Shown here in pieces: positions 1 to 64,000 of a stretch of DNA of 64,000 nucleotides (positions are counted from its first letter, which is position 1; every line of letters begins with the position of its first letter). The stretch lies in contig OX621237.1 of the NCBI GenBank assembly GCA_951640165.1, positions 18,104,001 through 18,168,000 of the forward strand, given 5' to 3'. The position numbers were made by a program, and so were the translations under genes. The notes under the pieces are model-generated. The model saw only the letters and a program-made list of their open reading frames with translations. It ran no database searches and was not told the origin of the DNA. The stretch comes from Pseudoips prasinana (lineage: Eukaryota; Arthropoda; Insecta; Lepidoptera; Nolidae).

Positions 1-120
1 GCTAAAGAATGTCCTGCTACATCGGTATTTTTTTACATTGCAATTAATAAATAATATAAAATTAATTAAGAATGTTAATATTATTTTTAAAAATTATTTA
101 TACATGCTTATTTCATACAG

Positions 121-496
121 GCGAAAATAGTAGTTAGTACTATGAGCAACAACACAACTAAGAAATTATGGAATTATGCGCTGAACAAACCATGTGAACA
201 TTTTGTTTTGGGACCTGTTCTTGTGCAATCGTTTAATTTAACAAAAACTTGCAAAGTTAATAAGGTACATAGGTATAGTCACATATTTAATTTTGCTTAA
301 GTTAATCACGATTATTATTCTTGTTAACTCTTTTCAGGGTCAGTACGACGTACATCTTGATTTCAAAGCAAAAGCTTACATGTTTTTGGGAAAGAACTTT
401 TTCTACGGTACTTATGTCTTTAAAACGATGTCTTATAACAAGGTGAACAATTTCTTTTGTGTGCAAACCGTTTTAGAAATTATAAAACCAGTTTAA
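121..496 (+). CDS. 3' end of a small, probably secreted protein gene (two exons, partial)
   Basis: Two exons are visible. Exon A (121-264) follows a TTTCATACAG acceptor, is open in only one of three frames for 48 codons, and ends AATAAG before a GTACAT donor. Exon B (338-496) follows CTTTTCAG and continues in phase for 52 codons to TAA at 494-496. The intron is 73 bp (265-337). The joined 100-residue C-terminus has three cysteines (PCEHF, KTCKVNKGQYD, FFCVQ), an N-glycosylation sequon (NLT) and a FFYGTYVFK stretch. A Cys followed by a KGxY-like turn and a late Cys is reminiscent of insect DUF1091 or MD-2-related (ML) secreted proteins, but I cannot assign a family with confidence. The start codon, any signal peptide and earlier exons lie outside the window. 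No AATAAA lies within 100 bases of the stop. Confidence 0.6.
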
Positions 497-2153
497 TTTG
501 CAAGGCTTTATTTATTGTGTTATGATTAAATTGCTTTTGTGGTTATATCGGTTATTATAAAATAATGCCCATTGTCAAGTTTAAATGTTTTTATTTTAGA
601 AATACTCCAGTTTATATTATTCAATTATATATACAACTTAGTTACATATCTGATGAATGAAAAATGGACAGTTTGTTTAATCTGTTTAAAATGGTCAATT
701 GTATTTGTCAACATGTCATATCGGAAGCATTCCTCCCAATCATTCAAAGATAATAAAAAAAATATATGTTATTTTAGAACACATATCAGGTTAAAAGTAG
801 TAAGTTAATATAGCTGGCAAATAAATGTTATTACGTGTATGTATATAATTTGGAATAGCTGACTTTTAAATAATTAAAATAATTGTACAGCTCTAGGACG
901 ATAATTAATATAAAAACTAACAACGAATTAACTCGAACCAGAAAACACTTAGCATAACAAACCAATACCAATAACAGCTGTGTAACTATAACATTCAATT
1001 TTATTGCGTCCAACAAGCTAATGCTGGAATATTTCTTTTTATCAATGGCCAGTGTTTTCTAATTAGAGTTATATGCGTAGATTTGGTTATTATAACACCT
1101 ACTACAGAGTCTTCTTAAAAATATTTGAAAATGACATTCCATTATCTGTTATACATATTAAAGATAGAGTTCTATTTACAATAAGTTTAGTAACTAAACG
1201 ATATGCCTAAAAAGTTTATACACGTTTTTATCAAGCGGCGTTTGTGTCATAATTCAACATTGAAGTGCACAAGCCCCACAAATGTGCTTCTATTGCTTAT
1301 AATAAACTTTTGTCTCCAAAGAGTGAAAATTAAATAATATAAGTAAATTGCTTCGGGTAGAAAATTCCTAAAGACGAGTGCTCCGTACTAAGAACTACGG
1401 GTATGTAAGAACTACAGTTCACATTAAAAGTAATTAGGACATATCTTCAGCTTTACGCGATGGCATAACTTGAAATTTAGTTATATAGCTCTAATCATTC
1501 TGAGAGAAAAAATCAGAATCTCATTTTAAAATCAAAGTCCAAATATAACTTTTGAAGGTACATTTATATTCACGTTAAGTTTAATAACTAAATTACATGC
1601 TTGAAAAGTTCAAAGTAATTTTTATCAAGTGGCATAATTATCATATTTCATTATGGTCGTGCACACCGACTCACGAATCTCGTCAGAGTTAATAACCATA
1701 TAATATAGTCTGTGAAGCGGATAGACGCGTAATATAACTAATTTCCGTGTCGTGATTAAAACTCGTTATAAATGGTCGCCAGGGAAAACTCCGAGGCTGT
1801 CACCATTACCGCAAAAAGAGGAAAAGAGAGCCGCATTAAAACGTGCTGAAATTTTGCAAGCCCACCATACGACGTAAACAACCGGTAGACATATTATTTT
1901 ATGAAGTTTTATACCTCGTTTACTAACCACAAGTCTTTGTAATCGCAATGCTCTTTCAGACTTAGGAATGTTGTTTACCTCACATACTCATTATGACATT
2001 TTGTAATAATAAGTAAAGCACGACTGAAAATGTGGTTTCCTTGGACTTAAACTCCACATAGCTATTGCTACGCAACGCGACGGTCAAGGAACATAAACAT
2101 AAAAAAAGGTTAAAAATACAAAAAAAAACACGCTTTTAGCATGCACTAAAAAT
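497..2153. other. AT-rich non-coding stretch
   Basis: No supported gene or recognisable repeat. Short open frames here have the composition of translated AT-rich DNA and no splice or start context. Confidence 0.5.
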
Positions 2154-2535
2154 ACTATTTTTTTTCGTATTCCTGACAGCAAACCCTTTCATTTGATACC
2201 CATATCATGAGGGTGCATTTCAAATAGCCTGTCCGCCATCTTGGACGTCCGCCATATTGGATTTAAGTCACGTGACTATTTTTTTTTCGTATTCCTGACA
2301 GCAAACCCTTTCATTTTATACCCATATCATGGAGGTGGATTTCAAACAGCCAGTCCGCCATCTTGGGGAGGCCACCATATTGGATTTGTAATGACGTTTC
2401 TTAGCTAGTCATGTCTTGTCACCAGAACCCAGAGCATGTGCAAAATTTCATCCTAATCGGAGACCGGGAAGTGGGTCAAATTAAGATTCTAAGATTTTCT
2501 TACATACATAGTTACAAGTGAAGCTAATAAAAGAG
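2154..2535 (+). repeat. Dispersed repeat with an internal 122-bp tandem duplication (probable RTE-type 3' end)
   Basis: Two units, each opening with a poly-T run and TCGTATTCCTGACAGCAAAC, begin near 2154 and 2276 (period 122 bp) and carry CCGCCATCTTGG and CCATATTGGATTT modules. They lead into a shared tail with GTGCAAAATTTCATCCTAAT and TTCTTACATACATAG. That tail resembles the 3' end of RTE-type non-LTR elements common in Lepidoptera. The family assignment is inference. Confidence 0.55.
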
Positions 2536-2693
2536 TGTTAAAAAGAGAATCAAAAATGTTATAAACTATGTTTTATATGCACATTATTATGTTCTGTATA
2601 TTAAATATGAAACCTGAAAACATGTATAGATTTAATATTATCGTATTTTATATTTGTTAATTGGTAATTATATCCATTACTACATAATTACAG

Positions 2694-2839
2694 ACAACGA
2701 AATCACGCGCGGCTTATTTAATTCATTTGACATTAATTACTCAAATATAGGACTGTATAATATGGCTTATATTAAAAGAGAAACTAATAAACGAGTAAAA
2801 AAGTTCTTGCGTGATTCTACACCCGCCAGCATCCATTAG
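2694..2839 (+). CDS. Possible 3'-terminal exon of an unidentified gene
   Basis: An open frame follows a TAATTACAG acceptor at 2685-2693 and runs about 48 codons to TAG at 2837-2839. A canonical AATAAA at 2854-2859 lies 15 bases past the stop. The tail is basic and hydrophilic (RETNKRVKKFLRDSTPASIH). The combination of acceptor, frame, stop and nearby polyadenylation signal suggests a last coding exon. The polypyrimidine tract is weak and no upstream exon was identified, so this could be chance. I do not recognise the protein. It shares the strand of the gene at 121-496 but cannot be a normal continuation of it, since that frame stops at 496. Confidence 0.3.
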
Positions 2840-2859
2840 TTTGTTTGAAATTAAATAAA

Positions 2860-5160
2860 GCGAGCTCAGTTAATACAATTTTAATGAGCCGTAATAATTA
2901 TAGAACAAATTACTCTTCTCTGTAGTAGAACGAGATCTGTGAAGTAAATCTGGTCGGTAATGGGCTGCGGTGGCACCTGAGCCTGTGGCGGCCGCTTCGC
3001 TAATTTCCTAAAGCACAATATTAATTACCGCCTGAAAACAATGAACACCTCGCTAAACTCACCGCGCTGCCCTCTTGCAATAGACAAATTATAATGTGCC
3101 TTAACACTAAAAGGAATGCTAGCTTTATATAAATTATTTCAAATGACTTAAACAAATCAACATAAGTACCTCACCTTTCATCAAGAGTACTTGAGGCTGT
3201 TTTAAGGCTTTGCATTAATTGTCCATGAAAGCCCACTAACAAATCGACACAAACGTTGGCTAAACAAGGGAATTATAACTTTGCATAATCTTGAGACGAG
3301 GACTTCACGTTATTATGTCGAGTCAGGCAGTTAATTATTTTCCACGGACAATGAATTGCCGAAGTCGATTCATTATCTTGAAATGAATCGGCATATTTTT
3401 ATTTTCATTTTAGGTTGATCTTTAAAATATGGTCTTTATACTTTGTGCTTGTTTATTTTAGCGGCATCTTTACATGAAAAACGATGATTTATTGCTTTAC
3501 GTATTTATGTTATTTTTTGCGTAGAGATTACTTCACACGTCAACTAAACCATAATGTGTTAACGAGTGATTAAGAGCATTTATAATAGCCATACTATACA
3601 TATAAATACATAGATTGTTTTTGAGAAAACTATTAGCTACGTGGTCTAAGAACGTGCCAAATACATATTAATAACATTTTTGTTTGGTTGCGCGAGTTTC
3701 ACGCCAATGTTACCGGACGAACTTAATTCCGATTTGTCAAAAATGTTGACTAATGGTACCGGGAAATCTTACTTCCGATTTGGCTGAAATAGTGACTAAA
3801 ACCCGGTTGTAATGGAGTAAGTAGACCTTGTGTATACAGGATACAGATTTTTATCCAGATTTTTTTAAATAGTCAATCGTAACTTTACTAATGCCAATAA
3901 AATGTAAATTAAACGTTTTATTCTTAATATTCATCGACATCTTATTACTATTCTGAACAACCTATGTATTTAACGGTGAGTGTGATGTCCCAGGTTGTTA
4001 ATTTTTTTTTTCGTGGTAGTAATTTGTTAGGCTTCTTGACAGTCTGTGTCGTATACATGACGTGTAAGGTAATAAACTAATAATAGTCTGTGTGAATCAC
4101 CTGGCACCATCAAAATTATCAGCGCTACAACATTAAAATGTCATAGCAAATGCTGAGATGGGGCCGTTTCAGACTTGCACGAGTAATTTTATTATTTTCT
4201 TTTCCTGTTATGTTTGTTCGTATTTTTGTAATCAGTGTTTCCTAAATTATTTATTTCTTCCTCTAATTACTAGAAATGTGTAAAAAATGTGGACGAAACG
4301 GATGCTGTAGCATAACAAAACTATTACTCCTATACATTGTGATTATTTATTGCGATTTGATGCCTTATATTAGTTATGTGCCACTAAATATCAAAGTGCT
4401 AACTTCATAACCACACAATGTAAGCAATACTACTTACTTATTCACATCACATAGTCAGTACAATCGGAAACGGGAATAGCTAAAACGTACCTACTCACAT
4501 AAAATACTATGTAGCAACGTATAGCTGCATTACAGCCCAGAAAGGTGTTATTCATGTCCAGAATAAATCAGCGCATATGTGTAGGTACCAGAGACATAAT
4601 GTAACACCTAAGTCAGTATAAGCCACGTTCGAGTACACTTCAGCTCACTGCGCACTGAAACATGAATAATAATTGTTGAAAATGGATGTTTAAATATCTT
4701 ATGAATGTGCCGATTGTATTGGAATACCCGATTGGTTAGGTACAGGCCGCCTATTTAAATGCGTGACCCGTCATTAGGCGCGGGGCAGGAGTGGTCCCGG
4801 ATCGCTCAAGCAGTACGCGCCCGATGGCCTCGTATAATCGACCTGTTAACGTTTCGACGTACACACTTCCCAAGTACCCACCCAACCCTGTTTGCCGTCA
4901 TTTATTTTTACTGCTTACTAGGCAGAATTTGGATCTCGCCGTTTTCGGTGAAGGCGACATGAGTAGACGGTTCGCGATCGATTGTCGCAATGTTGGAACA
5001 CGAGTTTATACCTAGACTCAGGAGTTCTAATGTCATATTAAGCGTTCATCTACACTCACTAATAGTTTCGTATAAGCATACCCAGAAACGGGCTATCCCG
5101 TTCAAAAGTTACTTCCTTCTAACTACTTCCTATTATGCTGTACAAGGATCACATCTGGAG
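2860..5160. other. Non-coding stretch with two GC-richer patches
   Basis: No supported gene. GC-richer patches at about 2950-3075 and 4755-4990 stand out from the AT-rich surroundings and could be regulatory or decayed exonic DNA, but neither shows convincing splice sites or a recognisable product. Confidence 0.4.
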
Positions 5161-5295
5161 TAATCTGTTAGTCTTGTCGTAAGTGGGCTAAGCCAGAGGT
5201 CGTGAGTTCAATCCCACCCAAGATAAATCTCTGTGCGATGATCACGATTATTAGTTCTGTCTCTGGGTGTAATTTATCTACAATATGTATGTATT

Positions 5296-5564
5296 AGTAA
5301 CCGTAGCCTAATAGGTAGTGATCCTGCCTACGTAGCTGGTGGTCCTGGGTTCGAATCCCGGTAAGTGCAAATATTTGTGTGATGAGCACAAATCTTTGTT
5401 TCTGAGTCATGGATGTTTTCTATGTATATAAGTATTTATATACATAGAAAACATCTATCTATATAAGTAAGTATATCGTCGCCTGGTACCCATAGTACAA
5501 GCTTTGCTTAGTTTGGGGCTAGGATGATCTGTGTGACATTGTCTCCAGATATTATTATTATTAT
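5296..5564 (+). repeat. tRNA-derived SINE, family 1 (copy 1), nested in family 2
   Basis: Pol III A-box (TAGCCTAATAGGTAGTG) and B-box (GGTTCGAATCCCGG), then the family body (TTTGTGTGATGAGCAC, CGTCGCCTGGTACCCATAGT, GGATGATCTGTGTGACATTG) and an ATT-repeat tail. Matches the copies at 12603 and 26365. It carries a 15-nt inserted segment (5440-5454) that creates a palindrome absent from both sister copies. Confidence 0.85.
5412..5455. repeat. Perfect palindrome, 20-bp arms, 4-nt spacer
   Basis: Arms 5412-5431 and 5436-5455 are exact reverse complements around GTAT. Sister SINE copies lack the 15 nt at 5440-5454, so the right arm is an insertion templated by the left arm. Confidence 0.9.
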
Positions 5565-5672
5565 TTATAAATATATAAGTATTTTATCAGTTGTCAGGTT
5601 GCTATACTACAGGCCCTTCTTAGTTTAGGATGAGATGGCAGCGAATTAGTTGTCCTAAGACATTTATTTCTA

Positions 5673-7529
5673 TTTTTCATATTGAAATACAGTTGAAAAT
5701 AGATAGCATATTGGATGACGTTCATTAATGTTGTAGATTTATTTCTTGATTTTTACAAGAAATCTATACTAAATAAAAAAGTGCCCGATCACTTCATTAG
5801 AAGGACTAATCATCACAAAAAGTTTATGGAGTCATCTCAATCATCACTTCAGATACCTAACGGTTTCTTATAAACTGTTTAAATTTCTTGATATTTTTGT
5901 GTTACCATCATTTTTTTATCTCACTGCTAATATTTGTTTAGCCACAAGTGAGGTAAACCTTTTTTGTTTAACCTTTAACTACATCTACTATGATTATATA
6001 CCTAAGTGATACATTGATCTTGTTCCAAAGACGACATGATAATTGGTATAAAGATTAATAAATTCAAGTTTATATTCCATTTATTATTGAACATAAAGGG
6101 ACCTATAGTACGATTATCAACACTGAACGTATAACGTCAAAGTAACTTGTATAAAATTACATTTTAATTATTAAGACGGCTAAAATTATGTTGCACATGC
6201 AACTCAATTTTTCTCATTTATTAGTCGCCTTAATGTAGGTACTTATCAACAACTAAGTAATTATAGTTACATCGTACAGGAGAAATAAAAAACCCAACCC
6301 AAAAAGAAATTATTTTTCACATGACATAATATTTGAGTGCTAATATTATTAAAAATTAATCATATTACTACATTTTACTTTGCTATAACTAGAGGAGGCT
6401 GTTTAGATAATAAAGCCGGGACACTCCATAGCAAGTGTCATGTTTCATGTCAAACGTCCGCGTCTTATGGCATCACGTCGGAAACAACATGATACGCCAT
6501 TTTAAGATTAAATAGTAGATATAAGAGAATAAACTAAGAGTATATATAAAGACTGATAAATGTGAGTTAATTTACGTGTATGTCTAAATCGCAGTAGATT
6601 GATTTTTAGTTCAACTAATGAAAGTATTTATACTTTGGTATACATTGATTTGTTCATCTTAGTCAACTCAGATTATTGTACTAAGTTGACTATATTATAC
6701 TATATACTAAATTCTACTACTTTCCTATGTTCACTCTACATATACTATCTACTGCGCCTATTCGCTCCTGATTGGTCTAGCTTTATATCTGGATCTACCC
6801 ACTCTATCTGCGTAAAACTCAGTATGCCACCTAACTACTACCATAGGTTAGTGAAGCCGGGACAAAACGTAAAGTATTATTCCTGTCGCTCCACGTACGT
6901 GGCATTAAGATCTATCCTTATACAGACATCTCGTTGAGGTATGCAAAGGTATTGTCCGCGATTAATTTACCGAGATATATACCGAGGTGTATATACAGAA
7001 TATAACTATTCTTCTTATACATTAGTTACTCACCATTCTGCAAAACTGGAAAGAGGCTTACCTGCAAAAAGAAATCGAGGTTATACAACGCGTTTATATA
7101 TAAGTTTATTTTAATAAAATCATTCAAAATACAGAATTAATCACTAAAGTTATAAAAAAAAACATCAAAACGTATTCGACGTGAACTCTTGTTAGTTTAT
7201 AAAAAAACTATTATATGCAAATACCATGCAAATAACCCTATAGTAGATATAGGAGAGCAAGAGATATGCATAAGCAGCAAGTGCGTATCTGATATTATAT
7301 TATGATCTTGATATTATTAAAAATGTTCAACGCACAAAAAGATTTGGCTCTTATTCTCTGAAGCTTCACAAGAACTTCGTCATAAACCTTAACATAAGCG
7401 AGTCTACTTATACAAAATCTGTATGAATGTTTTTTCTTAGATGTTTCTTAGACATAGTCTGGAAATGGTAGGAAAATTATCACCATTACCGACTGACATT
7501 TTGCTTTATCGCCTGCAGCCAGTTTCTCT
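5673..7529. other. AT-rich non-coding stretch
   Basis: No supported gene. The longest open frame (about 6599-6937, +) has no splice or start context and no recognisable domain. Confidence 0.5.
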
Positions 7530-7732
7530 CGCCGCTCCGTAAGTGATCGGAGGGGTTAAGCAACTAGGCGCGCGATCACGCTATAGATGGGTGACCTACA
7601 AAGTGGTGAACGTTAAACTGTCAGTCCCGGTTATAGTCATCAGACAACACGCGATAAGCCATGTCAGAGGCCTACTGGGCGGCTGGAACACTAGGGTGAC
7701 CACTACCCATACGATAAAGAAAGAAAGAAAAG
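7530..7732 (+). repeat. 5S rRNA-derived SINE (SINE3-like)
   Basis: The head reads GATCGGAGGGGTTAAGCAAC (7545-7564) and then GCGCG...TAGATGGGTGACC (to 7596). This matches the 5S rRNA internal promoter region in order (GTTAAGCA A-box, GGATGGGTGACC C-box). It is followed by an unrelated body with GGGCGGCTGGAACACTAGGG and a simple (AAAG)n tail at 7716-7731. A 5S-type promoter, a non-5S body and a simple tail define a 5S-derived SINE. It is not a functional 5S gene: the 5' third is absent or diverged and the 3' stem is replaced. Confidence 0.7.
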
Positions 7733-8063
7733 ATGGCCCTTATCATAAGATACATTACAAAATACCGTACCGTTTATCGCTGTAAAACTGTGACTATAAA
7801 ACTAAATTATATAACTACAGAACATTAATTGTTAGTACAACCCAATTTAACTTCGCTGTAGCGACTTAGGATTTCATTATATAAATTAAAAATAACAAAT
7901 TCAACACTTCAGCAACACATTTTATCACATATTAAAATGTTCTTAAGATTGCTAAAACTGATTTGTGAGTTTTATTTATATAGGCAAGAAAACTTAACAT
8001 AAACTAACATACCTGTTCTAGTAGTTCAATAGTATACGAGTCCTTTTTAATTTTAATAAATAC

Positions 8064-8240
8064 TAGCTGTGCCCTATGTTTTTACCCGCGTTAATGTTTA
8101 TAAATTATAGCCTATGTGTTATTCGGATATATAAGCTATATTACTACAAAGTTCCAGCAATAGACGTTCGTTAGTTTTATCGTGAAGAAGTAACAAACAT
8201 ACACACTCACACAGTCACAAACCTTTATAACATTAGTGTG
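8064..8240. repeat. Dispersed repeat remnant
   Basis: Contains CTAGCTGTGCC, ACCCGCGTTAATG, and GAAGAAGTAACAAACATACA followed by an ACATTAGTG end. Related modules occur at 12538-13115, 41633-41925 and 47818-48155. This is a widespread lepidopteran repeat type whose superfamily I cannot assign. Confidence 0.5.
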
Positions 8241-8817
8241 ATTAATGACTTTTCGACATATAGTCTAAATTAATAGTATTGTGTAAAAACCCCTTAAAAT
8301 GTATTTCCGATCTCACTTTAAATGAGAAAATAAATAAAATGACGACGAGAATAAGACTGAAGTGGAATTACTCTTTCTGCCTCTATTACTATAATATTAA
8401 GATTCATTTTTGTATAAATGAAGATCAATATCGTCAACGTCTTAAAATTCACAAGAGAACTATGAAAACTAAAACGTGAAAAATAATTTGTAGTTCAACA
8501 TGAAATATAGTTTCGATATAAGTAACTGTAGTTCTTTACTACTATCGAAAGGTAATGGCCCATTTAGTATGAAAAATATACCTACGGCGTACAGAAATTA
8601 AATATGGGGGGAATCAAAGACAAATGATTATACTTTTCAATGGTAAGTGGTGCATCACTGTGGCTGATGGGGATCATGAAATAAAATATAACACATTGTA
8701 TTATTGCGCGACCGCAACAAAGATCGGGTGAGACCGAGATAGCAATATACGTGTTATTTATTACCTGACCGAACGAGTTTGCTTTATAAGTGTCACGATG
8801 ATATTTTTATTTAACAA

Positions 8818-9150
8818 AACAATGGCAAAGTAAGTCTGCTTGTTTCATTTTCAAGTCTAAACTACTGAACCGATTTTGGTTAAATTGCTTGCCCCGTAGA
8901 GATATACATGTAAAGAATGAGTATTTATTTGTTTAATACCTTAGGTGCATAGCATAGATTAAGAAAATACATTATTTAATTATTTTTTATCTATCATGTC
9001 ATGCCAAATTCCTATGAATAGACAAAAAAATATATCTTATATACATATTAGATTTGTAGACGGACATAGTAAACTTTTTATCCCAGTGACATTTTTCCAT
9101 GGGATAAAATAATTTAGAGACGGGCGAAACCGCTGGTGCAGCTAATTATT
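8818..9150. repeat. Dispersed repeat remnant
   Basis: Reads AAACTACTGAACCGATTTTGG, then GAGACGGGCGAAACCGC and GCAGCTAAT. These are the standard motifs of an abundant insect interspersed repeat. No coding content. Confidence 0.45.
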
Positions 9151-9590
9151 ATCCAATTTTGATCGGTCTACTGCAAGATCTCTCCATTGAATTATTTTTT
9201 TCTTTTTACATATAATGAACAGTGGGTTATGCCTGCATTATTTGCCATCATTTTCGTTTTTGTACAAAAACATTTTTGAACCGGGTCGGATTATGGGCCA
9301 TGACCTTTAATAATGATAATGATACTTGTGTGATATTACTAATAAATGAATACTTAAATTATTATTGACACAAAATAAGGATTGTTCGTTGTGTAGTCGG
9401 GACAACGGATAGTGTAACGACCCATCACGTAAATATTTAATGACGTGAGGTGACGTGTTTTTGGCAAATATATTTGTTGTATTTACTTCAAGTGTGAAAT
9501 AAAACGGAACGTCCAAATCTTAATCATTAAGTGACAAACAAAAGGTTGTTTTAATTATCTCATAGATAACCATACTAATAATACTATAAC

Positions 9591-9628
9591 GAATAACACT
9601 ACTAGATGATAATCTAGTAGTGTTATTC
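9591..9628. repeat. Perfect palindrome, 17-bp arms, 4-nt spacer
   Basis: Arms 9591-9607 and 9612-9628 are exact reverse complements flanking GATA. The flanks are not inverted, so this is an isolated hairpin rather than the end of a larger element. Confidence 0.9.
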
Positions 9629-11641
9629 AAGCACTCCTCGTTGCTTTTAAGTGCTTAAGTACTCTTTATAATAGAGCTCTAATACTCGTTCAAAACATGA
9701 TCATAAATTATACGCGGTGAGAGCTTTTGAATCATCGGCACCAAATAAGTACATTTCAATAACTTATAGCTGAAATTGATTTTACATCGATTTAGTTTCT
9801 AACGCCCCATTTATTGAAAGCATTTTTTAAGTACCTCTATAATTAATAGCCATTATTCCGTCACTAGCAAATTGTTGGTAAATATATCTGACTACGTTTT
9901 GTAATAGATTGTCGAAATGTAAACGTTATTCATAAAGAATTCTCAAGAAAATATGTTAAGCACAGTGGTATCTATGCTGGATATGAGAAATTAGTTAATT
10001 CAAACCAGTTTGTGTTTAGAGAATACTTTTAAAATTATATAACTTGCTTAAAACGCTGATAGAATTGGTTAAAGCTCATACTCTTGGAAGGAGCAGGAGA
10101 CTGGATCATACTTTGAGGGGGGGCAACACATATATACGCAGATGTTTTGTAATGTGGGAATTTAACCCTAGGTTTTAGGCAAAATTTGAGGTAACTTTTC
10201 TGTATATAAGCAAATGTATCTCGTCACAGGCTCATCCTGAATTACTCTGCATCTACAGCAGCCATGGCAGTGACTAGAAAACGTTTGTGGGTCTCCAATC
10301 ATCGAGAAGCTTTTTGGTAGTTATATACTTGAAGATTCCTAAACGAATCATAGAATATCTGAATGAGTAAAATACATGACTTTGTGAACAAAATTTAAGC
10401 GCAAATGACTTTGTTACTAAGACGAGCTACTAAATGGAACTATAATCCAACTTGTGCCAATTATCTTCAGACGGGTCCATATGATACGCTGCTAGGAAAA
10501 TAAAGTCTAAGTAAATGCCCATCGCATTCCGTAGCATTTGCAACAGGATTTCTACCAATGCATATTTGAAGTAAAAACTTCAATAGCGGCGTTGTGTACT
10601 TTTTTGGGATGGGTAAAAAATGTTAAATTCGCATTAGGACGCGTGACCTGATCGAATATTCGAAAGACATAGGGTCTTTTTTTATTCACACTGGCCGTCT
10701 ATATACACACATGACCGCGGATGTATAAATCTAACACATTTTAAGAACAAAAAGTGCACTAGCGGCGTTGTGTATTTTTTTTTAATTGTTTTAGATGTTT
10801 TACAGCCGACTGCCTAGCCAAATTTAGTTCTATTTTTAAAATTTACCCTAGGGAGGTAAGCAATTACTACGAGTTTTTGCCGCCCAAAGTAGCACCGTCC
10901 ACTCGCTACTCTTTCAAATAAACACTACTTTCCGAGTATGACAAATGATTAAATAGTGTTCACTTCCATCGGCAGTGCCCGGATTTTTTTTTTTATATTA
11001 GAATAGATGTTGGTTTTTATTAATTGGCTAACTCATCCTCGTGCAATGAAAGATTAAAATTAATGAACCATCCATTGTGTCGATGATTGAGCACGTATTT
11101 ACCCTCTAGTACCTACTTAAGAAATATTCATTGCTGCTAATAAAATTGTTAAACAGAATTTATAAGAAAATCCCCGAGTAATAGGAAGTAAGTAAGCCAC
11201 CTGTGCGTGGAATTGTGATAAAAACTCGTGTGTAAATCAGCTCTACATGCCTACAACGAAAAATAAAAATTGTAAAGCTGCTGCTGTGGCACAGAAAAGT
11301 AATCCAATGTCAACACCACAAAACAGAAGGGTGCTTGTCGGCAAGAACTTAGTAAAGAGTAAAAGATAAGATAAAACATTTCCATTTAAGATACGGAACA
11401 AAACATGAAAAAAGGAGTCTGTAACACAAAACTTGTTAGAGTCTAAACTTGTTAGAGGTAAATGGATTACAATTTCCTTAGAAGTTGGCCGTCGTTCTGA
11501 CAATAGTTACGCATCATTGAGATTATTCAATCAGTACTGTCACAAATATGAACGCAAATATCATCGCATCTCATAAAGACCAATTTCGTAAGGCTGGGTT
11601 AGGTACTTAGTTAATACTATTTGTAATACTTTCAGTCATGC
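9629..11641. other. Non-coding stretch with faint internal repetition
   Basis: The phrase AGCGGCGTTGTGTA occurs at about 10585 and 10763 in otherwise unrecognised sequence. No supported gene. The open frame at 11243-11503 (-) shows no domain. Confidence 0.4.
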
Positions 11642-11653
11642 TTATATTTAGAA

Positions 11654-11971
11654 CCCTTGTGCCTTTGACTACTTCAGGTCGAGCCATAAAGTGGTTTTGG
11701 ATTTTTTTCTATAAAAGAAAATTTCTCAGAATCAGCGCAAAGTCTGGGAGTGGGCGGTATTAGACCCGCGTGCCTCGGAGAGCAAGTTAAACCGTCCCGT
11801 ACCTGATCTCTTTCCGGTTGTGTCGTTAGTTTTCCGATTGGATCATGAGAGTGATGGAAACGAAAATACCTCTGTGTTTGCGCACACACTTGTGCACTAT
11901 AATATATGCCGCACAGATAGCTAGTCCCTATTGAGACTGGCCGCTGGGGTCGAAGTTTAACCACGAGGGTA
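11654..11971 (+). repeat. SINE, family 3, with the tRNA-like head deleted; flanked by a 12-bp TSD
   Basis: The body (GTCGAGCCATAAAG..., GCCTCGGAGAGC, CTCTTTCCGGT, GTTTGCGCACACACTTGTGCA, GACTGGCCGC) matches the full-length copy at 45184-45560. Direct repeats TTATATTTAGAA at 11642-11653 and 11972-11983 are its target-site duplication. Relative to the full copy the A and B boxes are missing, while the extreme 5' end (CC...GTGCCT) is retained. Confidence 0.8.
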
Positions 11972-12537
11972 TTATATTTAGAATAATTGGTATGAAATGT
12001 TCCACTTGAATAACAATGAAGGCTCCCAAACGCAATATCTTGAAAACGTACATGTCAATGGTTTCCGGTTGAATTTTACGCATATAGTACACCTACTGCC
12101 GAACACATCCAAAACCGTTCAATAACATTCTCTAATAAAGAAAACGTTTCCAATATTGGTTTGTTTAGACATACTCGTATTGAGGTATTTTAGCTCGTGA
12201 ACAAAAACTATTGACACGAAAACAATGTCAATATAAACGGAAGCGATTTGTAACAATCTCGGCGCACAACACGTCAAACAACGTCAGTCGCGAAGTCTGT
12301 TTTCGTGGAAGGTTCAGTAATATAATACTTGTTTCTCTCTTTGTTTGAGTTTGCAAAGGACATAGTTTTAGAAATAATTTTCAGTATCGTATACAGGTAC
12401 ATAAATATACGTCATTTATGGCATATACTCTTCACAGAAAACGCTATATCTTAGCACTTTAGGTCTTGAATAAGTGTTTAACCAAAAAGAGATGAATCTA
12501 ACACTTCAAATTTTAATAAATTATTTCGTTTATAAAA

Positions 12538-13115
12538 GATTAGCTATGTCCCGCGGTTTCACCCACGTTAAAACAGTTTTGGCGTAAAAGAGTAACAAAC
12601 ATAGGTCACCGTAGCCTAGTTGGTAGTGATCCTGCCTACGAAGCTGGTGGTCCTGGGTTCGAATCCCGGTAAGGGTATTTGTGTGATGAGCACGAATATT
12701 TGTTTCTGAGTCATGGATGTTTTCTATGTATATAAGTATTTATCTATCTATATAAGTATGTATATCGTCGCCTGGTACCTATAGTACAAGCTTTGCTTAG
12801 TTTGGGGCTAGGATGATCTGTGTGACATTGTCCCCAGATATTATAAAAAAATATATATATATTCATAAACTTTCGCATTTATAATATTAGTAGGATGTGT
12901 ACCTCTAGCGGTTTTGGCAGTCCCGAAATAGCTCCCAGATGATAGACTTTTTCCTACTTACTTGACACTTATCGTCATATTTTGGACGATTCACACAATA
13001 TCTTTATAAATTGTATTGCTTCATTAAAATGCATTCAGTCGTTTTTACGTGATAGAGTAACAAACATGCATCCATCCATACTTACAAACTTTAACGTTTA
13101 TAATATTAGTAGGAT
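12538..13115. repeat. Composite dispersed repeat hosting a SINE
   Basis: A repeat beginning TTAGCTATGTCCCGCGGTTTC runs to AGAGTAACAAACATA, is interrupted by a SINE, and resumes with CATAAACTTTCGCATTTATA and ATATTAGTAGGAT. A second AGAGTAACAAACATG...ATATTAGTAGGAT module ends near 13115. Homologous modules lie in reverse order at 47818-48155. Confidence 0.55.
12603..12845 (+). repeat. tRNA-derived SINE, family 1 (copy 2)
   Basis: Head TCACCGTAGCCTAGTTGGTAG, B-box GGTTCGAATCCCGG, and the complete body to GTCCCCAGATATT. It lacks the palindromic insertion of copy 1 and so shows the ancestral arrangement. Confidence 0.85.
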
Positions 13116-13290
13116 AACTCAGGAACTAAACCCTTGTATCGCGGGGACTACAATCACTCAGACAGTCACATAAATAGTTGTGATATACGGGGTTCGAAGT
13201 TGGGGTTCGACTACACAAGAGCGCAGAAGTAGTTGCGATACGAGTACCTTAACCACTGCATCACATCAGTCATCGTACAATCACGTTACT

Positions 13291-13520
13291 GACTTGCCTG
13301 TTGGTCTAGTGTGTAGTGGTGGGTTCGTTTTCCATTCGGGACAAATCTTTGTGTGATGAACACGATTATTTGTTTAGTTTCTGGGTGTAATTTATCTATA
13401 GTATGTATGTATTTAGAAATATATAAGTATGTTTATCAGTTGTCATAGTACAGGCTCTGCCTAGTTCGGTACCAGATGGCAGTGCGTTAGTTGTCCCAAG
13501 ATATTTATTTATTTATTATT
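13291..13520 (+). repeat. tRNA-derived SINE, family 2 (copy 2)
   Basis: A degenerate tRNA-like head (GTTGGTCTAGTGTGTAGTGG), then TTTGTGTGATGAACACGATTA, CAGTTGTCATAGTACAGGC and AGTGCGTTAGTTGTCCC with a TTTA-repeat tail. It is the uninterrupted counterpart of the split copy at 5163-5672. Confidence 0.75.
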
Positions 13521-14442
13521 TGATAATTACACTACATACATCCGTTTCCTGATAGCTAGTTGACCTCACTTATCGGGTAACGACGCGTTTAGGCATGTGG
13601 GGAGTGAGTAAATCGGTGACCGCAAAAGTACCTCAATTTCTAAGCGTAAGCTTCCGAGGGCAGGTCAATCTCATGGTGCAGGCGGTAGCCATTTAAACAA
13701 ACTAGATAAGCCACCTTCGGCCTAATGGAAGGCTTGAACAATGAATGGACAGGGCTGTTAGACCTCACAATAAAATAATTTTATCATTGAATAGTTAGGA
13801 AATACATACGTTTTGCAAAATAGTCCAGTTGTCGACGCGATACATTGAAGACATTGACGGTATTTGTTTCAATTTTCCCAGCAATTACAAACCACTAGCT
13901 TGGGGTTTTAGCTAACACTAACTTTAAAACATAACTTAACTTCAGAAAGAGTTACATTATCAGCAAATACTGTTAATTGGCGAAAAACAAATTATGATTA
14001 ATACATTATAAATAATACAGAAAATAAATAACAAGTAAATATTCATTTTCATGTGTAAACAACGATGTAATTACTCACTGGAAAGCGTTTGAAGTGTTAG
14101 AATCATAAATAGTGAATCGAAATAATTACATTTAACTGTTCTAGGTAAACTTAAGGAGATACGCAGAACCATGTGTGTGCCTAATCAAAGGCAACTGTAC
14201 TAAAATAGTACTAAGTTTCGTTAGGCAGCCTAAGTAATTGCGTCTTATTTGTAACTGCAGAAAGGCTGACAATTAAATAAATTTCAAAGTATATGAATGT
14301 TTAACTTAGTAGTTAATATTTTTTTAGCCTAAGAGATTTCTACTGCGTCATCGGACAATCTTGTAGGTATTTGTTACATGGCTTTACGGCCATTGTCTAT
14401 CGATTTAAAGCTAGGACGATTATCTTAGCGTATCATCTGGCT
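13521..14442. other. Non-coding stretch
   Basis: No supported gene or repeat boundary. A GC-richer patch at 13560-13760 is unrecognised. Confidence 0.4.
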
Positions 14443-14459
14443 AGGACCATTTTGTCTTT

Positions 14460-14669
14460 GGGAGGGCAATCCAAAAGAGCCCTCCCAGGGTACGTGTCCC
14501 GACCATCTGGGACATGGCGCAAAAAGGGGGGTACCGGAGCAGCATACCCGCGTTCCCGGGACTCCCCCATCAGGCGCCAGGAGAAGTCCACGGCAGGTAG
14601 GTTTAGTCGGTGCAAGTCCGACATACCCACCCGCAGACACTTTTTGCGGGTGGCATGCGAAGGTATTAA
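14460..14669 (+). repeat. GC-rich retroposed fragment (copy 1) with a 17-bp TSD
   Basis: Direct repeats AGGACCATTTTGTCTTT at 14443-14459 and 14670-14686 flank a 210-bp GC-rich segment (GTACGTGTCCCGACCATCTG, CATCAGGCGCCAGGAGAAGT, CATACCCACCCGCAGACACT). The same segment occurs on the - strand at 57190-57600 with the same 3' end but a longer 5' extension. A shared 3' end, variable 5' truncation and long TSD are typical of LINE-mediated retroposition. The parent family is not identified. Confidence 0.7.
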
Positions 14670-14699
14670 AGGACCATTTTGTCTTTATATAGGATAACT

Positions 14700-14808
14700 A
14701 CCGCCTATACCACTAAAACAGTCGCCTCGCCGCTTCATGTCGCGTGTTCGAATCCCGCGCCAGACAACTATTTGTGTGACCCATAAATAGTTGTTCTGGG
14801 TTTGGATG
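14700..14808 (+). repeat. tRNA-derived SINE, left half (split by the gypsy element)
   Basis: B-box GTGTTCGAATCCCGCGC, then TTTGTGTGACCCATAAATAG and GTTCTGGGTTTGGATG. The sequence resumes after the LTR element at 22870 with GATGTAATCTGTGTCC, sharing GATG as the insertion duplication. Confidence 0.65.
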
Positions 14809-14855
14809 TGTGGCCTCCACATATATAAATATATATTTTAATCTCCACTTATATA
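14809..14855 (+). repeat. 5' LTR, left fragment (47 bp)
   Basis: Identical to the first 47 bp of the 3' LTR. It ends in TATA, the target duplication of the nested LINE, which recurs at 17403-17406. Confidence 0.9.
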
Positions 14856-17402
14856 ATAATTTTGCTGGTATGAACCATACTGCCCTCCGCAGTGATGCCA
14901 AAAATATAGATTGGGATCCTCTATTTTCAGCAGAGTCAATAGACGCAAAAATTGATATTTTCACATCAAAAATCATACATTTGTACGATGTTCATCCGCC
15001 TATACGTGCTATCAAGGTTAAACATCTGCCAGCACCGTGGATTAACAACGACTTACAGTCTATTATGCTTAAAAAGGTACAAGCGAAATCTAAGTACAAA
15101 TGTCGTCCCTCGCCTGCTAACTGGGAGAGATACGTTTCCATCCGAAACCATTGCAGCAAGGTGTGTAGGAAAGCACAACGCCAACATGTCCATGACTCAA
15201 TTGAACACGGTAATCCATCAAATGTTTGGAAATTTCTTAAATCAATGGGAGTTGGAAAAACAAGTTCTAACGTAACCTACAAGAATTTAGATATTAATTC
15301 TCTAAATCAACACTTCACGTCGTCATCAAATTATAATATGACAACTAAAGATGATACTATTAAATATCTTTCATCACTTCCAAAGCCCGATTATGCTCCC
15401 TTTGTTTTTAATCAAGTAACCACTTGTGACGTTAGGAGGAACATTTTGTCGATTTCATCGAAAGCTGTTGGTAGTGACAGTATTAGCCGTATTATGATCA
15501 CCTCAATCCTTGAAGAAATACTCCATGTCATCTGTCATATCCTTAACTTTTCTCTGTCCAACGGTTGCTTTCCATCATCATGGAAAGAAGCACATGTAAT
15601 CCCACTACCAAAGAAACCCAATCCTTCATCCTTCACAGAATTTCGTCCTATATCTATTCTTCCATTCCTTTCCAAAGTCCTGGAGCGCCTAGTTTTTAGC
15701 CAGCTCAATACATTCCTCTGCAGAAACCAACTGCTTAACCCCATGCAATCCGGTTTCTGTCAAGGTCATAGTACGGCTACTGCTCTCGTTAAGATTACTG
15801 ACGATATCAGACAAGGCATGGATAATGGACATCTCACTTTACTCTCCTTGCTTGATTTCTCAAATGCTTTCAATACCGTAGACTTTGATATCCTGCTCGG
15901 CATTATACACTCGCTTAACGTATCTCCATTGGTTACTGATTGGTTTCGAAATTACCTGTTCGGCCGTCAACAGCGCATCCGTATAGAAGACACACTCTCT
16001 TCATGGTGTAAACTGTCTGTTGGTGTGCCACAGGGTGGCGTGCTATCTCCTTTACTTTTCGCAATATTTATTAATACCATCTCAAACAATCTCCGTTCTT
16101 CCTACCACCTCTATGCTGATGATTTACAAATATATACACAAGCTTCACTTGAAAATTTGCCCGCCGCCATAGAAATCATAAATGCGGATATGACCCACAT
16201 ATGCGAGTGGAGCAAGTCGTATGGGTTAAATGTAAATCCAGCAAAGACACAGGCCATGGTTGTAGGCAGCTCTAAATTAATAGCTAGAATAGACTGGCTC
16301 CAGCTACCTAAGGTCTATTTTGATCTAAATGTCATTCCTTATAGTGATAAGGTAAAAAACTTAGGTATTTTTATAGATAATACTTTATCCTGGGGTCCTC
16401 AGCTGCAAGAAGTCAGCCGGAAATTATTTGCTTCGGCCGGTTCGTTACGGAGAATCCGTAACTTTCTACCCATACCCACAAAAATTGCGCTTGCACAATC
16501 TCTTCTCTTTCCTATTTTAGACTATGCCGATGCCAGCTATCCTGATCTCACTGTAGCCCAGCTTGACAAACTTGAGCGCCTTCAAAATTATTGCATAAGG
16601 TTCATATTTGGATTACGTAAGTATGATCATGTTTCAGATTATCGCGCTAAGCTCAAGTGGCTGCCTATTCGCCTCCGCCGAGATACTCACTTTCTAACTT
16701 TTTTGTATAACATATTGTTCAATCCTACTACCCCATCATATCTCAAAGAACGTTTCGAGTTCCTAAATGACACACATTCTCTTTCTCTGAGGTCATCGGA
16801 GAACATGCGACTAAAAACTCCTGCCCATTCCACAAACTTTTACACTAACTCTTTCACTGTCCAAGCTGTACGTTTGTGGAATGCCTTACCAATAACGATT
16901 AGACGCGCCCAGTCCATACACGTTTTTAAAAAAATGGTAAAAGATCATTATCTTGCAGAACAAAACCTTAATTAGCAGCGGAACATTCTACAAATCCTCT
17001 CATTAATAAAATATATGTATTTATATGTATATATATATAAATATAATATTATTTATTGTATCTATTTATTTTATTTAGTAGATATATATTGCATGCCTTA
17101 CATATAAATTATGTATACATAGTATTTTAGATAATTATATATTCACCTACAAAGTGTAGGTGTACTCCTACTTAATACTTGATACCTACTTTTTCTGTTT
17201 CTTTTAATCTTTGTCCTTTTACTGAACTTGCTACACCTTTTACCCGTTTTCATTTCATACAACTCTTGTCCATCCTAAGGTTGTCTGTAAGAAATCGCAG
17301 CTAGCGATAAGACCGCCCTTTGTACATTATCATACTACTATTCATGTTCTATTTTGTTATTTATTTGGTGTACAATAAAGAGTATTGTATTGTATTGTAT
17401 TG
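14856..17402 (+). mobile_element. 5'-truncated CR1/Jockey-group LINE inserted in the 5' LTR
   Basis: A 2,547-bp insertion flanked by TATA (14852-14855, 17403-17406). It holds one long RT frame, an AT-rich 3' UTR, AATAAA at 17374-17379 and an (ATTGT)n tail, with no poly-A. A microsatellite tail and short TSD are usual for CR1/Jockey-group elements. The apurinic-type endonuclease and ORF1 are absent, so it is a dead-on-arrival 5' truncation. Confidence 0.85.
14870..16975 (+). CDS. Non-LTR retrotransposon reverse transcriptase (5'-truncated ORF2)
   Basis: An uninterrupted frame to TAA at 16973-16975. The first in-frame ATG inside the LINE is at 14870; the frame is also open upstream into the LTR, where ATG at 14810 would add 20 residues, most of them LTR-encoded. 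The N-terminal 150 residues are the linker between endonuclease and RT (DWDPLF, APWINNDLQSIM). RT blocks follow: FRPISILPFLSKVLERL, LDFSNAFNTVD, GVPQGGVLSPLLFAIFIN and the catalytic HLYADDLQIY (YADD about residues 415-418 from the 14870 start), then the thumb and a C-terminal VRLWNALP motif typical of CR1/Jockey ORF2. No N-terminal endonuclease remains, so it cannot drive standard target-primed transposition. The intact frame indicates recent insertion. Confidence 0.9.
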   Translation: MNHTALRSDAKNIDWDPLFSAESIDAKIDIFTSKIIHLYDVHPPIRAIKVKHLPAPWINNDLQSIMLKKVQAKSKYKCRPSPANWERYVSIRNHCSKVCRKAQRQHVHDSIEHGNPSNVWKFLKSMGVGKTSSNVTYKNLDINSLNQHFTSSSNYNMTTKDDTIKYLSSLPKPDYAPFVFNQVTTCDVRRNILSISSKAVGSDSISRIMITSILEEILHVICHILNFSLSNGCFPSSWKEAHVIPLPKKPNPSSFTEFRPISILPFLSKVLERLVFSQLNTFLCRNQLLNPMQSGFCQGHSTATALVKITDDIRQGMDNGHLTLLSLLDFSNAFNTVDFDILLGIIHSLNVSPLVTDWFRNYLFGRQQRIRIEDTLSSWCKLSVGVPQGGVLSPLLFAIFINTISNNLRSSYHLYADDLQIYTQASLENLPAAIEIINADMTHICEWSKSYGLNVNPAKTQAMVVGSSKLIARIDWLQLPKVYFDLNVIPYSDKVKNLGIFIDNTLSWGPQLQEVSRKLFASAGSLRRIRNFLPIPTKIALAQSLLFPILDYADASYPDLTVAQLDKLERLQNYCIRFIFGLRKYDHVSDYRAKLKWLPIRLRRDTHFLTFLYNILFNPTTPSYLKERFEFLNDTHSLSLRSSENMRLKTPAHSTNFYTNSFTVQAVRLWNALPITIRRAQSIHVFKKMVKDHYLAEQNLN

Positions 17403-17997
17403 TATATTTACCTATTATGTTATTCTTATTTATTTCCATTTCTACATTTCAATAATTACACTATATAATGCATTATTTATATAATTTAATATATATTATA
17501 ACTATATACATAAATACACTACATACATGCCTTACACAATATGTAATAATATATATTTCATACTGACACAAACATACACATCGCGTCGTATGAGTATCGT
17601 ACGATGTAAATACGGAAAGTGCATTTACCTATTCGTACGGCGTGAATGGGTGATAAAGAATTAGCGGGGATCGGCGCGTGCGCCGGCCGCCGAACCGGTA
17701 GTCAGTTGCATTTTTGCTGCACTTCGTGATTCTCGCGTCACTCGATTCTATCGCAATAGCTACCGCTTACCGCGTGTCTATTAGTGTTGAAAGTATTTCT
17801 TTTCCTACTTACTTTCTTTCTTATTCTCTTCTGAACTTTTCTATGGACTATCGCTTGTGTGTATTGTGTGTGACTATTAAACTTTCTTCTGTGTTACGTT
17901 ATTGTGGATATTTATTTGAACCAAGCCCGTAACAAAGAAGGTACCTATAAGTGATTTCTTCTACACTACATCACACACTCACCACCTGCCGACCATA
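17403..17997 (+). repeat. 5' LTR, right fragment
   Basis: 595 bp, collinear with the 3' LTR at a constant offset of 4,872 bp with two substitutions. It carries a GC-rich core near 17670 (GCGCGTGCGCCGGCCGCCG), probably promoter-proximal, and ends GACCATA. Confidence 0.9.
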
Positions 17998-17999
17998 AC

Positions 18000-18009
18000 T
18001 GGTGACCCC
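18000..18009 (+). other. Primer-binding site
   Basis: TGGTGACCCC begins 2 nt after the 5' LTR. TGG pairs with a tRNA CCA end, and the sequence matches the tRNA-Trp type PBS that I associate with CsRn1-clade elements. Confidence 0.6.
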
Positions 18010-18135
18010 TATAGAGTACGCAACTGTCACAATGACTGGTGACTCCGTACTGGACACGCGGCTACTTTCAAGGAACTACTTCGTGTTTGAACTTTGAACC
18101 TAGGACATAACTGGTGACGTACAGTGCGCATAATT

Positions 18136-19065
18136 ATGAGTGACAACAACAAAAGCAGTGACCAGAGTGAAGGTTCCGTAAAAACCACCACGTCGCGAAA
18201 TGAGAATGTTACGTCGCGGAAGCCCAAGCCGATGCTTGCTTACACGGACCGACACGACCAGTCGTCCGATCGTCGGAAGGTTACTCTCAAGGTACCTACG
18301 TTTTCACCCGAAGATCCGGAGCTCTGGTTTGGACTTTTGGAACGACAATTCGAAGCATTTAATATCACTGAAGACTCTGTGAAATTCAGCACCGTCGCAA
18401 GCAACATTGACATTCATCATGCGAAGGCGGTTAAGGACATTATCATGAAGCCTCCCGTCGGGAATTCCTATAATAAAATTAAGGATGAGCTGCTTCGAAG
18501 ATTGACAGCTTCGAGAGAGACGAAGGTCAAGCAGTTGCTTACGCGAGAAAGGTTGGGCGATAGAAAACCTTCAGAATTCTTGCGGCATTTACAAGATTTG
18601 GCTGGCCGGTCTGCTGCTGATGACATAGTACGCCAAATATGGAGCAACCAGCTTCCGATTGGAATTCAAACGGTCCTAGCATCCCAAGCGAAATTGGAAT
18701 TGGAACAGCTGGCTGAATTGGCAGATCGAGTACACGACCTCACTTCACCACCTATCGCCGCCGAAGCCCATTGTAACCCTACTCTGTGCAATAGTAGCAA
18801 TGCATCTAATGAGATTGCTGAATTGAAGAAGATGGTGGCTCGCCTGGAGGCGAAACTCGACGAACATACGCGCTCATCATGTCGAACTCAAGATAGATCG
18901 AGAAAACAATATCGTCGATCATCTTCACGTCCGAGATCCAGATCGACCTCGAGTTATCGGAAGTATCCAGTGTGTTGGTATCATTCGAAATTTGGTACAA
19001 AGGCTAGCAAATGCCTGAAGCCTTGCAATTTCAATGAATCGGAAAAATTCACGGGCAGTCGCTAA
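18136..19065 (+). CDS. gag: Gag of the gypsy/CsRn1-like element
   Basis: A 309-residue protein from ATG 18136, the first ATG after the PBS in this frame, to TAA 19063-19065. The N-terminal half is the arthropod retrotransposon Gag domain (PEDPELWFGLLERQFEAF, LLTRERLGDRKPSEFLRHLQ). A helical, acidic segment follows (NEIAELKKMVARLEAKLDE), then an Arg/Ser-rich basic stretch, and near the C-terminus a non-canonical zinc-binding motif, CWYHSKFGTKASKCLKPC, of CHCC type rather than CCHC. Gag packages the RNA and assembles particles. The stop overlaps the pol ATG as TAATG, a -1 shift, suggesting termination-reinitiation or frameshifting for pol expression. No internal stops. Confidence 0.9.
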   Translation: MSDNNKSSDQSEGSVKTTTSRNENVTSRKPKPMLAYTDRHDQSSDRRKVTLKVPTFSPEDPELWFGLLERQFEAFNITEDSVKFSTVASNIDIHHAKAVKDIIMKPPVGNSYNKIKDELLRRLTASRETKVKQLLTRERLGDRKPSEFLRHLQDLAGRSAADDIVRQIWSNQLPIGIQTVLASQAKLELEQLAELADRVHDLTSPPIAAEAHCNPTLCNSSNASNEIAELKKMVARLEAKLDEHTRSSCRTQDRSRKQYRRSSSRPRSRSTSSYRKYPVCWYHSKFGTKASKCLKPCNFNESEKFTGSR

Positions 19066-20393
19066 TGGCGACAGACGATTGCCCTGAAGCTGCAGGTCGC
19101 CTTTTCGTTACCGACCGCTCTACGAAAATTAAGTTCCTGGTCGACACTGGCAGTGACTTATGTGTATATCCCCTGTCAGCATTGCGCGAAAGACGATCCA
19201 AAACTAATTTTCAATTATGTGCGGCCAACGGAACGGCTATAGAGACTTTTGGTTTTATAGATCTTAAGTTAGATTTAGGTTTGCGGCGCAATTTTCCATG
19301 GCGCTTCACTGTTGCGGATGTAACAAAGGCCATCATTGGTGTAGATTTTTTAAGCTTCTATAACCTTATTGTTGATGTTCGTTCCCAAAGACTCATAGAT
19401 AATACTACTTCTTTGTATTCTATTGCTTGTACAGCTAATATAAACGTGTGTTCTGTTAAGGTATCATCGGGTGACACGAGGTTTCACGTTTTGCTCAGTA
19501 AATTCCCCGAAATAACTCGACCGTCCGGAACACAGTTTACTCCAAAACATGACACGGTACACTACATTCGCACCACTCCCGGCCCTCCTGTTTTTTGTAC
19601 GCCCCGTAGATTAGCTCCTGATAAACTCCAGGTAGCGAGAAAAGAATTCGAGTTAGCTAATGGCACTGCTCGCCCTTCCGAGAGTTCCTGGGCTTCCCCT
19701 CTACATCTGGCGCCTAAAAAGGATAACGGCTGGAGACCATGCGGAGACTATCGCATGCTTAATGCACGTACAATTCCAGACCGCTACCCTTTACGGCATA
19801 TCCACGACTTTGGCCATTGTATAGCTGGCTGCAAAGTATTTAGCACAATCGACCTAGTCAAGGCCTACAACCAAATACCGGTTCATGAAGCGGATATCCC
19901 GAAGACGGCAATCACCACGCCGTTCGGCATGTTCGAGTTTCCCTCCATGACGTTCGGTTTACGTAATGCTGGACAGACTTTCCAGAGATTCGTAGACGAA
20001 ATGACGAGAGGCCTGGATTTTGTGTATCCATACTGTGATGACTTTTTAGTTTTCTCCAAAGATCATGATATGCATGAAGTTCATCTAAAACAACTATTTC
20101 AACGCATGAAGGAATATGGTATCCTGATTAATACATCGAAATGTGTCTTCGGAGTTAGTGGAGTAACATTTCTTGGTTACCATATTTCTGAAAAAGGTAC
20201 TAAGCCGCTAGAATCTAAGGTGCAGGCTATTAACGACTTTCCAGCCCCAAAAACCGTAAAGCAATTGAGACGATTCTTGGGAATGTTAAATTTCTATAGG
20301 CGATTTATACCCAACGCCGCATTAATTCAAGCCCCATTAAACGCTTTACTTGTGGGTTCAGTAAAAGCTTTCACAATTCACCGGTTAAGGTAA
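19065..20393 (+). CDS. pol: Pol N-terminal half: protease and reverse transcriptase (gypsy)
   Basis: 442 residues from the ATG at 19065-19067, overlapping the gag stop. The aspartic protease active site is LVDTGSD (DTGS at residues 27-30). The RT domain follows with WRPCGDYRMLN, STIDLVKAYNQIPV, TPFGMFEFPSMTFGLRNAGQ, the catalytic PYCDDFLVFS (YCDD 323-326) and the C-terminal LRRFLGMLNFYRRFIPNAA block. The frame ends at TAA 20391 followed at once by TAG 20394, inside a 52-nt palindrome between the RT and RNase H domains. The next segment (20400-22208) is in the same frame, so only these in-frame stops split pol. The preceding residues (AFTIHRLR) are encoded by the inserted arm, not by normal Pol. 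Confidence 0.9.
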   Translation: MATDDCPEAAGRLFVTDRSTKIKFLVDTGSDLCVYPLSALRERRSKTNFQLCAANGTAIETFGFIDLKLDLGLRRNFPWRFTVADVTKAIIGVDFLSFYNLIVDVRSQRLIDNTTSLYSIACTANINVCSVKVSSGDTRFHVLLSKFPEITRPSGTQFTPKHDTVHYIRTTPGPPVFCTPRRLAPDKLQVARKEFELANGTARPSESSWASPLHLAPKKDNGWRPCGDYRMLNARTIPDRYPLRHIHDFGHCIAGCKVFSTIDLVKAYNQIPVHEADIPKTAITTPFGMFEFPSMTFGLRNAGQTFQRFVDEMTRGLDFVYPYCDDFLVFSKDHDMHEVHLKQLFQRMKEYGILINTSKCVFGVSGVTFLGYHISEKGTKPLESKVQAINDFPAPKTVKQLRRFLGMLNFYRRFIPNAALIQAPLNALLVGSVKAFTIHRLR

Positions 20394-20427
20394 TAGGCTG
20401 TGAAGCCTATTACCTTAACCGGTGAAT
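20376..20427. repeat. Perfect palindrome, 24-bp arms, 4-nt spacer, breaking pol
   Basis: Arms 20376-20399 and 20404-20427 are exact reverse complements around GTGA. The right arm encodes normal Pol sequence (PITLTGE). The left arm reads as its complement and carries TAA TAG in frame. The unit of about 30 nt is a multiple of three, so the downstream frame is preserved. Confidence 0.9.
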
Positions 20428-22208
20428 CACTACATGCATTCGAACTATGCAAACAGAGCCTTGCTAATGCTGCATTACTTGCACACCCAGACTGCGATGC
20501 TAAACTTGGTCTTGTTACCGACGCGTCGGATTTCGCAATGGGTGGTGTCTTGCAGCAGCTCAAGGACAATCAGTGGGAACCTCTCGCGTTCTTTTCGCGT
20601 AAACTAAGTCCCACTCAACAAAAATATTCCCCTTATGACCGCGAGCTCTTAGCCATATACGAATGTATCAAACACTTTCGTCACATGTTGGAAGCTCGAC
20701 ATTTTATTATATTTACTGACCACAAGCCGATTACATTCGCTTTCCATGAGCGGAAAGCTAATTGCTCGCCACGTCAGTACCGACATTTAGACTATATATC
20801 TCAGTTTACGACCGACATTCGACATATATCAGGCAAAGACAATGTTGTTGCCGATACATTGTCGCGAGTCGATGAACTGCAGATGCCTATAGACTTTGAC
20901 AGGCTAGCTGAATCACAAGCTTCCGATGAGGAATTGCTTGAATATAACACAGGTAGTGAATTTTCACTTCGCCTGGAGAAATTCAAACTGCCTGGGAGTA
21001 ATAAAGAACTTTATTGTGATGTGAGCACACCATCACCCCGTCCGTTCATTACCAAAGAGCTAAGAAAGACACTCTTTGACAATCTGCACAGTTACAGCCA
21101 TCCAGGCGTACAAGCAACCACTAAGCTCATTGCTGAGCGTTATGTGTGGCCTGGTATGCGCAAGGATTGTCGAGAGTGGGCTCGAAAATGTCTGGCCTGC
21201 CAACGTGCGAAGGTTAATCGTCACGTATCAGCACCATTAGGTACGTACGATCTCCCTCACGCCAGATTTGCGTTTATCCATGTGGACATTATCGGCCCAT
21301 TGCCACCTTCACAGGGCTACCGCTATTGCCTTACGGTAGTGGACCGTTTTACCAGGTGGCCTGAAGTTACACCAATGATGGATATGACAGCCGAAACCGT
21401 CGGAAAGGCTTTGATATCGTGGATATCCAGATTTGGATGTCCATCGGATATTGTTACGGATCGCGGCCGGCAGTTTGAATCCGCACTTTTCCAATATCTA
21501 GGAAAAGTGATAGGATTTAAGCATCGCCGAACAACTGCATACCATCCTGCGTGTAATGGCCTGGTGGAACGGTTCCATCGTCAACTGAAGGCAGCCATAA
21601 TGTGCCATGCGGATTGCAACTGGGTAGATACGTTACCTTTAGTTCTTTTAGGTATCAGGTCAGCCTATAAGGAGGATATATTGGCTTCATCAGCTGAATT
21701 GGTATACGGTGAGCCCCTACGTCTCCCTGGAGAATTCTTCCAGGCGAGTGCTCCAGACTCAACCGATATAACCGATTTTTCCACTCGGTTACGCCACATT
21801 GTTGATAAGCTACGTCCATCTCCGGCAGCTCGACATACCAAAAACAAAATTTTTATCTACAAGGATCTCAACACTTCAACTCACGTATTTCTGAGGGATG
21901 ATTCTGTCAGAGGGTCATTACAGCCCCCATATTGCGGTCCCTATGAAGTGTTGGAACGCGCTGACAAAACATTTAAAATTTTAATTAAAGGAAAAAGTGT
22001 CACAGTATCAATGGATCGTCTTAAACCGGCCTATCTGCTTGTCGACCCATCTCATACACCAACTTTTGTAAATTCTCGTACCAATTCTTCTCCTCCTATT
22101 TCTTCGTCTGATCCTGTTCCCGCCCAAACTAATATTCCAGACGAGTCATATTACAAAACAACTCGTTCGGGGCGCAGGGTTCGGTTTCCGGATTATTATC
22201 AACCGTGA
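20400..22208 (+). CDS. pol: Pol C-terminal half: RNase H and integrase (gypsy)
   Basis: A 602-codon open segment in frame with the RT part but separated from it by two stops. The first codon here is GTG, so independent translation is doubtful. RNase H: LVTDASDFAMGGVLQQ (Asp 41), YDRELLAIYECIKHFRH, FTDHKPITFAF. Integrase: the HHCC zinc domain (HSYSHPGVQATTK to KCLACQRAKV), then the catalytic triad Asp296 (FIHVDIIGP), Asp354 (IVTDRGRQF) and Glu390 (GLVERFHRQLK) with DD35E spacing, and a C-terminal GPYEVLERADKTFKI module of GPY/F type. It ends before the polypurine tract with no chromodomain or env visible. Apart from the upstream palindrome, Pol looks intact. Confidence 0.9.
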   Translation: MKPITLTGESLHAFELCKQSLANAALLAHPDCDAKLGLVTDASDFAMGGVLQQLKDNQWEPLAFFSRKLSPTQQKYSPYDRELLAIYECIKHFRHMLEARHFIIFTDHKPITFAFHERKANCSPRQYRHLDYISQFTTDIRHISGKDNVVADTLSRVDELQMPIDFDRLAESQASDEELLEYNTGSEFSLRLEKFKLPGSNKELYCDVSTPSPRPFITKELRKTLFDNLHSYSHPGVQATTKLIAERYVWPGMRKDCREWARKCLACQRAKVNRHVSAPLGTYDLPHARFAFIHVDIIGPLPPSQGYRYCLTVVDRFTRWPEVTPMMDMTAETVGKALISWISRFGCPSDIVTDRGRQFESALFQYLGKVIGFKHRRTTAYHPACNGLVERFHRQLKAAIMCHADCNWVDTLPLVLLGIRSAYKEDILASSAELVYGEPLRLPGEFFQASAPDSTDITDFSTRLRHIVDKLRPSPAARHTKNKIFIYKDLNTSTHVFLRDDSVRGSLQPPYCGPYEVLERADKTFKILIKGKSVTVSMDRLKPAYLLVDPSHTPTFVNSRTNSSPPISSSDPVPAQTNIPDESYYKTTRSGRRVRFPDYYQP

Positions 22209-22218
22209 TGACGGTTTC

Positions 22219-22231
22219 TGGGGGGGAGTGA
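22219..22231 (+). other. Polypurine tract
   Basis: TGGGGGGGAGTGA lies directly 5' of the 3' LTR, the expected site of plus-strand priming. Confidence 0.8.
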
Positions 22232-22869
22232 TGTGGCCTCCACATATATAAATATATATTTTAATCTCCACTTATATATTTACCTATTATGTTATTCTTA
22301 TTTATTTCCATTTCTACATTTCAATAATTACACTATATAATGCATTATTTATATAATTTAATATATATTATAACTATATACATAAATACACTACATACAT
22401 GCCTTACACAATATGTAATAATATATATTTCATACTGACACAAACATACACATCGCGTCGTATGAGTATCGTACGATGTAAATACGGAAAGTGCATTTCC
22501 CTATTCGTACGGCGTGAATGGGTGATAAAGAATTAGCGGGGATCGGCGCGTGCGCCGGCCGCCGAACCGGTAGTCAGTTGCATTTTTGCTGCACTTCGTG
22601 ATTCTCGCGTCACTCGATTCTATCGCAATAGCTACCGCTTACCGCGTGTCTATTAGTGTTGAAAGTATTTCTTTTCCTACTTACTTTCTTTCTTATTCTC
22701 TTCTGAACTTTTCTATGGACTATCGCTTGTGTGTATTGTGTGTGACTATTAAACTTTCTTCTGTGTTACGTTATTGTGGATATTTATTTGAACCAAGCCC
22801 GAAACAAAGAAGGTACCTATAAGTGATTTCTTCTACACTACATCACACACTCACCACCTGCCGACCATA
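22232..22869 (+). repeat. 3' LTR (638 bp)
   Basis: Starts TGTGGCCTCC and ends CCGACCATA, followed by the GATG duplication. Intact, with two differences from the reassembled 5' LTR. Confidence 0.95.
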
Positions 22870-22978
22870 GATGTAATCTGTGTCCGTATATTATATGTTT
22901 GTAAAATACCCAGCGACACAGGGATTAGATTCCCTAGTGCGGGCATTGTCTATTTTTAATAAATAAATAAAAAAAAAT
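22870..22978 (+). repeat. tRNA-derived SINE, right half
   Basis: Continues the SINE broken at 14808 (GATGTAATCTGTGTCC), then GCGACACAGGGATTAGATTC and CTAGTGCGGGCATTGTC, ending in a TAAA/poly-A tail. A related phrase, CGACACAGGGATTGCTAGTG, occurs near 49399. Confidence 0.65.
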
Positions 22979-23264
22979 TTAGGAAATTTGTGCCAAATCT
23001 TTATTCTCTTACACCACACTTTTTTTTTAGCAGAAAGTTCTCAATTTCCAACAGACACATTTCTTAGATAACGATACAAGATCTCCGACCGCTTCCTTTC
23101 ACAACCTCAGTGACGAGCGTTAATGATGCCTACTATTGAATGAAGGAATACTTTTATGCGGCGATAATTAATCAAGGAACAAGTTGATGCGGATGTTTAA
23201 TCCGTATTATGTAACTATGAATGGCTACTAATTATATTACTAAACCATCTGAGACTACTTTTTT

Positions 23265-23551
23265 AGGGTTCCGTACCCAAAGGGTAAAACGGGACCCTGT
23301 TACTAAGACTTCGCTGTCTGTCTGTCCGTCTGTCACCAGGCTGTATCTCATGAACCGTGATAATTAGACAGTTGAAATTTTCATAGATGATGTATTTCTG
23401 TTGCTGCTATAACAACACATACTAAACAACAAAATAAAATAAATATTTAAGGGGGCTCCCGTACAACAAACGTGAATTTTTGCTTGTTTTTATAGATAAT
23501 CGTACGGAACCCTTCATGCGCGCGTCCGACTCGCACTTGGCCGGTTTTTTT
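23265..23551 (+). repeat. Abundant lepidopteran interspersed repeat (AGGGTTCCGTACC type)
   Basis: Begins AGGGTTCCGTACCCAAAGGG, contains CAGGCTGTATCTCATGAACC and ATGATGTATTTCTGTTGCTG, and ends GACTCGCACTTGGCCGG. A fragment of the same family in reverse orientation (AAGTACGGAACCCCC) lies at 53925-54030. I recognise it as a high-copy lepidopteran repeat but cannot assign a class. Confidence 0.7.
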
Positions 23552-23712
23552 ATATATAAGAGGGCGACAAACGAGCAAGTGGGTCACCTGATGGTAAGTG
23601 GTCACTGCCGCCCATGGACACTCGCAACAACAAGGAGTCGTGGATGCGTTGCCGGCCTTGAACAGAGTCCACAAACAATTCTTGATGACCCTCACACTCA
23701 GAAACACAACAT
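23552..23712 (+). repeat. Interspersed repeat (GGGTCACCTGATGGTAAGTG type)
   Basis: Contains GACAAACGAGCAAGTGGGTC, CCGCCCATGGACACTCGCAA and GCGTTGCCGGCC. The same family occurs at 60745-60960. Confidence 0.7.
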
Positions 23713-26364
23713 TAAATTATTAATGTTATTATTATGGCGTAAATGATAAATAGACATAATTTTACAATCACCTAACTTTCAAGAATCCAGATCCAGCCAC
23801 ACTGGTTCCCGTGTCCTGGCAGCTCGCCACAGCGTACATTCAAGAAACTGTTTCCAAACTAACAAATCTGATAAATAAATAAATTGATATAAGATTTACC
23901 CGAATTACTTATAGTCATACAATGAATCCCTCCCTGTAAACAAATCTTATTATCCTAGCAACAGAATATTCATATAAATTTGCCCTTTCGCTGTCATCCC
24001 CTACCTACTCGTATAAACTACATATATACCAAATTTCAGCTTGATAGGTCAAGTAGTTTTTGGTGTCTCGCGTTTAGTTAGTTACTCTCCTTTGAAGATT
24101 ATCTAAACCGGAATACCTACACAAAATACCTACCTACTCCTATAGTCAGATTATACATCCATTCATTCCAAGTTTCTAGCAATAAAGTCGTCTTCACTAG
24201 GAGTTCATTAATCTATTGATGTAAAATCTTCACTCATCTATATTGTTTTATGACCCGCTATCAAGTTGCAAATCTTAATGACAAGTCATAAAACTGCAAG
24301 TTTTAGCAATAATATATATGTAATGTTCAATAGTGAAAAAAGCTCTAATGATGAAATGAACAGAATAAAAGTTTACGGGAATAGAAAATTAGATATAGCT
24401 ATGTCGATATCCATTAGATGTACCTGGGAACATTTGTTTTTACGAGTTATAAGCAAAAGTAGCGTACTCCGGTCGCCCATGTACTTCGAGTAATACATTC
24501 ATTTGTATATGTAATGTTAGTTTTTGTACTCTAAATCTTACATGCAATGTACTTTTATTTGTACGTTTTTGAGAGAATTAAACGATTATATCAATATTAT
24601 TATATAGTGGGTTCAATCTAATTTGAAAGTAAAATTTCATAGAAATTTAGATGCCAATAAATTATACCACAGACATCTACATCAGAAAATACATATTTAT
24701 AAAAATAAAATAATTTAATTAAAATTTATTTCATTTGACTCTAGTATGAGACTTAAGAAAAGAGATGACTCGACAAATAGAATAATATTTTTATAAAATA
24801 AAAATTCATTCATTCATTTACTTATGTATTCTACAAAAAAAAACACCAGTTTCATACATCGTGTGTCCTTATTAATAGTAGCAAACAAAGTACGACGTAC
24901 GAAAACATGTATCGTTTTAAAATTGAAAATACCTGACGTGCATAGACTGTACGATATTTATATTTAATGTCTTTACTTATCTGACAGAACCTATCAAAAT
25001 ATTTTTACAAAGTAAAGCAAAAATATGTTTATAAAATGTTCTCCAACTGCATATACTAGTTTAGAAATTTACTATTAACGTTAATGGTTTAATATCTTCA
25101 TTATCACTAAAGACAAGTTGTCACTTAAGTAAATTGTAAGTTATGTTGTATATAATATGGATCTTTAAATATTTCCGGCCATTTGTAAGTAGCCATTGTA
25201 AGTAGTAGATTATTGTCTTTAAAGTTATTACATTATTGAAATACTCCATAAGGCGCGTTTCAGTCAAATTTAATTGGCCTTTATAACATATTAAAATGTC
25301 ACTATTATGGACAACATAACAAAAGCTTAGTATTAAAAAGAATGTGTAGATAATTTTAAATTGAATCTAAATAAGAACAGAGCCCCCTATTCGTACCCAG
25401 TTTATGGCGCGGAAAATTACGGAACAACTGCCAACTTGTTTCAAGTAGTTTATCGTACTTTTTCTCATTAAGGACGTCATCCCAAACGTCCGTTAAGAAG
25501 CCGAGCTTCAGTTATCAATGTCGGTTGGCACACTTTTACTTGACAAAAAAAGGATCACATTTGCAAATAGTCATATAATAAAAAATGTGTTTTATTAATT
25601 ATTTTGGTGAGTATTACAGGCCGGTAAGCTTTACCTTTTACTGTTTCTCTAGTATATTGAATACACTGTACTTTTTATTTAGTTTGTTTTTTTGTTGCAC
25701 TTCACACAGAAAAAATGGAGAACGTTATTGTTGAGTCTCTCGACAAGCTAATAGTAGGTACTTGTTAATAATATGTAATGCTCTCTATCTCATTAAAAAT
25801 AATGTTTACTTACTTTTACAAATTGTATATACTAAACTATTAAGGCACATTGCCTATACCTTACACGAACTTGTCGCCCTACTAATATGGTTGATATTAT
25901 GTTGTTTCAAGGTAAGATTTACCCGGTATTATCGGCAAAAAAATCAAAATATATGTATAGAGATCTAGAATCTTCGATTGCCTCACTCATTCCAAAACTT
26001 CCACGCCATAAAGTAAGCTAACCGAAAAAATTATATCTAAAAAAATTAAACTTTTTAATTCATACAGGAAGTAGAAGAATACTGGTGAAGGACTTACCCT
26101 ATAGCTATTAATAGGGAATTATGTAAAAAAATACTTAGTATTAATACGTGAAGTTCTACAACTTAATGTATTAATACTACCCGTAGCTGCAAAGTAGAAG
26201 CCGGCAATAGGTTTACGATAAATCGTGCCTATAAATCACTTAAGTTTTGTAGACAGCTTATTTATAGTAATACTTAAGAGTAGGCGTACGTTCATTGGCA
26301 GGCTACTACAAAATGCAAATAGAGCAAAAGCAGCAGTTCTGGAGATTATTGGTGGACAAATGAC
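23713..26364. other. AT-rich non-coding stretch with one short repeat remnant
   Basis: About 24010-24065 carries ACCAAATTTCAGCTTGATAGG, typical of RTE-like 3' ends. Nothing else is recognised and no gene is supported. Confidence 0.45.
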
Positions 26365-26625
26365 GGTCACCGTAGCCTAGTTGGTAGTGCTCCTGCCTAC
26401 GAAGCTGGTGGTCCTGGGTTCGAATCCCGGTAAGTGCAAATATTTGTGTGATGAGCACGAATATTTGTTTCTCAAGTCATGGATGTTTTCTATGTATATA
26501 AAAATTTATCTATCCATATAATTATGTATATCGTCGCCTGGTACCCATAGTACAAGCTTTGCTTAGTTTGGGGTTAGGATGATCTGTGTGAGATTGTCCC
26601 TAGATATTATTATTATATTATAAAT
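26365..26625 (+). repeat. tRNA-derived SINE, family 1 (copy 3)
   Basis: GGTCACCGTAGCCTAGTTGG, B-box GGTTCGAATCCCGG, and the full body to GTCCCTAGATATT with an ATT tail. No palindromic insertion. Confidence 0.85.
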
Positions 26626-28895
26626 CCAGCAGTTATGGGTCGTACGTTAATAACATGAGGATTAGTACGATAACTTGGAATATCAACGATTGGAGTCCGG
26701 TTATACTCGTAAAACGAGGATGAAGGAAGTCATGACCTTTGCGTAATCACCGAGAAGCTGTAGAAAATTGAAAAGCATGCACCTTAGCACAGATATTCCA
26801 AGCTTTGCAGCCTTGTTTGTTACTCAGATTCTTGTCAATAAAATCCGGATGATACGCTAACCTACACTGCGTTCGCATATCTACAATACAAAGTAGTTGG
26901 GTTCCTCTATTTTTTACAGTGAAACAACAATTTCAGAAAAATAAACTGAAATAAAGTTATATAATTTCCCCAAGTCATTGTTGGGTAGTCACGCGCACAT
27001 TAGCCGCGCTCAACACCTGTCGGCGGTATTCGCCACGAGGGACCCCTGTACTATTTCTTTGTACTTCACTCCTGTAACAACTTTATTACATGTTTCTCTC
27101 AACACCAATAGAGTTAATAGAATCTCATCATGTCTAACCGCACCGTTATAAAACAAGTACACCCTGCGAATAAATAATACCCGCTATTAAATAGAGCTTG
27201 AGTTTTTACTTGTTGTTTTGTATAGATTTTATGACTCACTAACATTCATGTCATGTCATACATAAAATTATATTGTTTTTCGTTTTTTTATGTAAAGACG
27301 TAAAATAAGTTTTCTAAAGACAATTCCTTTAAGCAGTTTTATGTCCAAGCGACAATATTTAGTCTGAATATACGTTTCGACGCCAGGTCGCAGCATAATT
27401 TATCATGATAGATTCGTTCACCTTCGTGCGTCTGTGCCCCGGAGAATCGTTCTGATTTATCACATATCTATAAATTATGTACCACTTACATTGTGCACCT
27501 ATTTATCATGTGAATGCCTTAATATAAATCATCTAAGTCCGCTATATCTATTTATAAAGTCATGTTCTTGTTGATGTCTGTATAAAGGATGTTTTATTAC
27601 ATGACTGACCATAAGTGAGTTTGTTGGGAGTATGTGGTATACTTTGTTTTTATTCAAACCCTCTGTTGTGATTGCGCTCAATTGTGTTATTCGATTATTT
27701 ATGTAATGTGGTTGGAATGAGTGTAATTTAAAGAATAAATGCAATATAAGGTCTAAATTCCTAAACCCGTAGGCGCGGGTACAAGCTAGTATTCTATAAA
27801 TTTATGGCCACAAACAAGTACGCAAAAAGTAACAAGTAAAATAATTGATTCTATAAGGGATTATAGTTTTGTAAGGGAGTCTAAAAGTTAAAATTAACTG
27901 TATATAACCATAGGACGCAGAGATAGGAGGGAGTCATTAAAGCTCTGCCACCTTACGCAAATTTGTCATACCTGCAGCATAATTTGTACTCTACGCAATG
28001 TCTAATTCTAATCTTTATCAAACAAGAGCTATTGGCTATGAACGGAAGTTAGCCAAATTCAATTCTGAAATCTAACTTTGTTCGACTGTAATGTTGATAG
28101 CAATGATAACTTCTGTTGTTCAAAGACTACATTTAGACTTTATATTCATAGAATATTTTTAATTTATTAGGGAAACATCTGAAAACGTCTTTTAAAACGC
28201 TTGAGATAATATGTATATCATCTTGACAGACGGTTCATCTTATTCGTTTAAATTTAAAACAATATTTTAATGACTAAAACAAAACATCTCTCAACCTAAC
28301 CAGAGCCCCAATACTATGATAAACAAGAAGTTAGTTCTTCATGAATAAACTGCTCATATCTTACCTACATGTTTAAGCTCTCAGACTCTACGTAGAGCTT
28401 ACAACTTAGGAAAGCCGGTGCTTTGCAGTCACGCCTGATGTGTGAAACTCTACCTAGAGCTTATAGTGACTGCTCAATACTAATTACGTATTCCGAAACG
28501 TAATTCCGACTTCTAAATAAACTACGTTTCAAACAATATAATTCTAACTACTACATATGTATCTGTGACGAAGCGCAGAGTACCTCTCTTTGGTTACTGC
28601 CTTTTACCTCCTAATTCCATATTATCTAGAATCGACTATAACAGTACGTGATCGAGTAAATGTGCTCGTTTTATTTGAACATCGAAAGCATCTCAGAGAA
28701 ATATAGTAGAACTAGGTTAATATGTTTTATCTTGGCTCCATATACCGAAAATAATTGATTCTTATAAATATTCAATAATAGATTACTACGAAATGTCAAC
28801 TGCTAAAAGATACACATACATAAATAATAGTTTACTACAAACGGGTCCTTTTCAACTAAGCCATAATAGGAGGACATATATGTTAATTACATTTT
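26626..28895. other. AT-rich non-coding stretch
   Basis: No supported gene. Around 28378-28475 the phrase ACTCTAC(G/C)TAGAGCTTA occurs twice about 60 bp apart, a minor local duplication. Confidence 0.4.
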
Positions 28896-29160
28896 GACGG
28901 GCCGGGTGGAGTGGTTATAGACACTCACTTTTCACGCCGCAGGTCGTTGGTTCGATATGACCAGGACAGATATTTGTGTTCATGAACATGTCCGTATCTG
29001 CTGTGTCTGGGTTTAATTATGTATATAAGTATGTATTGACAAAAAAGTAGTAAATGTGGTATACCAGTTATCATTCTAGTTTCCATAGTACAAGCTGTGC
29101 ATAATTTGGGATCAGATAACCATGTGTGAATAATGTCCCAGAATATTATATTATTCTTTG
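28896..29160 (+). repeat. tRNA-derived SINE, family 4 (copy 1)
   Basis: GACGGGCCGGGTGGAGTGG head, TTTTCACGCCGCAGGTCG, degenerate B-box GGTTCGATATGACC, then CAGATATTTGTGTTCATGAA, TAGTTTCCATAGTACAAGC and a TAATGTCCCAGAATATT tail. Family 4 copies also lie near 35089, 35248, 43348, 45985, 53333 and 54541. Confidence 0.8.
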
Positions 29161-30165
29161 TAAATGAGGCAAAAAAGCGTCCGCCGTTGATAACGTACAT
29201 AAGTAATCTTTAATTATTTTTGATGTAGAATGCGAATGTCTACTACACCTTTTTAACAACATTAAAAAATAAAGGTGAGAAGTTAAATATAACTCAAACT
29301 CTTCCACCGTTTGTAATTGTTTGCAAAAACGATTTATAAACTCAATATACGGAAGCGACATATGAATTTCAGTTTCCTTTTAACAATCAATGTACAGGAA
29401 ATATATTATAATCTTTATTTAAGGCATCAGGATCGTCCAACATCAGCAATTACATTTCAGTTCTTACTTCCTTAGGATTTCATTAATGTGCAAGAGTGGA
29501 TGCCGTTACACGTTCAACACATAATTTTTATAAACTAACAACACCAAATAAATGTCAGTATAAGAAAAATATATTAAATGATCATTTTTGCAGCAATAGG
29601 TAACCATAAAAGCGGCATTTCATATAAACGAAGTGCCTTGCTGTTACGAGTTCCCGAGAACGTGAGCTGAAAGGCTTGCGAAGACAGCGTTTATTGGTTA
29701 GTACACCTGCTTACTGTGACCGTTTCGGCCAAATGCTTTATAAAGCTTGTCAAGTGCGACCCGCTAACAGTTTCCACGAACGACTAAAGTGCATTACTGA
29801 AACTATACCTTCATACATATTTTATTTCAGACTATTCTCGCTTCCGTTAAACACGAAAAAATATACTTTTTCTAAAAACGACATTATAATGTCCCGCACT
29901 TTCTTTGAACCAGTGAAGAGTTCAAGCATCAATAAAGTTACCACTTTCAAATCAGCTTTTTCCTGTTTTGGGTTATTAGCATATGGTATCAGATTTCATA
30001 TATTCACACATTCTTAAATAAAACCTGGTTATAAAAAAACGTCATTACAAGGCAGATGGAATCCAAGAATAACTTTACTAAACACAGTATTTTGCCACCA
30101 TCGTGCAGAGTTATGGTGATCTTAGTTTACATAATACTTAATTGCAACATTCTTTCAAGTATTAA
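29161..30165. other. Non-coding stretch upstream of the mariner element
   Basis: No supported gene. Open frames at 29146-29361 (-) and 29676-30017 (+) lack domains and splice context. Confidence 0.4.
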
Positions 30166-30167
30166 TA

Positions 30168-30195
30168 TTAGGTCTTTACCTATGAAATTGCCGTT
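30168..30195 (+). repeat. mariner left TIR
   Basis: Begins TTAGGTCTTTACC. The TTAGGT opening is shared with Hsmar1-type mariners. Confidence 0.9.
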
Positions 30196-30357
30196 CTGCA
30201 GTACTGGCCATTTCAAATCAAAATAATTTTTGTTTGGCTAAGAATTCTAATTTCAAATTAATTTTATTTTAAAAACATGGATTCTTTTTTCCAAAAGTAG
30301 TCATTTCTTTATTGATTAGTGTTACATTTTCATCGCATTTCAATCTTTTTCGTCATC

Positions 30358-31377
30358 ATGGATACGTTAAAAATTCGAGTAATTATGGAATATGAGTACC
30401 GTCGTGGCAGCAACGTGGCACAAGCGGCACGCAACATCAACGACGTTTACGGAGCTAACACTACAAACCAACGCACCACCTGTTATTGGTTTGCTCGCTT
30501 CCGTTCTGGAAATTTCGACCTGAAAAATGAACCTCGCGGTCGTCCGAAGACTTTGGTCGACAATGACGAATTAAAGGCGGTTGTGGAAGCTGATGATACA
30601 CAATCTACGGCTGAATTAGCAGCAGCTTTCGACGTTAGCGTCAAAACAATATTGGTCCATTTGCGTCAAATTGGCAAGGTAAAAAAGCTTGACAAATGGG
30701 TGCCCCACGAACTCAATGATCGCCAGCGCGAAGTACGCGTCGAGACGTGCCTTGCACTGCTCAACAGACACACAAATGAAGGAATTTTGAACCGCATTGT
30801 TACCTGCGATGAAAAATGGATTCTGTTTGATAACCGCAAGCGCTCAGCAAGTTGGTTGGATCCTGGTTCAGCACCTAAACAATGCCCTAAACGAAAACTT
30901 ACCCCTAGAAAAGTGATGGTCACTGTTTGGTGGTCTAGCGCCGGTGTGATTCATCACAGCTTCTTACCAAACGGGGTGAGCATTACTGCAGATGTGTACT
31001 GTGAAGAACTGAGCACAATGATGGAGAAGCTGGCGCATCTCCAACCAGCATTGGTCAATCGCTCGTCTCCGCTGCTCCTGCACGACAACGCGCGACCTCA
31101 TACTGCACAGCAGACGGTCTCCAAGTTGCAAGAACTGGGGTTGGAAGCTCTCCGTCATCCGCCCTACTCACCAGACCTTGCGCCTACAGACTACTACTTT
31201 TTCCAGAATTTGGATAACTTCTTGGCGGGAAAAAAATTCAATACCCGAGAGGCAGTACAAAATGCCTTTGAAGAATTTGTTGCCTCCCGTCCAGCTGATT
31301 TCTTTAAGAAGGGCATCAATAAACTGCCACTGCGATGGCAAAGATGCATTGATTGCATGGGTGATTACTTCGATTAA
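30358..31377 (+). CDS. mariner transposase (DD34D)
   Basis: 339 residues from ATG 30358 to TAA 31375-31377; Hsmar1-type transposases are about 343. It binds the TIRs and catalyses cut-and-paste transposition into TA sites. The N-terminal half has two helix-turn-helix regions (about residues 1-55 and 80-112) linked by the GRPK AT-hook-like motif (61-64), then the signature KWVPHEL (113-119). The catalytic triad is complete: Asp151 (VTCDEKW), Asp243 (LLHDNARPHTA) and Asp278 (YSPDLAPTDYY), with 34 residues between the last two. The sequence is strikingly like vertebrate Hsmar1/SETMAR transposase, placing it in the cecropia subfamily. An upstream in-frame extension exists, but 30358 is the first ATG and fits the family start. 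No frameshift or stop is seen; activity is inferred from integrity only. Confidence 0.95.
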   Translation: MDTLKIRVIMEYEYRRGSNVAQAARNINDVYGANTTNQRTTCYWFARFRSGNFDLKNEPRGRPKTLVDNDELKAVVEADDTQSTAELAAAFDVSVKTILVHLRQIGKVKKLDKWVPHELNDRQREVRVETCLALLNRHTNEGILNRIVTCDEKWILFDNRKRSASWLDPGSAPKQCPKRKLTPRKVMVTVWWSSAGVIHHSFLPNGVSITADVYCEELSTMMEKLAHLQPALVNRSSPLLLHDNARPHTAQQTVSKLQELGLEALRHPPYSPDLAPTDYYFFQNLDNFLAGKKFNTREAVQNAFEEFVASRPADFFKKGINKLPLRWQRCIDCMGDYFD

Positions 31378-31427
31378 TACAAATAAAAAAATTCATGAAA
31401 AAAATTCGTTTAAATTTTTTCATACAA

Positions 31428-31455
31428 AACGGCAATTTCATAGGTAAAGATCTAT
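31428..31455 (-). repeat. mariner right TIR
   Basis: Inverted copy of the left TIR, differing at positions 1 and 5 from the end. Confidence 0.9.
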
Positions 31456-31457
31456 TA

Positions 31458-34400
31458 TTTATTAATCTGTAATTTTTTTCGTCGAAAAGCCAATAAGTAT
31501 ACTTTTATGATATATTTTTTTCTTAAGCGGCGATCTTTTCTTTCTATTCTCGTTTGATTGCAAAGGCTTTTGAAATAGATGTATTTTTTTACAAATGTAT
31601 AAAGATTCTTAAGTTAACAATTTTAATCTCTTGATCAAAGAAGTCTACCACATTAAATATTAGCACATATGAATATTTGTTCGGCCCAGAACAATAACAT
31701 AGATAATAAAGTAAATTAAGAGGCTGCATTTTGTGTGATTTTAGTCCAACATATTTTTATTAACTTTATTGATTAGGGGCTTGATTTTTTGGATATGCGT
31801 TTCTTGACTTGAAAAAGATTTTTCTCTATTAGGAATAAATGTTAAATAAGGTTTAATTATTTCCTGCCACCGCGACATATTTACGAATTAGTTTCAGTAA
31901 TTATGTTTAAAGCATATTAAACGATCATATCTTAATTATTTTAAAGTATTATTTTTATTCGTTTGTAGTTTTTTCTATGAACCAAAATGTTTTAGACAAT
32001 ATTTGCGTGCGCTCGCAATATAGCCGTCTCACAACATACGTTTATAATCTAATTATATCATGTCGCTCAGATGACAGGCGGAAACATGTACATTAATTTT
32101 ATAGGTGGAAAAGGAATGAAAACGTATTTACCTACTAATCTGACTGTTGACATATGATACGATATTCATTAGAAGATAATGCGAAAAAAGAAGTTGAAGT
32201 AAGTGTATTTGAAGCATTTTATGCGTAATCAAAGATAAATGTCATGAACAGTCAGGCCGGCTTAGTTTGTTATTTGCTAGTTGGCTGGAGCCTCCGCTCG
32301 GCTCTGTTGTCCGCCGAAGCAGTAAAAGCCTCCTAGGAGAACTGTAAACGACATGTGAAAAAAAATAAAGTCATGCAGGCTCATATCGTTGTTTAGACAA
32401 CTTAAAAAAACAAATCCAGGCAGAACATTTTTATATTCCTGGAATATATTCTGCTATAAAATATAACAGTAACATATGAGGCTGTATACAAGCGCGTTGT
32501 CTATCTTTGTATGCACACCAAGTATATTCGTCTCACACAGCGTTTATAAACGGAGTTTGCTAGCCTCCGTTGAGAATGGCTAACTCAGCCATAATTCGTT
32601 CATGAGCACTAAAGTATACTATTCTACGTAAAACCGAGAAAAACCATAACCATTTAAAGTTTCTGCGCGAATAGTTCAAACATTATGCCATGAAAAGCCA
32701 GGCCGGCCATTGATAGTATACCAATTTCATTGTTCAGACAAGTGTACACTGAAAAATCTAATAAAAGCGGAACATTTTTATAAACCCTGAATATATGCAT
32801 CTATCAAACATTGCAGTGACAACAAAAAAACACATGGTAAATGATATAGAGAGCAGTTACACTTAAATGCACTGTATTTTAATAATAATTTAATTAGTGT
32901 AAGTTAATTTAAACGTAGCAGCTTTGCACCGTGCAAGCATAAAAACAGCTAACTATATTATGCAAATTTTATGTTCTCTGTGTTTCTGCAATGGTATCCT
33001 TGCAGTTTGGATTTAGCATTCAGAACACATCATAGATTGGCTATTCTTTTGTCTTCTTATACGTTGATATTTCACGGGCAAAGCGTTTTAAATATATAAC
33101 ATTATCTACTAAATGCGTAGCTCTAGCTTTCGTGATTTTTTATTGTTTACTAGTTCATCACGCTATTCTTTTTTTGTTATCGATTTGCTTTTTATGAGGG
33201 GCATATAAATTTATGGAATGCAAGTTTAGATTAAATTACTATTTAATTCAACCACTGTTGTGTATACTTCTGATATTATTATACCTTTGCTCTTCCATGT
33301 ACTATTGGTAAACCAAATAAATATATTCTAAATTTTATATTGTAGTAGAACCAATTAAATAAGTTATTTCAAATTAAATTTCGAGTGTGTTTTTATATAT
33401 TTGCAATGCTCATCATGTCCTTTCCTTTAATACCAAAACCAGTTAAATTAATTCATTTAAAAATAATAATTGGTAGGAGCTTTTTATTAATACAGACCAC
33501 CACATTAGATTTTATATAATGTCAGTTACTTTGTAGCTACGAGCGTAAGCTGTCAAGTAAAAATATAGATAATCCTATATTATGTAGTAAGTGATTCATT
33601 GTGGGCCATTCAGTTTCCTCACTTCCTACAGTTTTGCCGCTGTCGATTAAATATGTAGATAATCCTGTATTATGTAGTAATTGATAGTCCTTCATTTACA
33701 TAGGGGTTGATCTATAATAAACACACCCTTGTTATTATACCGATAGCGTGTTCAAGCGCAGATAATGATGACGCCAAAATGAGTAAAATATTGGAATTTA
33801 TTTTCAAAAGTAATTATTTTTAGGGGTATTTCAATTTCAGGAAATTGAACATGCCACGTACCTTGGAGAGCACGTAAAGCTCTCGGTACTTCATCCCCGA
33901 ATATATCACCTAGTTTGTCACATCGGATCATGAAATTGAGTACATCGGTTTATGTATACACCCTAATGTGCTTAGTCTCTGTAAATGCCGGTCGCCAATG
34001 CCAAAATTCAACTAAAAGGAAAATATATATATATATATATATACCAGGTTCAAGAAGCCAAACGATTCGAAACGAATAGCTACCGAAATCTTTCCCAAAT
34101 ATCAATCAGCCGCGTGATGTTGTCGTTGTACGAGAATATGGCAATGACGATTATGTTGGACTCGCCTGTTCACATAGGTAAGGCCCCAGTTACGAAGTCG
34201 TTATAGTAGCACGTGAGCTGAAATCGTTAGTAGTATAATGGCCAAACAGAAAATACACGGTACCGTTTTATATTTAGGTAATATAGGTAAGTATAACACC
34301 GCCACAACAGGAAGGAAACTGCGAATCTCGACAAAATTAACGGAAATCTTGGAGAGATTGGGCGTTGGTATAAAATTTAATGTTCCAGATAAATTACTGA

Positions 34401-34600
34401 ACAATTTTGCTAGCACAAACATTCCTTTTAAATTTAATTTCAACTGGTTTTGAAGATTCTTTGAATAGCCTCGCTGAGTCAGCAACCAGCTGCTCTTATT
34501 TCATTCACTGTTTTTAATAATGACTCTACAAGATGTCCTCAATACAGCGCTGCAGTCATTTACGAAGTGTGCCTTTTTTAAAAATGAATCAAGAACACAG
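31458..34600. other. AT-rich non-coding stretch
   Basis: No supported gene. A 25-nt scrap of SINE family 3 head (TAGCGTGTTCAAGCGCAGAT) lies at about 33744-33770, and a (TA)n run at 34024-34043. The open frames around 34201-34485 on both strands are unrecognised. Confidence 0.4.
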
Positions 34601-35040
34601 CATGGTGGATTCACATAAATCTTGCCTCGTTATTTTTTTATTCTATTATGCTGACAGTTGTTTGGAAGAAGATGAAAAATAAATATAGCCCACTAATTTG
34701 GTAGAAATATACTCAAGGGGAAGTAATTTAATTTGTGGTGGATAACCCATTTCTTGAGCACTTGGTGCACCTTCACGTATAGAATGTATGAATAGTGATT
34801 ACATGGTTATTCAATACTTACATGGTGGATTCACATAAATCTTGCCTCGTTATTTTTTTATTCTATTATGCTGACAGCTGTTTTGAAGAAGATGAAAAAT
34901 AAATATATCCCACTAATTTGGTTGAAATATACTCAAGGGGAAGTAATTTGATTTGTGGTGGATAACCCATTTCTTGAGCACTTGGTGCACCTTCACGTAT
35001 AGAATGTATGAATAGTGATAACATAGTTATTGAATACTTT
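34601..35040. repeat. 220-bp tandem duplication
   Basis: Unit 34601-34820 is repeated at 34821-35040 with roughly a dozen substitutions. Both begin CATGGTGGATTCACATAAAT and contain GGTGGATAACCCATTTCTTG. The - strand of each unit is open for some 50 codons (ending FSSSSKQLSA in the second copy), but no function is recognised. Confidence 0.85.
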
Positions 35041-35088
35041 TGTATTAACAAAGGAAAGCAATAATTTAATAGTTATTATAGCAATAAT

Positions 35089-35247
35089 GACGAGCCGGTT
35101 GGCGTGTTTGGTAAATACTTGCCTTTCACGCCGTAATTCGCCCAGGACAGATATTTGTGTGCATGAACATGTCTGTTTGCCCTGAGTCTGGGTGTAATAA
35201 TATGTATTATAAATAAGTATTTACAAAAAAAGTAGTATATGTATCAG
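35089..35247 (+). repeat. tRNA-derived SINE, family 4 (3'-truncated, B-box deleted)
   Basis: GACGAGCCGGTTGGCGTG head, a deletion across the B-box (CCGTAATTCGCCCAGG), then TTTGTGTGCATGAACATGTC, stopping at ATGTATCAG before the usual 3' third. It directly abuts an inverted copy. Confidence 0.75.
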
Positions 35248-35452
35248 CCCAAACTACGCAGAGCTTGTACTATGGAAACCAGATAACTGATATACTAGTT
35301 TTCTTTTGTAAATACATACTTACATAGATAATTACACCTAGACTCAGAACAAACAGACATGTTCATGCACACAAATATCAGCCCTGGATGGGATAGAACC
35401 CACGACCTCCGGCGCGAAAAGCAAGCATTTGACAACCACGCCCGTATACAGA
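35248..35452 (-). repeat. tRNA-derived SINE, family 4 (inverted neighbour)
   Basis: Reverse complement of the family body (GAGCTTGTACTATGGAAACC, GACATGTTCATGCACACAAA, then a degenerate B-box and GGCGCGAAAAG). It forms a tail-to-tail pair with the copy at 35089-35247. Confidence 0.8.
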
Positions 35453-36449
35453 ATTGTGACAAATGATATTAATGCAAAATGATTGTGCTTAAAACGGTGA
35501 GGCAATGGCTGTGGCCGAAGAAAATTCGCGTTATTAGCATTCACGCGCCGGGGACGCGACGACGCCACCGTGCTACTTCATTAATTAGCGAAGCTTCAAC
35601 CACTTGGGCAACGTTTAAGTTGGAGAATTTAAACATTCCCCTAATTTCACTTCCGAAAATCTCACAAAACCAACTTGGAAACAAGTTTGAACGTTAATTC
35701 ATAAAAGTACTGCCTAAGAGAAATGTGTATTTACCATAACGGACATTATCCCAATGAATAATTTACAATAATAAAGAAGGAATATTGCTTTAGGTTCGTC
35801 GTAAAAGTTTATGAAAAAAAAATTATCAGCCTTATCTGGCACCTGCCACCTGTCAGTGGGTAGGTTCTCCCTCTATGAGGGTCTCAAGACGTTCATCAAA
35901 CGATCTTGAGGAAGACTACATTCATATAGTCGCTAGGTTAATGTGTAATCAATAGTTCTCCATATATGCTGAAGAGGGCTGCCATAGGGTTTCATTAAGT
36001 TGGAGTCTAGTATTACCCATCGATTTACCCCACAGGCAAAAGGTGCAAGAAATAATAAAAATACATTACGCAGTAGGTACATACATTTTGCAAATATATT
36101 TCTATAATTATAAGATACGTATATAAGTTACCGTGGTAATCATAACTTTCTGTATTATTTTCAATATGCTAATATTATACTGTGCGTTTAGATCTAAATC
36201 TAAAACCAATTATTCAATTACCAACGAACTCTAATGACTGCGGAAACAATAATCTAGATGAAAATATCAACAATAGAGTAAAAATTTGCGTTTGAAATAC
36301 ACGCAATAATGATAGATTGTAAAAATTGCGAAGTGTAAAATTAAATTTCGATTTTCTGTAAAGTGATAAGTAGGTATTCAAATTAGTTGTAATTGTTATT
36401 TACCAATAGAAAAGTACATAAAAAACTACAAAACTAAGAAGACGAAGAA
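35453..36449. other. Non-coding stretch
   Basis: No supported gene. A small imperfect inverted repeat (CTCAAGACGTT...AACGATCTTGAG) lies near 35882-35909. Confidence 0.4.
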
Positions 36450-36600
36450 ATACACTTTATTGTAAAAAAGTAAATCAACATTTACAAGATAATTAAGTTA
36501 TTTTAATGCAATTGGTTGCTTTATCGCCCAAACTGATGACTTCCAGGCAACCTAACTACTGATACAGAGCGTTGCATAAAAGCTAACTAATTAATTAAAA
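36450..36600 (-). repeat. LINE 3' UTR remnant
   Basis: TACACTTTATTG and CTTTATCGCCCAAACTGATG with TTCCAGGCAACC resemble the reverse complement of a common lepidopteran LINE 3' end (GGTTGCCTGGAAG...GCGATAA). Short and diverged. Confidence 0.4.
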
Positions 36601-39600
36601 TCACTTTAATTAATTCAAATTCAAATTTAATCTATATTGTGGAAACGAAAGAAAAATATCAGCTTCAGTTAATTTAATTTAATGTTTAGCATAAGGTTCG
36701 GTAGGGTCTACGATACGACATGAAATTTTCAACCCAGTTGTTGTTGACAAACTCAATTTTAAAACAATAAAAGTGCTTCCGCAGCGTTTATTTTCGCAAC
36801 GATCACAACACGGAAAAAGTTCGCTCCAAATGGTACAACAATAACTTTCGTCTTTCTAGTTGACGTCACACTGCAGTAGTTCAAAAGTCGTATTTACTGC
36901 TACCCAGTTCTGTGTAACAACATATTACATCTTGTCATCACAAACTTAATGTTCGGCATTCATCGGTGCGAACTGTCGGCTATTTAGAAGCTCAGTAATT
37001 AACTAAACTTTGAAAAGTTTAAACATTAGTTAATTACCCACGGGGACCACGGGATTCACTTCACACATACACTTATTACCACGTAATATACTGGCTGACT
37101 ACGTAATCCTCACAGCGAGAGTAAAATTCACAATTAGCGGGTCAAAATATTTACTTAATTACAAATGAAACGTACTGTTTTTCATTTTGTAGCTATATAA
37201 TACAAAATACACCAACAGTGTTTTTAAGCTTATGTATTTTATAGATATTCAATTACATTTATATAGGGTTTGAGGTAAACAGTGTTCATCATCCTAATTA
37301 TTTTTCAGGACCACGTTAAACATTACTTAGTAGAACATAATTTATTTTTGGTTATTAAATTACATTCTCAAAATTGTTATCGTAATTTAATTATAATATA
37401 CATTAATTGTAGTGTAATATGAATAAAATATAATTTACAGATAGTTAATAGACATTTTTTAAAATCACGTATTTTACTGATTCATAATTATGCGAGTAGA
37501 ACTTATTTATGTTTATATTAAATTCTGTTGGTCAATTTGAATTAAGATTGCGTTGCAAAAGTTATAGATCGTTTCTTTTTATGAAAAAGAAGCATTAATA
37601 TACTCTAATATCAATGCTGTTTTTCATAATTGAACTTATATCGATATCACGAAAAGAATATTTGGATTAAATCCGTGCCAATAATTTAATCCACTATGGT
37701 AATGGTGATTTGGGCTATCAAGGCAAAGTACTTTTATTATTTACATGCTACCCTGAACTATCTATCTGGGGGACAAAACTTATAACCAACAAAAGATCTC
37801 AGAGAGTACTCTAATGGATTAAATGAATCAAAAACACTTACATGATAGAAACTGTATCAAAACATTTGCTGGTGACAAAGAAAAAACCGTATACATGTTG
37901 CTAACAGATAAAATGCATTTCAACCAAAGAAAAAATATGAGAGTAGAAATAGTTTCCTAGTATCTTGAAGTGTAGCGAATAGCCAGTCCCAATACTATTG
38001 CAAGTATCTATAAAATAAATGAATGCTCTCGTTACGGTACAAAAGAGCAGTGTTTTTACTGAAAGTAGTATTATCAATCATACCATTTCGCGTGACATAA
38101 GTGGACCCTCCTCATGCGAGCTCAAAGTTCCATTACTCACGGCGCCACGCCCAATACTGATACGTTCTCCTTCAGCCATTCTCACAATAACCTAGTAAAA
38201 TGATTACGCAGAGAAGTGCGAACAAAGAAAGCTAGTCTCTTACCTGAACATCTAACTCGAAAAATTATACCCCAATTGTTTTGATAAGAGAGTATAAAGA
38301 CGCTAAAAACAACCTCGTATGGATCGAACTATAAGATCAACTATTATAAAAATAAATAGGAAGGCGAATGCGTTAAATAATTTTGTTAAGTTAGTATTTT
38401 TCGTCGGAAATGGATACAATTACAATTGACCACATCGGAGAATCCAGTTCAACCTAGGTGTGGAGTCGACTATACATTCCAAATGTTACATAATTTTTGT
38501 ACTTACTAAATAAGTTCTTACAAAAACTTATTTACGTAGGCATGTCTAAATATATATAAGGAAGACATGAAACCCTCGGTGCGTGAATTAAAATCACAAT
38601 TGACTAGTTTAATTTGACATAAAATTACCAACTAAATGTTTATAATTTTACCTGATGGACCATAAACTTTAATAACTACAAACTAAGCTGTAGTTGAAAC
38701 TAATTTCTGACTACAAAATTTTAGTATGGTTTTTAGAACATTTTAGTCAAGTTTTAATTCACCTATCTGTATAAAACCACGCGATAACTTCCCACAAGTT
38801 CCTTGGAACAAGTACTCGAAAACTGCGGAAAAGGCAAACTTTTTAACTTGTAAAGGATTCGCACTGAATTCGAAACAACTACCTATTGAAGTTTGTTCGT
38901 TTAGGGGTCGTTTATGATACCTATTACTTATTCTACTCAAAGACGATGTCGATAAAGTCCCGAGATTTGCCATTCAATACCAGCACTGAAAGGCGACAAT
39001 ATAGCATTTAACAAGAAAGTCTTATCGTAAATGCAAATGTTGCGAATTAATTATTATAGTGTTTTTAATTAGAGCCGCTTAGAAACGTCTCTCAGTAGGC
39101 AGCATTGAAGCGAAGCGCGCCGTCCGCCGAGCGGTGCTCCGGTTTAATTAAAGTTACGCCGGGCGAGGATAGCTTTCTGTTTCTCTTTTTATAGCCTCAA
39201 ATTCATCCCGAATATTTGTGCACAATCGAAAATCATAAGAATGTAAATAAACGAGTAATGTGCTGCGACGCGCTGTTCTAAGAGCATAATAATATATCTA
39301 AGCTTAATATTCGAGACGATGAGAAGGGGTGAAGCAGTTTTTATGACGGCCAAGGAGAGTGATTTCTGAAACTTATGACGCCTATAAACCCGCTCGTGAC
39401 GACTTGACGATTTAGCAAAAATTTCGTTCTCGGTCTCGAGTTACCGCATCGTCCGCCTCTCTGAAAACCTAAAGTAATGTCAGGGAAAATTCTGTAGAAA
39501 CGAGTTAGTTTTTCAAATACACGAAGCTACAATAATTTTGCGTAATATTTCGAAACATAGGCATCTTTTACGTCATACAGGGACGTGAAACACAAGTGAA

Positions 39601-39842
39601 AATATTCTTATTTGAGTACGTACTCACAGCAATAGAAGTAGTAACACATGTTGATTAATCTTCTACATAACTTATTTACAAACATAGGCATCGTTTGCAA
39701 GTATTTAAATTTCAAAAATACAAATGATTATTTTCTTCTTTGAATAGGTAAACAGTTGACAATAGAAGTAACTTCATATAGAGTTCACTATTTAACCATT
39801 TGGGACTTAATTAGGTACAGTTGACGCGACGTTCACGACAAC
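36601..39842. other. AT-rich non-coding stretch with a GC-rich patch
   Basis: No supported gene. About 39100-39165 is GC-rich (GCGCGCCGTCCGCCGAGCGG) in a very AT-rich context. An imperfect palindrome around 36992-37034 (GTAATTAACT...AGTTAATTAC) is noted. Confidence 0.4.
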
Positions 39843-40300
39843 GTAATCAAATCAAATCATTCTTTATTTGCCACGAATGTAGGTAACAAAATAAAGGTGA
39901 TGCTGGCGTTAAAAAAATGGAATCCAATACATTCTACCATAACGGCATGCAAAATTACATAAACATAGTATATAAATCAGTAAAATTAAATGTCAAATTC
40001 AATATGTCATCTTGATATAGTCAAAACATATTACAATTGTGACAAGCAAAAGTAAAACATAAATGAAATGAAATACATTAAATTATAAATTAATACTTTC
40101 AGCAATAACTATGTTAACAATCAATAGAATAGTAATCATTCAAGTAGTAATCATTTAAATCAATAGTAGTCATTAACAGAATAGTAACACTTTTTCACCA
40201 GTAGTTGAGTCAATTTCTTTTTAAAAATGTGTGTTGTGCCATCTTTTAAATTTTGGGGTATTTTATTATATATAACGGGCCCCATTCGCAATGTTTTCTA
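39843..40300 (-). pseudogene. Degraded non-LTR element 3' end
   Basis: On the - strand the 3' tail reads TTTGATTTGATT after AATAAAGAATG, the short-repeat tail typical of LINEs. Upstream, the - strand frames translate with stops to fragments resembling LINE ORF2 C-termini (RQRIRLENIANGARY, KRWHNTHF, EIDSTTGEKV). Too decayed to classify. Confidence 0.4.
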
Positions 40301-41632
40301 AGCGTATTCTCTGACGTGGCATTATCTGTACAGTAGACAAATAATATTCGCTGATAGTAAAATAACAAGTTATTGCTTGAAGGTAAGCGGTGAGATATGT
40401 AGGTTTACATATCAATCCCGTGGCGAAATCTTTCTACATCACTCACGATAGCTGTCCAAACAAAGTCTATGTCAGGCTACTTTTTAAAAATTACTTATTT
40501 TATAAGATTATTTGGCACTGCCTACTATCGTTTTATCTTCGTATCAAAGGCACTCTTTAGATTTCTTCTACTTGACTGCGTTAAGGGCGGCAGCATATAA
40601 CGCGTTCGGAGTACAGGTGTAAGTGTAATGACGCATTGTCTGTGGGCACGCATTGTCTGTGGAGATGCATTGTCTGTGAGTTGTTACCACCTTCGCATAT
40701 CCTTGCTACGTCACCTATGTACATACTCCCATTCTTTAAGGTTTTCCTTAAGTCTGCCTACTTGGGTCAAGATTTAATCAACTATAAGTTTTTGTTAAGT
40801 TTAAAGTAATATGTTGATGAGGGTACTTAGAGCGAAATTAGTTTTCCACTGGGCATGATTGAACTTTTATGTGTCATACTTATCGTTAGGTATTTTTATA
40901 TATAAAATCCTTATAACATTCTTCGGAGTCGAATTAGCACTCTAGAATAGTTGATTATCGTTAGTTACCTATGGTGAGTGTAGGGCAACATTTAATACAA
41001 ACTGTCAGCAAGCAGTGCACTCGGGCGGGTCCTCATCATGAATTCCCGAGGGCGCAACGTTAAATGTAGGCCACCAAGTTCCCGCCGCCCGCCAAGCAGA
41101 ATATTGCTTTGTCACTTGGCGACATCGCACAGCTTCTCTAAGCCCAAGTAATTGGAAATAGTTGAAATAGACGACTTATAGCAACATCGTTCCGGCTCTG
41201 CCTCGAACATCTCAGTCCCGAGCTACCATTGTCACTACCAAACTAAACTCTACGGAACCAATTTCTACATCGGTGATGTTGGGTGTCGTGTCCAAACTTA
41301 AGAGATTGAAATTTCACAAAAAAACAACTACAGCAGCTAAATTATTTCATTTAACTTTAAACTCTAATTTGGAACAGTAAACAAACAATCACAAAGACTA
41401 ATTAAAACAGTCGCATAAATAAAGGATAACAATCACCTAGGGAACCAGAGGTCGAATAAAAAGACCAGAAAAGAGAAGCCAAGGAAACCGCCCGGGTTTA
41501 AAAAATATAATTTGATGTTATTTGGGTTCTTTGCTAAATTAAATTGCTATATCTAACTGTAACATCGGTTTAAAAAGAGAAATCAAGATGTAGATTGTTT
41601 GTCTGTTGTAGCAAAAAAGACATGACAATCCT
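40301..41632. other. Non-coding stretch
   Basis: No supported gene. The phrase GCATTGTCTGTGG recurs at about 40632-40675 as a short local repeat. 41025-41110 is GC-rich but unrecognised. Confidence 0.4.
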
Positions 41633-41925
41633 ATCCTACTAATATTATAATGCCAAAGTTTCTGATTATGGATGTATGGATTTTTTTTTTCTTCATTTAT
41701 TTATAGGGACTTTTACGCATAGCGTATGTCAGTCCCATTGTATCCTAAACAATGGAATTTTCACAAAATATGGATCATGAACTTGAACAAACCCACCGCA
41801 TCATCTAGGATGTATGGATGTTTGTTACGCTTTCACGCAACAACTACCGAACGGATTTTGATGAAACTTTGTATAGGCTATAATTTATAAAGTTTAACAC
41901 GGGTTATATACCGCGGAGCCCAACT
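41633..41925 (+). repeat. Dispersed repeat (CCTACTAATATTATAA type)
   Basis: ATCCTACTAATATTATAATG opens it. ATGTTTGTTACGCTTTCACG, ACGGATTTTGATGAAACTTT and TTTAACACGGGTTATATACC follow, and it ends CGGAGCCCAACTAGTTA. This is one of the most frequent lepidopteran interspersed repeats. An unrelated 130-bp segment interrupts it near 41680. Confidence 0.6.
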
Positions 41926-43347
41926 AGTTAGCAATATGCATCCGGCACCGTAAATCAATTTAAAATTAATATAAAGTGAATGTTTTCTAAACAGGCATGT
42001 GCATTCATAGTCAAACAAGATGTAATTGAAGAAGTTCATCTGACAATGATATTTCAGTGGCTATGATCAAACAGCATATCTGGATAGAATCGCTAATATT
42101 ATGGGTAACCGTGTATTGCGTGTCATTTTTACATAAAATGTTCTTGACATGCATAAACTAAACGAATAACGGCTTATGAAGTATTCCAGGACAATTAGAA
42201 GACGAGTTTTAAACTGATGTGATGAACCCGAAATTTCATCAATATGTATAGGGCAATGATCTGAAAAATCAATATATTGTCATCCTACGTATTATATCCG
42301 ACGTCAAACTACTCATAAAAATAACCTTTTTTTAAACCGCATCTTGATTGACATCGGTCCTCGCTGGCACCATATTGGCTCGACAGGCAACCGCAAGTTA
42401 TAATTTTTTTCTATTTTTTAACATGACGAATACAGTTAGCCTCGGAGGCTTCCACGGCTTCACCGAACTATAGAGGCGAGCGAGGACTCCAGCTAAACTA
42501 CAAACTAAGCACCCGCGCCGGAGGGCCTCCCCTGTGGGGTTAAAAACATCAACTCTAGGTGGTTACTGGCGGGGAGATGCAAGAGAGGACGTATCATTTT
42601 AGGGATTTTTATGCAACTTTAGCTCTACGTTAATAAGTTGCTCTACGTTAATACGCGACGCGGGCCTCTCTTCCGATTTAGGTTCGTAGGGGGCATTTTA
42701 TCAATTCGAAAAAAACTAAGGATCATGGAGGGCGTTGGTGGTCACCACGCGTTGGCGGTCGTATTCTTGTCCAGCGAGTACGAAATATCGGTTGGTGTAT
42801 AGCGTTGCGAGAGTAAGCAATGATTCTGTTTGGTGTTGTTTTAAGTATGAATAGCAATTAGCACCTAATACATACCAGAATATGCAAATTACTTTATAAG
42901 ATGATTCCCTGTATTGCATAATAATTAGCACAATCAAACTAACACATGCTGCTCGTAATTATTGTTACGAAGCACGGCCGCAGTCGATCAATTAAACACA
43001 AACTCAGAATACGATGTTCCTAATTACATTTCAGCTGGCGCTTTGAATATACTTCAATGCAAGAAGGTCATAATTAATTATTCACTTAATTATTCAAGCT
43101 GCGAATGTGTTTTTTATTTGACGTTCGCAGTAAGGCTGTTACCGGACACTAGAAGCAAGCGTGGGATCAAGCCATCTATTAATATAACTAGGTACTAGTA
43201 CCCGCGTCAGAGGGCACCCCATATGGGGTTCGAACCTAACTGCGTCTGTACTGGGTCCCTGGGTGACAGTAACCTTTCCAAACTAACTAAACTAAACGCG
43301 TGTGGAACGCCACGCGCCATAAATCACGACAATCGCTTACAATCATA
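41926..43347. other. Non-coding stretch
   Basis: No supported gene. A short related motif (ACCCGCG..GGAGGGC..CCCC...GGGGTT) appears at about 42511-42541 and 43200-43230, suggesting two ends or two copies of an unrecognised repeat. Confidence 0.4.
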
Positions 43348-43418
43348 TCGGCCCGTTCGCATGGTTGGTAAATACTTGACTTTCACGCCGCAGGTCGTGG
43401 GTTCGATTCCCACCCAGG

Positions 43419-43555
43419 GCTCTACCGGCTAAGTCGCCGAACATCGATTTCTTAAATGGCGTTCAAATAAATAAAGGTTAAAAATTACTTAATCAATCGT
43501 TATTTATTTGAACGCCATTTAAGATATCGATGTTCGGCGACCTAGCCGGTAGAGC
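43419..43555. mobile_element. 137-bp fold-back MITE inside the SINE
   Basis: Terminal inverted repeats of about 55 bp (43419-43473 and 43501-43555) begin GCTCTACCGGCTAAGTCGCC and differ at only two positions, separated by 27 bp. CCCAGG at 43413-43418 and 43556-43561 is the likely target duplication, since other family 4 SINEs have one CCCAGGACAG here. No coding capacity; the superfamily is unknown. Confidence 0.85.
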
Positions 43556-43643
43556 CCCAGGACAGATATTTGTGAACATGTCTGATAGTCCTGAGTCTGG
43601 GTGTAATTATCTATATATGTAAGTATCTATTTACAAAGGGAAA

Positions 43644-43681
43644 ATTGTATATCAATTATCACCAGATAATTGATATACAAT
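43644..43681. repeat. Perfect palindrome, 17-bp arms, ACCA spacer
   Basis: Arms 43644-43660 and 43665-43681. The left arm is ordinary SINE sequence; the right arm is its inverted copy. Confidence 0.9.
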
Positions 43682-43684
43682 ATA

Positions 43685-43752
43685 CCATTCTCAAACTAAA
43701 CAGAGCTGGTATGGGAACCATCCCATACCAGCTCTGTTTAGTTTGAGAATGG
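43685..43752. repeat. Perfect palindrome, 32-bp arms, ACCA spacer
   Basis: Arms 43685-43716 and 43721-43752. Here the right arm is ordinary SINE sequence (CAGCTCTGTTTAGTTTGAGA) and the left arm is the inverted copy, mirroring the neighbouring palindrome. Confidence 0.9.
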
Positions 43753-43968
43753 CCATGTGTAATAATATCCATATTGTACCTTTACGTGCTCGTCGAAGCA
43801 CGTATGTATAATACCGCCAACTTCTGAACAGCGGGATGCCACTAGTTGTTTTTCTTGCCAGTAAAACCCTAATAACACTTTTTAGTTCAACGCGGGATGT
43901 TAAACTAACGAGGGAGCGTAAATATATTATTGCCTCACGAAATTACTATTGTACCTGTGAACGGACTA

Positions 43969-44107
43969 TACAGACCCAGTACATCCAGCTACCCCAATTT
44001 GACAATTTTCTTTTATAGATTTTAAACTTTATCACAACAACATAAGGTTCACTTTTAATTGGAGAAATTTGACAGATTGGGGTAGCTTGATGTGCTGTGT
44101 GTCTGTA
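43969..44107 (+). mobile_element. MITE family M1, copy A
   Basis: Ends TACAGAC...GTCTGTA. The inverted terminal modules contain CTACCCCAAT and ATTGGGGTAG with GAAATTTGACAG, and the interior is ACTTTATCAC...AAGGTTCACTTT. Same family as 48460, 59782 and 60225. Confidence 0.8.
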
Positions 44108-45130
44108 CATCGTGTGTATGTACTGTGTATATTGTGACTCATATTTCACAACGTTTCCATGACCATGTCGCCGGTATACCATTAATTGATTGTATAGTGA
44201 AGAGACACAATATAAATTGACCGTTTCGGTGAATTCCTACTATTAGGTTAACAGGTCGGCTTCGCCTTGCCGTATCGCGTCATCGTAAATCAAGCAGCGG
44301 AATAATCAGACGACGCCCGGGGTCCTAATCCGTTTAAGCTACTCATCCCTATCTGTGTCTCATGGAGACAATAGGCGGCTTTAGGTACCACAACTTGTAT
44401 TATCCATATGACCCCTGAATAGAATTCATGTGATGCAATTAATGTTAACTTTACCGCTTTCGATAGTAGCGTAGCGTAATCAGGCTTACAAAACACATGC
44501 ATATGTCCATACATGTCAGGATACCAACCATGCTTTTTCAGTAGAATTCGCCACAATTGTTCTCATTTCGAAAACTACCAAACACCAGTAACAGACAAAC
44601 CTACTATTACAATAACAAATGCAAATGACCGTCTCCTGCCCTTTGAATAACAGCTGGATATTGTCTATGTGTAATAAGCAACACTAGGCGAAGACAACAC
44701 TATAAAGTATTATTTTTGTGAGGTTGACCAAACAAATATGTTAGGATGTATCAATAAATTCAAATTATATTTAATTCTGCATCGTTTATGTATCAAAATT
44801 CCTTTGAAAGAACTTTTAAAAGTCGACAACACCATATTATGATATTTTGCGCAATGGTAACAGCTGTCATTTACTGTCGTAACATGAAATGGATTATATT
44901 ATCATAATCATTATAGGTAAGATATATGTAATAACGTGTCTATATTTAGGTAGAAACGTTGAATTCCCTACGAATATTGTGTCTTCGAGCCACGTACCAA
45001 TTTCAGCATATTGCAGCTGGTGGTGTGTTGAGACGTGGCGCGGTATTTGCGCGCGCGACTCGCATACTGATCAGCCTACCACGTGGCACGCTTGCTATCA
45101 CGATTAATTGTGGACAAGTTTCTTACTAAA
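44108..45130. other. Non-coding stretch
   Basis: No supported gene. 45010-45100 is GC-rich (GGCGCGGTATTTGCGCGCGC) with no recognisable coding signal. Confidence 0.4.
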
Positions 45131-45135
45131 TTTTC

Positions 45136-45613
45136 TGTATTTCGGATGTATAATATATAGTACTTTAACTACATATTATACATCCGAGTGCCTCGTTGGT
45201 CTAGCGGTAGCGTGTTCAACCGCAGATAATGAGGTCCTGAGTTCGAGTCCCAGGTCGAGCCAAAAAGTGATTTTGGCATTTTTCCGTAAAAAGAAATTTC
45301 TCAGTGTCAGCCCGAAGTCCTGAAGTTGGTGGTATTACACCCCCGTGCCTCGGAGAGCGCTTAAAGCCGTCGGCCCTGTACCTGACCTCTTTCCGGTCGT
45401 GTCGCTAGTCGTCCCATCGGATCATGACAGTGATGGAATAGAAAGTGCCCCTGTGTTTGCGCACACACTTGTGCATTATAATATGTCCTGCGCAATTGGC
45501 TAGTCTCCACTTTCCATTAGGACTGGCCGCCGTGGCTTTCGGTCGGGAGGACATCATATATATTATACATGTATTTGAAAACCTATGTATTTCGGATGTA
45601 TAATATATAGTAC
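45136..45613. repeat. 28-bp direct repeat bracketing a SINE
   Basis: An identical 28-mer (beginning TGTATTTCGGATGTATAATA) at 45136-45163 and 45586-45613. Each is followed by a partial inverted complement (TATTATACATCCG; AAATACATCCTAAATACAG), suggesting two copies of a very small palindromic element. Confidence 0.6.
45184..45560 (+). repeat. tRNA-derived SINE, family 3, full length with TSD
   Basis: Head CCGAGTGCCTCGTTGGTCTA, A-box TGGTCTAGCGGTAGC, B-box GAGTTCGAGTCCC, then a GC-rich body (GTGCCTCGGAGAGCGC, CCTGACCTCTTTCCGGTCG, TTGCGCACACACTTGTGCA, GGACTGGCCGCC). TATTATACAT at 45174-45183 and 45561-45570 is the target duplication. About 377 bp, with an apparently intact Pol III promoter. Confidence 0.85.
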
Positions 45614-45984
45614 AATAACTAATATAAAATACATCCTAAATACAGGAAATTGAGTGACACAATTTTATTTGGTTGACTACATTTTAATGGGATTAAATTG
45701 ATGCCGGCCTACCGATCGAGGTTCGTCTCTTGAATGTGTTAACAATGTAAAATGATTCGAGCTTTCACAACAAAAGATAAAGTGAAATGTACGATTTTAT
45801 TCCATTGCAATTTGTTTGTGATAAAATACTCAAACAAATTCCCTCTTATACATCTCATATTATAATATATAATATCATGGGGCATTTGGGGTATGTGTTT
45901 TGTTTGGATTTTGTGGGGTATTATTCTGAACTTGTGTTTTAATATTAAGGAAACAATAAATAAATAATACATAATTATTTACAC

Positions 45985-46214
45985 ATCGCCATCTGATTGT
46001 AAACTAAGCGGAGCTTGTACTATGGAAACTAGATAACTGATATACAACATATACTACTTTTCTTTTGTAAATACATATTTATATAGGTAATTACACCCAG
46101 ATTCAGGACAAACAGACGTGTTTATTCACACAAATATCTGTCCTGGTTGGGAATCGAACCCACGACCTCCGGCGTGAAAAACAAACATTTGCCAATCATG
46201 CCAACGGGCCCGTC
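45985..46214 (-). repeat. tRNA-derived SINE, family 4
   Basis: Complete in reverse: AGCTTGTACTATGGAAACTA, TTCTTTTGTAAATACATATT, B-box complement GGGAATCGAACCC, and the head complement TTGCCAATCATGCCAACGGG. Confidence 0.85.
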
Positions 46215-47817
46215 ATCGTGTCGTCATTGTGTGAGTACATTATTATCCAACACGTAACATAGATAAAATGATTAGGATTAGTTGTTCAACGTACCGATTG
46301 AACTAAAAAGTGCGGAGATTTTACGACATCTAGGATAGAAGTGGCCGTTTCTTATAGAAGTAATTTTGGCGTCTTTAGCAAACTTGTTTTATACCGTTGT
46401 TTGTTCGTATTCAGTATTCGCCGATTCATATCATACTAGTAAATATTTATAATACAGATTACTATATATAGTAATAATACTTCCATATTGTAGTCATACA
46501 CGTTATGATAAATTACATTTCTGTGAGAGATCTTTAAAGGAGATCGGACATTTTAGTATGGACTTTGGTCCAAGTGGCGTCGGATGATGAGAATTGCTTT
46601 ATTTATTTGATAATTTAATATTATAACACTTACTATACCCGCAAATAAATCGACACATAGAGAAAAAAGTAATTGACCCATAGGTATATCACCCGTATTA
46701 TTTTAATGAGTAGTTGTAATTATTATTTTTTTTACTGTTTATATGCAGATTATTAGAAAAATACGATATATATTACAGGTATTCATTAAAGCACACATAA
46801 CAATATAACATAACGCCTGTAAACCCCGAGGGCTTAAGCAGAGGTATACCTATTATAGTAATAATTATGTGTTTTATTTATATATAATAAAGGTTAAAAT
46901 AAATGTGTAATTAAAATATGTGCTGAGATGGCTGGGTTTGACTCGAAAAGATTTCGGGTAACATTTTGCCTTTCTCTTCGTAACACTGAACGATTACACA
47001 CTAAACACACAATGCCAGCACTAGGCAACATCTTGAAAGCCAAATCCAAAAGCAATATCACAAGTCCGTTTAAACGCGCCGAGTTTAAGTAATCGAGTAA
47101 GTAAATCAAAATATGTCCAAAAAGAAAGCCGGTACGAACAAAATAAAGAAACCAAACGATGTCCTTGCTGAATAATAGCGAATGACTCACTGACCTGTGA
47201 ACAATACGCACGGCGCAGGAGCATCACCCCCCGCCACCTCGAGGGGTAGCGGGCGCATACGGGCGGCGGGGAGTAAGTGCGAGTACTCGGTACTCGGCAA
47301 ATAAGTTTTGACCGAACAAAAGGCAGCTTTTTCAATTATTCATCTATAATAGTAGATACTTTCTGAACTGTATAACTTTTTTCTCCGTGGGCCGATTTTA
47401 TGGTGTCCATAAAAAAAAATATCCTACATTCACGAACTATTATATAGACTAGGTTTCATCAGCCGACGCCATTTGGACCACTTCCGCCCGTTCTCCTTTC
47501 TAGAATGAGTATCCCTATTTTCTATTGGTGGAGGTCTCTATATACATATACGTCAGTTATTATGGGTAAGGTAAATAATTAACACGATGTACCACTATTC
47601 GTTGCCTCCAAGTGTTATGGGGTGGAATGCTCTGCTGACCCCTTTTTCTGGGCATCTATTCTCCAAGAGCAGTATGTTTATATCATTCTACTATAGAGTT
47701 CCACTAAGGAAAAGAGTAAATGAGCTGCACTGCGCGCGGTTATCTTTCCCATACGATAAAGGAGCGTTGCTTCCCATTAGAAGACGTTGCGATTAAAAGG
47801 ATGGCACAATTGCGCAA
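46215..47817. other. Non-coding stretch with a GC-rich island
   Basis: 47190-47290 is strongly GC-rich (CCCCCCGCCACCTCGAGG, GCATACGGGCGGCGGGGAG) and overlapped by open frames on the - strand, but I see no recognisable protein or splice pair. It could be a promoter or regulatory element. Confidence 0.35.
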
Positions 47818-48155
47818 TGTAATCCTACTAATATATTAAACGCAAAAGTTTGTAAGTATGGAAAGACGGATGTTTGTTACTCTTTCACGTAAAAACTACT
47901 GAATGGATTGTAATGAAACTTTACAATAATGTAGCTTATACATCAGAATAACACATAGACTACAATTTATAAGATATTGTGTGAATTGTACAAAATATGA
48001 CGATACCTAAGTGCGTGCACTGTCAAAACCGCTAGAGGTACACATCCTACATATATTATAAATGCAAAAGTTTGTGAGTATAGATGTATGGATGTGTTTC
48101 TTAATCCAAAACTACTTTAACGCGGATGAAACCGCGGGGCATAACTAGTAGTATA
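47818..48155. repeat. Dispersed repeat, composite
   Basis: AATCCTACTAATATATTAAA, TTTGTTACTCTTTCACGTAA, then GTGTGAATTGTACAAAATAT, CAAAACCGCTAGAGGTACAC and a second ATATTATAAATGCAAAAG module ending GATGAAACCGCGGGGC. It mirrors 12538-13115 in reverse complement. Confidence 0.6.
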
Positions 48156-48459
48156 TAATATATGGAATGAGATGATTCTTTAAAGGTTAGATTTTTTTAT
48201 ACTTAAGTTATAAATAACACAAGTAGAACTTGTTTACTGCCACTGCCATTAACGTAGTTGTATGATTTTATAAAGAGTTTACGGTAATTCGCAGAAAACA
48301 TTGTATTCAGATAAATTTAGAAACAATCACATAAATATAATAATCACGTATGTTTCAATATAAAAGGGAAGAAATCTACTGAAAGATATTACAGTAGACA
48401 CATTGCAGTGGCGCTGATTCAATATGGCGTAACATGGCTTAGTTAAATTAAGTTCAAAG

Positions 48460-48596
48460 TACAGACGCCAGCACATCAAGTTACCCCAATTTGCAAAATT
48501 TACCCAATTGAAAGTGAACCTTATTTATGCTTTTGTGATAAAGATGAAAATTTATAAAAGAAATTTGACAGATTGGGGTATGTGCCGGCGTCTGTA
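48460..48596 (-). mobile_element. MITE family M1, copy B
   Basis: TACAGACGCCAGCACATCAA at the left and the inverted GCCGGCGTCTGTA at the right. The interior TTGAAAGTGAACCTTAT...GTGATAAAG is opposite in orientation to copy A. Confidence 0.85.
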
Positions 48597-49603
48597 CATA
48601 TGGATATACACAAAGTTCTTTGAATTTAAATCAACTAATCCTAAAATAATAAATTAAACATTTGCTTTCCGATAAATTATTTTTTCTAATAACGTTCAAG
48701 ATATGGACATTGCAAGAAGGGCCAAGCGCTTATATGGGCGGTCAACTAAATATTGGTATATAATATATTCGAATACATGCTTCTCAGTCATGATAAGTTT
48801 GCCGGAAGCTTGAAATTAATAAGGAAGTTAATTTTCAGTTCCCTATTGTTTGTTTAGTAGACACGATTAGCCCCAGCTGGCAATAAATATTGTATAATTC
48901 GGAAACTAATTACCTATAACATACCTAAATCTCCATTGTTATACTAAAAATATCCGAATTCCTTTTCATTATTAATGTCGATCCTGCGTCTGATCTCCCT
49001 CGCTCTCTCTCTCTCTCGTTTTCTTTAGATTATGAGAGGGAGATAATAGAGTGTGCCCTTTAGTTGACCAGTCTTTGTTGAGATTCTCTCCAGTAGTCGA
49101 ATTGCAAGCACTATTACTATTATATTATTTTATTTAATATTTATTTTATAGGTACTAATCAGGTATTTATAGGTTGTATCATAAATAGTAGACTTAACTT
49201 AAGGAGCGCTATCTATGTATCTGAAATAGTTATTTCCCTATTAATCAATACCAATTTAATCAACAGCAAAATATTTTTTGGCGGCCCTAATCAAATTCCT
49301 TAATCAGCCGATCGTGATTCTTATATGGGGAGTTAAAATTATAATTTGTAGTTTCCAAAAATTATACTTACTTTTTAAGGGAAGACACTAGTCTCCACGA
49401 CACAGGGATTGCTAGTGTGGAGTCTAGTGGACTGTCAAAGCTTCAGTGACAGTGACCTGTATTGTTATTGTTAAGTACTCATAAATATGTAATGTATACT
49501 AACTTATTTGTATTCAATAAATAACTTTATTACATAGACAAATTACGCTCCTTAACTTACGTCCACTACTTATGATACATCTTGTGTATTCCTTTCATTA
49601 ACT
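48597..49603. other. Non-coding stretch
   Basis: A (CT)n microsatellite at about 48999-49018 and a SINE-like scrap (GACACAGGGATTGCTAGTGT) at 49400-49419. No gene supported. Confidence 0.4.
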
Positions 49604-49893
49604 TTAATTTATGTTTTTTTTATGTAAATGTGTTTGCGCTTGACCACGATCTCGCCTGATGGTAAGTGAAGATGTGGTCGAAGGTGGACCGCGCGTACCC
49701 ATAAGATGCCTGTTCACTCTAACCTTGAATAAACCCATGTCATATGAGTCTGGAAACACGTCGTTTGGGAGGTTGTTCCACAGCTTAGCCGTGCGTATCA
49801 TGAAAGAGGAAGCAAAACGCTTCGTACGGCATAATGGGATTGCATTTACACAAACGTTCTTTCTGCTTCTTTGCTCCGTTAGATTTACGTTAT
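49604..49893 (-). pseudogene. C-terminal fragment of a LINE ORF2
   Basis: On the - strand a frame open for about 95 codons ends at TAA (49604-49606). It reads VCVNAIPLCRTKRFASSF, then MIRTAKLWNNLPNDVFPDSY and MGLFKVRVNRHLMGTRGPP. The RTxxLWNxLP...FPxSYxxxxFKxRVNRHL pattern is the standard extreme C-terminus of Jockey/CR1-group reverse transcriptases. The catalytic domain is absent, so this is a 5'-truncated copy whose 3' UTR lies toward 49500. Confidence 0.75.
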
Positions 49894-51740
49894 GTGCGCG
49901 TTAAGACAAATAAAGGTTTTTGCATAAGAAAAAATAACATAGCAGTAAAGGTACACTGATGCACTAAAATAAGAATTACACTTCGGAACGTTTACTTAAC
50001 ATTTAAAGAGTTCGTTAGACTTTCGTTCGTTACTACGAGTATTCCTACAAATACACGACATAGTTAGGATAGTCAAAGAAGTTTCAATGTTCCGAAAATT
50101 GACAAGAGCGAAAAAGATATTTAAATGCGGACTGTGGATGTGATTAGCCAAAAGACCCAACCATCCTATCCTACGAACCTACATCTGCGCACAAGAATTG
50201 AACTATTCATTCAGCTGCTGACATTTTCCACAGCACCTTTTCGTAGTCATTTAGAATAATAAAAACTTGAGAGGTGTCAAGGGACACCCGGATGGAACGA
50301 AGTTATTTCTTATTATGTACAAAAAACCTGTATACACTCAACAAAAATATCGTCGCGACACCACACTGTTCAATGCGAAATAGAAATGAAAATATCTGGC
50401 TTGCTTTCTATAAGAGAGAGAGAGAGAGAGAGACAGACACAGAAACATGCGCACGCCGCACAGCTGCAAAAAGTGTCGTGACAACTTTTCGTAACAATTT
50501 TTTCCGTCTAGCCCCCTTTCACAACGCGCGATAAGGAATTTTGTTCCAAAATTACTTCAAAAAGGCCCATACTTCAACATCAGCGTTCGGGGAAATTCTA
50601 AATCTACACATAATTCTATACATAGATCGGCTGACAGGTAAATTCATGACAGGCATCAGGCCATAAACGTTTTCGCATTTATCCCACCTAAACGCGGCAA
50701 GTCAGTGCCATTAATAGCCGTCCAACCCGAATAAACTTTAAAAGTGTTATATATTTTTATGAAGTTGACAACCTATTTGGACGAGGCAAATCGCGGTTGT
50801 CACACGATACACAGAGGTCACACGTTCGGTACCTTTGCAAATCTTGATCACATTTACCTCGGATGTTTATATAATGGATCAACTAATATATACATCCCAA
50901 GTACTGGCTGTCTACCGCCAAAAACGCCGATCGTCGTGATCGTGATCGACCTTCAAATAGATGAAGGTTGAAGATGACTAAATCACTCGTTCAATCGGCT
51001 TTTACGTTGAAAATCGATTACGTACCATTTATGACCATTGAAGCCGATTTTACGAATGATTCAGTCATTTTAACCTTTGTCTATTTGAACGCCAATCACG
51101 ATCACGGTGTTAAAGGGACTTAGGCCCCTGGTCATCATGGGTTTTGACATGAGATTACTGTTACTCGTATAATCATCAGTATACAATACTCAATATATAT
51201 TGGGAAAAGGCAAATATTGATGTCATGTATTTAATTTATGTAGTTAGCTTGATAGATGTAAAATTGTACGCTATCTACCGTCTCAGACTCAAAGGTTTCT
51301 GTTCTGACATTTCCGCTACATTTAACAGTCACGTTCTAAAAAGTTCGGGTTGAGCCTGTATACAAAAATACACATATGTTCAAGGATATTATTGACCGAT
51401 TCGTCCTTGAGTCTTCAGTAGAAGGTGAAAAGCAGCTATTTCTTTTTCATTTTCTATTCCCAGACAGTTTGCTAATGATTACTTGTATTTTATATAGTTA
51501 CGCCTTATAATATTATCTTTGCTTTTAAACTTGTGAACTATGTAAATTGGTCTCATATAATCAATAGATTCAATAGATGCTTAAGTACTTACTTAGTTAA
51601 ATGAGATTGAACAGATATCAGTACTTAGCTATCTCCGTGCCGTTACCTAAATATTTACTGGACACAATTCAATATAATTTCAAGATCATTAAGTATTACC
51701 CTTTTTCTTACAACGTAACCCCAATGGAAATTTAGTAATT
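49894..51740. other. Non-coding stretch
   Basis: An (AG)n microsatellite at about 50414-50432. Open frames at 50274-50534 and 50744-50971 (+) lack domain or splice support. Confidence 0.4.
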
Positions 51741-52014
51741 ACTAGCGGCCCGGTACGTGCTTCGCTACGTATAAGGCATAGTAATAAAAAAATGATTATT
51801 AAGTTAATTTATTCAAACTAAAAAATATTTTACATTGCTAAAAGATGTAGATTTTACACTTTTTCAAGACTTTTTTTAAATTTTCTCTACGTACAAACCT
51901 TCCCTGGACTTCCACGAATAATTCAAGACCAAAATTAGCCAAATCGGTAAAGGCGTTGTTGAGTTATAACATTACAACGAAAAGTGGCATTGATTTTTAT
52001 ATATATAGATGAAG
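51741..52014 (+). repeat. Dispersed repeat (ACTAGCGGCCC type)
   Basis: ACTAGCGGCCCGGTACGTGC at the start, CCTTCCCTGGACTTCCACGA and CAAAATTAGCCAAATCGGTA in the middle, and TATATATAGATG at the end. This is a widespread insect repeat, about 100 bp from the cadherin exon. Confidence 0.55.
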
Positions 52015-52114
52015 GTTAATCTAATGACATAAAAGAAAGCCACATACATCACCTTAGACAAAAAACTTTCCCTTTAATAATCTTCTTGAGCTAGACTACT
52101 ATATAATAGCTTAC

Positions 52115-52304
52115 CTGAATTCGGTTGGTTATCAGAGTTTGGCCGCGCCGATGGTGCTCCATCTCGTGCCTCGACCTCCAGGGCGTACGCTCCTTGCTTC
52201 TCTCTGTCGAACACCACCTTCGTGAAGATCTCGCCAGTCTGCATACTGATCTCGAAAAAGTCCTTTCCCTCGTTGCGCGGCGAATCAACGATGTAGTAAT
52301 AGAC
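52115..52304 (-). CDS. CadN: Internal exon of a neural-cadherin (CadN-like) gene
   Basis: Read on the - strand, TTTGCTTTTAG (acceptor) precedes 190 nt that are open in phase 0 for 63 codons plus one base, followed by GTAAGC (donor). The peptide begins VYYYIVDSPRNEGKDFFEIS, continues TGEIFTKVVFDREKQGAYA and ends LEVEARDGAPSARPNSDNQP. This is classical extracellular cadherin repeat sequence: FxI...TGEI, xFDRE (calcium-binding DRE) and YxLxVxAxDG. The long ARDGAPSARPNS phrase is what I recall from insect neural cadherin, a large membrane adhesion protein with many EC repeats. CadN genes have very long introns, consistent with the exon standing alone here. The exons that should follow (toward lower coordinates) were not found. 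Confidence 0.85.
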
Positions 52305-53332
52305 CTAAAAGCAAATAACGAATTATTAAGATTGTAACACACGTGCAAAGCCTACCCAGCATATTTGAAATCTTACGAACGTAACTAGCGAACCCTTCAT
52401 AAAAGACGTCACGTCGCGTCCAAATTCAAATATCTTTTCTTTTTATATGCACCGTGATATAAGTGTCGCTGTCATGTCAAAAAACTCATAAGGGCGGGAT
52501 TTTGACGGAGCGACGACTGAATAATAGTCTTCCATAGCTGATATTTATATAAAATTCGTGAAATTACTGCTAAACTCTTGGTAATGTGACGTTTCAATAT
52601 CCGCTCCAAAGATTCTATAAAATTTGCTGTTTTTTGTTTATCGTTAGTGTAAATGACACCTAAATATATCAATATATAAAGCGGTAAAGCGCAAAAGCAC
52701 CCTTACGCAAGATTCCCGACTGCTAGACTTGTAAGAAGTGACAGTTGACAAAATATAGAATTCGTTGGTACTGAAGCCTGGTATTGCGTTGACACGTGTC
52801 CAATTAGATTCTCTAGCTTTCATTCACAGCAAAAACCAGGTGAAAATGATTTCATACGGAAAAAATGCCGGAATCGAGTTTGGATTTCAATATAATTTTA
52901 AATATAAAAATGGGAGCAAAAGCTTCATCGTTATACTCGTATAATTTTTTGTTCGGTTACGATACCATTTTCGTTTAATAATGTATCTTTAAGCGAGATT
53001 TTTTTATATTCTTCAACCTATCGTTAAGGTTTTTTTAGGGATCCGAAGCTCAAATTAATAAAATGGAGCCTTTAAGGAATCCCTAACTCTCCGAAAATGT
53101 ATAAAGTTTGGTGGGGAAGAAACGTCAGGTGTTCAGATTAAACCGACAAAAATGCATCCAATAAATTATAATCTTAGCTACTTAGTTTATCCTTATTTGA
53201 TGCTATTTTGTATGCATAGAAGGAGTTTACTTTATTTTTTCAAAAAATATTATCGATGACTAATTAGGACTAGGTAGCTTGTAATCGTACCTTATTTAGT
53301 GTTACATTTGTATGGATAATTAATGAGTATGA
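52305..53332. other. Non-coding (probably intronic)
   Basis: Upstream of the cadherin exon on the - strand. No further exon or repeat recognised. Confidence 0.45.
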
Positions 53333-53590
53333 TGGCCCCTTTGGTCGTTGTTGGTAAATACTTGCCTTGCACGCCGCAAGTCGTGGGTTCGATTCCCACC
53401 CAGGACACATATTTGTGTGCATAAACATGTCTGTTTGTCCAGAGTCTGGGCGTAATTATCTATATGAGTATGTATTTACAAAAGAAAAGTAGTATATATA
53501 GCATAGTTATCTGGTTTCTATAGTAAATACACGCTCTGCTACGTTTGGGATCAGATGGCCGTGTGAATAATGTCGAAGAATATTATTATT
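53333..53590 (+). repeat. tRNA-derived SINE, family 4
   Basis: TGGCCCCTTTGGTCGTTG head, CACGCCGCAAGTCGTGG, B-box GGTTCGATTCCCACCC, body TTTGTGTGCATAAACATGTC, tail CGTGTGAATAATGTCG and an ATT repeat. Confidence 0.85.
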
Positions 53591-54540
53591 ATAGGATATT
53601 ATTATTATAGGATACTATTATTGACATAAACATTATAATAGGTATCGCATTAAAAAAATCCTATATTAGCTAATATTGTGCCAATAGGTCCTAAGGCCAT
53701 TAACGCCATGGCTTGCTTTTGGCGATTGAGTAAACGAAAGATTAGGGAACCCAAAACTACCTATATACCACAACGGCCGGCATTATAAGGTGGTGCATAA
53801 CGGCCGGTAGCCTATGTTCCCGCTGCGTTTTGAAACTAAATTTATTAGTGTTTCCGAGTACCTCATAGTGCCCGTAAAGTATCGTCATGTCCATACTTCT
53901 GTGTGTCCGCCAAGCCAAAAATCCTAGCCAAGTGCGAGTAAGGCAAGTAAGAAAGAGATGACAGAGATACGGACAGACGGACGCAGAGTCCCTTTTGCAC
54001 CCTTTAAGTACGGAACCCCCTAACTAAAAGGTGACTTATTTTAAGCGGTTAGCGTAGCCTCTGACGCCTGCACCAACATGGCATCATACAACCATTACTG
54101 ACCCTTCCACGCTCCCACAACAAGCTACTCCAACATACAGAAGACCACAACACTAAGGTAATATCTTGAGTTCCGTAAATTTTTGCTGGTCATAATTTTC
54201 TTCGTAATTTCTTACTAGACACAAGATGACTGTATAAACGGAAAGAATGGAAAGAGTACCTAACTGAAATATTTGAACAAACGTTGTAAGTTGCCTAAGA
54301 ACTTCGTACTGCTAAGTAGAATCCGCATTTACTATCACATCATCTCAAATGAAAATTAAGTTACAGAACTTGAGTTGTAGTCGGAGGTTATTTTATAGTT
54401 AAGTAAATTTTTCGTTGCCATGACCTCGGGCTTTACTGTGTTCTATTTTGATTGTTTTAGTTTTATAGTTGTCTAGTTTGATTTGGGTTTATTTTTAATA
54501 AACATGGTATTTTTAATAAAATCAATAGATTTTATATCTA

Positions 54541-54690
54541 TATAATTATGTAAGTAACAATGACTATAAGTTATCCGTATTTGTAATTTACAAAAGTAAA
54601 GTTGTAGGTATATGTAATATATCAGTTATCTGGTTTCCATACTACAAGCTTTGCTTAGTTTGAGATCATGTGGCCGTGTGGGTGCCGTAT
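54541..54690 (+). repeat. 5'-truncated family 4 SINE
   Basis: TATATCAGTTATCTGGTTTC, CATACTACAAGCTTTGCTTA and GAGATCATGTGGCCGTGTG match the SINE 3' half. Copied again at 55570-55719 by the tandem duplication. Confidence 0.7.
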
Positions 54691-54775
54691 TAATGGCCAA
54701 GAGTCGTTTTTCTTTTAAGAATAAACTACGAGTACATTTACTGGGAGCTCTTAACAATGTGTGAGCTGAATCAAC

Positions 54776-54927
<152 letters not shown>

Positions 54928-55001
54928 ATATTTATGTATGTATTAGCTATAGTATTATAGGTATGTTTAAGTTGTATATTATCCTTTATATATATTTATG
55001 T

Positions 55002-55818
55002 ACAGACGGACGCAGAGTCCCTTTTGCACCCTTTAAGTACGGAACCCCCTAACTAAAAGGTGACTTATTTTAAGCGGTTAGCGTAGCCTCTGACGCCTGC
55101 ACCAACATGGCATCATACAACCATTACTGACCCTTCCACGCTCCCACAACAAGCTACTCCAACATACAGAAGACCACAACACTAAGGTAATATCTTGAGT
55201 TCCGTAAATTTTTGCTGGTCATAATTTTCTTCGTAATTTCTTACTAGACACAAGATGACTGTATAAACGGAAAGAATGGAAAGAGTACCTAACTGAAATA
55301 TTTGAACAAACGTTGTAAGTTGCCTAAGAACTTCGTACTGCTAAGTAGCATCCGCATTTACTATCGCATCATCTCAAATGAAAATTAAGTTACAGAACTT
55401 GAGTTGTAGTCGGAGGTTATTTTATAGTTAAGTAAATTTTTCGTTGCCATGACCTCGGGCTTTACTGTGTTCTATTTTGATTGTTTTAGTTTTATAGTTG
55501 TCTAGTTTGATTTGGGTTTATTTTTAATAAACATGGTATTTTTAATAAAATCAATAGATTTTATATCTATATAATTATGTAAGTAACAATGACTATAAGT
55601 TATCCGTATTTGTAATTTACAAAAGTAAAGTTGTAGGTATATGTAATATATCAGTTATCTGGTTTCCATACTACAAGCTTTGCTTAGTTTGAGATCATGT
55701 GGCCGTGTGGGTGCCGTATTAATGGCCAAGAGTCGTTTTTCTTTTAAGAATAAACTACGAGTACATTTACTGGGAGCTCTTAACAATGTGTGAGCTGAAT
55801 CAACATTTCCTTTCGTTA

Positions 55819-55911
<93 letters not shown>

Positions 55912-56015
55912 TATAAATAATATATATAACGAAAGGAAATATATTTATGTATGTATTAGCTATAGTATTATAGGTATGTTTAAGTTGTATATTATCCTTT
56001 ATATATATTTATGTA
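55002..56015. repeat. Tandem duplication, unit 2
   Basis: Head-to-tail copy of 53973-55001. I see two substitutions (near 55349 and 55363) plus a (TA)n tract shorter by 16 bp. Very recent. Confidence 0.95.
55805..55940. repeat. Palindromic AT-rich repeat, copy 2
   Basis: Same arms as copy 1; total length 136 bp against 152 bp. Confidence 0.9.
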
Positions 56016-56938
56016 TATGTCTGTTGATCTCATATTCCATTTTTTTTTCTTCTATCTTACCATATCTTATTTCGATCTACTTTATCTGTACCTAATGCAC
56101 CTATCTAATTATCTCTGCACCACCTTAAGGTTGACTGGGAGAAAATGCCTTAGGCATTAAGTCCGCCTTTGTACCCATATGTGCAAAAAGTTTAAATAAA
56201 TAAATAATACTCCAGGATAATATTACTATTATAATAAGTGTAGTTAATCGGGTTTTGAGATTTTCCATACTCCGAATGACATTGTCTAAAAATAAAATCT
56301 GTTTAGAAAAAAAACACGACCGAATTCCATTTTCCTCTATAATATCCTAAGTTTGTAATCTGATTGCTAAAATAGAAGACGAAACCACGTAGACAGTATT
56401 GTATTCTGTGCCAAATAAAAATCGGTCAATACATATAGCTCAACATTAAAATACAAAAAATATAGAATCTAACTGGGAAACGCCTGCTTTTTTATCGTCG
56501 GCTAAAAATAAGACGTAGATTTTATATTAATTTTAGTTTAAATAGGGTATTGAAGGTTCCAATTCGGCAAAGTTGAATTATATAGGTAGTTTAATTAAGT
56601 ATTGATGTTGAAAGCTTAGAACGGAACACAAAATAACTAGAATGATAATTCAAATTCTGTATTACTTTCTCCTCTATCAGTGAATCTGAAAATAGACCGT
56701 GCCATTTAGGGTAAATGTTATTATTTTACTAAAGAATTTACTTTCTATGAGAATGATAGTAGATTACGCCAAGCGTGGCTAACTTACAAAAAATATTTAC
56801 CCAATCATACTTTACACAAATAATATAATTAAACAATGTTATATTTATATCTACCTACTAGATCATAGCGGTGGATGTGTACGGTGCGTAGACGGCGTTA
56901 ATACCACGCAACTTATACAATGCAATTGAAGAATAAAG
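56016..56938. other. AT-rich non-coding stretch
   Basis: 56095-56200 contains CACCTTAAGGTTGACTGGGA and GTCCGCCTTTGTACC before AAATAAATAAATA, probably a LINE 3' end remnant. No gene supported. Confidence 0.4.
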
Positions 56939-57107
56939 CATCTTCTACACGGTTGCAAACTAACGTCCCAACAACTGCAGCTGTGCAGTCTAGATGGTCA
57001 CCCTAGTGGTTGCCATCCATCTACACTGCACAAATTCAGTCTAGATGGATGGCAATCACCAGGGTGACCTCTGTTGGGACGTTGGTTTGCAACCGTGTAT
57101 AAGATAC
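56939..57107. mobile_element. 169-bp MITE with long TIRs
   Basis: Left end GCATCTTCTACACGGTTGCA; right end is the inverted form ending GCAACCGTGTATAAGATAC, with 3 mismatches in 35 bp. Similarity continues inward (GGTCACCCT, TTGCCATCCATCTA), so most of the element is a hairpin. Confidence 0.8.
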
Positions 57108-57118
57108 TTTTGTTCCTG

Positions 57119-57154
57119 ACGAGTCACAATGTGACATGTTACATTGTGACTCGT
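57119..57154. repeat. Palindrome, 14-bp arms, 8-nt spacer
   Basis: ACGAGTCACAATGT (57119-57132) and its exact complement at 57141-57154. Confidence 0.85.
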
Positions 57155-57189
57155 TGGGATCAATCGAGAATTATATAATGTAAGGCCTA

Positions 57190-57600
57190 GGGGGAATGCC
57201 TACGCATGCCACCCGCAAAAAGTGTCTACGGGTGGGTATGTCGGACTCGCAACGACTAAACCTACCTGCCGTGGACTTCTCTTGGCGCCTGATGAGAGGA
57301 GCCCCGGAAACGCGGGTATGCTGCTCCGGTGCCCCTCTTTTACGCCATGTCCCAGATGGTCGGGACACGTACCCTGGGAGGGCTTGGGATTGCCCTCCCC
57401 TATTGCCGACTCCTGCCAGTCTGGCACAGCGACTGTGCCACAAACAGATCGCTGTCTTCCCTGAGCTGCTTGTAAGTGGCCGCAGTAGAGGACACTTCTC
57501 ACACTGCCACCGCAGCCCCGAGGGGAGTTGGGCTACCGGCTGCCGCCGCCGCCCCGACGCCTCCTCCGTCTACGAGTGGGATCGGCTCGAATAATGTCTA
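57190..57600 (-). repeat. GC-rich retroposed fragment (copy 2), longer 5' end
   Basis: Reverse-strand relative of 14460-14669, with the same 3' terminus (GGGTGGCATGCG) and an additional 200 bp upstream (CGGCGGCGGCAGCC region). TAAGGCCTA at 57181-57189 and 57601-57609 is a likely 9-bp TSD. One frame is conserved between copies (PGYVSRPSGTWRK, IRRQEKSTAGRFSRC, SDIPTRRHFLRVAC), so the source may be coding. Not identified. Confidence 0.65.
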
Positions 57601-57997
57601 TAAGGCCTATACCATAATTTGGATTACTGTGGATCAAGCGTAAACTTTTCGCACTAAGGATTCTAAACCGCCAATTTAGAAGGTAAACACTACCCACTAC
57701 CGCACTAAATCATTCTATACTGCATGTATTTAGTCCGAACTAAATCCTTGGTTTTGGCAGTCTGTAAATTTCAGGCTTGTAGTAATAACTGGAAGCCTAG
57801 TAACGATTTCATTATAAGCTAGGCGTTGCAGAAGTATTAAATAAGCGTTTTATGTAACGTCTAGATACTTTTAATCATTTATAATTGGTATATCCTAAGT
57901 CCATTTTATACAGAAACTATGAATGTTCTACAAATAGAATATGGCCGTCATACCTAAACATTATTCCATTATGGCCTATGCGTCTGTTACAGACGAT

Positions 57998-58249
57998 TTA
58001 CGGCGCATTGTCTGAGAGACATTTCTTATGGTGGCAAAACAAACCTATGCGAGAGCGATATAGCCTGCCGCAAGCCTGACAAGAGAAGTTTGCGGTGGTT
58101 GGTGCCGAGCCACTTTCATGTCGCTTCTGTCTCCTATCAGCAAGTACTCCGAACCAGGCTTCATCACAGATCTTACGACCCTCCACTACACGTTTGCGCC
58201 ATTCAACTATATTTTCAGCGAGCTTTTCGCAAATGCACATATGCACCAT
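57998..58249 (-). pseudogene. C-terminal LINE fragment with zinc-knuckle-like motif
   Basis: 83 residues on the - strand ending at TAA/TGA near 57998. The C-terminus FSCQACGRLYRSRIGLFCHH followed by KKC is the CxxCGRxxxSRIGLxxHxxxC motif at the end of many insect LINE reverse transcriptases. The preceding part (WRKRVVEGRKICDEAWFGVL) fits the linker. No RT domain remains, so this is a 5'-truncated remnant, not a host zinc-finger gene. Confidence 0.65.
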
Positions 58250-59512
58250 AAAATACTAAGTATGCTACCGAACTCTGTTCCCATTTTCATAACTACCATA
58301 AACGAGGTTTCCTAGCTACCATTATTATTACCAAGCTCAATTTTATATCTCTAAAAAGTAGGCGCTAATAACCGTATGTAAATACGAGTACATAAGTTAG
58401 ATATTCAACGAGATTTCTCGTTGAACAAAGGATTAACACGGGAATAATAACTGGGTGATAATTTAAATTATCACGATAGATCGCGTACTTTTAGATAAAA
58501 TAGCAAATAGAATTTTGTATTTACCCAGGATTATAAATATAAAGAGATTTAGAACCGCTAGTAACAAAACCTTAACGAAAATAAAAGTCAACATAAAACA
58601 TTGGTTTGGTTAGCAACGTAGCGATACGAAATGAATTTTACGATAATGCGTAAAATAAATAATTCTATGGATATTTTTATTAATAATATAACGATTTGCA
58701 AAAATCTATTTAGCCGGCGAACAGTAATTACGTAATACCCTGAATATTCCAGAAAATCTTGTCCTAATAATAGGCAATAGACAAATCAGTTCCAATATTG
58801 GAAATATATATTGGAAATATTTAGTTAATAATAGGTATCTACAATATTTAGTTATGTATGTCGTTGTTTACTAGACATTGTCGTTATAGAAAACTTTCTA
58901 CTTTCTCTAATATTCTTTAGTACAAAAAGCTTGTTACATAAATTAGCCTCGAAAAACTTCAGCACATTTAACATGATATTCCTACTCTATATTTATTGTA
59001 CGCAACTCAAACAACAACAATATTTTATTACTTTTCATATGAAAACGCATTGCAGCAAAAACTTACCTTGACCATACACTAAACGAAGGCAATGTATTTA
59101 ATTATTTACGATTGCACACCAATCCAAAACGCAATCACGACGGGTAAAAATTGCATTTTTATTCGAGCGCTCACCAAAATTATAGGCACGGTAAATTGCA
59201 ATACTTGCATATTTGCACAAAAATATATAACGCTCTGAGCCACCGTGTCCGCGCATGTTATCGTGGATTAATTAAAATTGTACGTTTAAATATACATAAA
59301 TAATTTACGAATCGTGTTGTCTGCTTGAAAAGCACGTTTAACGACTGTTAATAAAGATTTACCTATTTGTACTCGTATAAGTCTAGAAGTAACGTGGTTT
59401 CATTATTCAGGCTTTGTTATAGCGCTATATAAACGCTGCAGTAAGAATTATACTATCACATATTCTTTAATTTAATTGGCTCTTCATAAAACTGGGCATA
59501 TCGTAAGCATGG
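58250..59512. other. AT-rich non-coding stretch
   Basis: No gene supported. Two short perfect palindromes are present: TTCAACGAGA-TT-TCTCGTTGAA (58404-58425) and the spacerless 20-mer GTGATAATTTAAATTATCAC (about 58454-58473). Confidence 0.45.
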
Positions 59513-59640
59513 CTGTTATACAGGGTGGCCGAGAAGTTGACGTTCAAACGCAAAATTTAGATACTTTATGATGAGGAGTATCCGAATCACCCCCATGTAT
59601 GTTCTACGAACGTCAACTCCTCAGCCACCCTGTATAACAG
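59513..59640. mobile_element. 128-bp MITE (CAGGGTGGC ends)
   Basis: 32-bp inverted ends starting CTGTTATACAGGGTGGC match with 2 differences. The ~64-bp interior (GATACTTTATGATGAGGAGT) is unrelated. Non-coding. Confidence 0.8.
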
Positions 59641-59781
59641 GGTTCTTTATTAAACACCAACAACTCCGCAGGACTAGACAGCTAACACCATAAGCATTAA
59701 ATTTGTTCTATTTATTAAATTAGTTGTACTTTTGGTAATTTGTAAGATTTAATTTCCTATTTGAATGATTATAACACTACG

Positions 59782-59905
59782 TACAGACGCCAGCACATCA
59801 AGCTACCCCTATCTGAAAATTTCCCCGATTGAAAGTGAACCTTATGCTTATGTGATAAAGTTGAAATTTGACAGATTGGGGTAGCTGGATGTGCTGGCGT
59901 CTGTA
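59782..59905 (-). mobile_element. MITE family M1, copy C
   Basis: TACAGACGCCAGCACATCAA...GATGTGCTGGCGTCTGTA with interior GAAAGTGAACCTTATGC. The most compact and symmetrical copy (124 bp). Confidence 0.9.
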
Positions 59906-60004
59906 CATTACAAAACTACGTAAATATACCCTTGCGAAAGCGCGGGCAAGTGGTGCAGCGCTAGCGCTTTTGAACTTGGCCCATTTCTCCAGTCGCCAGT
60001 CGTC

Positions 60005-60062
60005 TGTGTAACATTTTATTTTTCATGTATTACTCAATACATGAAAAATAAAATGTTACACA
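60005..60062. repeat. Perfect palindrome, 27-bp arms, 4-nt spacer
   Basis: Arms 60005-60031 and 60036-60062 are exact complements around ACTC. Confidence 0.9.
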
Positions 60063-60224
60063 CAAATGTTATGTCCCGACTCGTAGAACAAAAGTTGTTG
60101 CTTATGGTGTTAGTACATAGTCCTGCAAGGTTGTTGGTATTTTACAAGTAACCCTGAATATATCAGGTAGTGGATCACGTAAGATTGAAATAACCTTTAC
60201 AAGAGAAAAGGCAACGTTTACTTG

Positions 60225-60401
60225 TACAGACGCCAGCACATTAAGCTACCCCAATCTGTCAAATTTCCCCAAAAATAAATTTGACAGATTGGCCTGTCAA
60301 AATTATTTTATAGATTTTCAACTTTATCACATAAGCAAAAGGTTCACTTTCAAGTGGGGAAATTTGACAGATTGGGGTAGCTTGATGTGATGGCGTCTGT
60401 A
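60225..60401 (+). mobile_element. MITE family M1, copy D (extended)
   Basis: The same ends as copies A-C, but 177 bp, with an extra internal AAATTTGACAGATTGG module, as if part of the TIR was duplicated inward. Confidence 0.85.
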
Positions 60402-60446
60402 CTTACCTTGCCATAAGGAAAGATTTATAAATTGCTGGCGAAGAAG

Positions 60447-60621
60447 TCAATGCATATTATCTCTTTCGAGAGTGTACTTTTTCGAGCTCAGATTCAGCTC
60501 ATTAACAGATTTACCCCACACATCCCTTGTGTTTTTCATATTTATATTTTTGAAAGCATTCAAAATAGCTTTAGGGCTAACCACCGAACATTCAAAATCT
60601 GTGTTGTACAATTCGACGCTT
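60447..60621 (-). pseudogene. Possible LINE RT fragment
   Basis: On the - strand, 57 codons between stops read ELYNTDFECSVVSPKAILNA and NINMKNTRDVWGKSVNELN. A segment of the form SPxxILxAFKNIxxKxTRDVxG resembles the N-terminal RT block of insect LINEs. Weak evidence; no catalytic motif. Confidence 0.3.
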
Positions 60622-60744
60622 TACTTGAATAGCTCAGCAGATACAGAAAAAGATGAAATAGACTTAGTAACTAACTACGACAATATTTTTTTAAACTCAT
60701 TCATAATTTTGAAATCACCTTTAATTTAATTTTTGACTGTAATG

Positions 60745-60960
60745 TATTTTTTTTTTATAAAATGTATGGCAAACGAACAAGCGGGTCACCTGATGGTCAG
60801 TGATTACCGCCGCCCATGGACACTCGCAACACCAGAGCAGCTGCAAGTGAGTTGCCGGCCTTTAAGAAAAGAATAGGTTGCCATATCATACCGGATCCAA
60901 AATATGTACCTCCGCAGATAATTAATTCCACAGAGCGGTAGTGTAGCAGTATCCTTATAT
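60745..60960 (+). repeat. Interspersed repeat (GGGTCACCTGATGG type), copy 2
   Basis: A poly-T start, GGCAAACGAACAAGCGGGTC, CCGCCGCCCATGGACACTCG, GAGTTGCCGGCCTTTAAGAA. Same family as 23552-23712. Confidence 0.7.
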
Positions 60961-62712
60961 AAAATTACGGCAACGTAATTTTGTAGTACCTGTCTCAGTA
61001 TTGATTATCTTCCAAGTAGTTTTGATTACATTCGTAGAAGATTTAAATATATTTTTATGTACAAAGATTCAGCAGCGGACCATATTGACATGTAATTAAC
61101 ATGCTTATTAACTATTCAAATCAAACTTGCACATATTGAATTACGCAGAATACCTACTTATATATCAGGTACACCTGAAAGGATAATATTGTGAAAGGCA
61201 TCTTGCAGAGTATGAATACTAATACGAAACCCACTTTAGTTTACACAGCATTCTACATTAAAGTTAACAGGACTAACCCTGTCTTATCGGCATCGTTAGG
61301 ACGAAAAGGTCAACACAGATTTTATGTTAAGTAAGTACATAGACACATGTCACGCATCAGTTATTATGTATAATAATAACTAATGCGTGACGTGAAGCAC
61401 ATAGCTGCTCCTTTCACGAATTCTAAGCCTTTCATTACACGTGACGTATTTTTAATACCCCGTATTTAGGTTGGATAAACATATCTAGAACCTAAGCAGT
61501 TACGTAATCAGTTTTAGATTAGACTGGCTGAAAAAAATGTTTTGGTAATTAAGTATAATGAAATGAGTTTAGCAAATGGAACTACATACTTTAAAACGAT
61601 TTTAAAGATGGTTTGAATGGAGAGGATTAACAATGAAATATAATATAGTTAATAATACAAATTTTATTCGTTTCCCGTTACAAGTCTATAAAATCATGTA
61701 ATTGTAAGTGTAAATAAAAGACTGAAATATTGCATTTGGTTGTAATACTAATCGACTAAGTAACATTTTTAGTTTTTTATGTGTATCATTAAGGAAACTA
61801 AAGGTCTATTATTATAATATATTTATTCTGTAAGTATATATTTGTAAGACTGTTTGTTTCTACATAATAAATAAAAATATTTTATGTAGTGCCAACACAA
61901 ATCGGGTGGGAATCGAACCCACGATCCACACTACAAACTTCTATTTAATCATTTCATATGTTGTAGGTATTATTAGTAGCTATTAGTTTTATTTTTAAAG
62001 CAAAATGTTCAGACACATACAAAGCAACATGTGGACCATTTTTTATAGTCTTTATAGGTGTAACAGAGATTCTGTGATTAATGTATTTTTTTCTAACTTC
62101 AAAAACAAATTATAATATAGTTCTAAATTTAGAATGCATTTTTTAGAATTCGTTCACCTCTTATTAAAATATATATCCCTTTCGTGGACATCTTGTAATG
62201 GTATATATAAATGGCCTGAATATTGCGTGTTTAATGTTGTACGTCATAAATCATATGTCCAAAAAACGCACGACTTCTATAAGCTTTGTAAGAGATTTTT
62301 CAGTCAGAACAATTTGGTAATAATATCATATATGATAAGATATATATATGATAATATATATATATTATAAGTATACATTATTATTTCTAGGTACATATAG
62401 ATATTTAGGTACACGGATTGTAGGAAAACATTTAGAAATCAAAGGTCATTGGGCAACTAAGTATAAAACCTATACCCAAGGCCTACAGAAAAAAAAATAG
62501 GTAGTATGTTTAGATAAACGTCTCTAGTTTACGAATATATATGTCGCATTAACGCAGACAACGGGAAAAAAACATAAATCTAAAAAATAAAAATACAATA
62601 ATAAGGTTTATTATAACAAGGCTTAGTACATTTTTATTGGTTTTTTGATAGTAAACATGATTTTAAAACTAAAATAAGTAAAATAAAACAAGTATAGAAG
62701 AGTTTTTAAGTT
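60961..62712. other. AT-rich non-coding stretch
   Basis: It holds a 19-bp inverted repeat with one mismatch and a 5-nt spacer (61349-61391), and a reverse SINE head scrap at 61889-61940 (B-box complement GGGAATCGAACCC). No gene supported. Confidence 0.45.
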
Positions 62713-62969
62713 TTATTCGACATGATCAATGTCTACAGGAATAATTGTATCGTCTAAAAACGCCGCAGGCGCATCAATTTGATTTTGATGTCGGGCCCAA
62801 GACAAAAATATGCTATGCTGGCTATATGCGCGCAGCATCCAATAGTGCGGCAACCGTGGATACAAGAGCAGTAGTAATCTTCGATACTATCTCTGCCCTG
62901 TCTTGTTGGGTTCACCAATATGTAAGTATAGTATGTTTTGCTCCTGACATGTCGCGACTGTATTTTTCG
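62713..62969 (-). pseudogene. Decayed transposon-type protein with a SWIM zinc finger
   Basis: On the - strand the frame reads KIQSRHVRSKTYYTYILVNP, then DYYCSCIHGCRTIGCCAHIA. The latter is the SWIM-type CxC...CxH pattern (CSC, then CAH after the RTxGCC phrase) found at the C-terminus of transposon-derived proteins in arthropods. A one-base deletion in the T run at about 62812-62816 shifts the frame. Beyond it the expected tail continues as SWARHQNQIDAPAAFLDD and stops at TAA 62713-62715. The N-terminal part, including any DDE domain, is absent. This is a non-functional remnant; the family reading is from motif memory. Confidence 0.6.
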
Positions 62970-64000
62970 TTTATTTTGTTTATTTATTTAACAGAATGCT
63001 TCACTGGAATTGTTTTATCAATACATTTTTTATTTATGTTTAACACTTTATTCCCATGACTTAAAAAAATAATAACTATCTAAATTTTAATGTAGGTTAA
63101 TACTTAACAATTTAAAACTTATTTGGTTTTTGTAGGAAAACTATCGTTCACTGGGTCAGATTTCGTCCAATGACCTTTATTTTATGATAGTAATAATCTT
63201 TAGCTAACTTATATTAAGTTACTGCCAAAGATATTATCTAAAATTGCCTATAGTTTTAGCTATCACTATAAGAAATAAAATCTATCATATACCTACCTGT
63301 ATTATTTCTTACTAAAGACCATAATGTTTTGGGAGAATGGAATCAATTTACAGGGACGCCTAGCCTCTGGAAGACGTATAACATTTGTGATAAAAGTGAT
63401 TTCCGTTACAAATTAACTAAAGGGATCAAGTAAGTAGAACTAGACTGTTCATACATAATATATCACAGGGACTATTCGCTAACACACCGAACGTAAAGGA
63501 AGAGATCGTACTAAACTAGTAAATTGATTACCTACGTTCAGCTCTCGATATGTGGAAGTACTTAAAGAAAGTACATACTCTTTGTTATGGATGAATTAAA
63601 TTAAAGTCCTAATAACAACTTACTCTACATTTGTTAGTTAAAGAACGGTAGTCGAACTAAAACCTACGGTTATTGCACCATATTTCAGTGCTACATAACT
63701 AGATGTTTTGTTTTAAGTATATGAATCCATAGGCCAATCAGTAGATACTTGAAAGCACTAGATTATAAAAACAGAAGCGATGTTTTTAACAATAATAATT
63801 TTAGTGGCACGTTTCGCTTCTAGCTCTAAATAATTTTATGTTGTTTATATTCTCCCTGTAGCAAAAATGTGTTCACAGACATTTCTGACGTTCAATAATA
63901 AGACGAGAAAAATTATAAGCTATACAAAATATGTGAAATCTTTCGTCAAAGATTTCTAGAATGTAGCGCCAGACTTAGCCTTAAATTAGCTATTTGTTCT
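62970..64000. other. AT-rich non-coding stretch
   Basis: Nothing recognisable to the window end. Confidence 0.45.

What the first reader, a model, noticed from the sequence alone, without database searches (positions are those of the whole stretch)
5412..60062. Six perfect hairpins, all with exactly 4-nt spacers, scattered across the window
Perfect inverted repeats at 5412-5455 (20-bp arms, GTAT), 9591-9628 (17, GATA), 20376-20427 (24, GTGA), 43644-43681 (17, ACCA), 43685-43752 (32, ACCA) and 60005-60062 (27, ACTC) share no sequence but have identical geometry. Arms of 17-32 bp are far beyond chance, and a constant tetraloop is not what TIR elements or random decay give. At least four lie inside mobile elements where relatives or reading frame show the palindrome is an insertion. 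I infer a recurrent mutational process: a strand folds back on a small pre-existing stem with a 4-nt loop, copies its own neighbour, then returns to the normal template. Looser relatives are at 57119-57154 (8-nt spacer) and 61349-61391 (5-nt spacer, one mismatch).
Basis: partly seen in the sequence, partly recalled or inferred. Interest (0 to 1): 0.75.

Follow-up and report, generated by a model that had tools for sequence, protein, structure and literature searches.

The report
Inverted-copy insertions forming perfect DNA hairpins
Short perfect hairpins are common in this 1.1-billion-base genome because small pieces of DNA were copied backwards beside themselves; the four-base spacer seen in this window is not a general rule, but the loops are mostly flipped, which points to a specific kind of DNA copying or repair mistake.

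Summary
All six perfect palindromes exist exactly as stated. Five are insertions: sister copies of the host repeats lack them; 9591-9628 is unique. They belong to a genome-wide class: 16 per 200 kb in 20 random stretches (arms >=13, spacer <=12). The constant 4-nt spacer does not hold: spacers start at 0 and are mostly 2-9, so five independent events all at 4 is a chance cluster (about 1e-4; the genome holds 17,589 such windows).

In 24 of 29 the loop is the reverse complement of the ancestral bases, mostly with no such stem, so it came from the other strand. The pair 43644-43681/43685-43752 is one event: X-TGGT-Y became X-ACCA-X'-ATA-Y'-ACCA-Y. Four such two-sided events were seen; each shares exactly 4 central bases. 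I favour staggered breaks whose ends closed as hairpins, reopened off-centre and were joined; inter-strand template switching is the main rival.

The parts
5412..5455 (.). Perfect hairpin (20-bp arms, loop GTAT); left arm old; loop in original orientation; pre-existing 4-bp stem ATAA/TTAT in most sisters; fold-back type
   Evidence: five sister copies (window 12605-12844, L027, L036, L043, L048) and window 26366-26625 lack the 15-nt insert
5297..5572 (+). Short repeat with a tRNA-like head (SINE-like) that holds hairpin 5412-5455; other copies at 12605-12844 and 26366-26625
   Evidence: self-BLAST 87-93%; tRNA family match at 26373-26430, 30.4 bits, E 0.025
9591..9628 (.). Perfect hairpin (17-bp arms, loop GATA) with no relative found in the genome; cannot be polarised
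   Evidence: only its own locus matches
20376..20427 (.). Perfect hairpin (24-bp arms, loop GTGA); right arm old; loop is reverse complement of ancestral TCAC; net 30-nt in-frame insert with stops TAA TAG at 20391-20396
   Evidence: seven close sister copies 322 bp against 352; L053, L054
17400..22869 (+). LTR retrotransposon holding hairpin 20376-20427; LTRs 17400-17997 and 22272-22869 are 99.5% identical, so the insert is young
   Evidence: LTR pair; RVT_1, RNase H, integrase zinc-binding and rve domains, DUF7041
43644..43681 (.). Left half of a two-sided event: X-ACCA-X' (17-bp arms)
   Evidence: sisters read X-TGGT-Y
43682..43684 (.). ATA filler between the two new arms
43685..43752 (.). 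Right half of the same event: Y'-ACCA-Y (32-bp arms, right arm old; Y is diverged from the sisters)
   Evidence: both hairpins share exactly the 4 central bases ACCA
60005..60062 (.). Perfect hairpin (27-bp arms, loop ACTC); left arm old; loop is reverse complement of ancestral GAGT
   Evidence: L052 has GAGT, L051 a longer variant; of seven further sisters L095-L101 four have GAGT, one CAGC, two lack these bases
57119..57154 (.).
61349..61391 (.). Looser relative: arms of 19 with one mismatch, 5-nt spacer; probably a decayed palindrome

Best explanation
Each palindrome is the scar of a mutational event that placed an inverted copy of the neighbouring bases (arms 11-46 in the scored repeat-family cases) directly beside the original (shown). 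In most events the inverted copy also contains the few bases (n, about 2-12) just beyond the original arm, and those bases are then usually missing in their original orientation (shown where it could be scored): X-n-Y becomes X-n'-X'-Y, where ' means reverse complement. [quoted passage not shown] the overhang bridges the two strands of its own end and is sealed into a hairpin with an n-base loop; the hairpin is reopened tens of bases from its tip; the flap is filled in and joined to the other end, which may be trimmed or itself carry such a hairpin. When both ends do this the result is X-n'-X'-filler-Y'-n'-Y, which is what lies at 43644-43752. A minority, including 5412-5455, arose by ordinary fold-back priming on a pre-existing 4-bp stem. 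The spread of decay suggests that the process goes on.
For: Polarised by sister copies, by eye: inverted loop in 20376, 60005, 43644, 43685, L010 2906, L010 2340, L031 8382, L037 5865, L049 2036; original orientation in 5412 only. Independent set: pattern CCAAACTAAGC N{0,30} GCTTAGTTTGG in this genome gave 88 palindromes, reversed-pattern control 0. Flanks were fetched for 40 of the 50 listed. The script gave 25 inverted, 6 original, 8 unresolved, 1 uninformative; without the n=1 cases, 24 against 5. Pre-existing stem >=4 bp: 5 of 5 original-orientation cases against 2 of 24 inverted by script, 3 of 24 counting L058 by hand (Fisher p=0.0005 with 3 of 24). In the 11 of the 24 inverted cases where the script found the resume point, it lay -1 to 14 bases beyond the end of n. 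Four two-sided events, each with the same loop in both hairpins and exactly 4 shared central bases: window 43644-43752 ACCA, L026 2207-2289 GTAC, L064 CTAT, L091 TAGA. One break with two processed ends explains this directly. Graded decay: of 37 inverted repeats in 264 kb, 17 perfect and 20 with 1-12 mismatches.
Against: No step of breaking, sealing or reopening is seen, and I know of no enzyme established to seal such loops in animals (recalled). The inverted-loop rule is equally expected from an inter-strand template switch. Loop length varies from 1 to 12 in one-sided events, so a single stagger-making enzyme cannot be the source. 20376 and L011 373 seem to keep n on the far side as well. 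Eight of 40 flank sets stayed unresolved; were all direct, the ratio would be 24 to 13. Only four two-sided events were found, two of which fix n at exactly 4 (ACCA, CTAT) while two allow less (GTAC, TAGA). One search also lists neighbouring short inverted repeats (arms 6-11) with different loops beside L026, L059, L072, L082, L086, L091, L092 and L093; I took them for unrelated, several being an inverted repeat of the element itself. A search for more swapped arms gave five places, of which only L091 was confirmed.
Confidence: 0.45

Rival explanations
1. Inter-strand template switch at a fork or strand-displacement junction: the growing strand at X jumps n bases ahead onto the other strand of the same polarity, copies back over n and X, then returns to its own template at or beyond the end of n (order 3-1-2-4 in the four-point model).
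For: Gives inverted loops without a pre-existing stem and a return point beyond n, as in 10 of the 11 inverted cases where the script found the resume point (L065 keeps one base of n). The four-point model states that a point 2 ahead of point 1 requires inter-strand switching (PMC7954356, passages). Short 5' flaps are proposed as sites of inverted synthesis in yeast rad27 mutants (PMC11724301, section 19).
Against: Does not predict that both halves of a two-sided event share the same central 4 bases. In great apes the majority patterns 1-4-3-2 and 3-2-1-4 keep the loop orientation (my derivation from the ordering given).
Confidence: 0.36
2. One reading: a strand folds back on a small pre-existing stem, copies its neighbour and returns.
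For: 5412-5455 and 5 of 29 scorable repeat-family cases, all on a 4-bp stem. Short inverted duplications by fold-back at breaks are documented in yeast (PMC11724301, abstract and sections 15, 19, 22).
Against: Loop inverted in 24 of 29 and 9 of 10; pre-existing stem 0-1 bp in 20 of the 24 inverted cases.
Confidence: 0.06
3. Topoisomerase II-type 4-nt staggered breaks are the source, giving 4-nt loops.
For: All four two-sided events share exactly 4 bases; all five window events have spacer 4. Trapped Top2 leaves breaks with a four-nucleotide overhang, repaired by end joining into 2-4 nt duplications (PMC11477040, passages).
Against: One-sided events have n from 1 to 12; the Top2 signature in those passages is direct duplication, not palindromes.
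Confidence: 0.08
4. Sequencing or assembly fold-back artefact.
For: Perfect palindromes are a known artefact form (recalled).
Against: 20 of 37 inverted repeats in 264 kb carry mismatches, as inherited and decaying sequence does, though some of the 20 are element-specific inverted repeats; junctions show filler and trimming. No raw reads were available.
Confidence: 0.02
5. Each is an independent small inverted-repeat mobile element.
For: Five of the six lie in repeats.
Against: Where polarised, the arms are copies of the host repeat's own neighbouring sequence and have no shared end.
Confidence: 0.01

Closest known systems
Short-range template-switch mutations (four-point model; PMC7954356, PMC8794818)
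   Same: One-step creation of perfect inverted repeats and hairpins by copying a nearby sequence in reverse; both intra- and inter-strand forms; loop inversion through a forward inter-strand jump is in the legend of Fig. 1E-F of PMC8794818 (passage).
   Different: In great apes the majority patterns keep the loop direct (my derivation) and the median copied length is 12; here 24 of 29 loops are inverted, arms in the scored cases are 11-46 bp (found with an 11-base word, so shorter ones are missed), and two-sided events share the same 4 bases.
Fold-back inverted duplications at double-strand breaks in yeast (PMC11724301, PMC10622511, PMC7467729)
   Same: Inverted copies beside a break, end-joining-like far junction in PMC11724301; short loops (medians 3-5.5 nt) in mre11/sae2 mutants.
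   Different: Those use an inverted microhomology at the centre, which by geometry keeps the loop direct; most cases here do neither.
P nucleotides from hairpin-closed ends in V(D)J recombination and hAT excision (recalled, no call)
   Same: Palindromic insert from off-centre opening of a hairpin-closed end.
   Different: P nucleotides are a few bases and have no unpaired loop; here arms are tens of bases with a 2-12 nt loop.
Trapped topoisomerase II duplications, signature ID17 (PMC11477040, passages)
   Same: 4-nt stagger, end joining.
   Different: Direct duplications of 2-4 nt, not palindromes.

Membership tests
Template-switch mutation (four-point model) | Inverted copy of nearby sequence inserted in one step | tested here: met
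   Sister copies without the insert; that it was one step is inferred
Template-switch mutation (four-point model) | Typical majority pattern with loop in original orientation (1-4-3-2 / 3-2-1-4) | tested here: not met
   24 inverted against 5 original of 29 scorable
Template-switch mutation (four-point model) | Arises during DNA replication | not testable with these tools
   Needs mutants or mutation-accumulation lines
Fold-back inverted duplication at a break | Pre-existing inverted microhomology at the centre | tested here: not met
   Stem >=4 bp in 2 of 24 inverted-loop cases by script (3 with L058 by hand); met in 5 of 5 direct-loop cases and in 5412
Fold-back inverted duplication at a break | Loop keeps its orientation | tested here: not met
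   24 of 29 inverted plus 9 of 10 by eye; 33 of 39 palindromes, 32 of 38 events
Fold-back inverted duplication at a break | Far junction joined with little homology | tested here: inconclusive
   Filler and small losses seen by eye; script found the resume point in 16 of 40
Topoisomerase II 4-nt staggered break | Stagger of 4 | tested here: inconclusive
   4 of 4 two-sided events share exactly 4 bases, but one-sided n runs 1-12
Fold-back sequencing artefact | Only perfect palindromes, none inherited | tested here: not met
   20 of 37 carry mismatches, some of them element-specific inverted repeats
Fold-back sequencing artefact | Absent from independent reads | not testable with these tools
   No reads held

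The most novel reading that the evidence does not exclude
In this germline, staggered double-strand breaks are often repaired through ends that seal themselves into loop-closed hairpins, sometimes both ends of the same break, and are reopened tens of bases away. This would be a long-range counterpart of P-nucleotide formation that has written on the order of 100,000 perfect palindromes into the genome, with a two-sided class fixed at a 4-nt stagger.
Probability: 0.25. Interest if true: 0.78.

Novelty: new variant of a known kind. Interest (0 to 1): 0.58.

Why it matters
A common and apparently continuing source of perfect hairpins (16 in 200 kb: about 80 per Mb, roughly 90,000 by extrapolation) could feed new small-RNA precursors, cruciforms and gene disruption; one event put stop codons into a retrotransposon pol gene. 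High-copy repeats with a known ancestral sequence turn a long-read genome into a test bench: loop orientation and shared central bases tell fold-back, inter-strand switching and hairpin-end repair apart by sequence alone. The bias to inverted loops and the two-sided events are specific, countable predictions.

Tried and rejected
Constant 4-nt spacer as a genome-wide rule: rejected. Topoisomerase II as sole source: rejected because of loop-length spread. Fold-back on a pre-existing stem as the general route: rejected. Break-fusion or repeated loop flipping, which should give about half inverted loops: disfavoured (24 against 5, p=0.0005; 33 against 6 with the sister-resolved set, p=1.4e-5; 43644 and 43685 count as two there though they are one event). 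9591-9628 could not be polarised because no relative was found. L014 2315, L015 2027, L041 5063, L032 2079, L011 373 and both L026 hairpins gave no usable orientation. One search listed 37 palindromes (arms >=12, spacer <=12); I looked at sister evidence for 17 of them and could score 10. The search for more two-sided events gave 5 places; the first follow-up was too strict to match even L091 and found 0, the looser one only L091. Ten of the 50 listed palindromes and its 38 unlisted ones were never polarised. The word used lies beside the stem AAGC-AGA-GCTT, which may inflate the direct class in that set. Rfam and ARAGORN scans gave only a tRNA-like head of a repeat. One paper search on Top2 terms found no paper. 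By hand I read L080 as direct and L083 and L094 as inverted; the script left them unresolved and they are not counted.

Literature: PMC11724301 abstract and sections 15, 19, 22 read; PMC8794818, PMC7954356, PMC7467729, PMC10622511 and PMC11477040 as passages; PMC8604942 as abstract start in search listings only; Loytynoja and Goldman 2017 not held, known through citing papers. I found no description of an inverted-loop majority or of two-sided events with shared central bases in the listings of searches; that covers open-licence papers only, and supplements were not open to me.
Full report
What was checked. The window is G000:C3:18104001-18168000 of a 1.126-Gb assembly in 56 contigs, by size and content a eukaryote (inference); its name is not given. 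All six perfect palindromes are present exactly as written. In the window plus 20 random 10-kb stretches there are 21 inverted repeats with arms of at least 15 and spacers up to 12, low-complexity arms removed, against 0.0 in ten resamples.

The constant spacer. In the random stretches (20 obtained of 180 drawn) 16 palindromes with arms >=13 and spacers up to 12 have spacers 1, 4 x3, 5 x3, 6 x2, 7 x3, 8, 9 x3. In a repeat family with about 110 exact copies of a 12-base word per Mb (22 in 200 kb), a pattern for palindromes over 11 of those bases found 88, with 0 for the reversed pattern; the 50 listed have spacers from 0 to 27, 34 of them 2 to 8. So 4 is common but not special for single hairpins. 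With 4 at 6 of 38 among spacers up to 10, five of five has a chance of about 1e-4, in a genome of 17,589 such windows. The window is a striking but unsurprising cluster.

They are insertions. 5412-5455: five sister copies in one alignment and a further window copy in another lack a 15-nt stretch. 20376-20427: seven close copies of the LTR retrotransposon are 322 bp long where the window has 352; the insert is in frame and brings TAA TAG at 20391-20396. The two LTRs of this copy are 99.5% identical, so the event is young. 43644-43752 and 60005-60062: sisters read straight through. 9591-9628 has no relative found in the genome.

What was copied. Let X be the old arm, n the bases that follow it in the sisters, Y what comes next. 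A strand that folds back on itself must give X-n-X' with n unchanged. That is what 5412 shows, on a pre-existing stem ATAA-GTAT-TTAT. The other polarised cases show X-n'-X', the loop reversed and complemented: 20376 (loop GTGA, sisters TCAC), 60005 (ACTC; GAGT in L052 and four of seven further sisters), 43644 and 43685 (ACCA; TGGT), and in other loci L010 2906 (6 nt, one mismatch), L049 2036 (7 nt, last base differs), L031 8382 (9 nt, six match), L010 2340 and L037 5865 (4 nt, one mismatch each). These were scored by eye: 9 inverted against 1 direct palindrome, or 8 against 1 as events; seven further palindromes that I looked at were not usable.

Independent test. For 40 of the 50 listed palindromes in the repeat family I fetched the flanks, which show which arm is old because the repeat's upstream part continues only there. 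A script scored loop orientation: 25 inverted, 6 direct, 6 with side unresolved, 2 with loop unresolved, 1 with no loop. Leaving out one-base loops (L085 direct, L086 inverted), 24 inverted and 5 direct. Some inverted calls are weaker: L063, L065, L092, L093 with one mismatch, L091 with one of two bases, L071 with a borderline side score. All 5 direct cases sit on the pre-existing stem AAGC-(AAA or AGA)-GCTT; among the 24 inverted ones a stem of 4 bp or more exists in 2 by script, 3 with L058 read by hand, and 20 have 0-1 bp. The script found where the repeat resumes in 16 of 40; in the 11 of these that are inverted cases the point lies -1 to 14 bases beyond the end of n, so n is not kept, except for one base in L065. 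Two window or sample cases (20376, L011 373) seem to keep n on the far side.

Two-sided events. At 43644-43752 both halves carry the loop ACCA and the sisters read X-TGGT-Y: the product is X-ACCA-X'-ATA-Y'-ACCA-Y. Three more have this form: L026 2207-2289 (both centred on GTAC, arms abutting, no sister across the break), L064 (CTAT in both, 13 bases between the perfect arms, one mismatch in Y' by eye) and L091 (AG in both, TAGA when the next pair is included). In each the two centres share exactly four bases. For ACCA and CTAT the loop is unpaired, so n is 4; for GTAC and TAGA smaller n is possible. Two chance events would hardly share their centre. One search also lists neighbouring shorter inverted repeats with other loops near eight loci, which I did not count as two-sided. 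A search for more found five candidate places and confirmed only L091, so this class is rare, and its 4-nt rule rests on four cases.

Reality and age. Of 37 inverted repeats in 264 kb found with mismatches allowed, 17 are perfect and 20 carry 1-12 mismatches; two resamples gave none. Some of the 20 are inverted repeats proper to transposable elements. The spread of decay is what an ongoing process gives and what a read artefact does not. Raw reads were not available.

Mechanism. Shown: an inverted insertion, loop mostly from the other strand, mostly no priming stem, loss of n on the far side where scored, occasional processing of both sides around the same four bases. Inferred: staggered breaks whose overhangs close the end as a hairpin, reopened off-centre and joined. 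The rival is a switch of the polymerase to the other strand a few bases ahead at a fork or flap. Both give inverted loops; the two-sided events favour the break. Fold-back on a stem is a real minority route.

Known relatives. Four-point template-switch mutations cover the geometry; in great apes the majority patterns, by my derivation, keep the loop direct, with median copied length 12 and 1503 events in the strict set (PMC7954356, passages). Loop inversion by a forward inter-strand jump is described for RNA hairpins, and 4-nt loops are enriched there among compensatory changes (PMC8794818, passages). Yeast breaks yield short inverted duplications by fold-back plus end joining, limited by RPA, with inverted insertions in rad27 mutants (PMC11724301, abstract and sections 15, 19, 22); short-loop fold-backs dominate without Mre11 or Sae2 (PMC7467729, passages; see also PMC10622511, passages). 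Trapped Top2 gives four-nucleotide overhangs and small duplications (PMC11477040, passages). The inverted-loop majority and the shared-centre two-sided events are what I could not find described in the searches listed under Tried and rejected.

Noticed in passing
window 53973-56015: Head-to-tail duplication of about 1 kb (98% identical), each copy with a long TA microsatellite.
   Followed up: no
window 34601-35039: Two head-to-tail copies of a 220-bp unit, 96% identical.
   Followed up: no
window 43417-43557: Imperfect inverted repeat with arms of 65 and 5 mismatches (25 perfect, 25-nt spacer inside) just upstream of the two-sided hairpin; looks like ends proper to a mobile element.
   Followed up: no
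window 30316-31374: Open frame of 353 aa matching Transposase_1 and the Mos1 helix-turn-helix: possibly a full-length mariner-type transposase gene.
   Followed up: partly
window 14780-16972: 731-aa open frame with a reverse transcriptase domain, separate from the LTR element.
   Followed up: partly
L056, L071, L074, L090: Four palindromes at different places share the same break: the old arm ends just before GCTTG and n is those five bases (L071 with a borderline side score); a possible hot spot next to a small AAGC/GCTT stem.
   Followed up: partly
L060: After the new arm the repeat's upstream part begins again in direct orientation, as if the return point lay behind the start.
   Followed up: no
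L031-L050 (random stretches): Commonest non-simple word family (TCCGGGCCATAC and neighbours) looks like part of a tandem repeat, 46 counts of one 12-mer in 200 kb.
   Followed up: no
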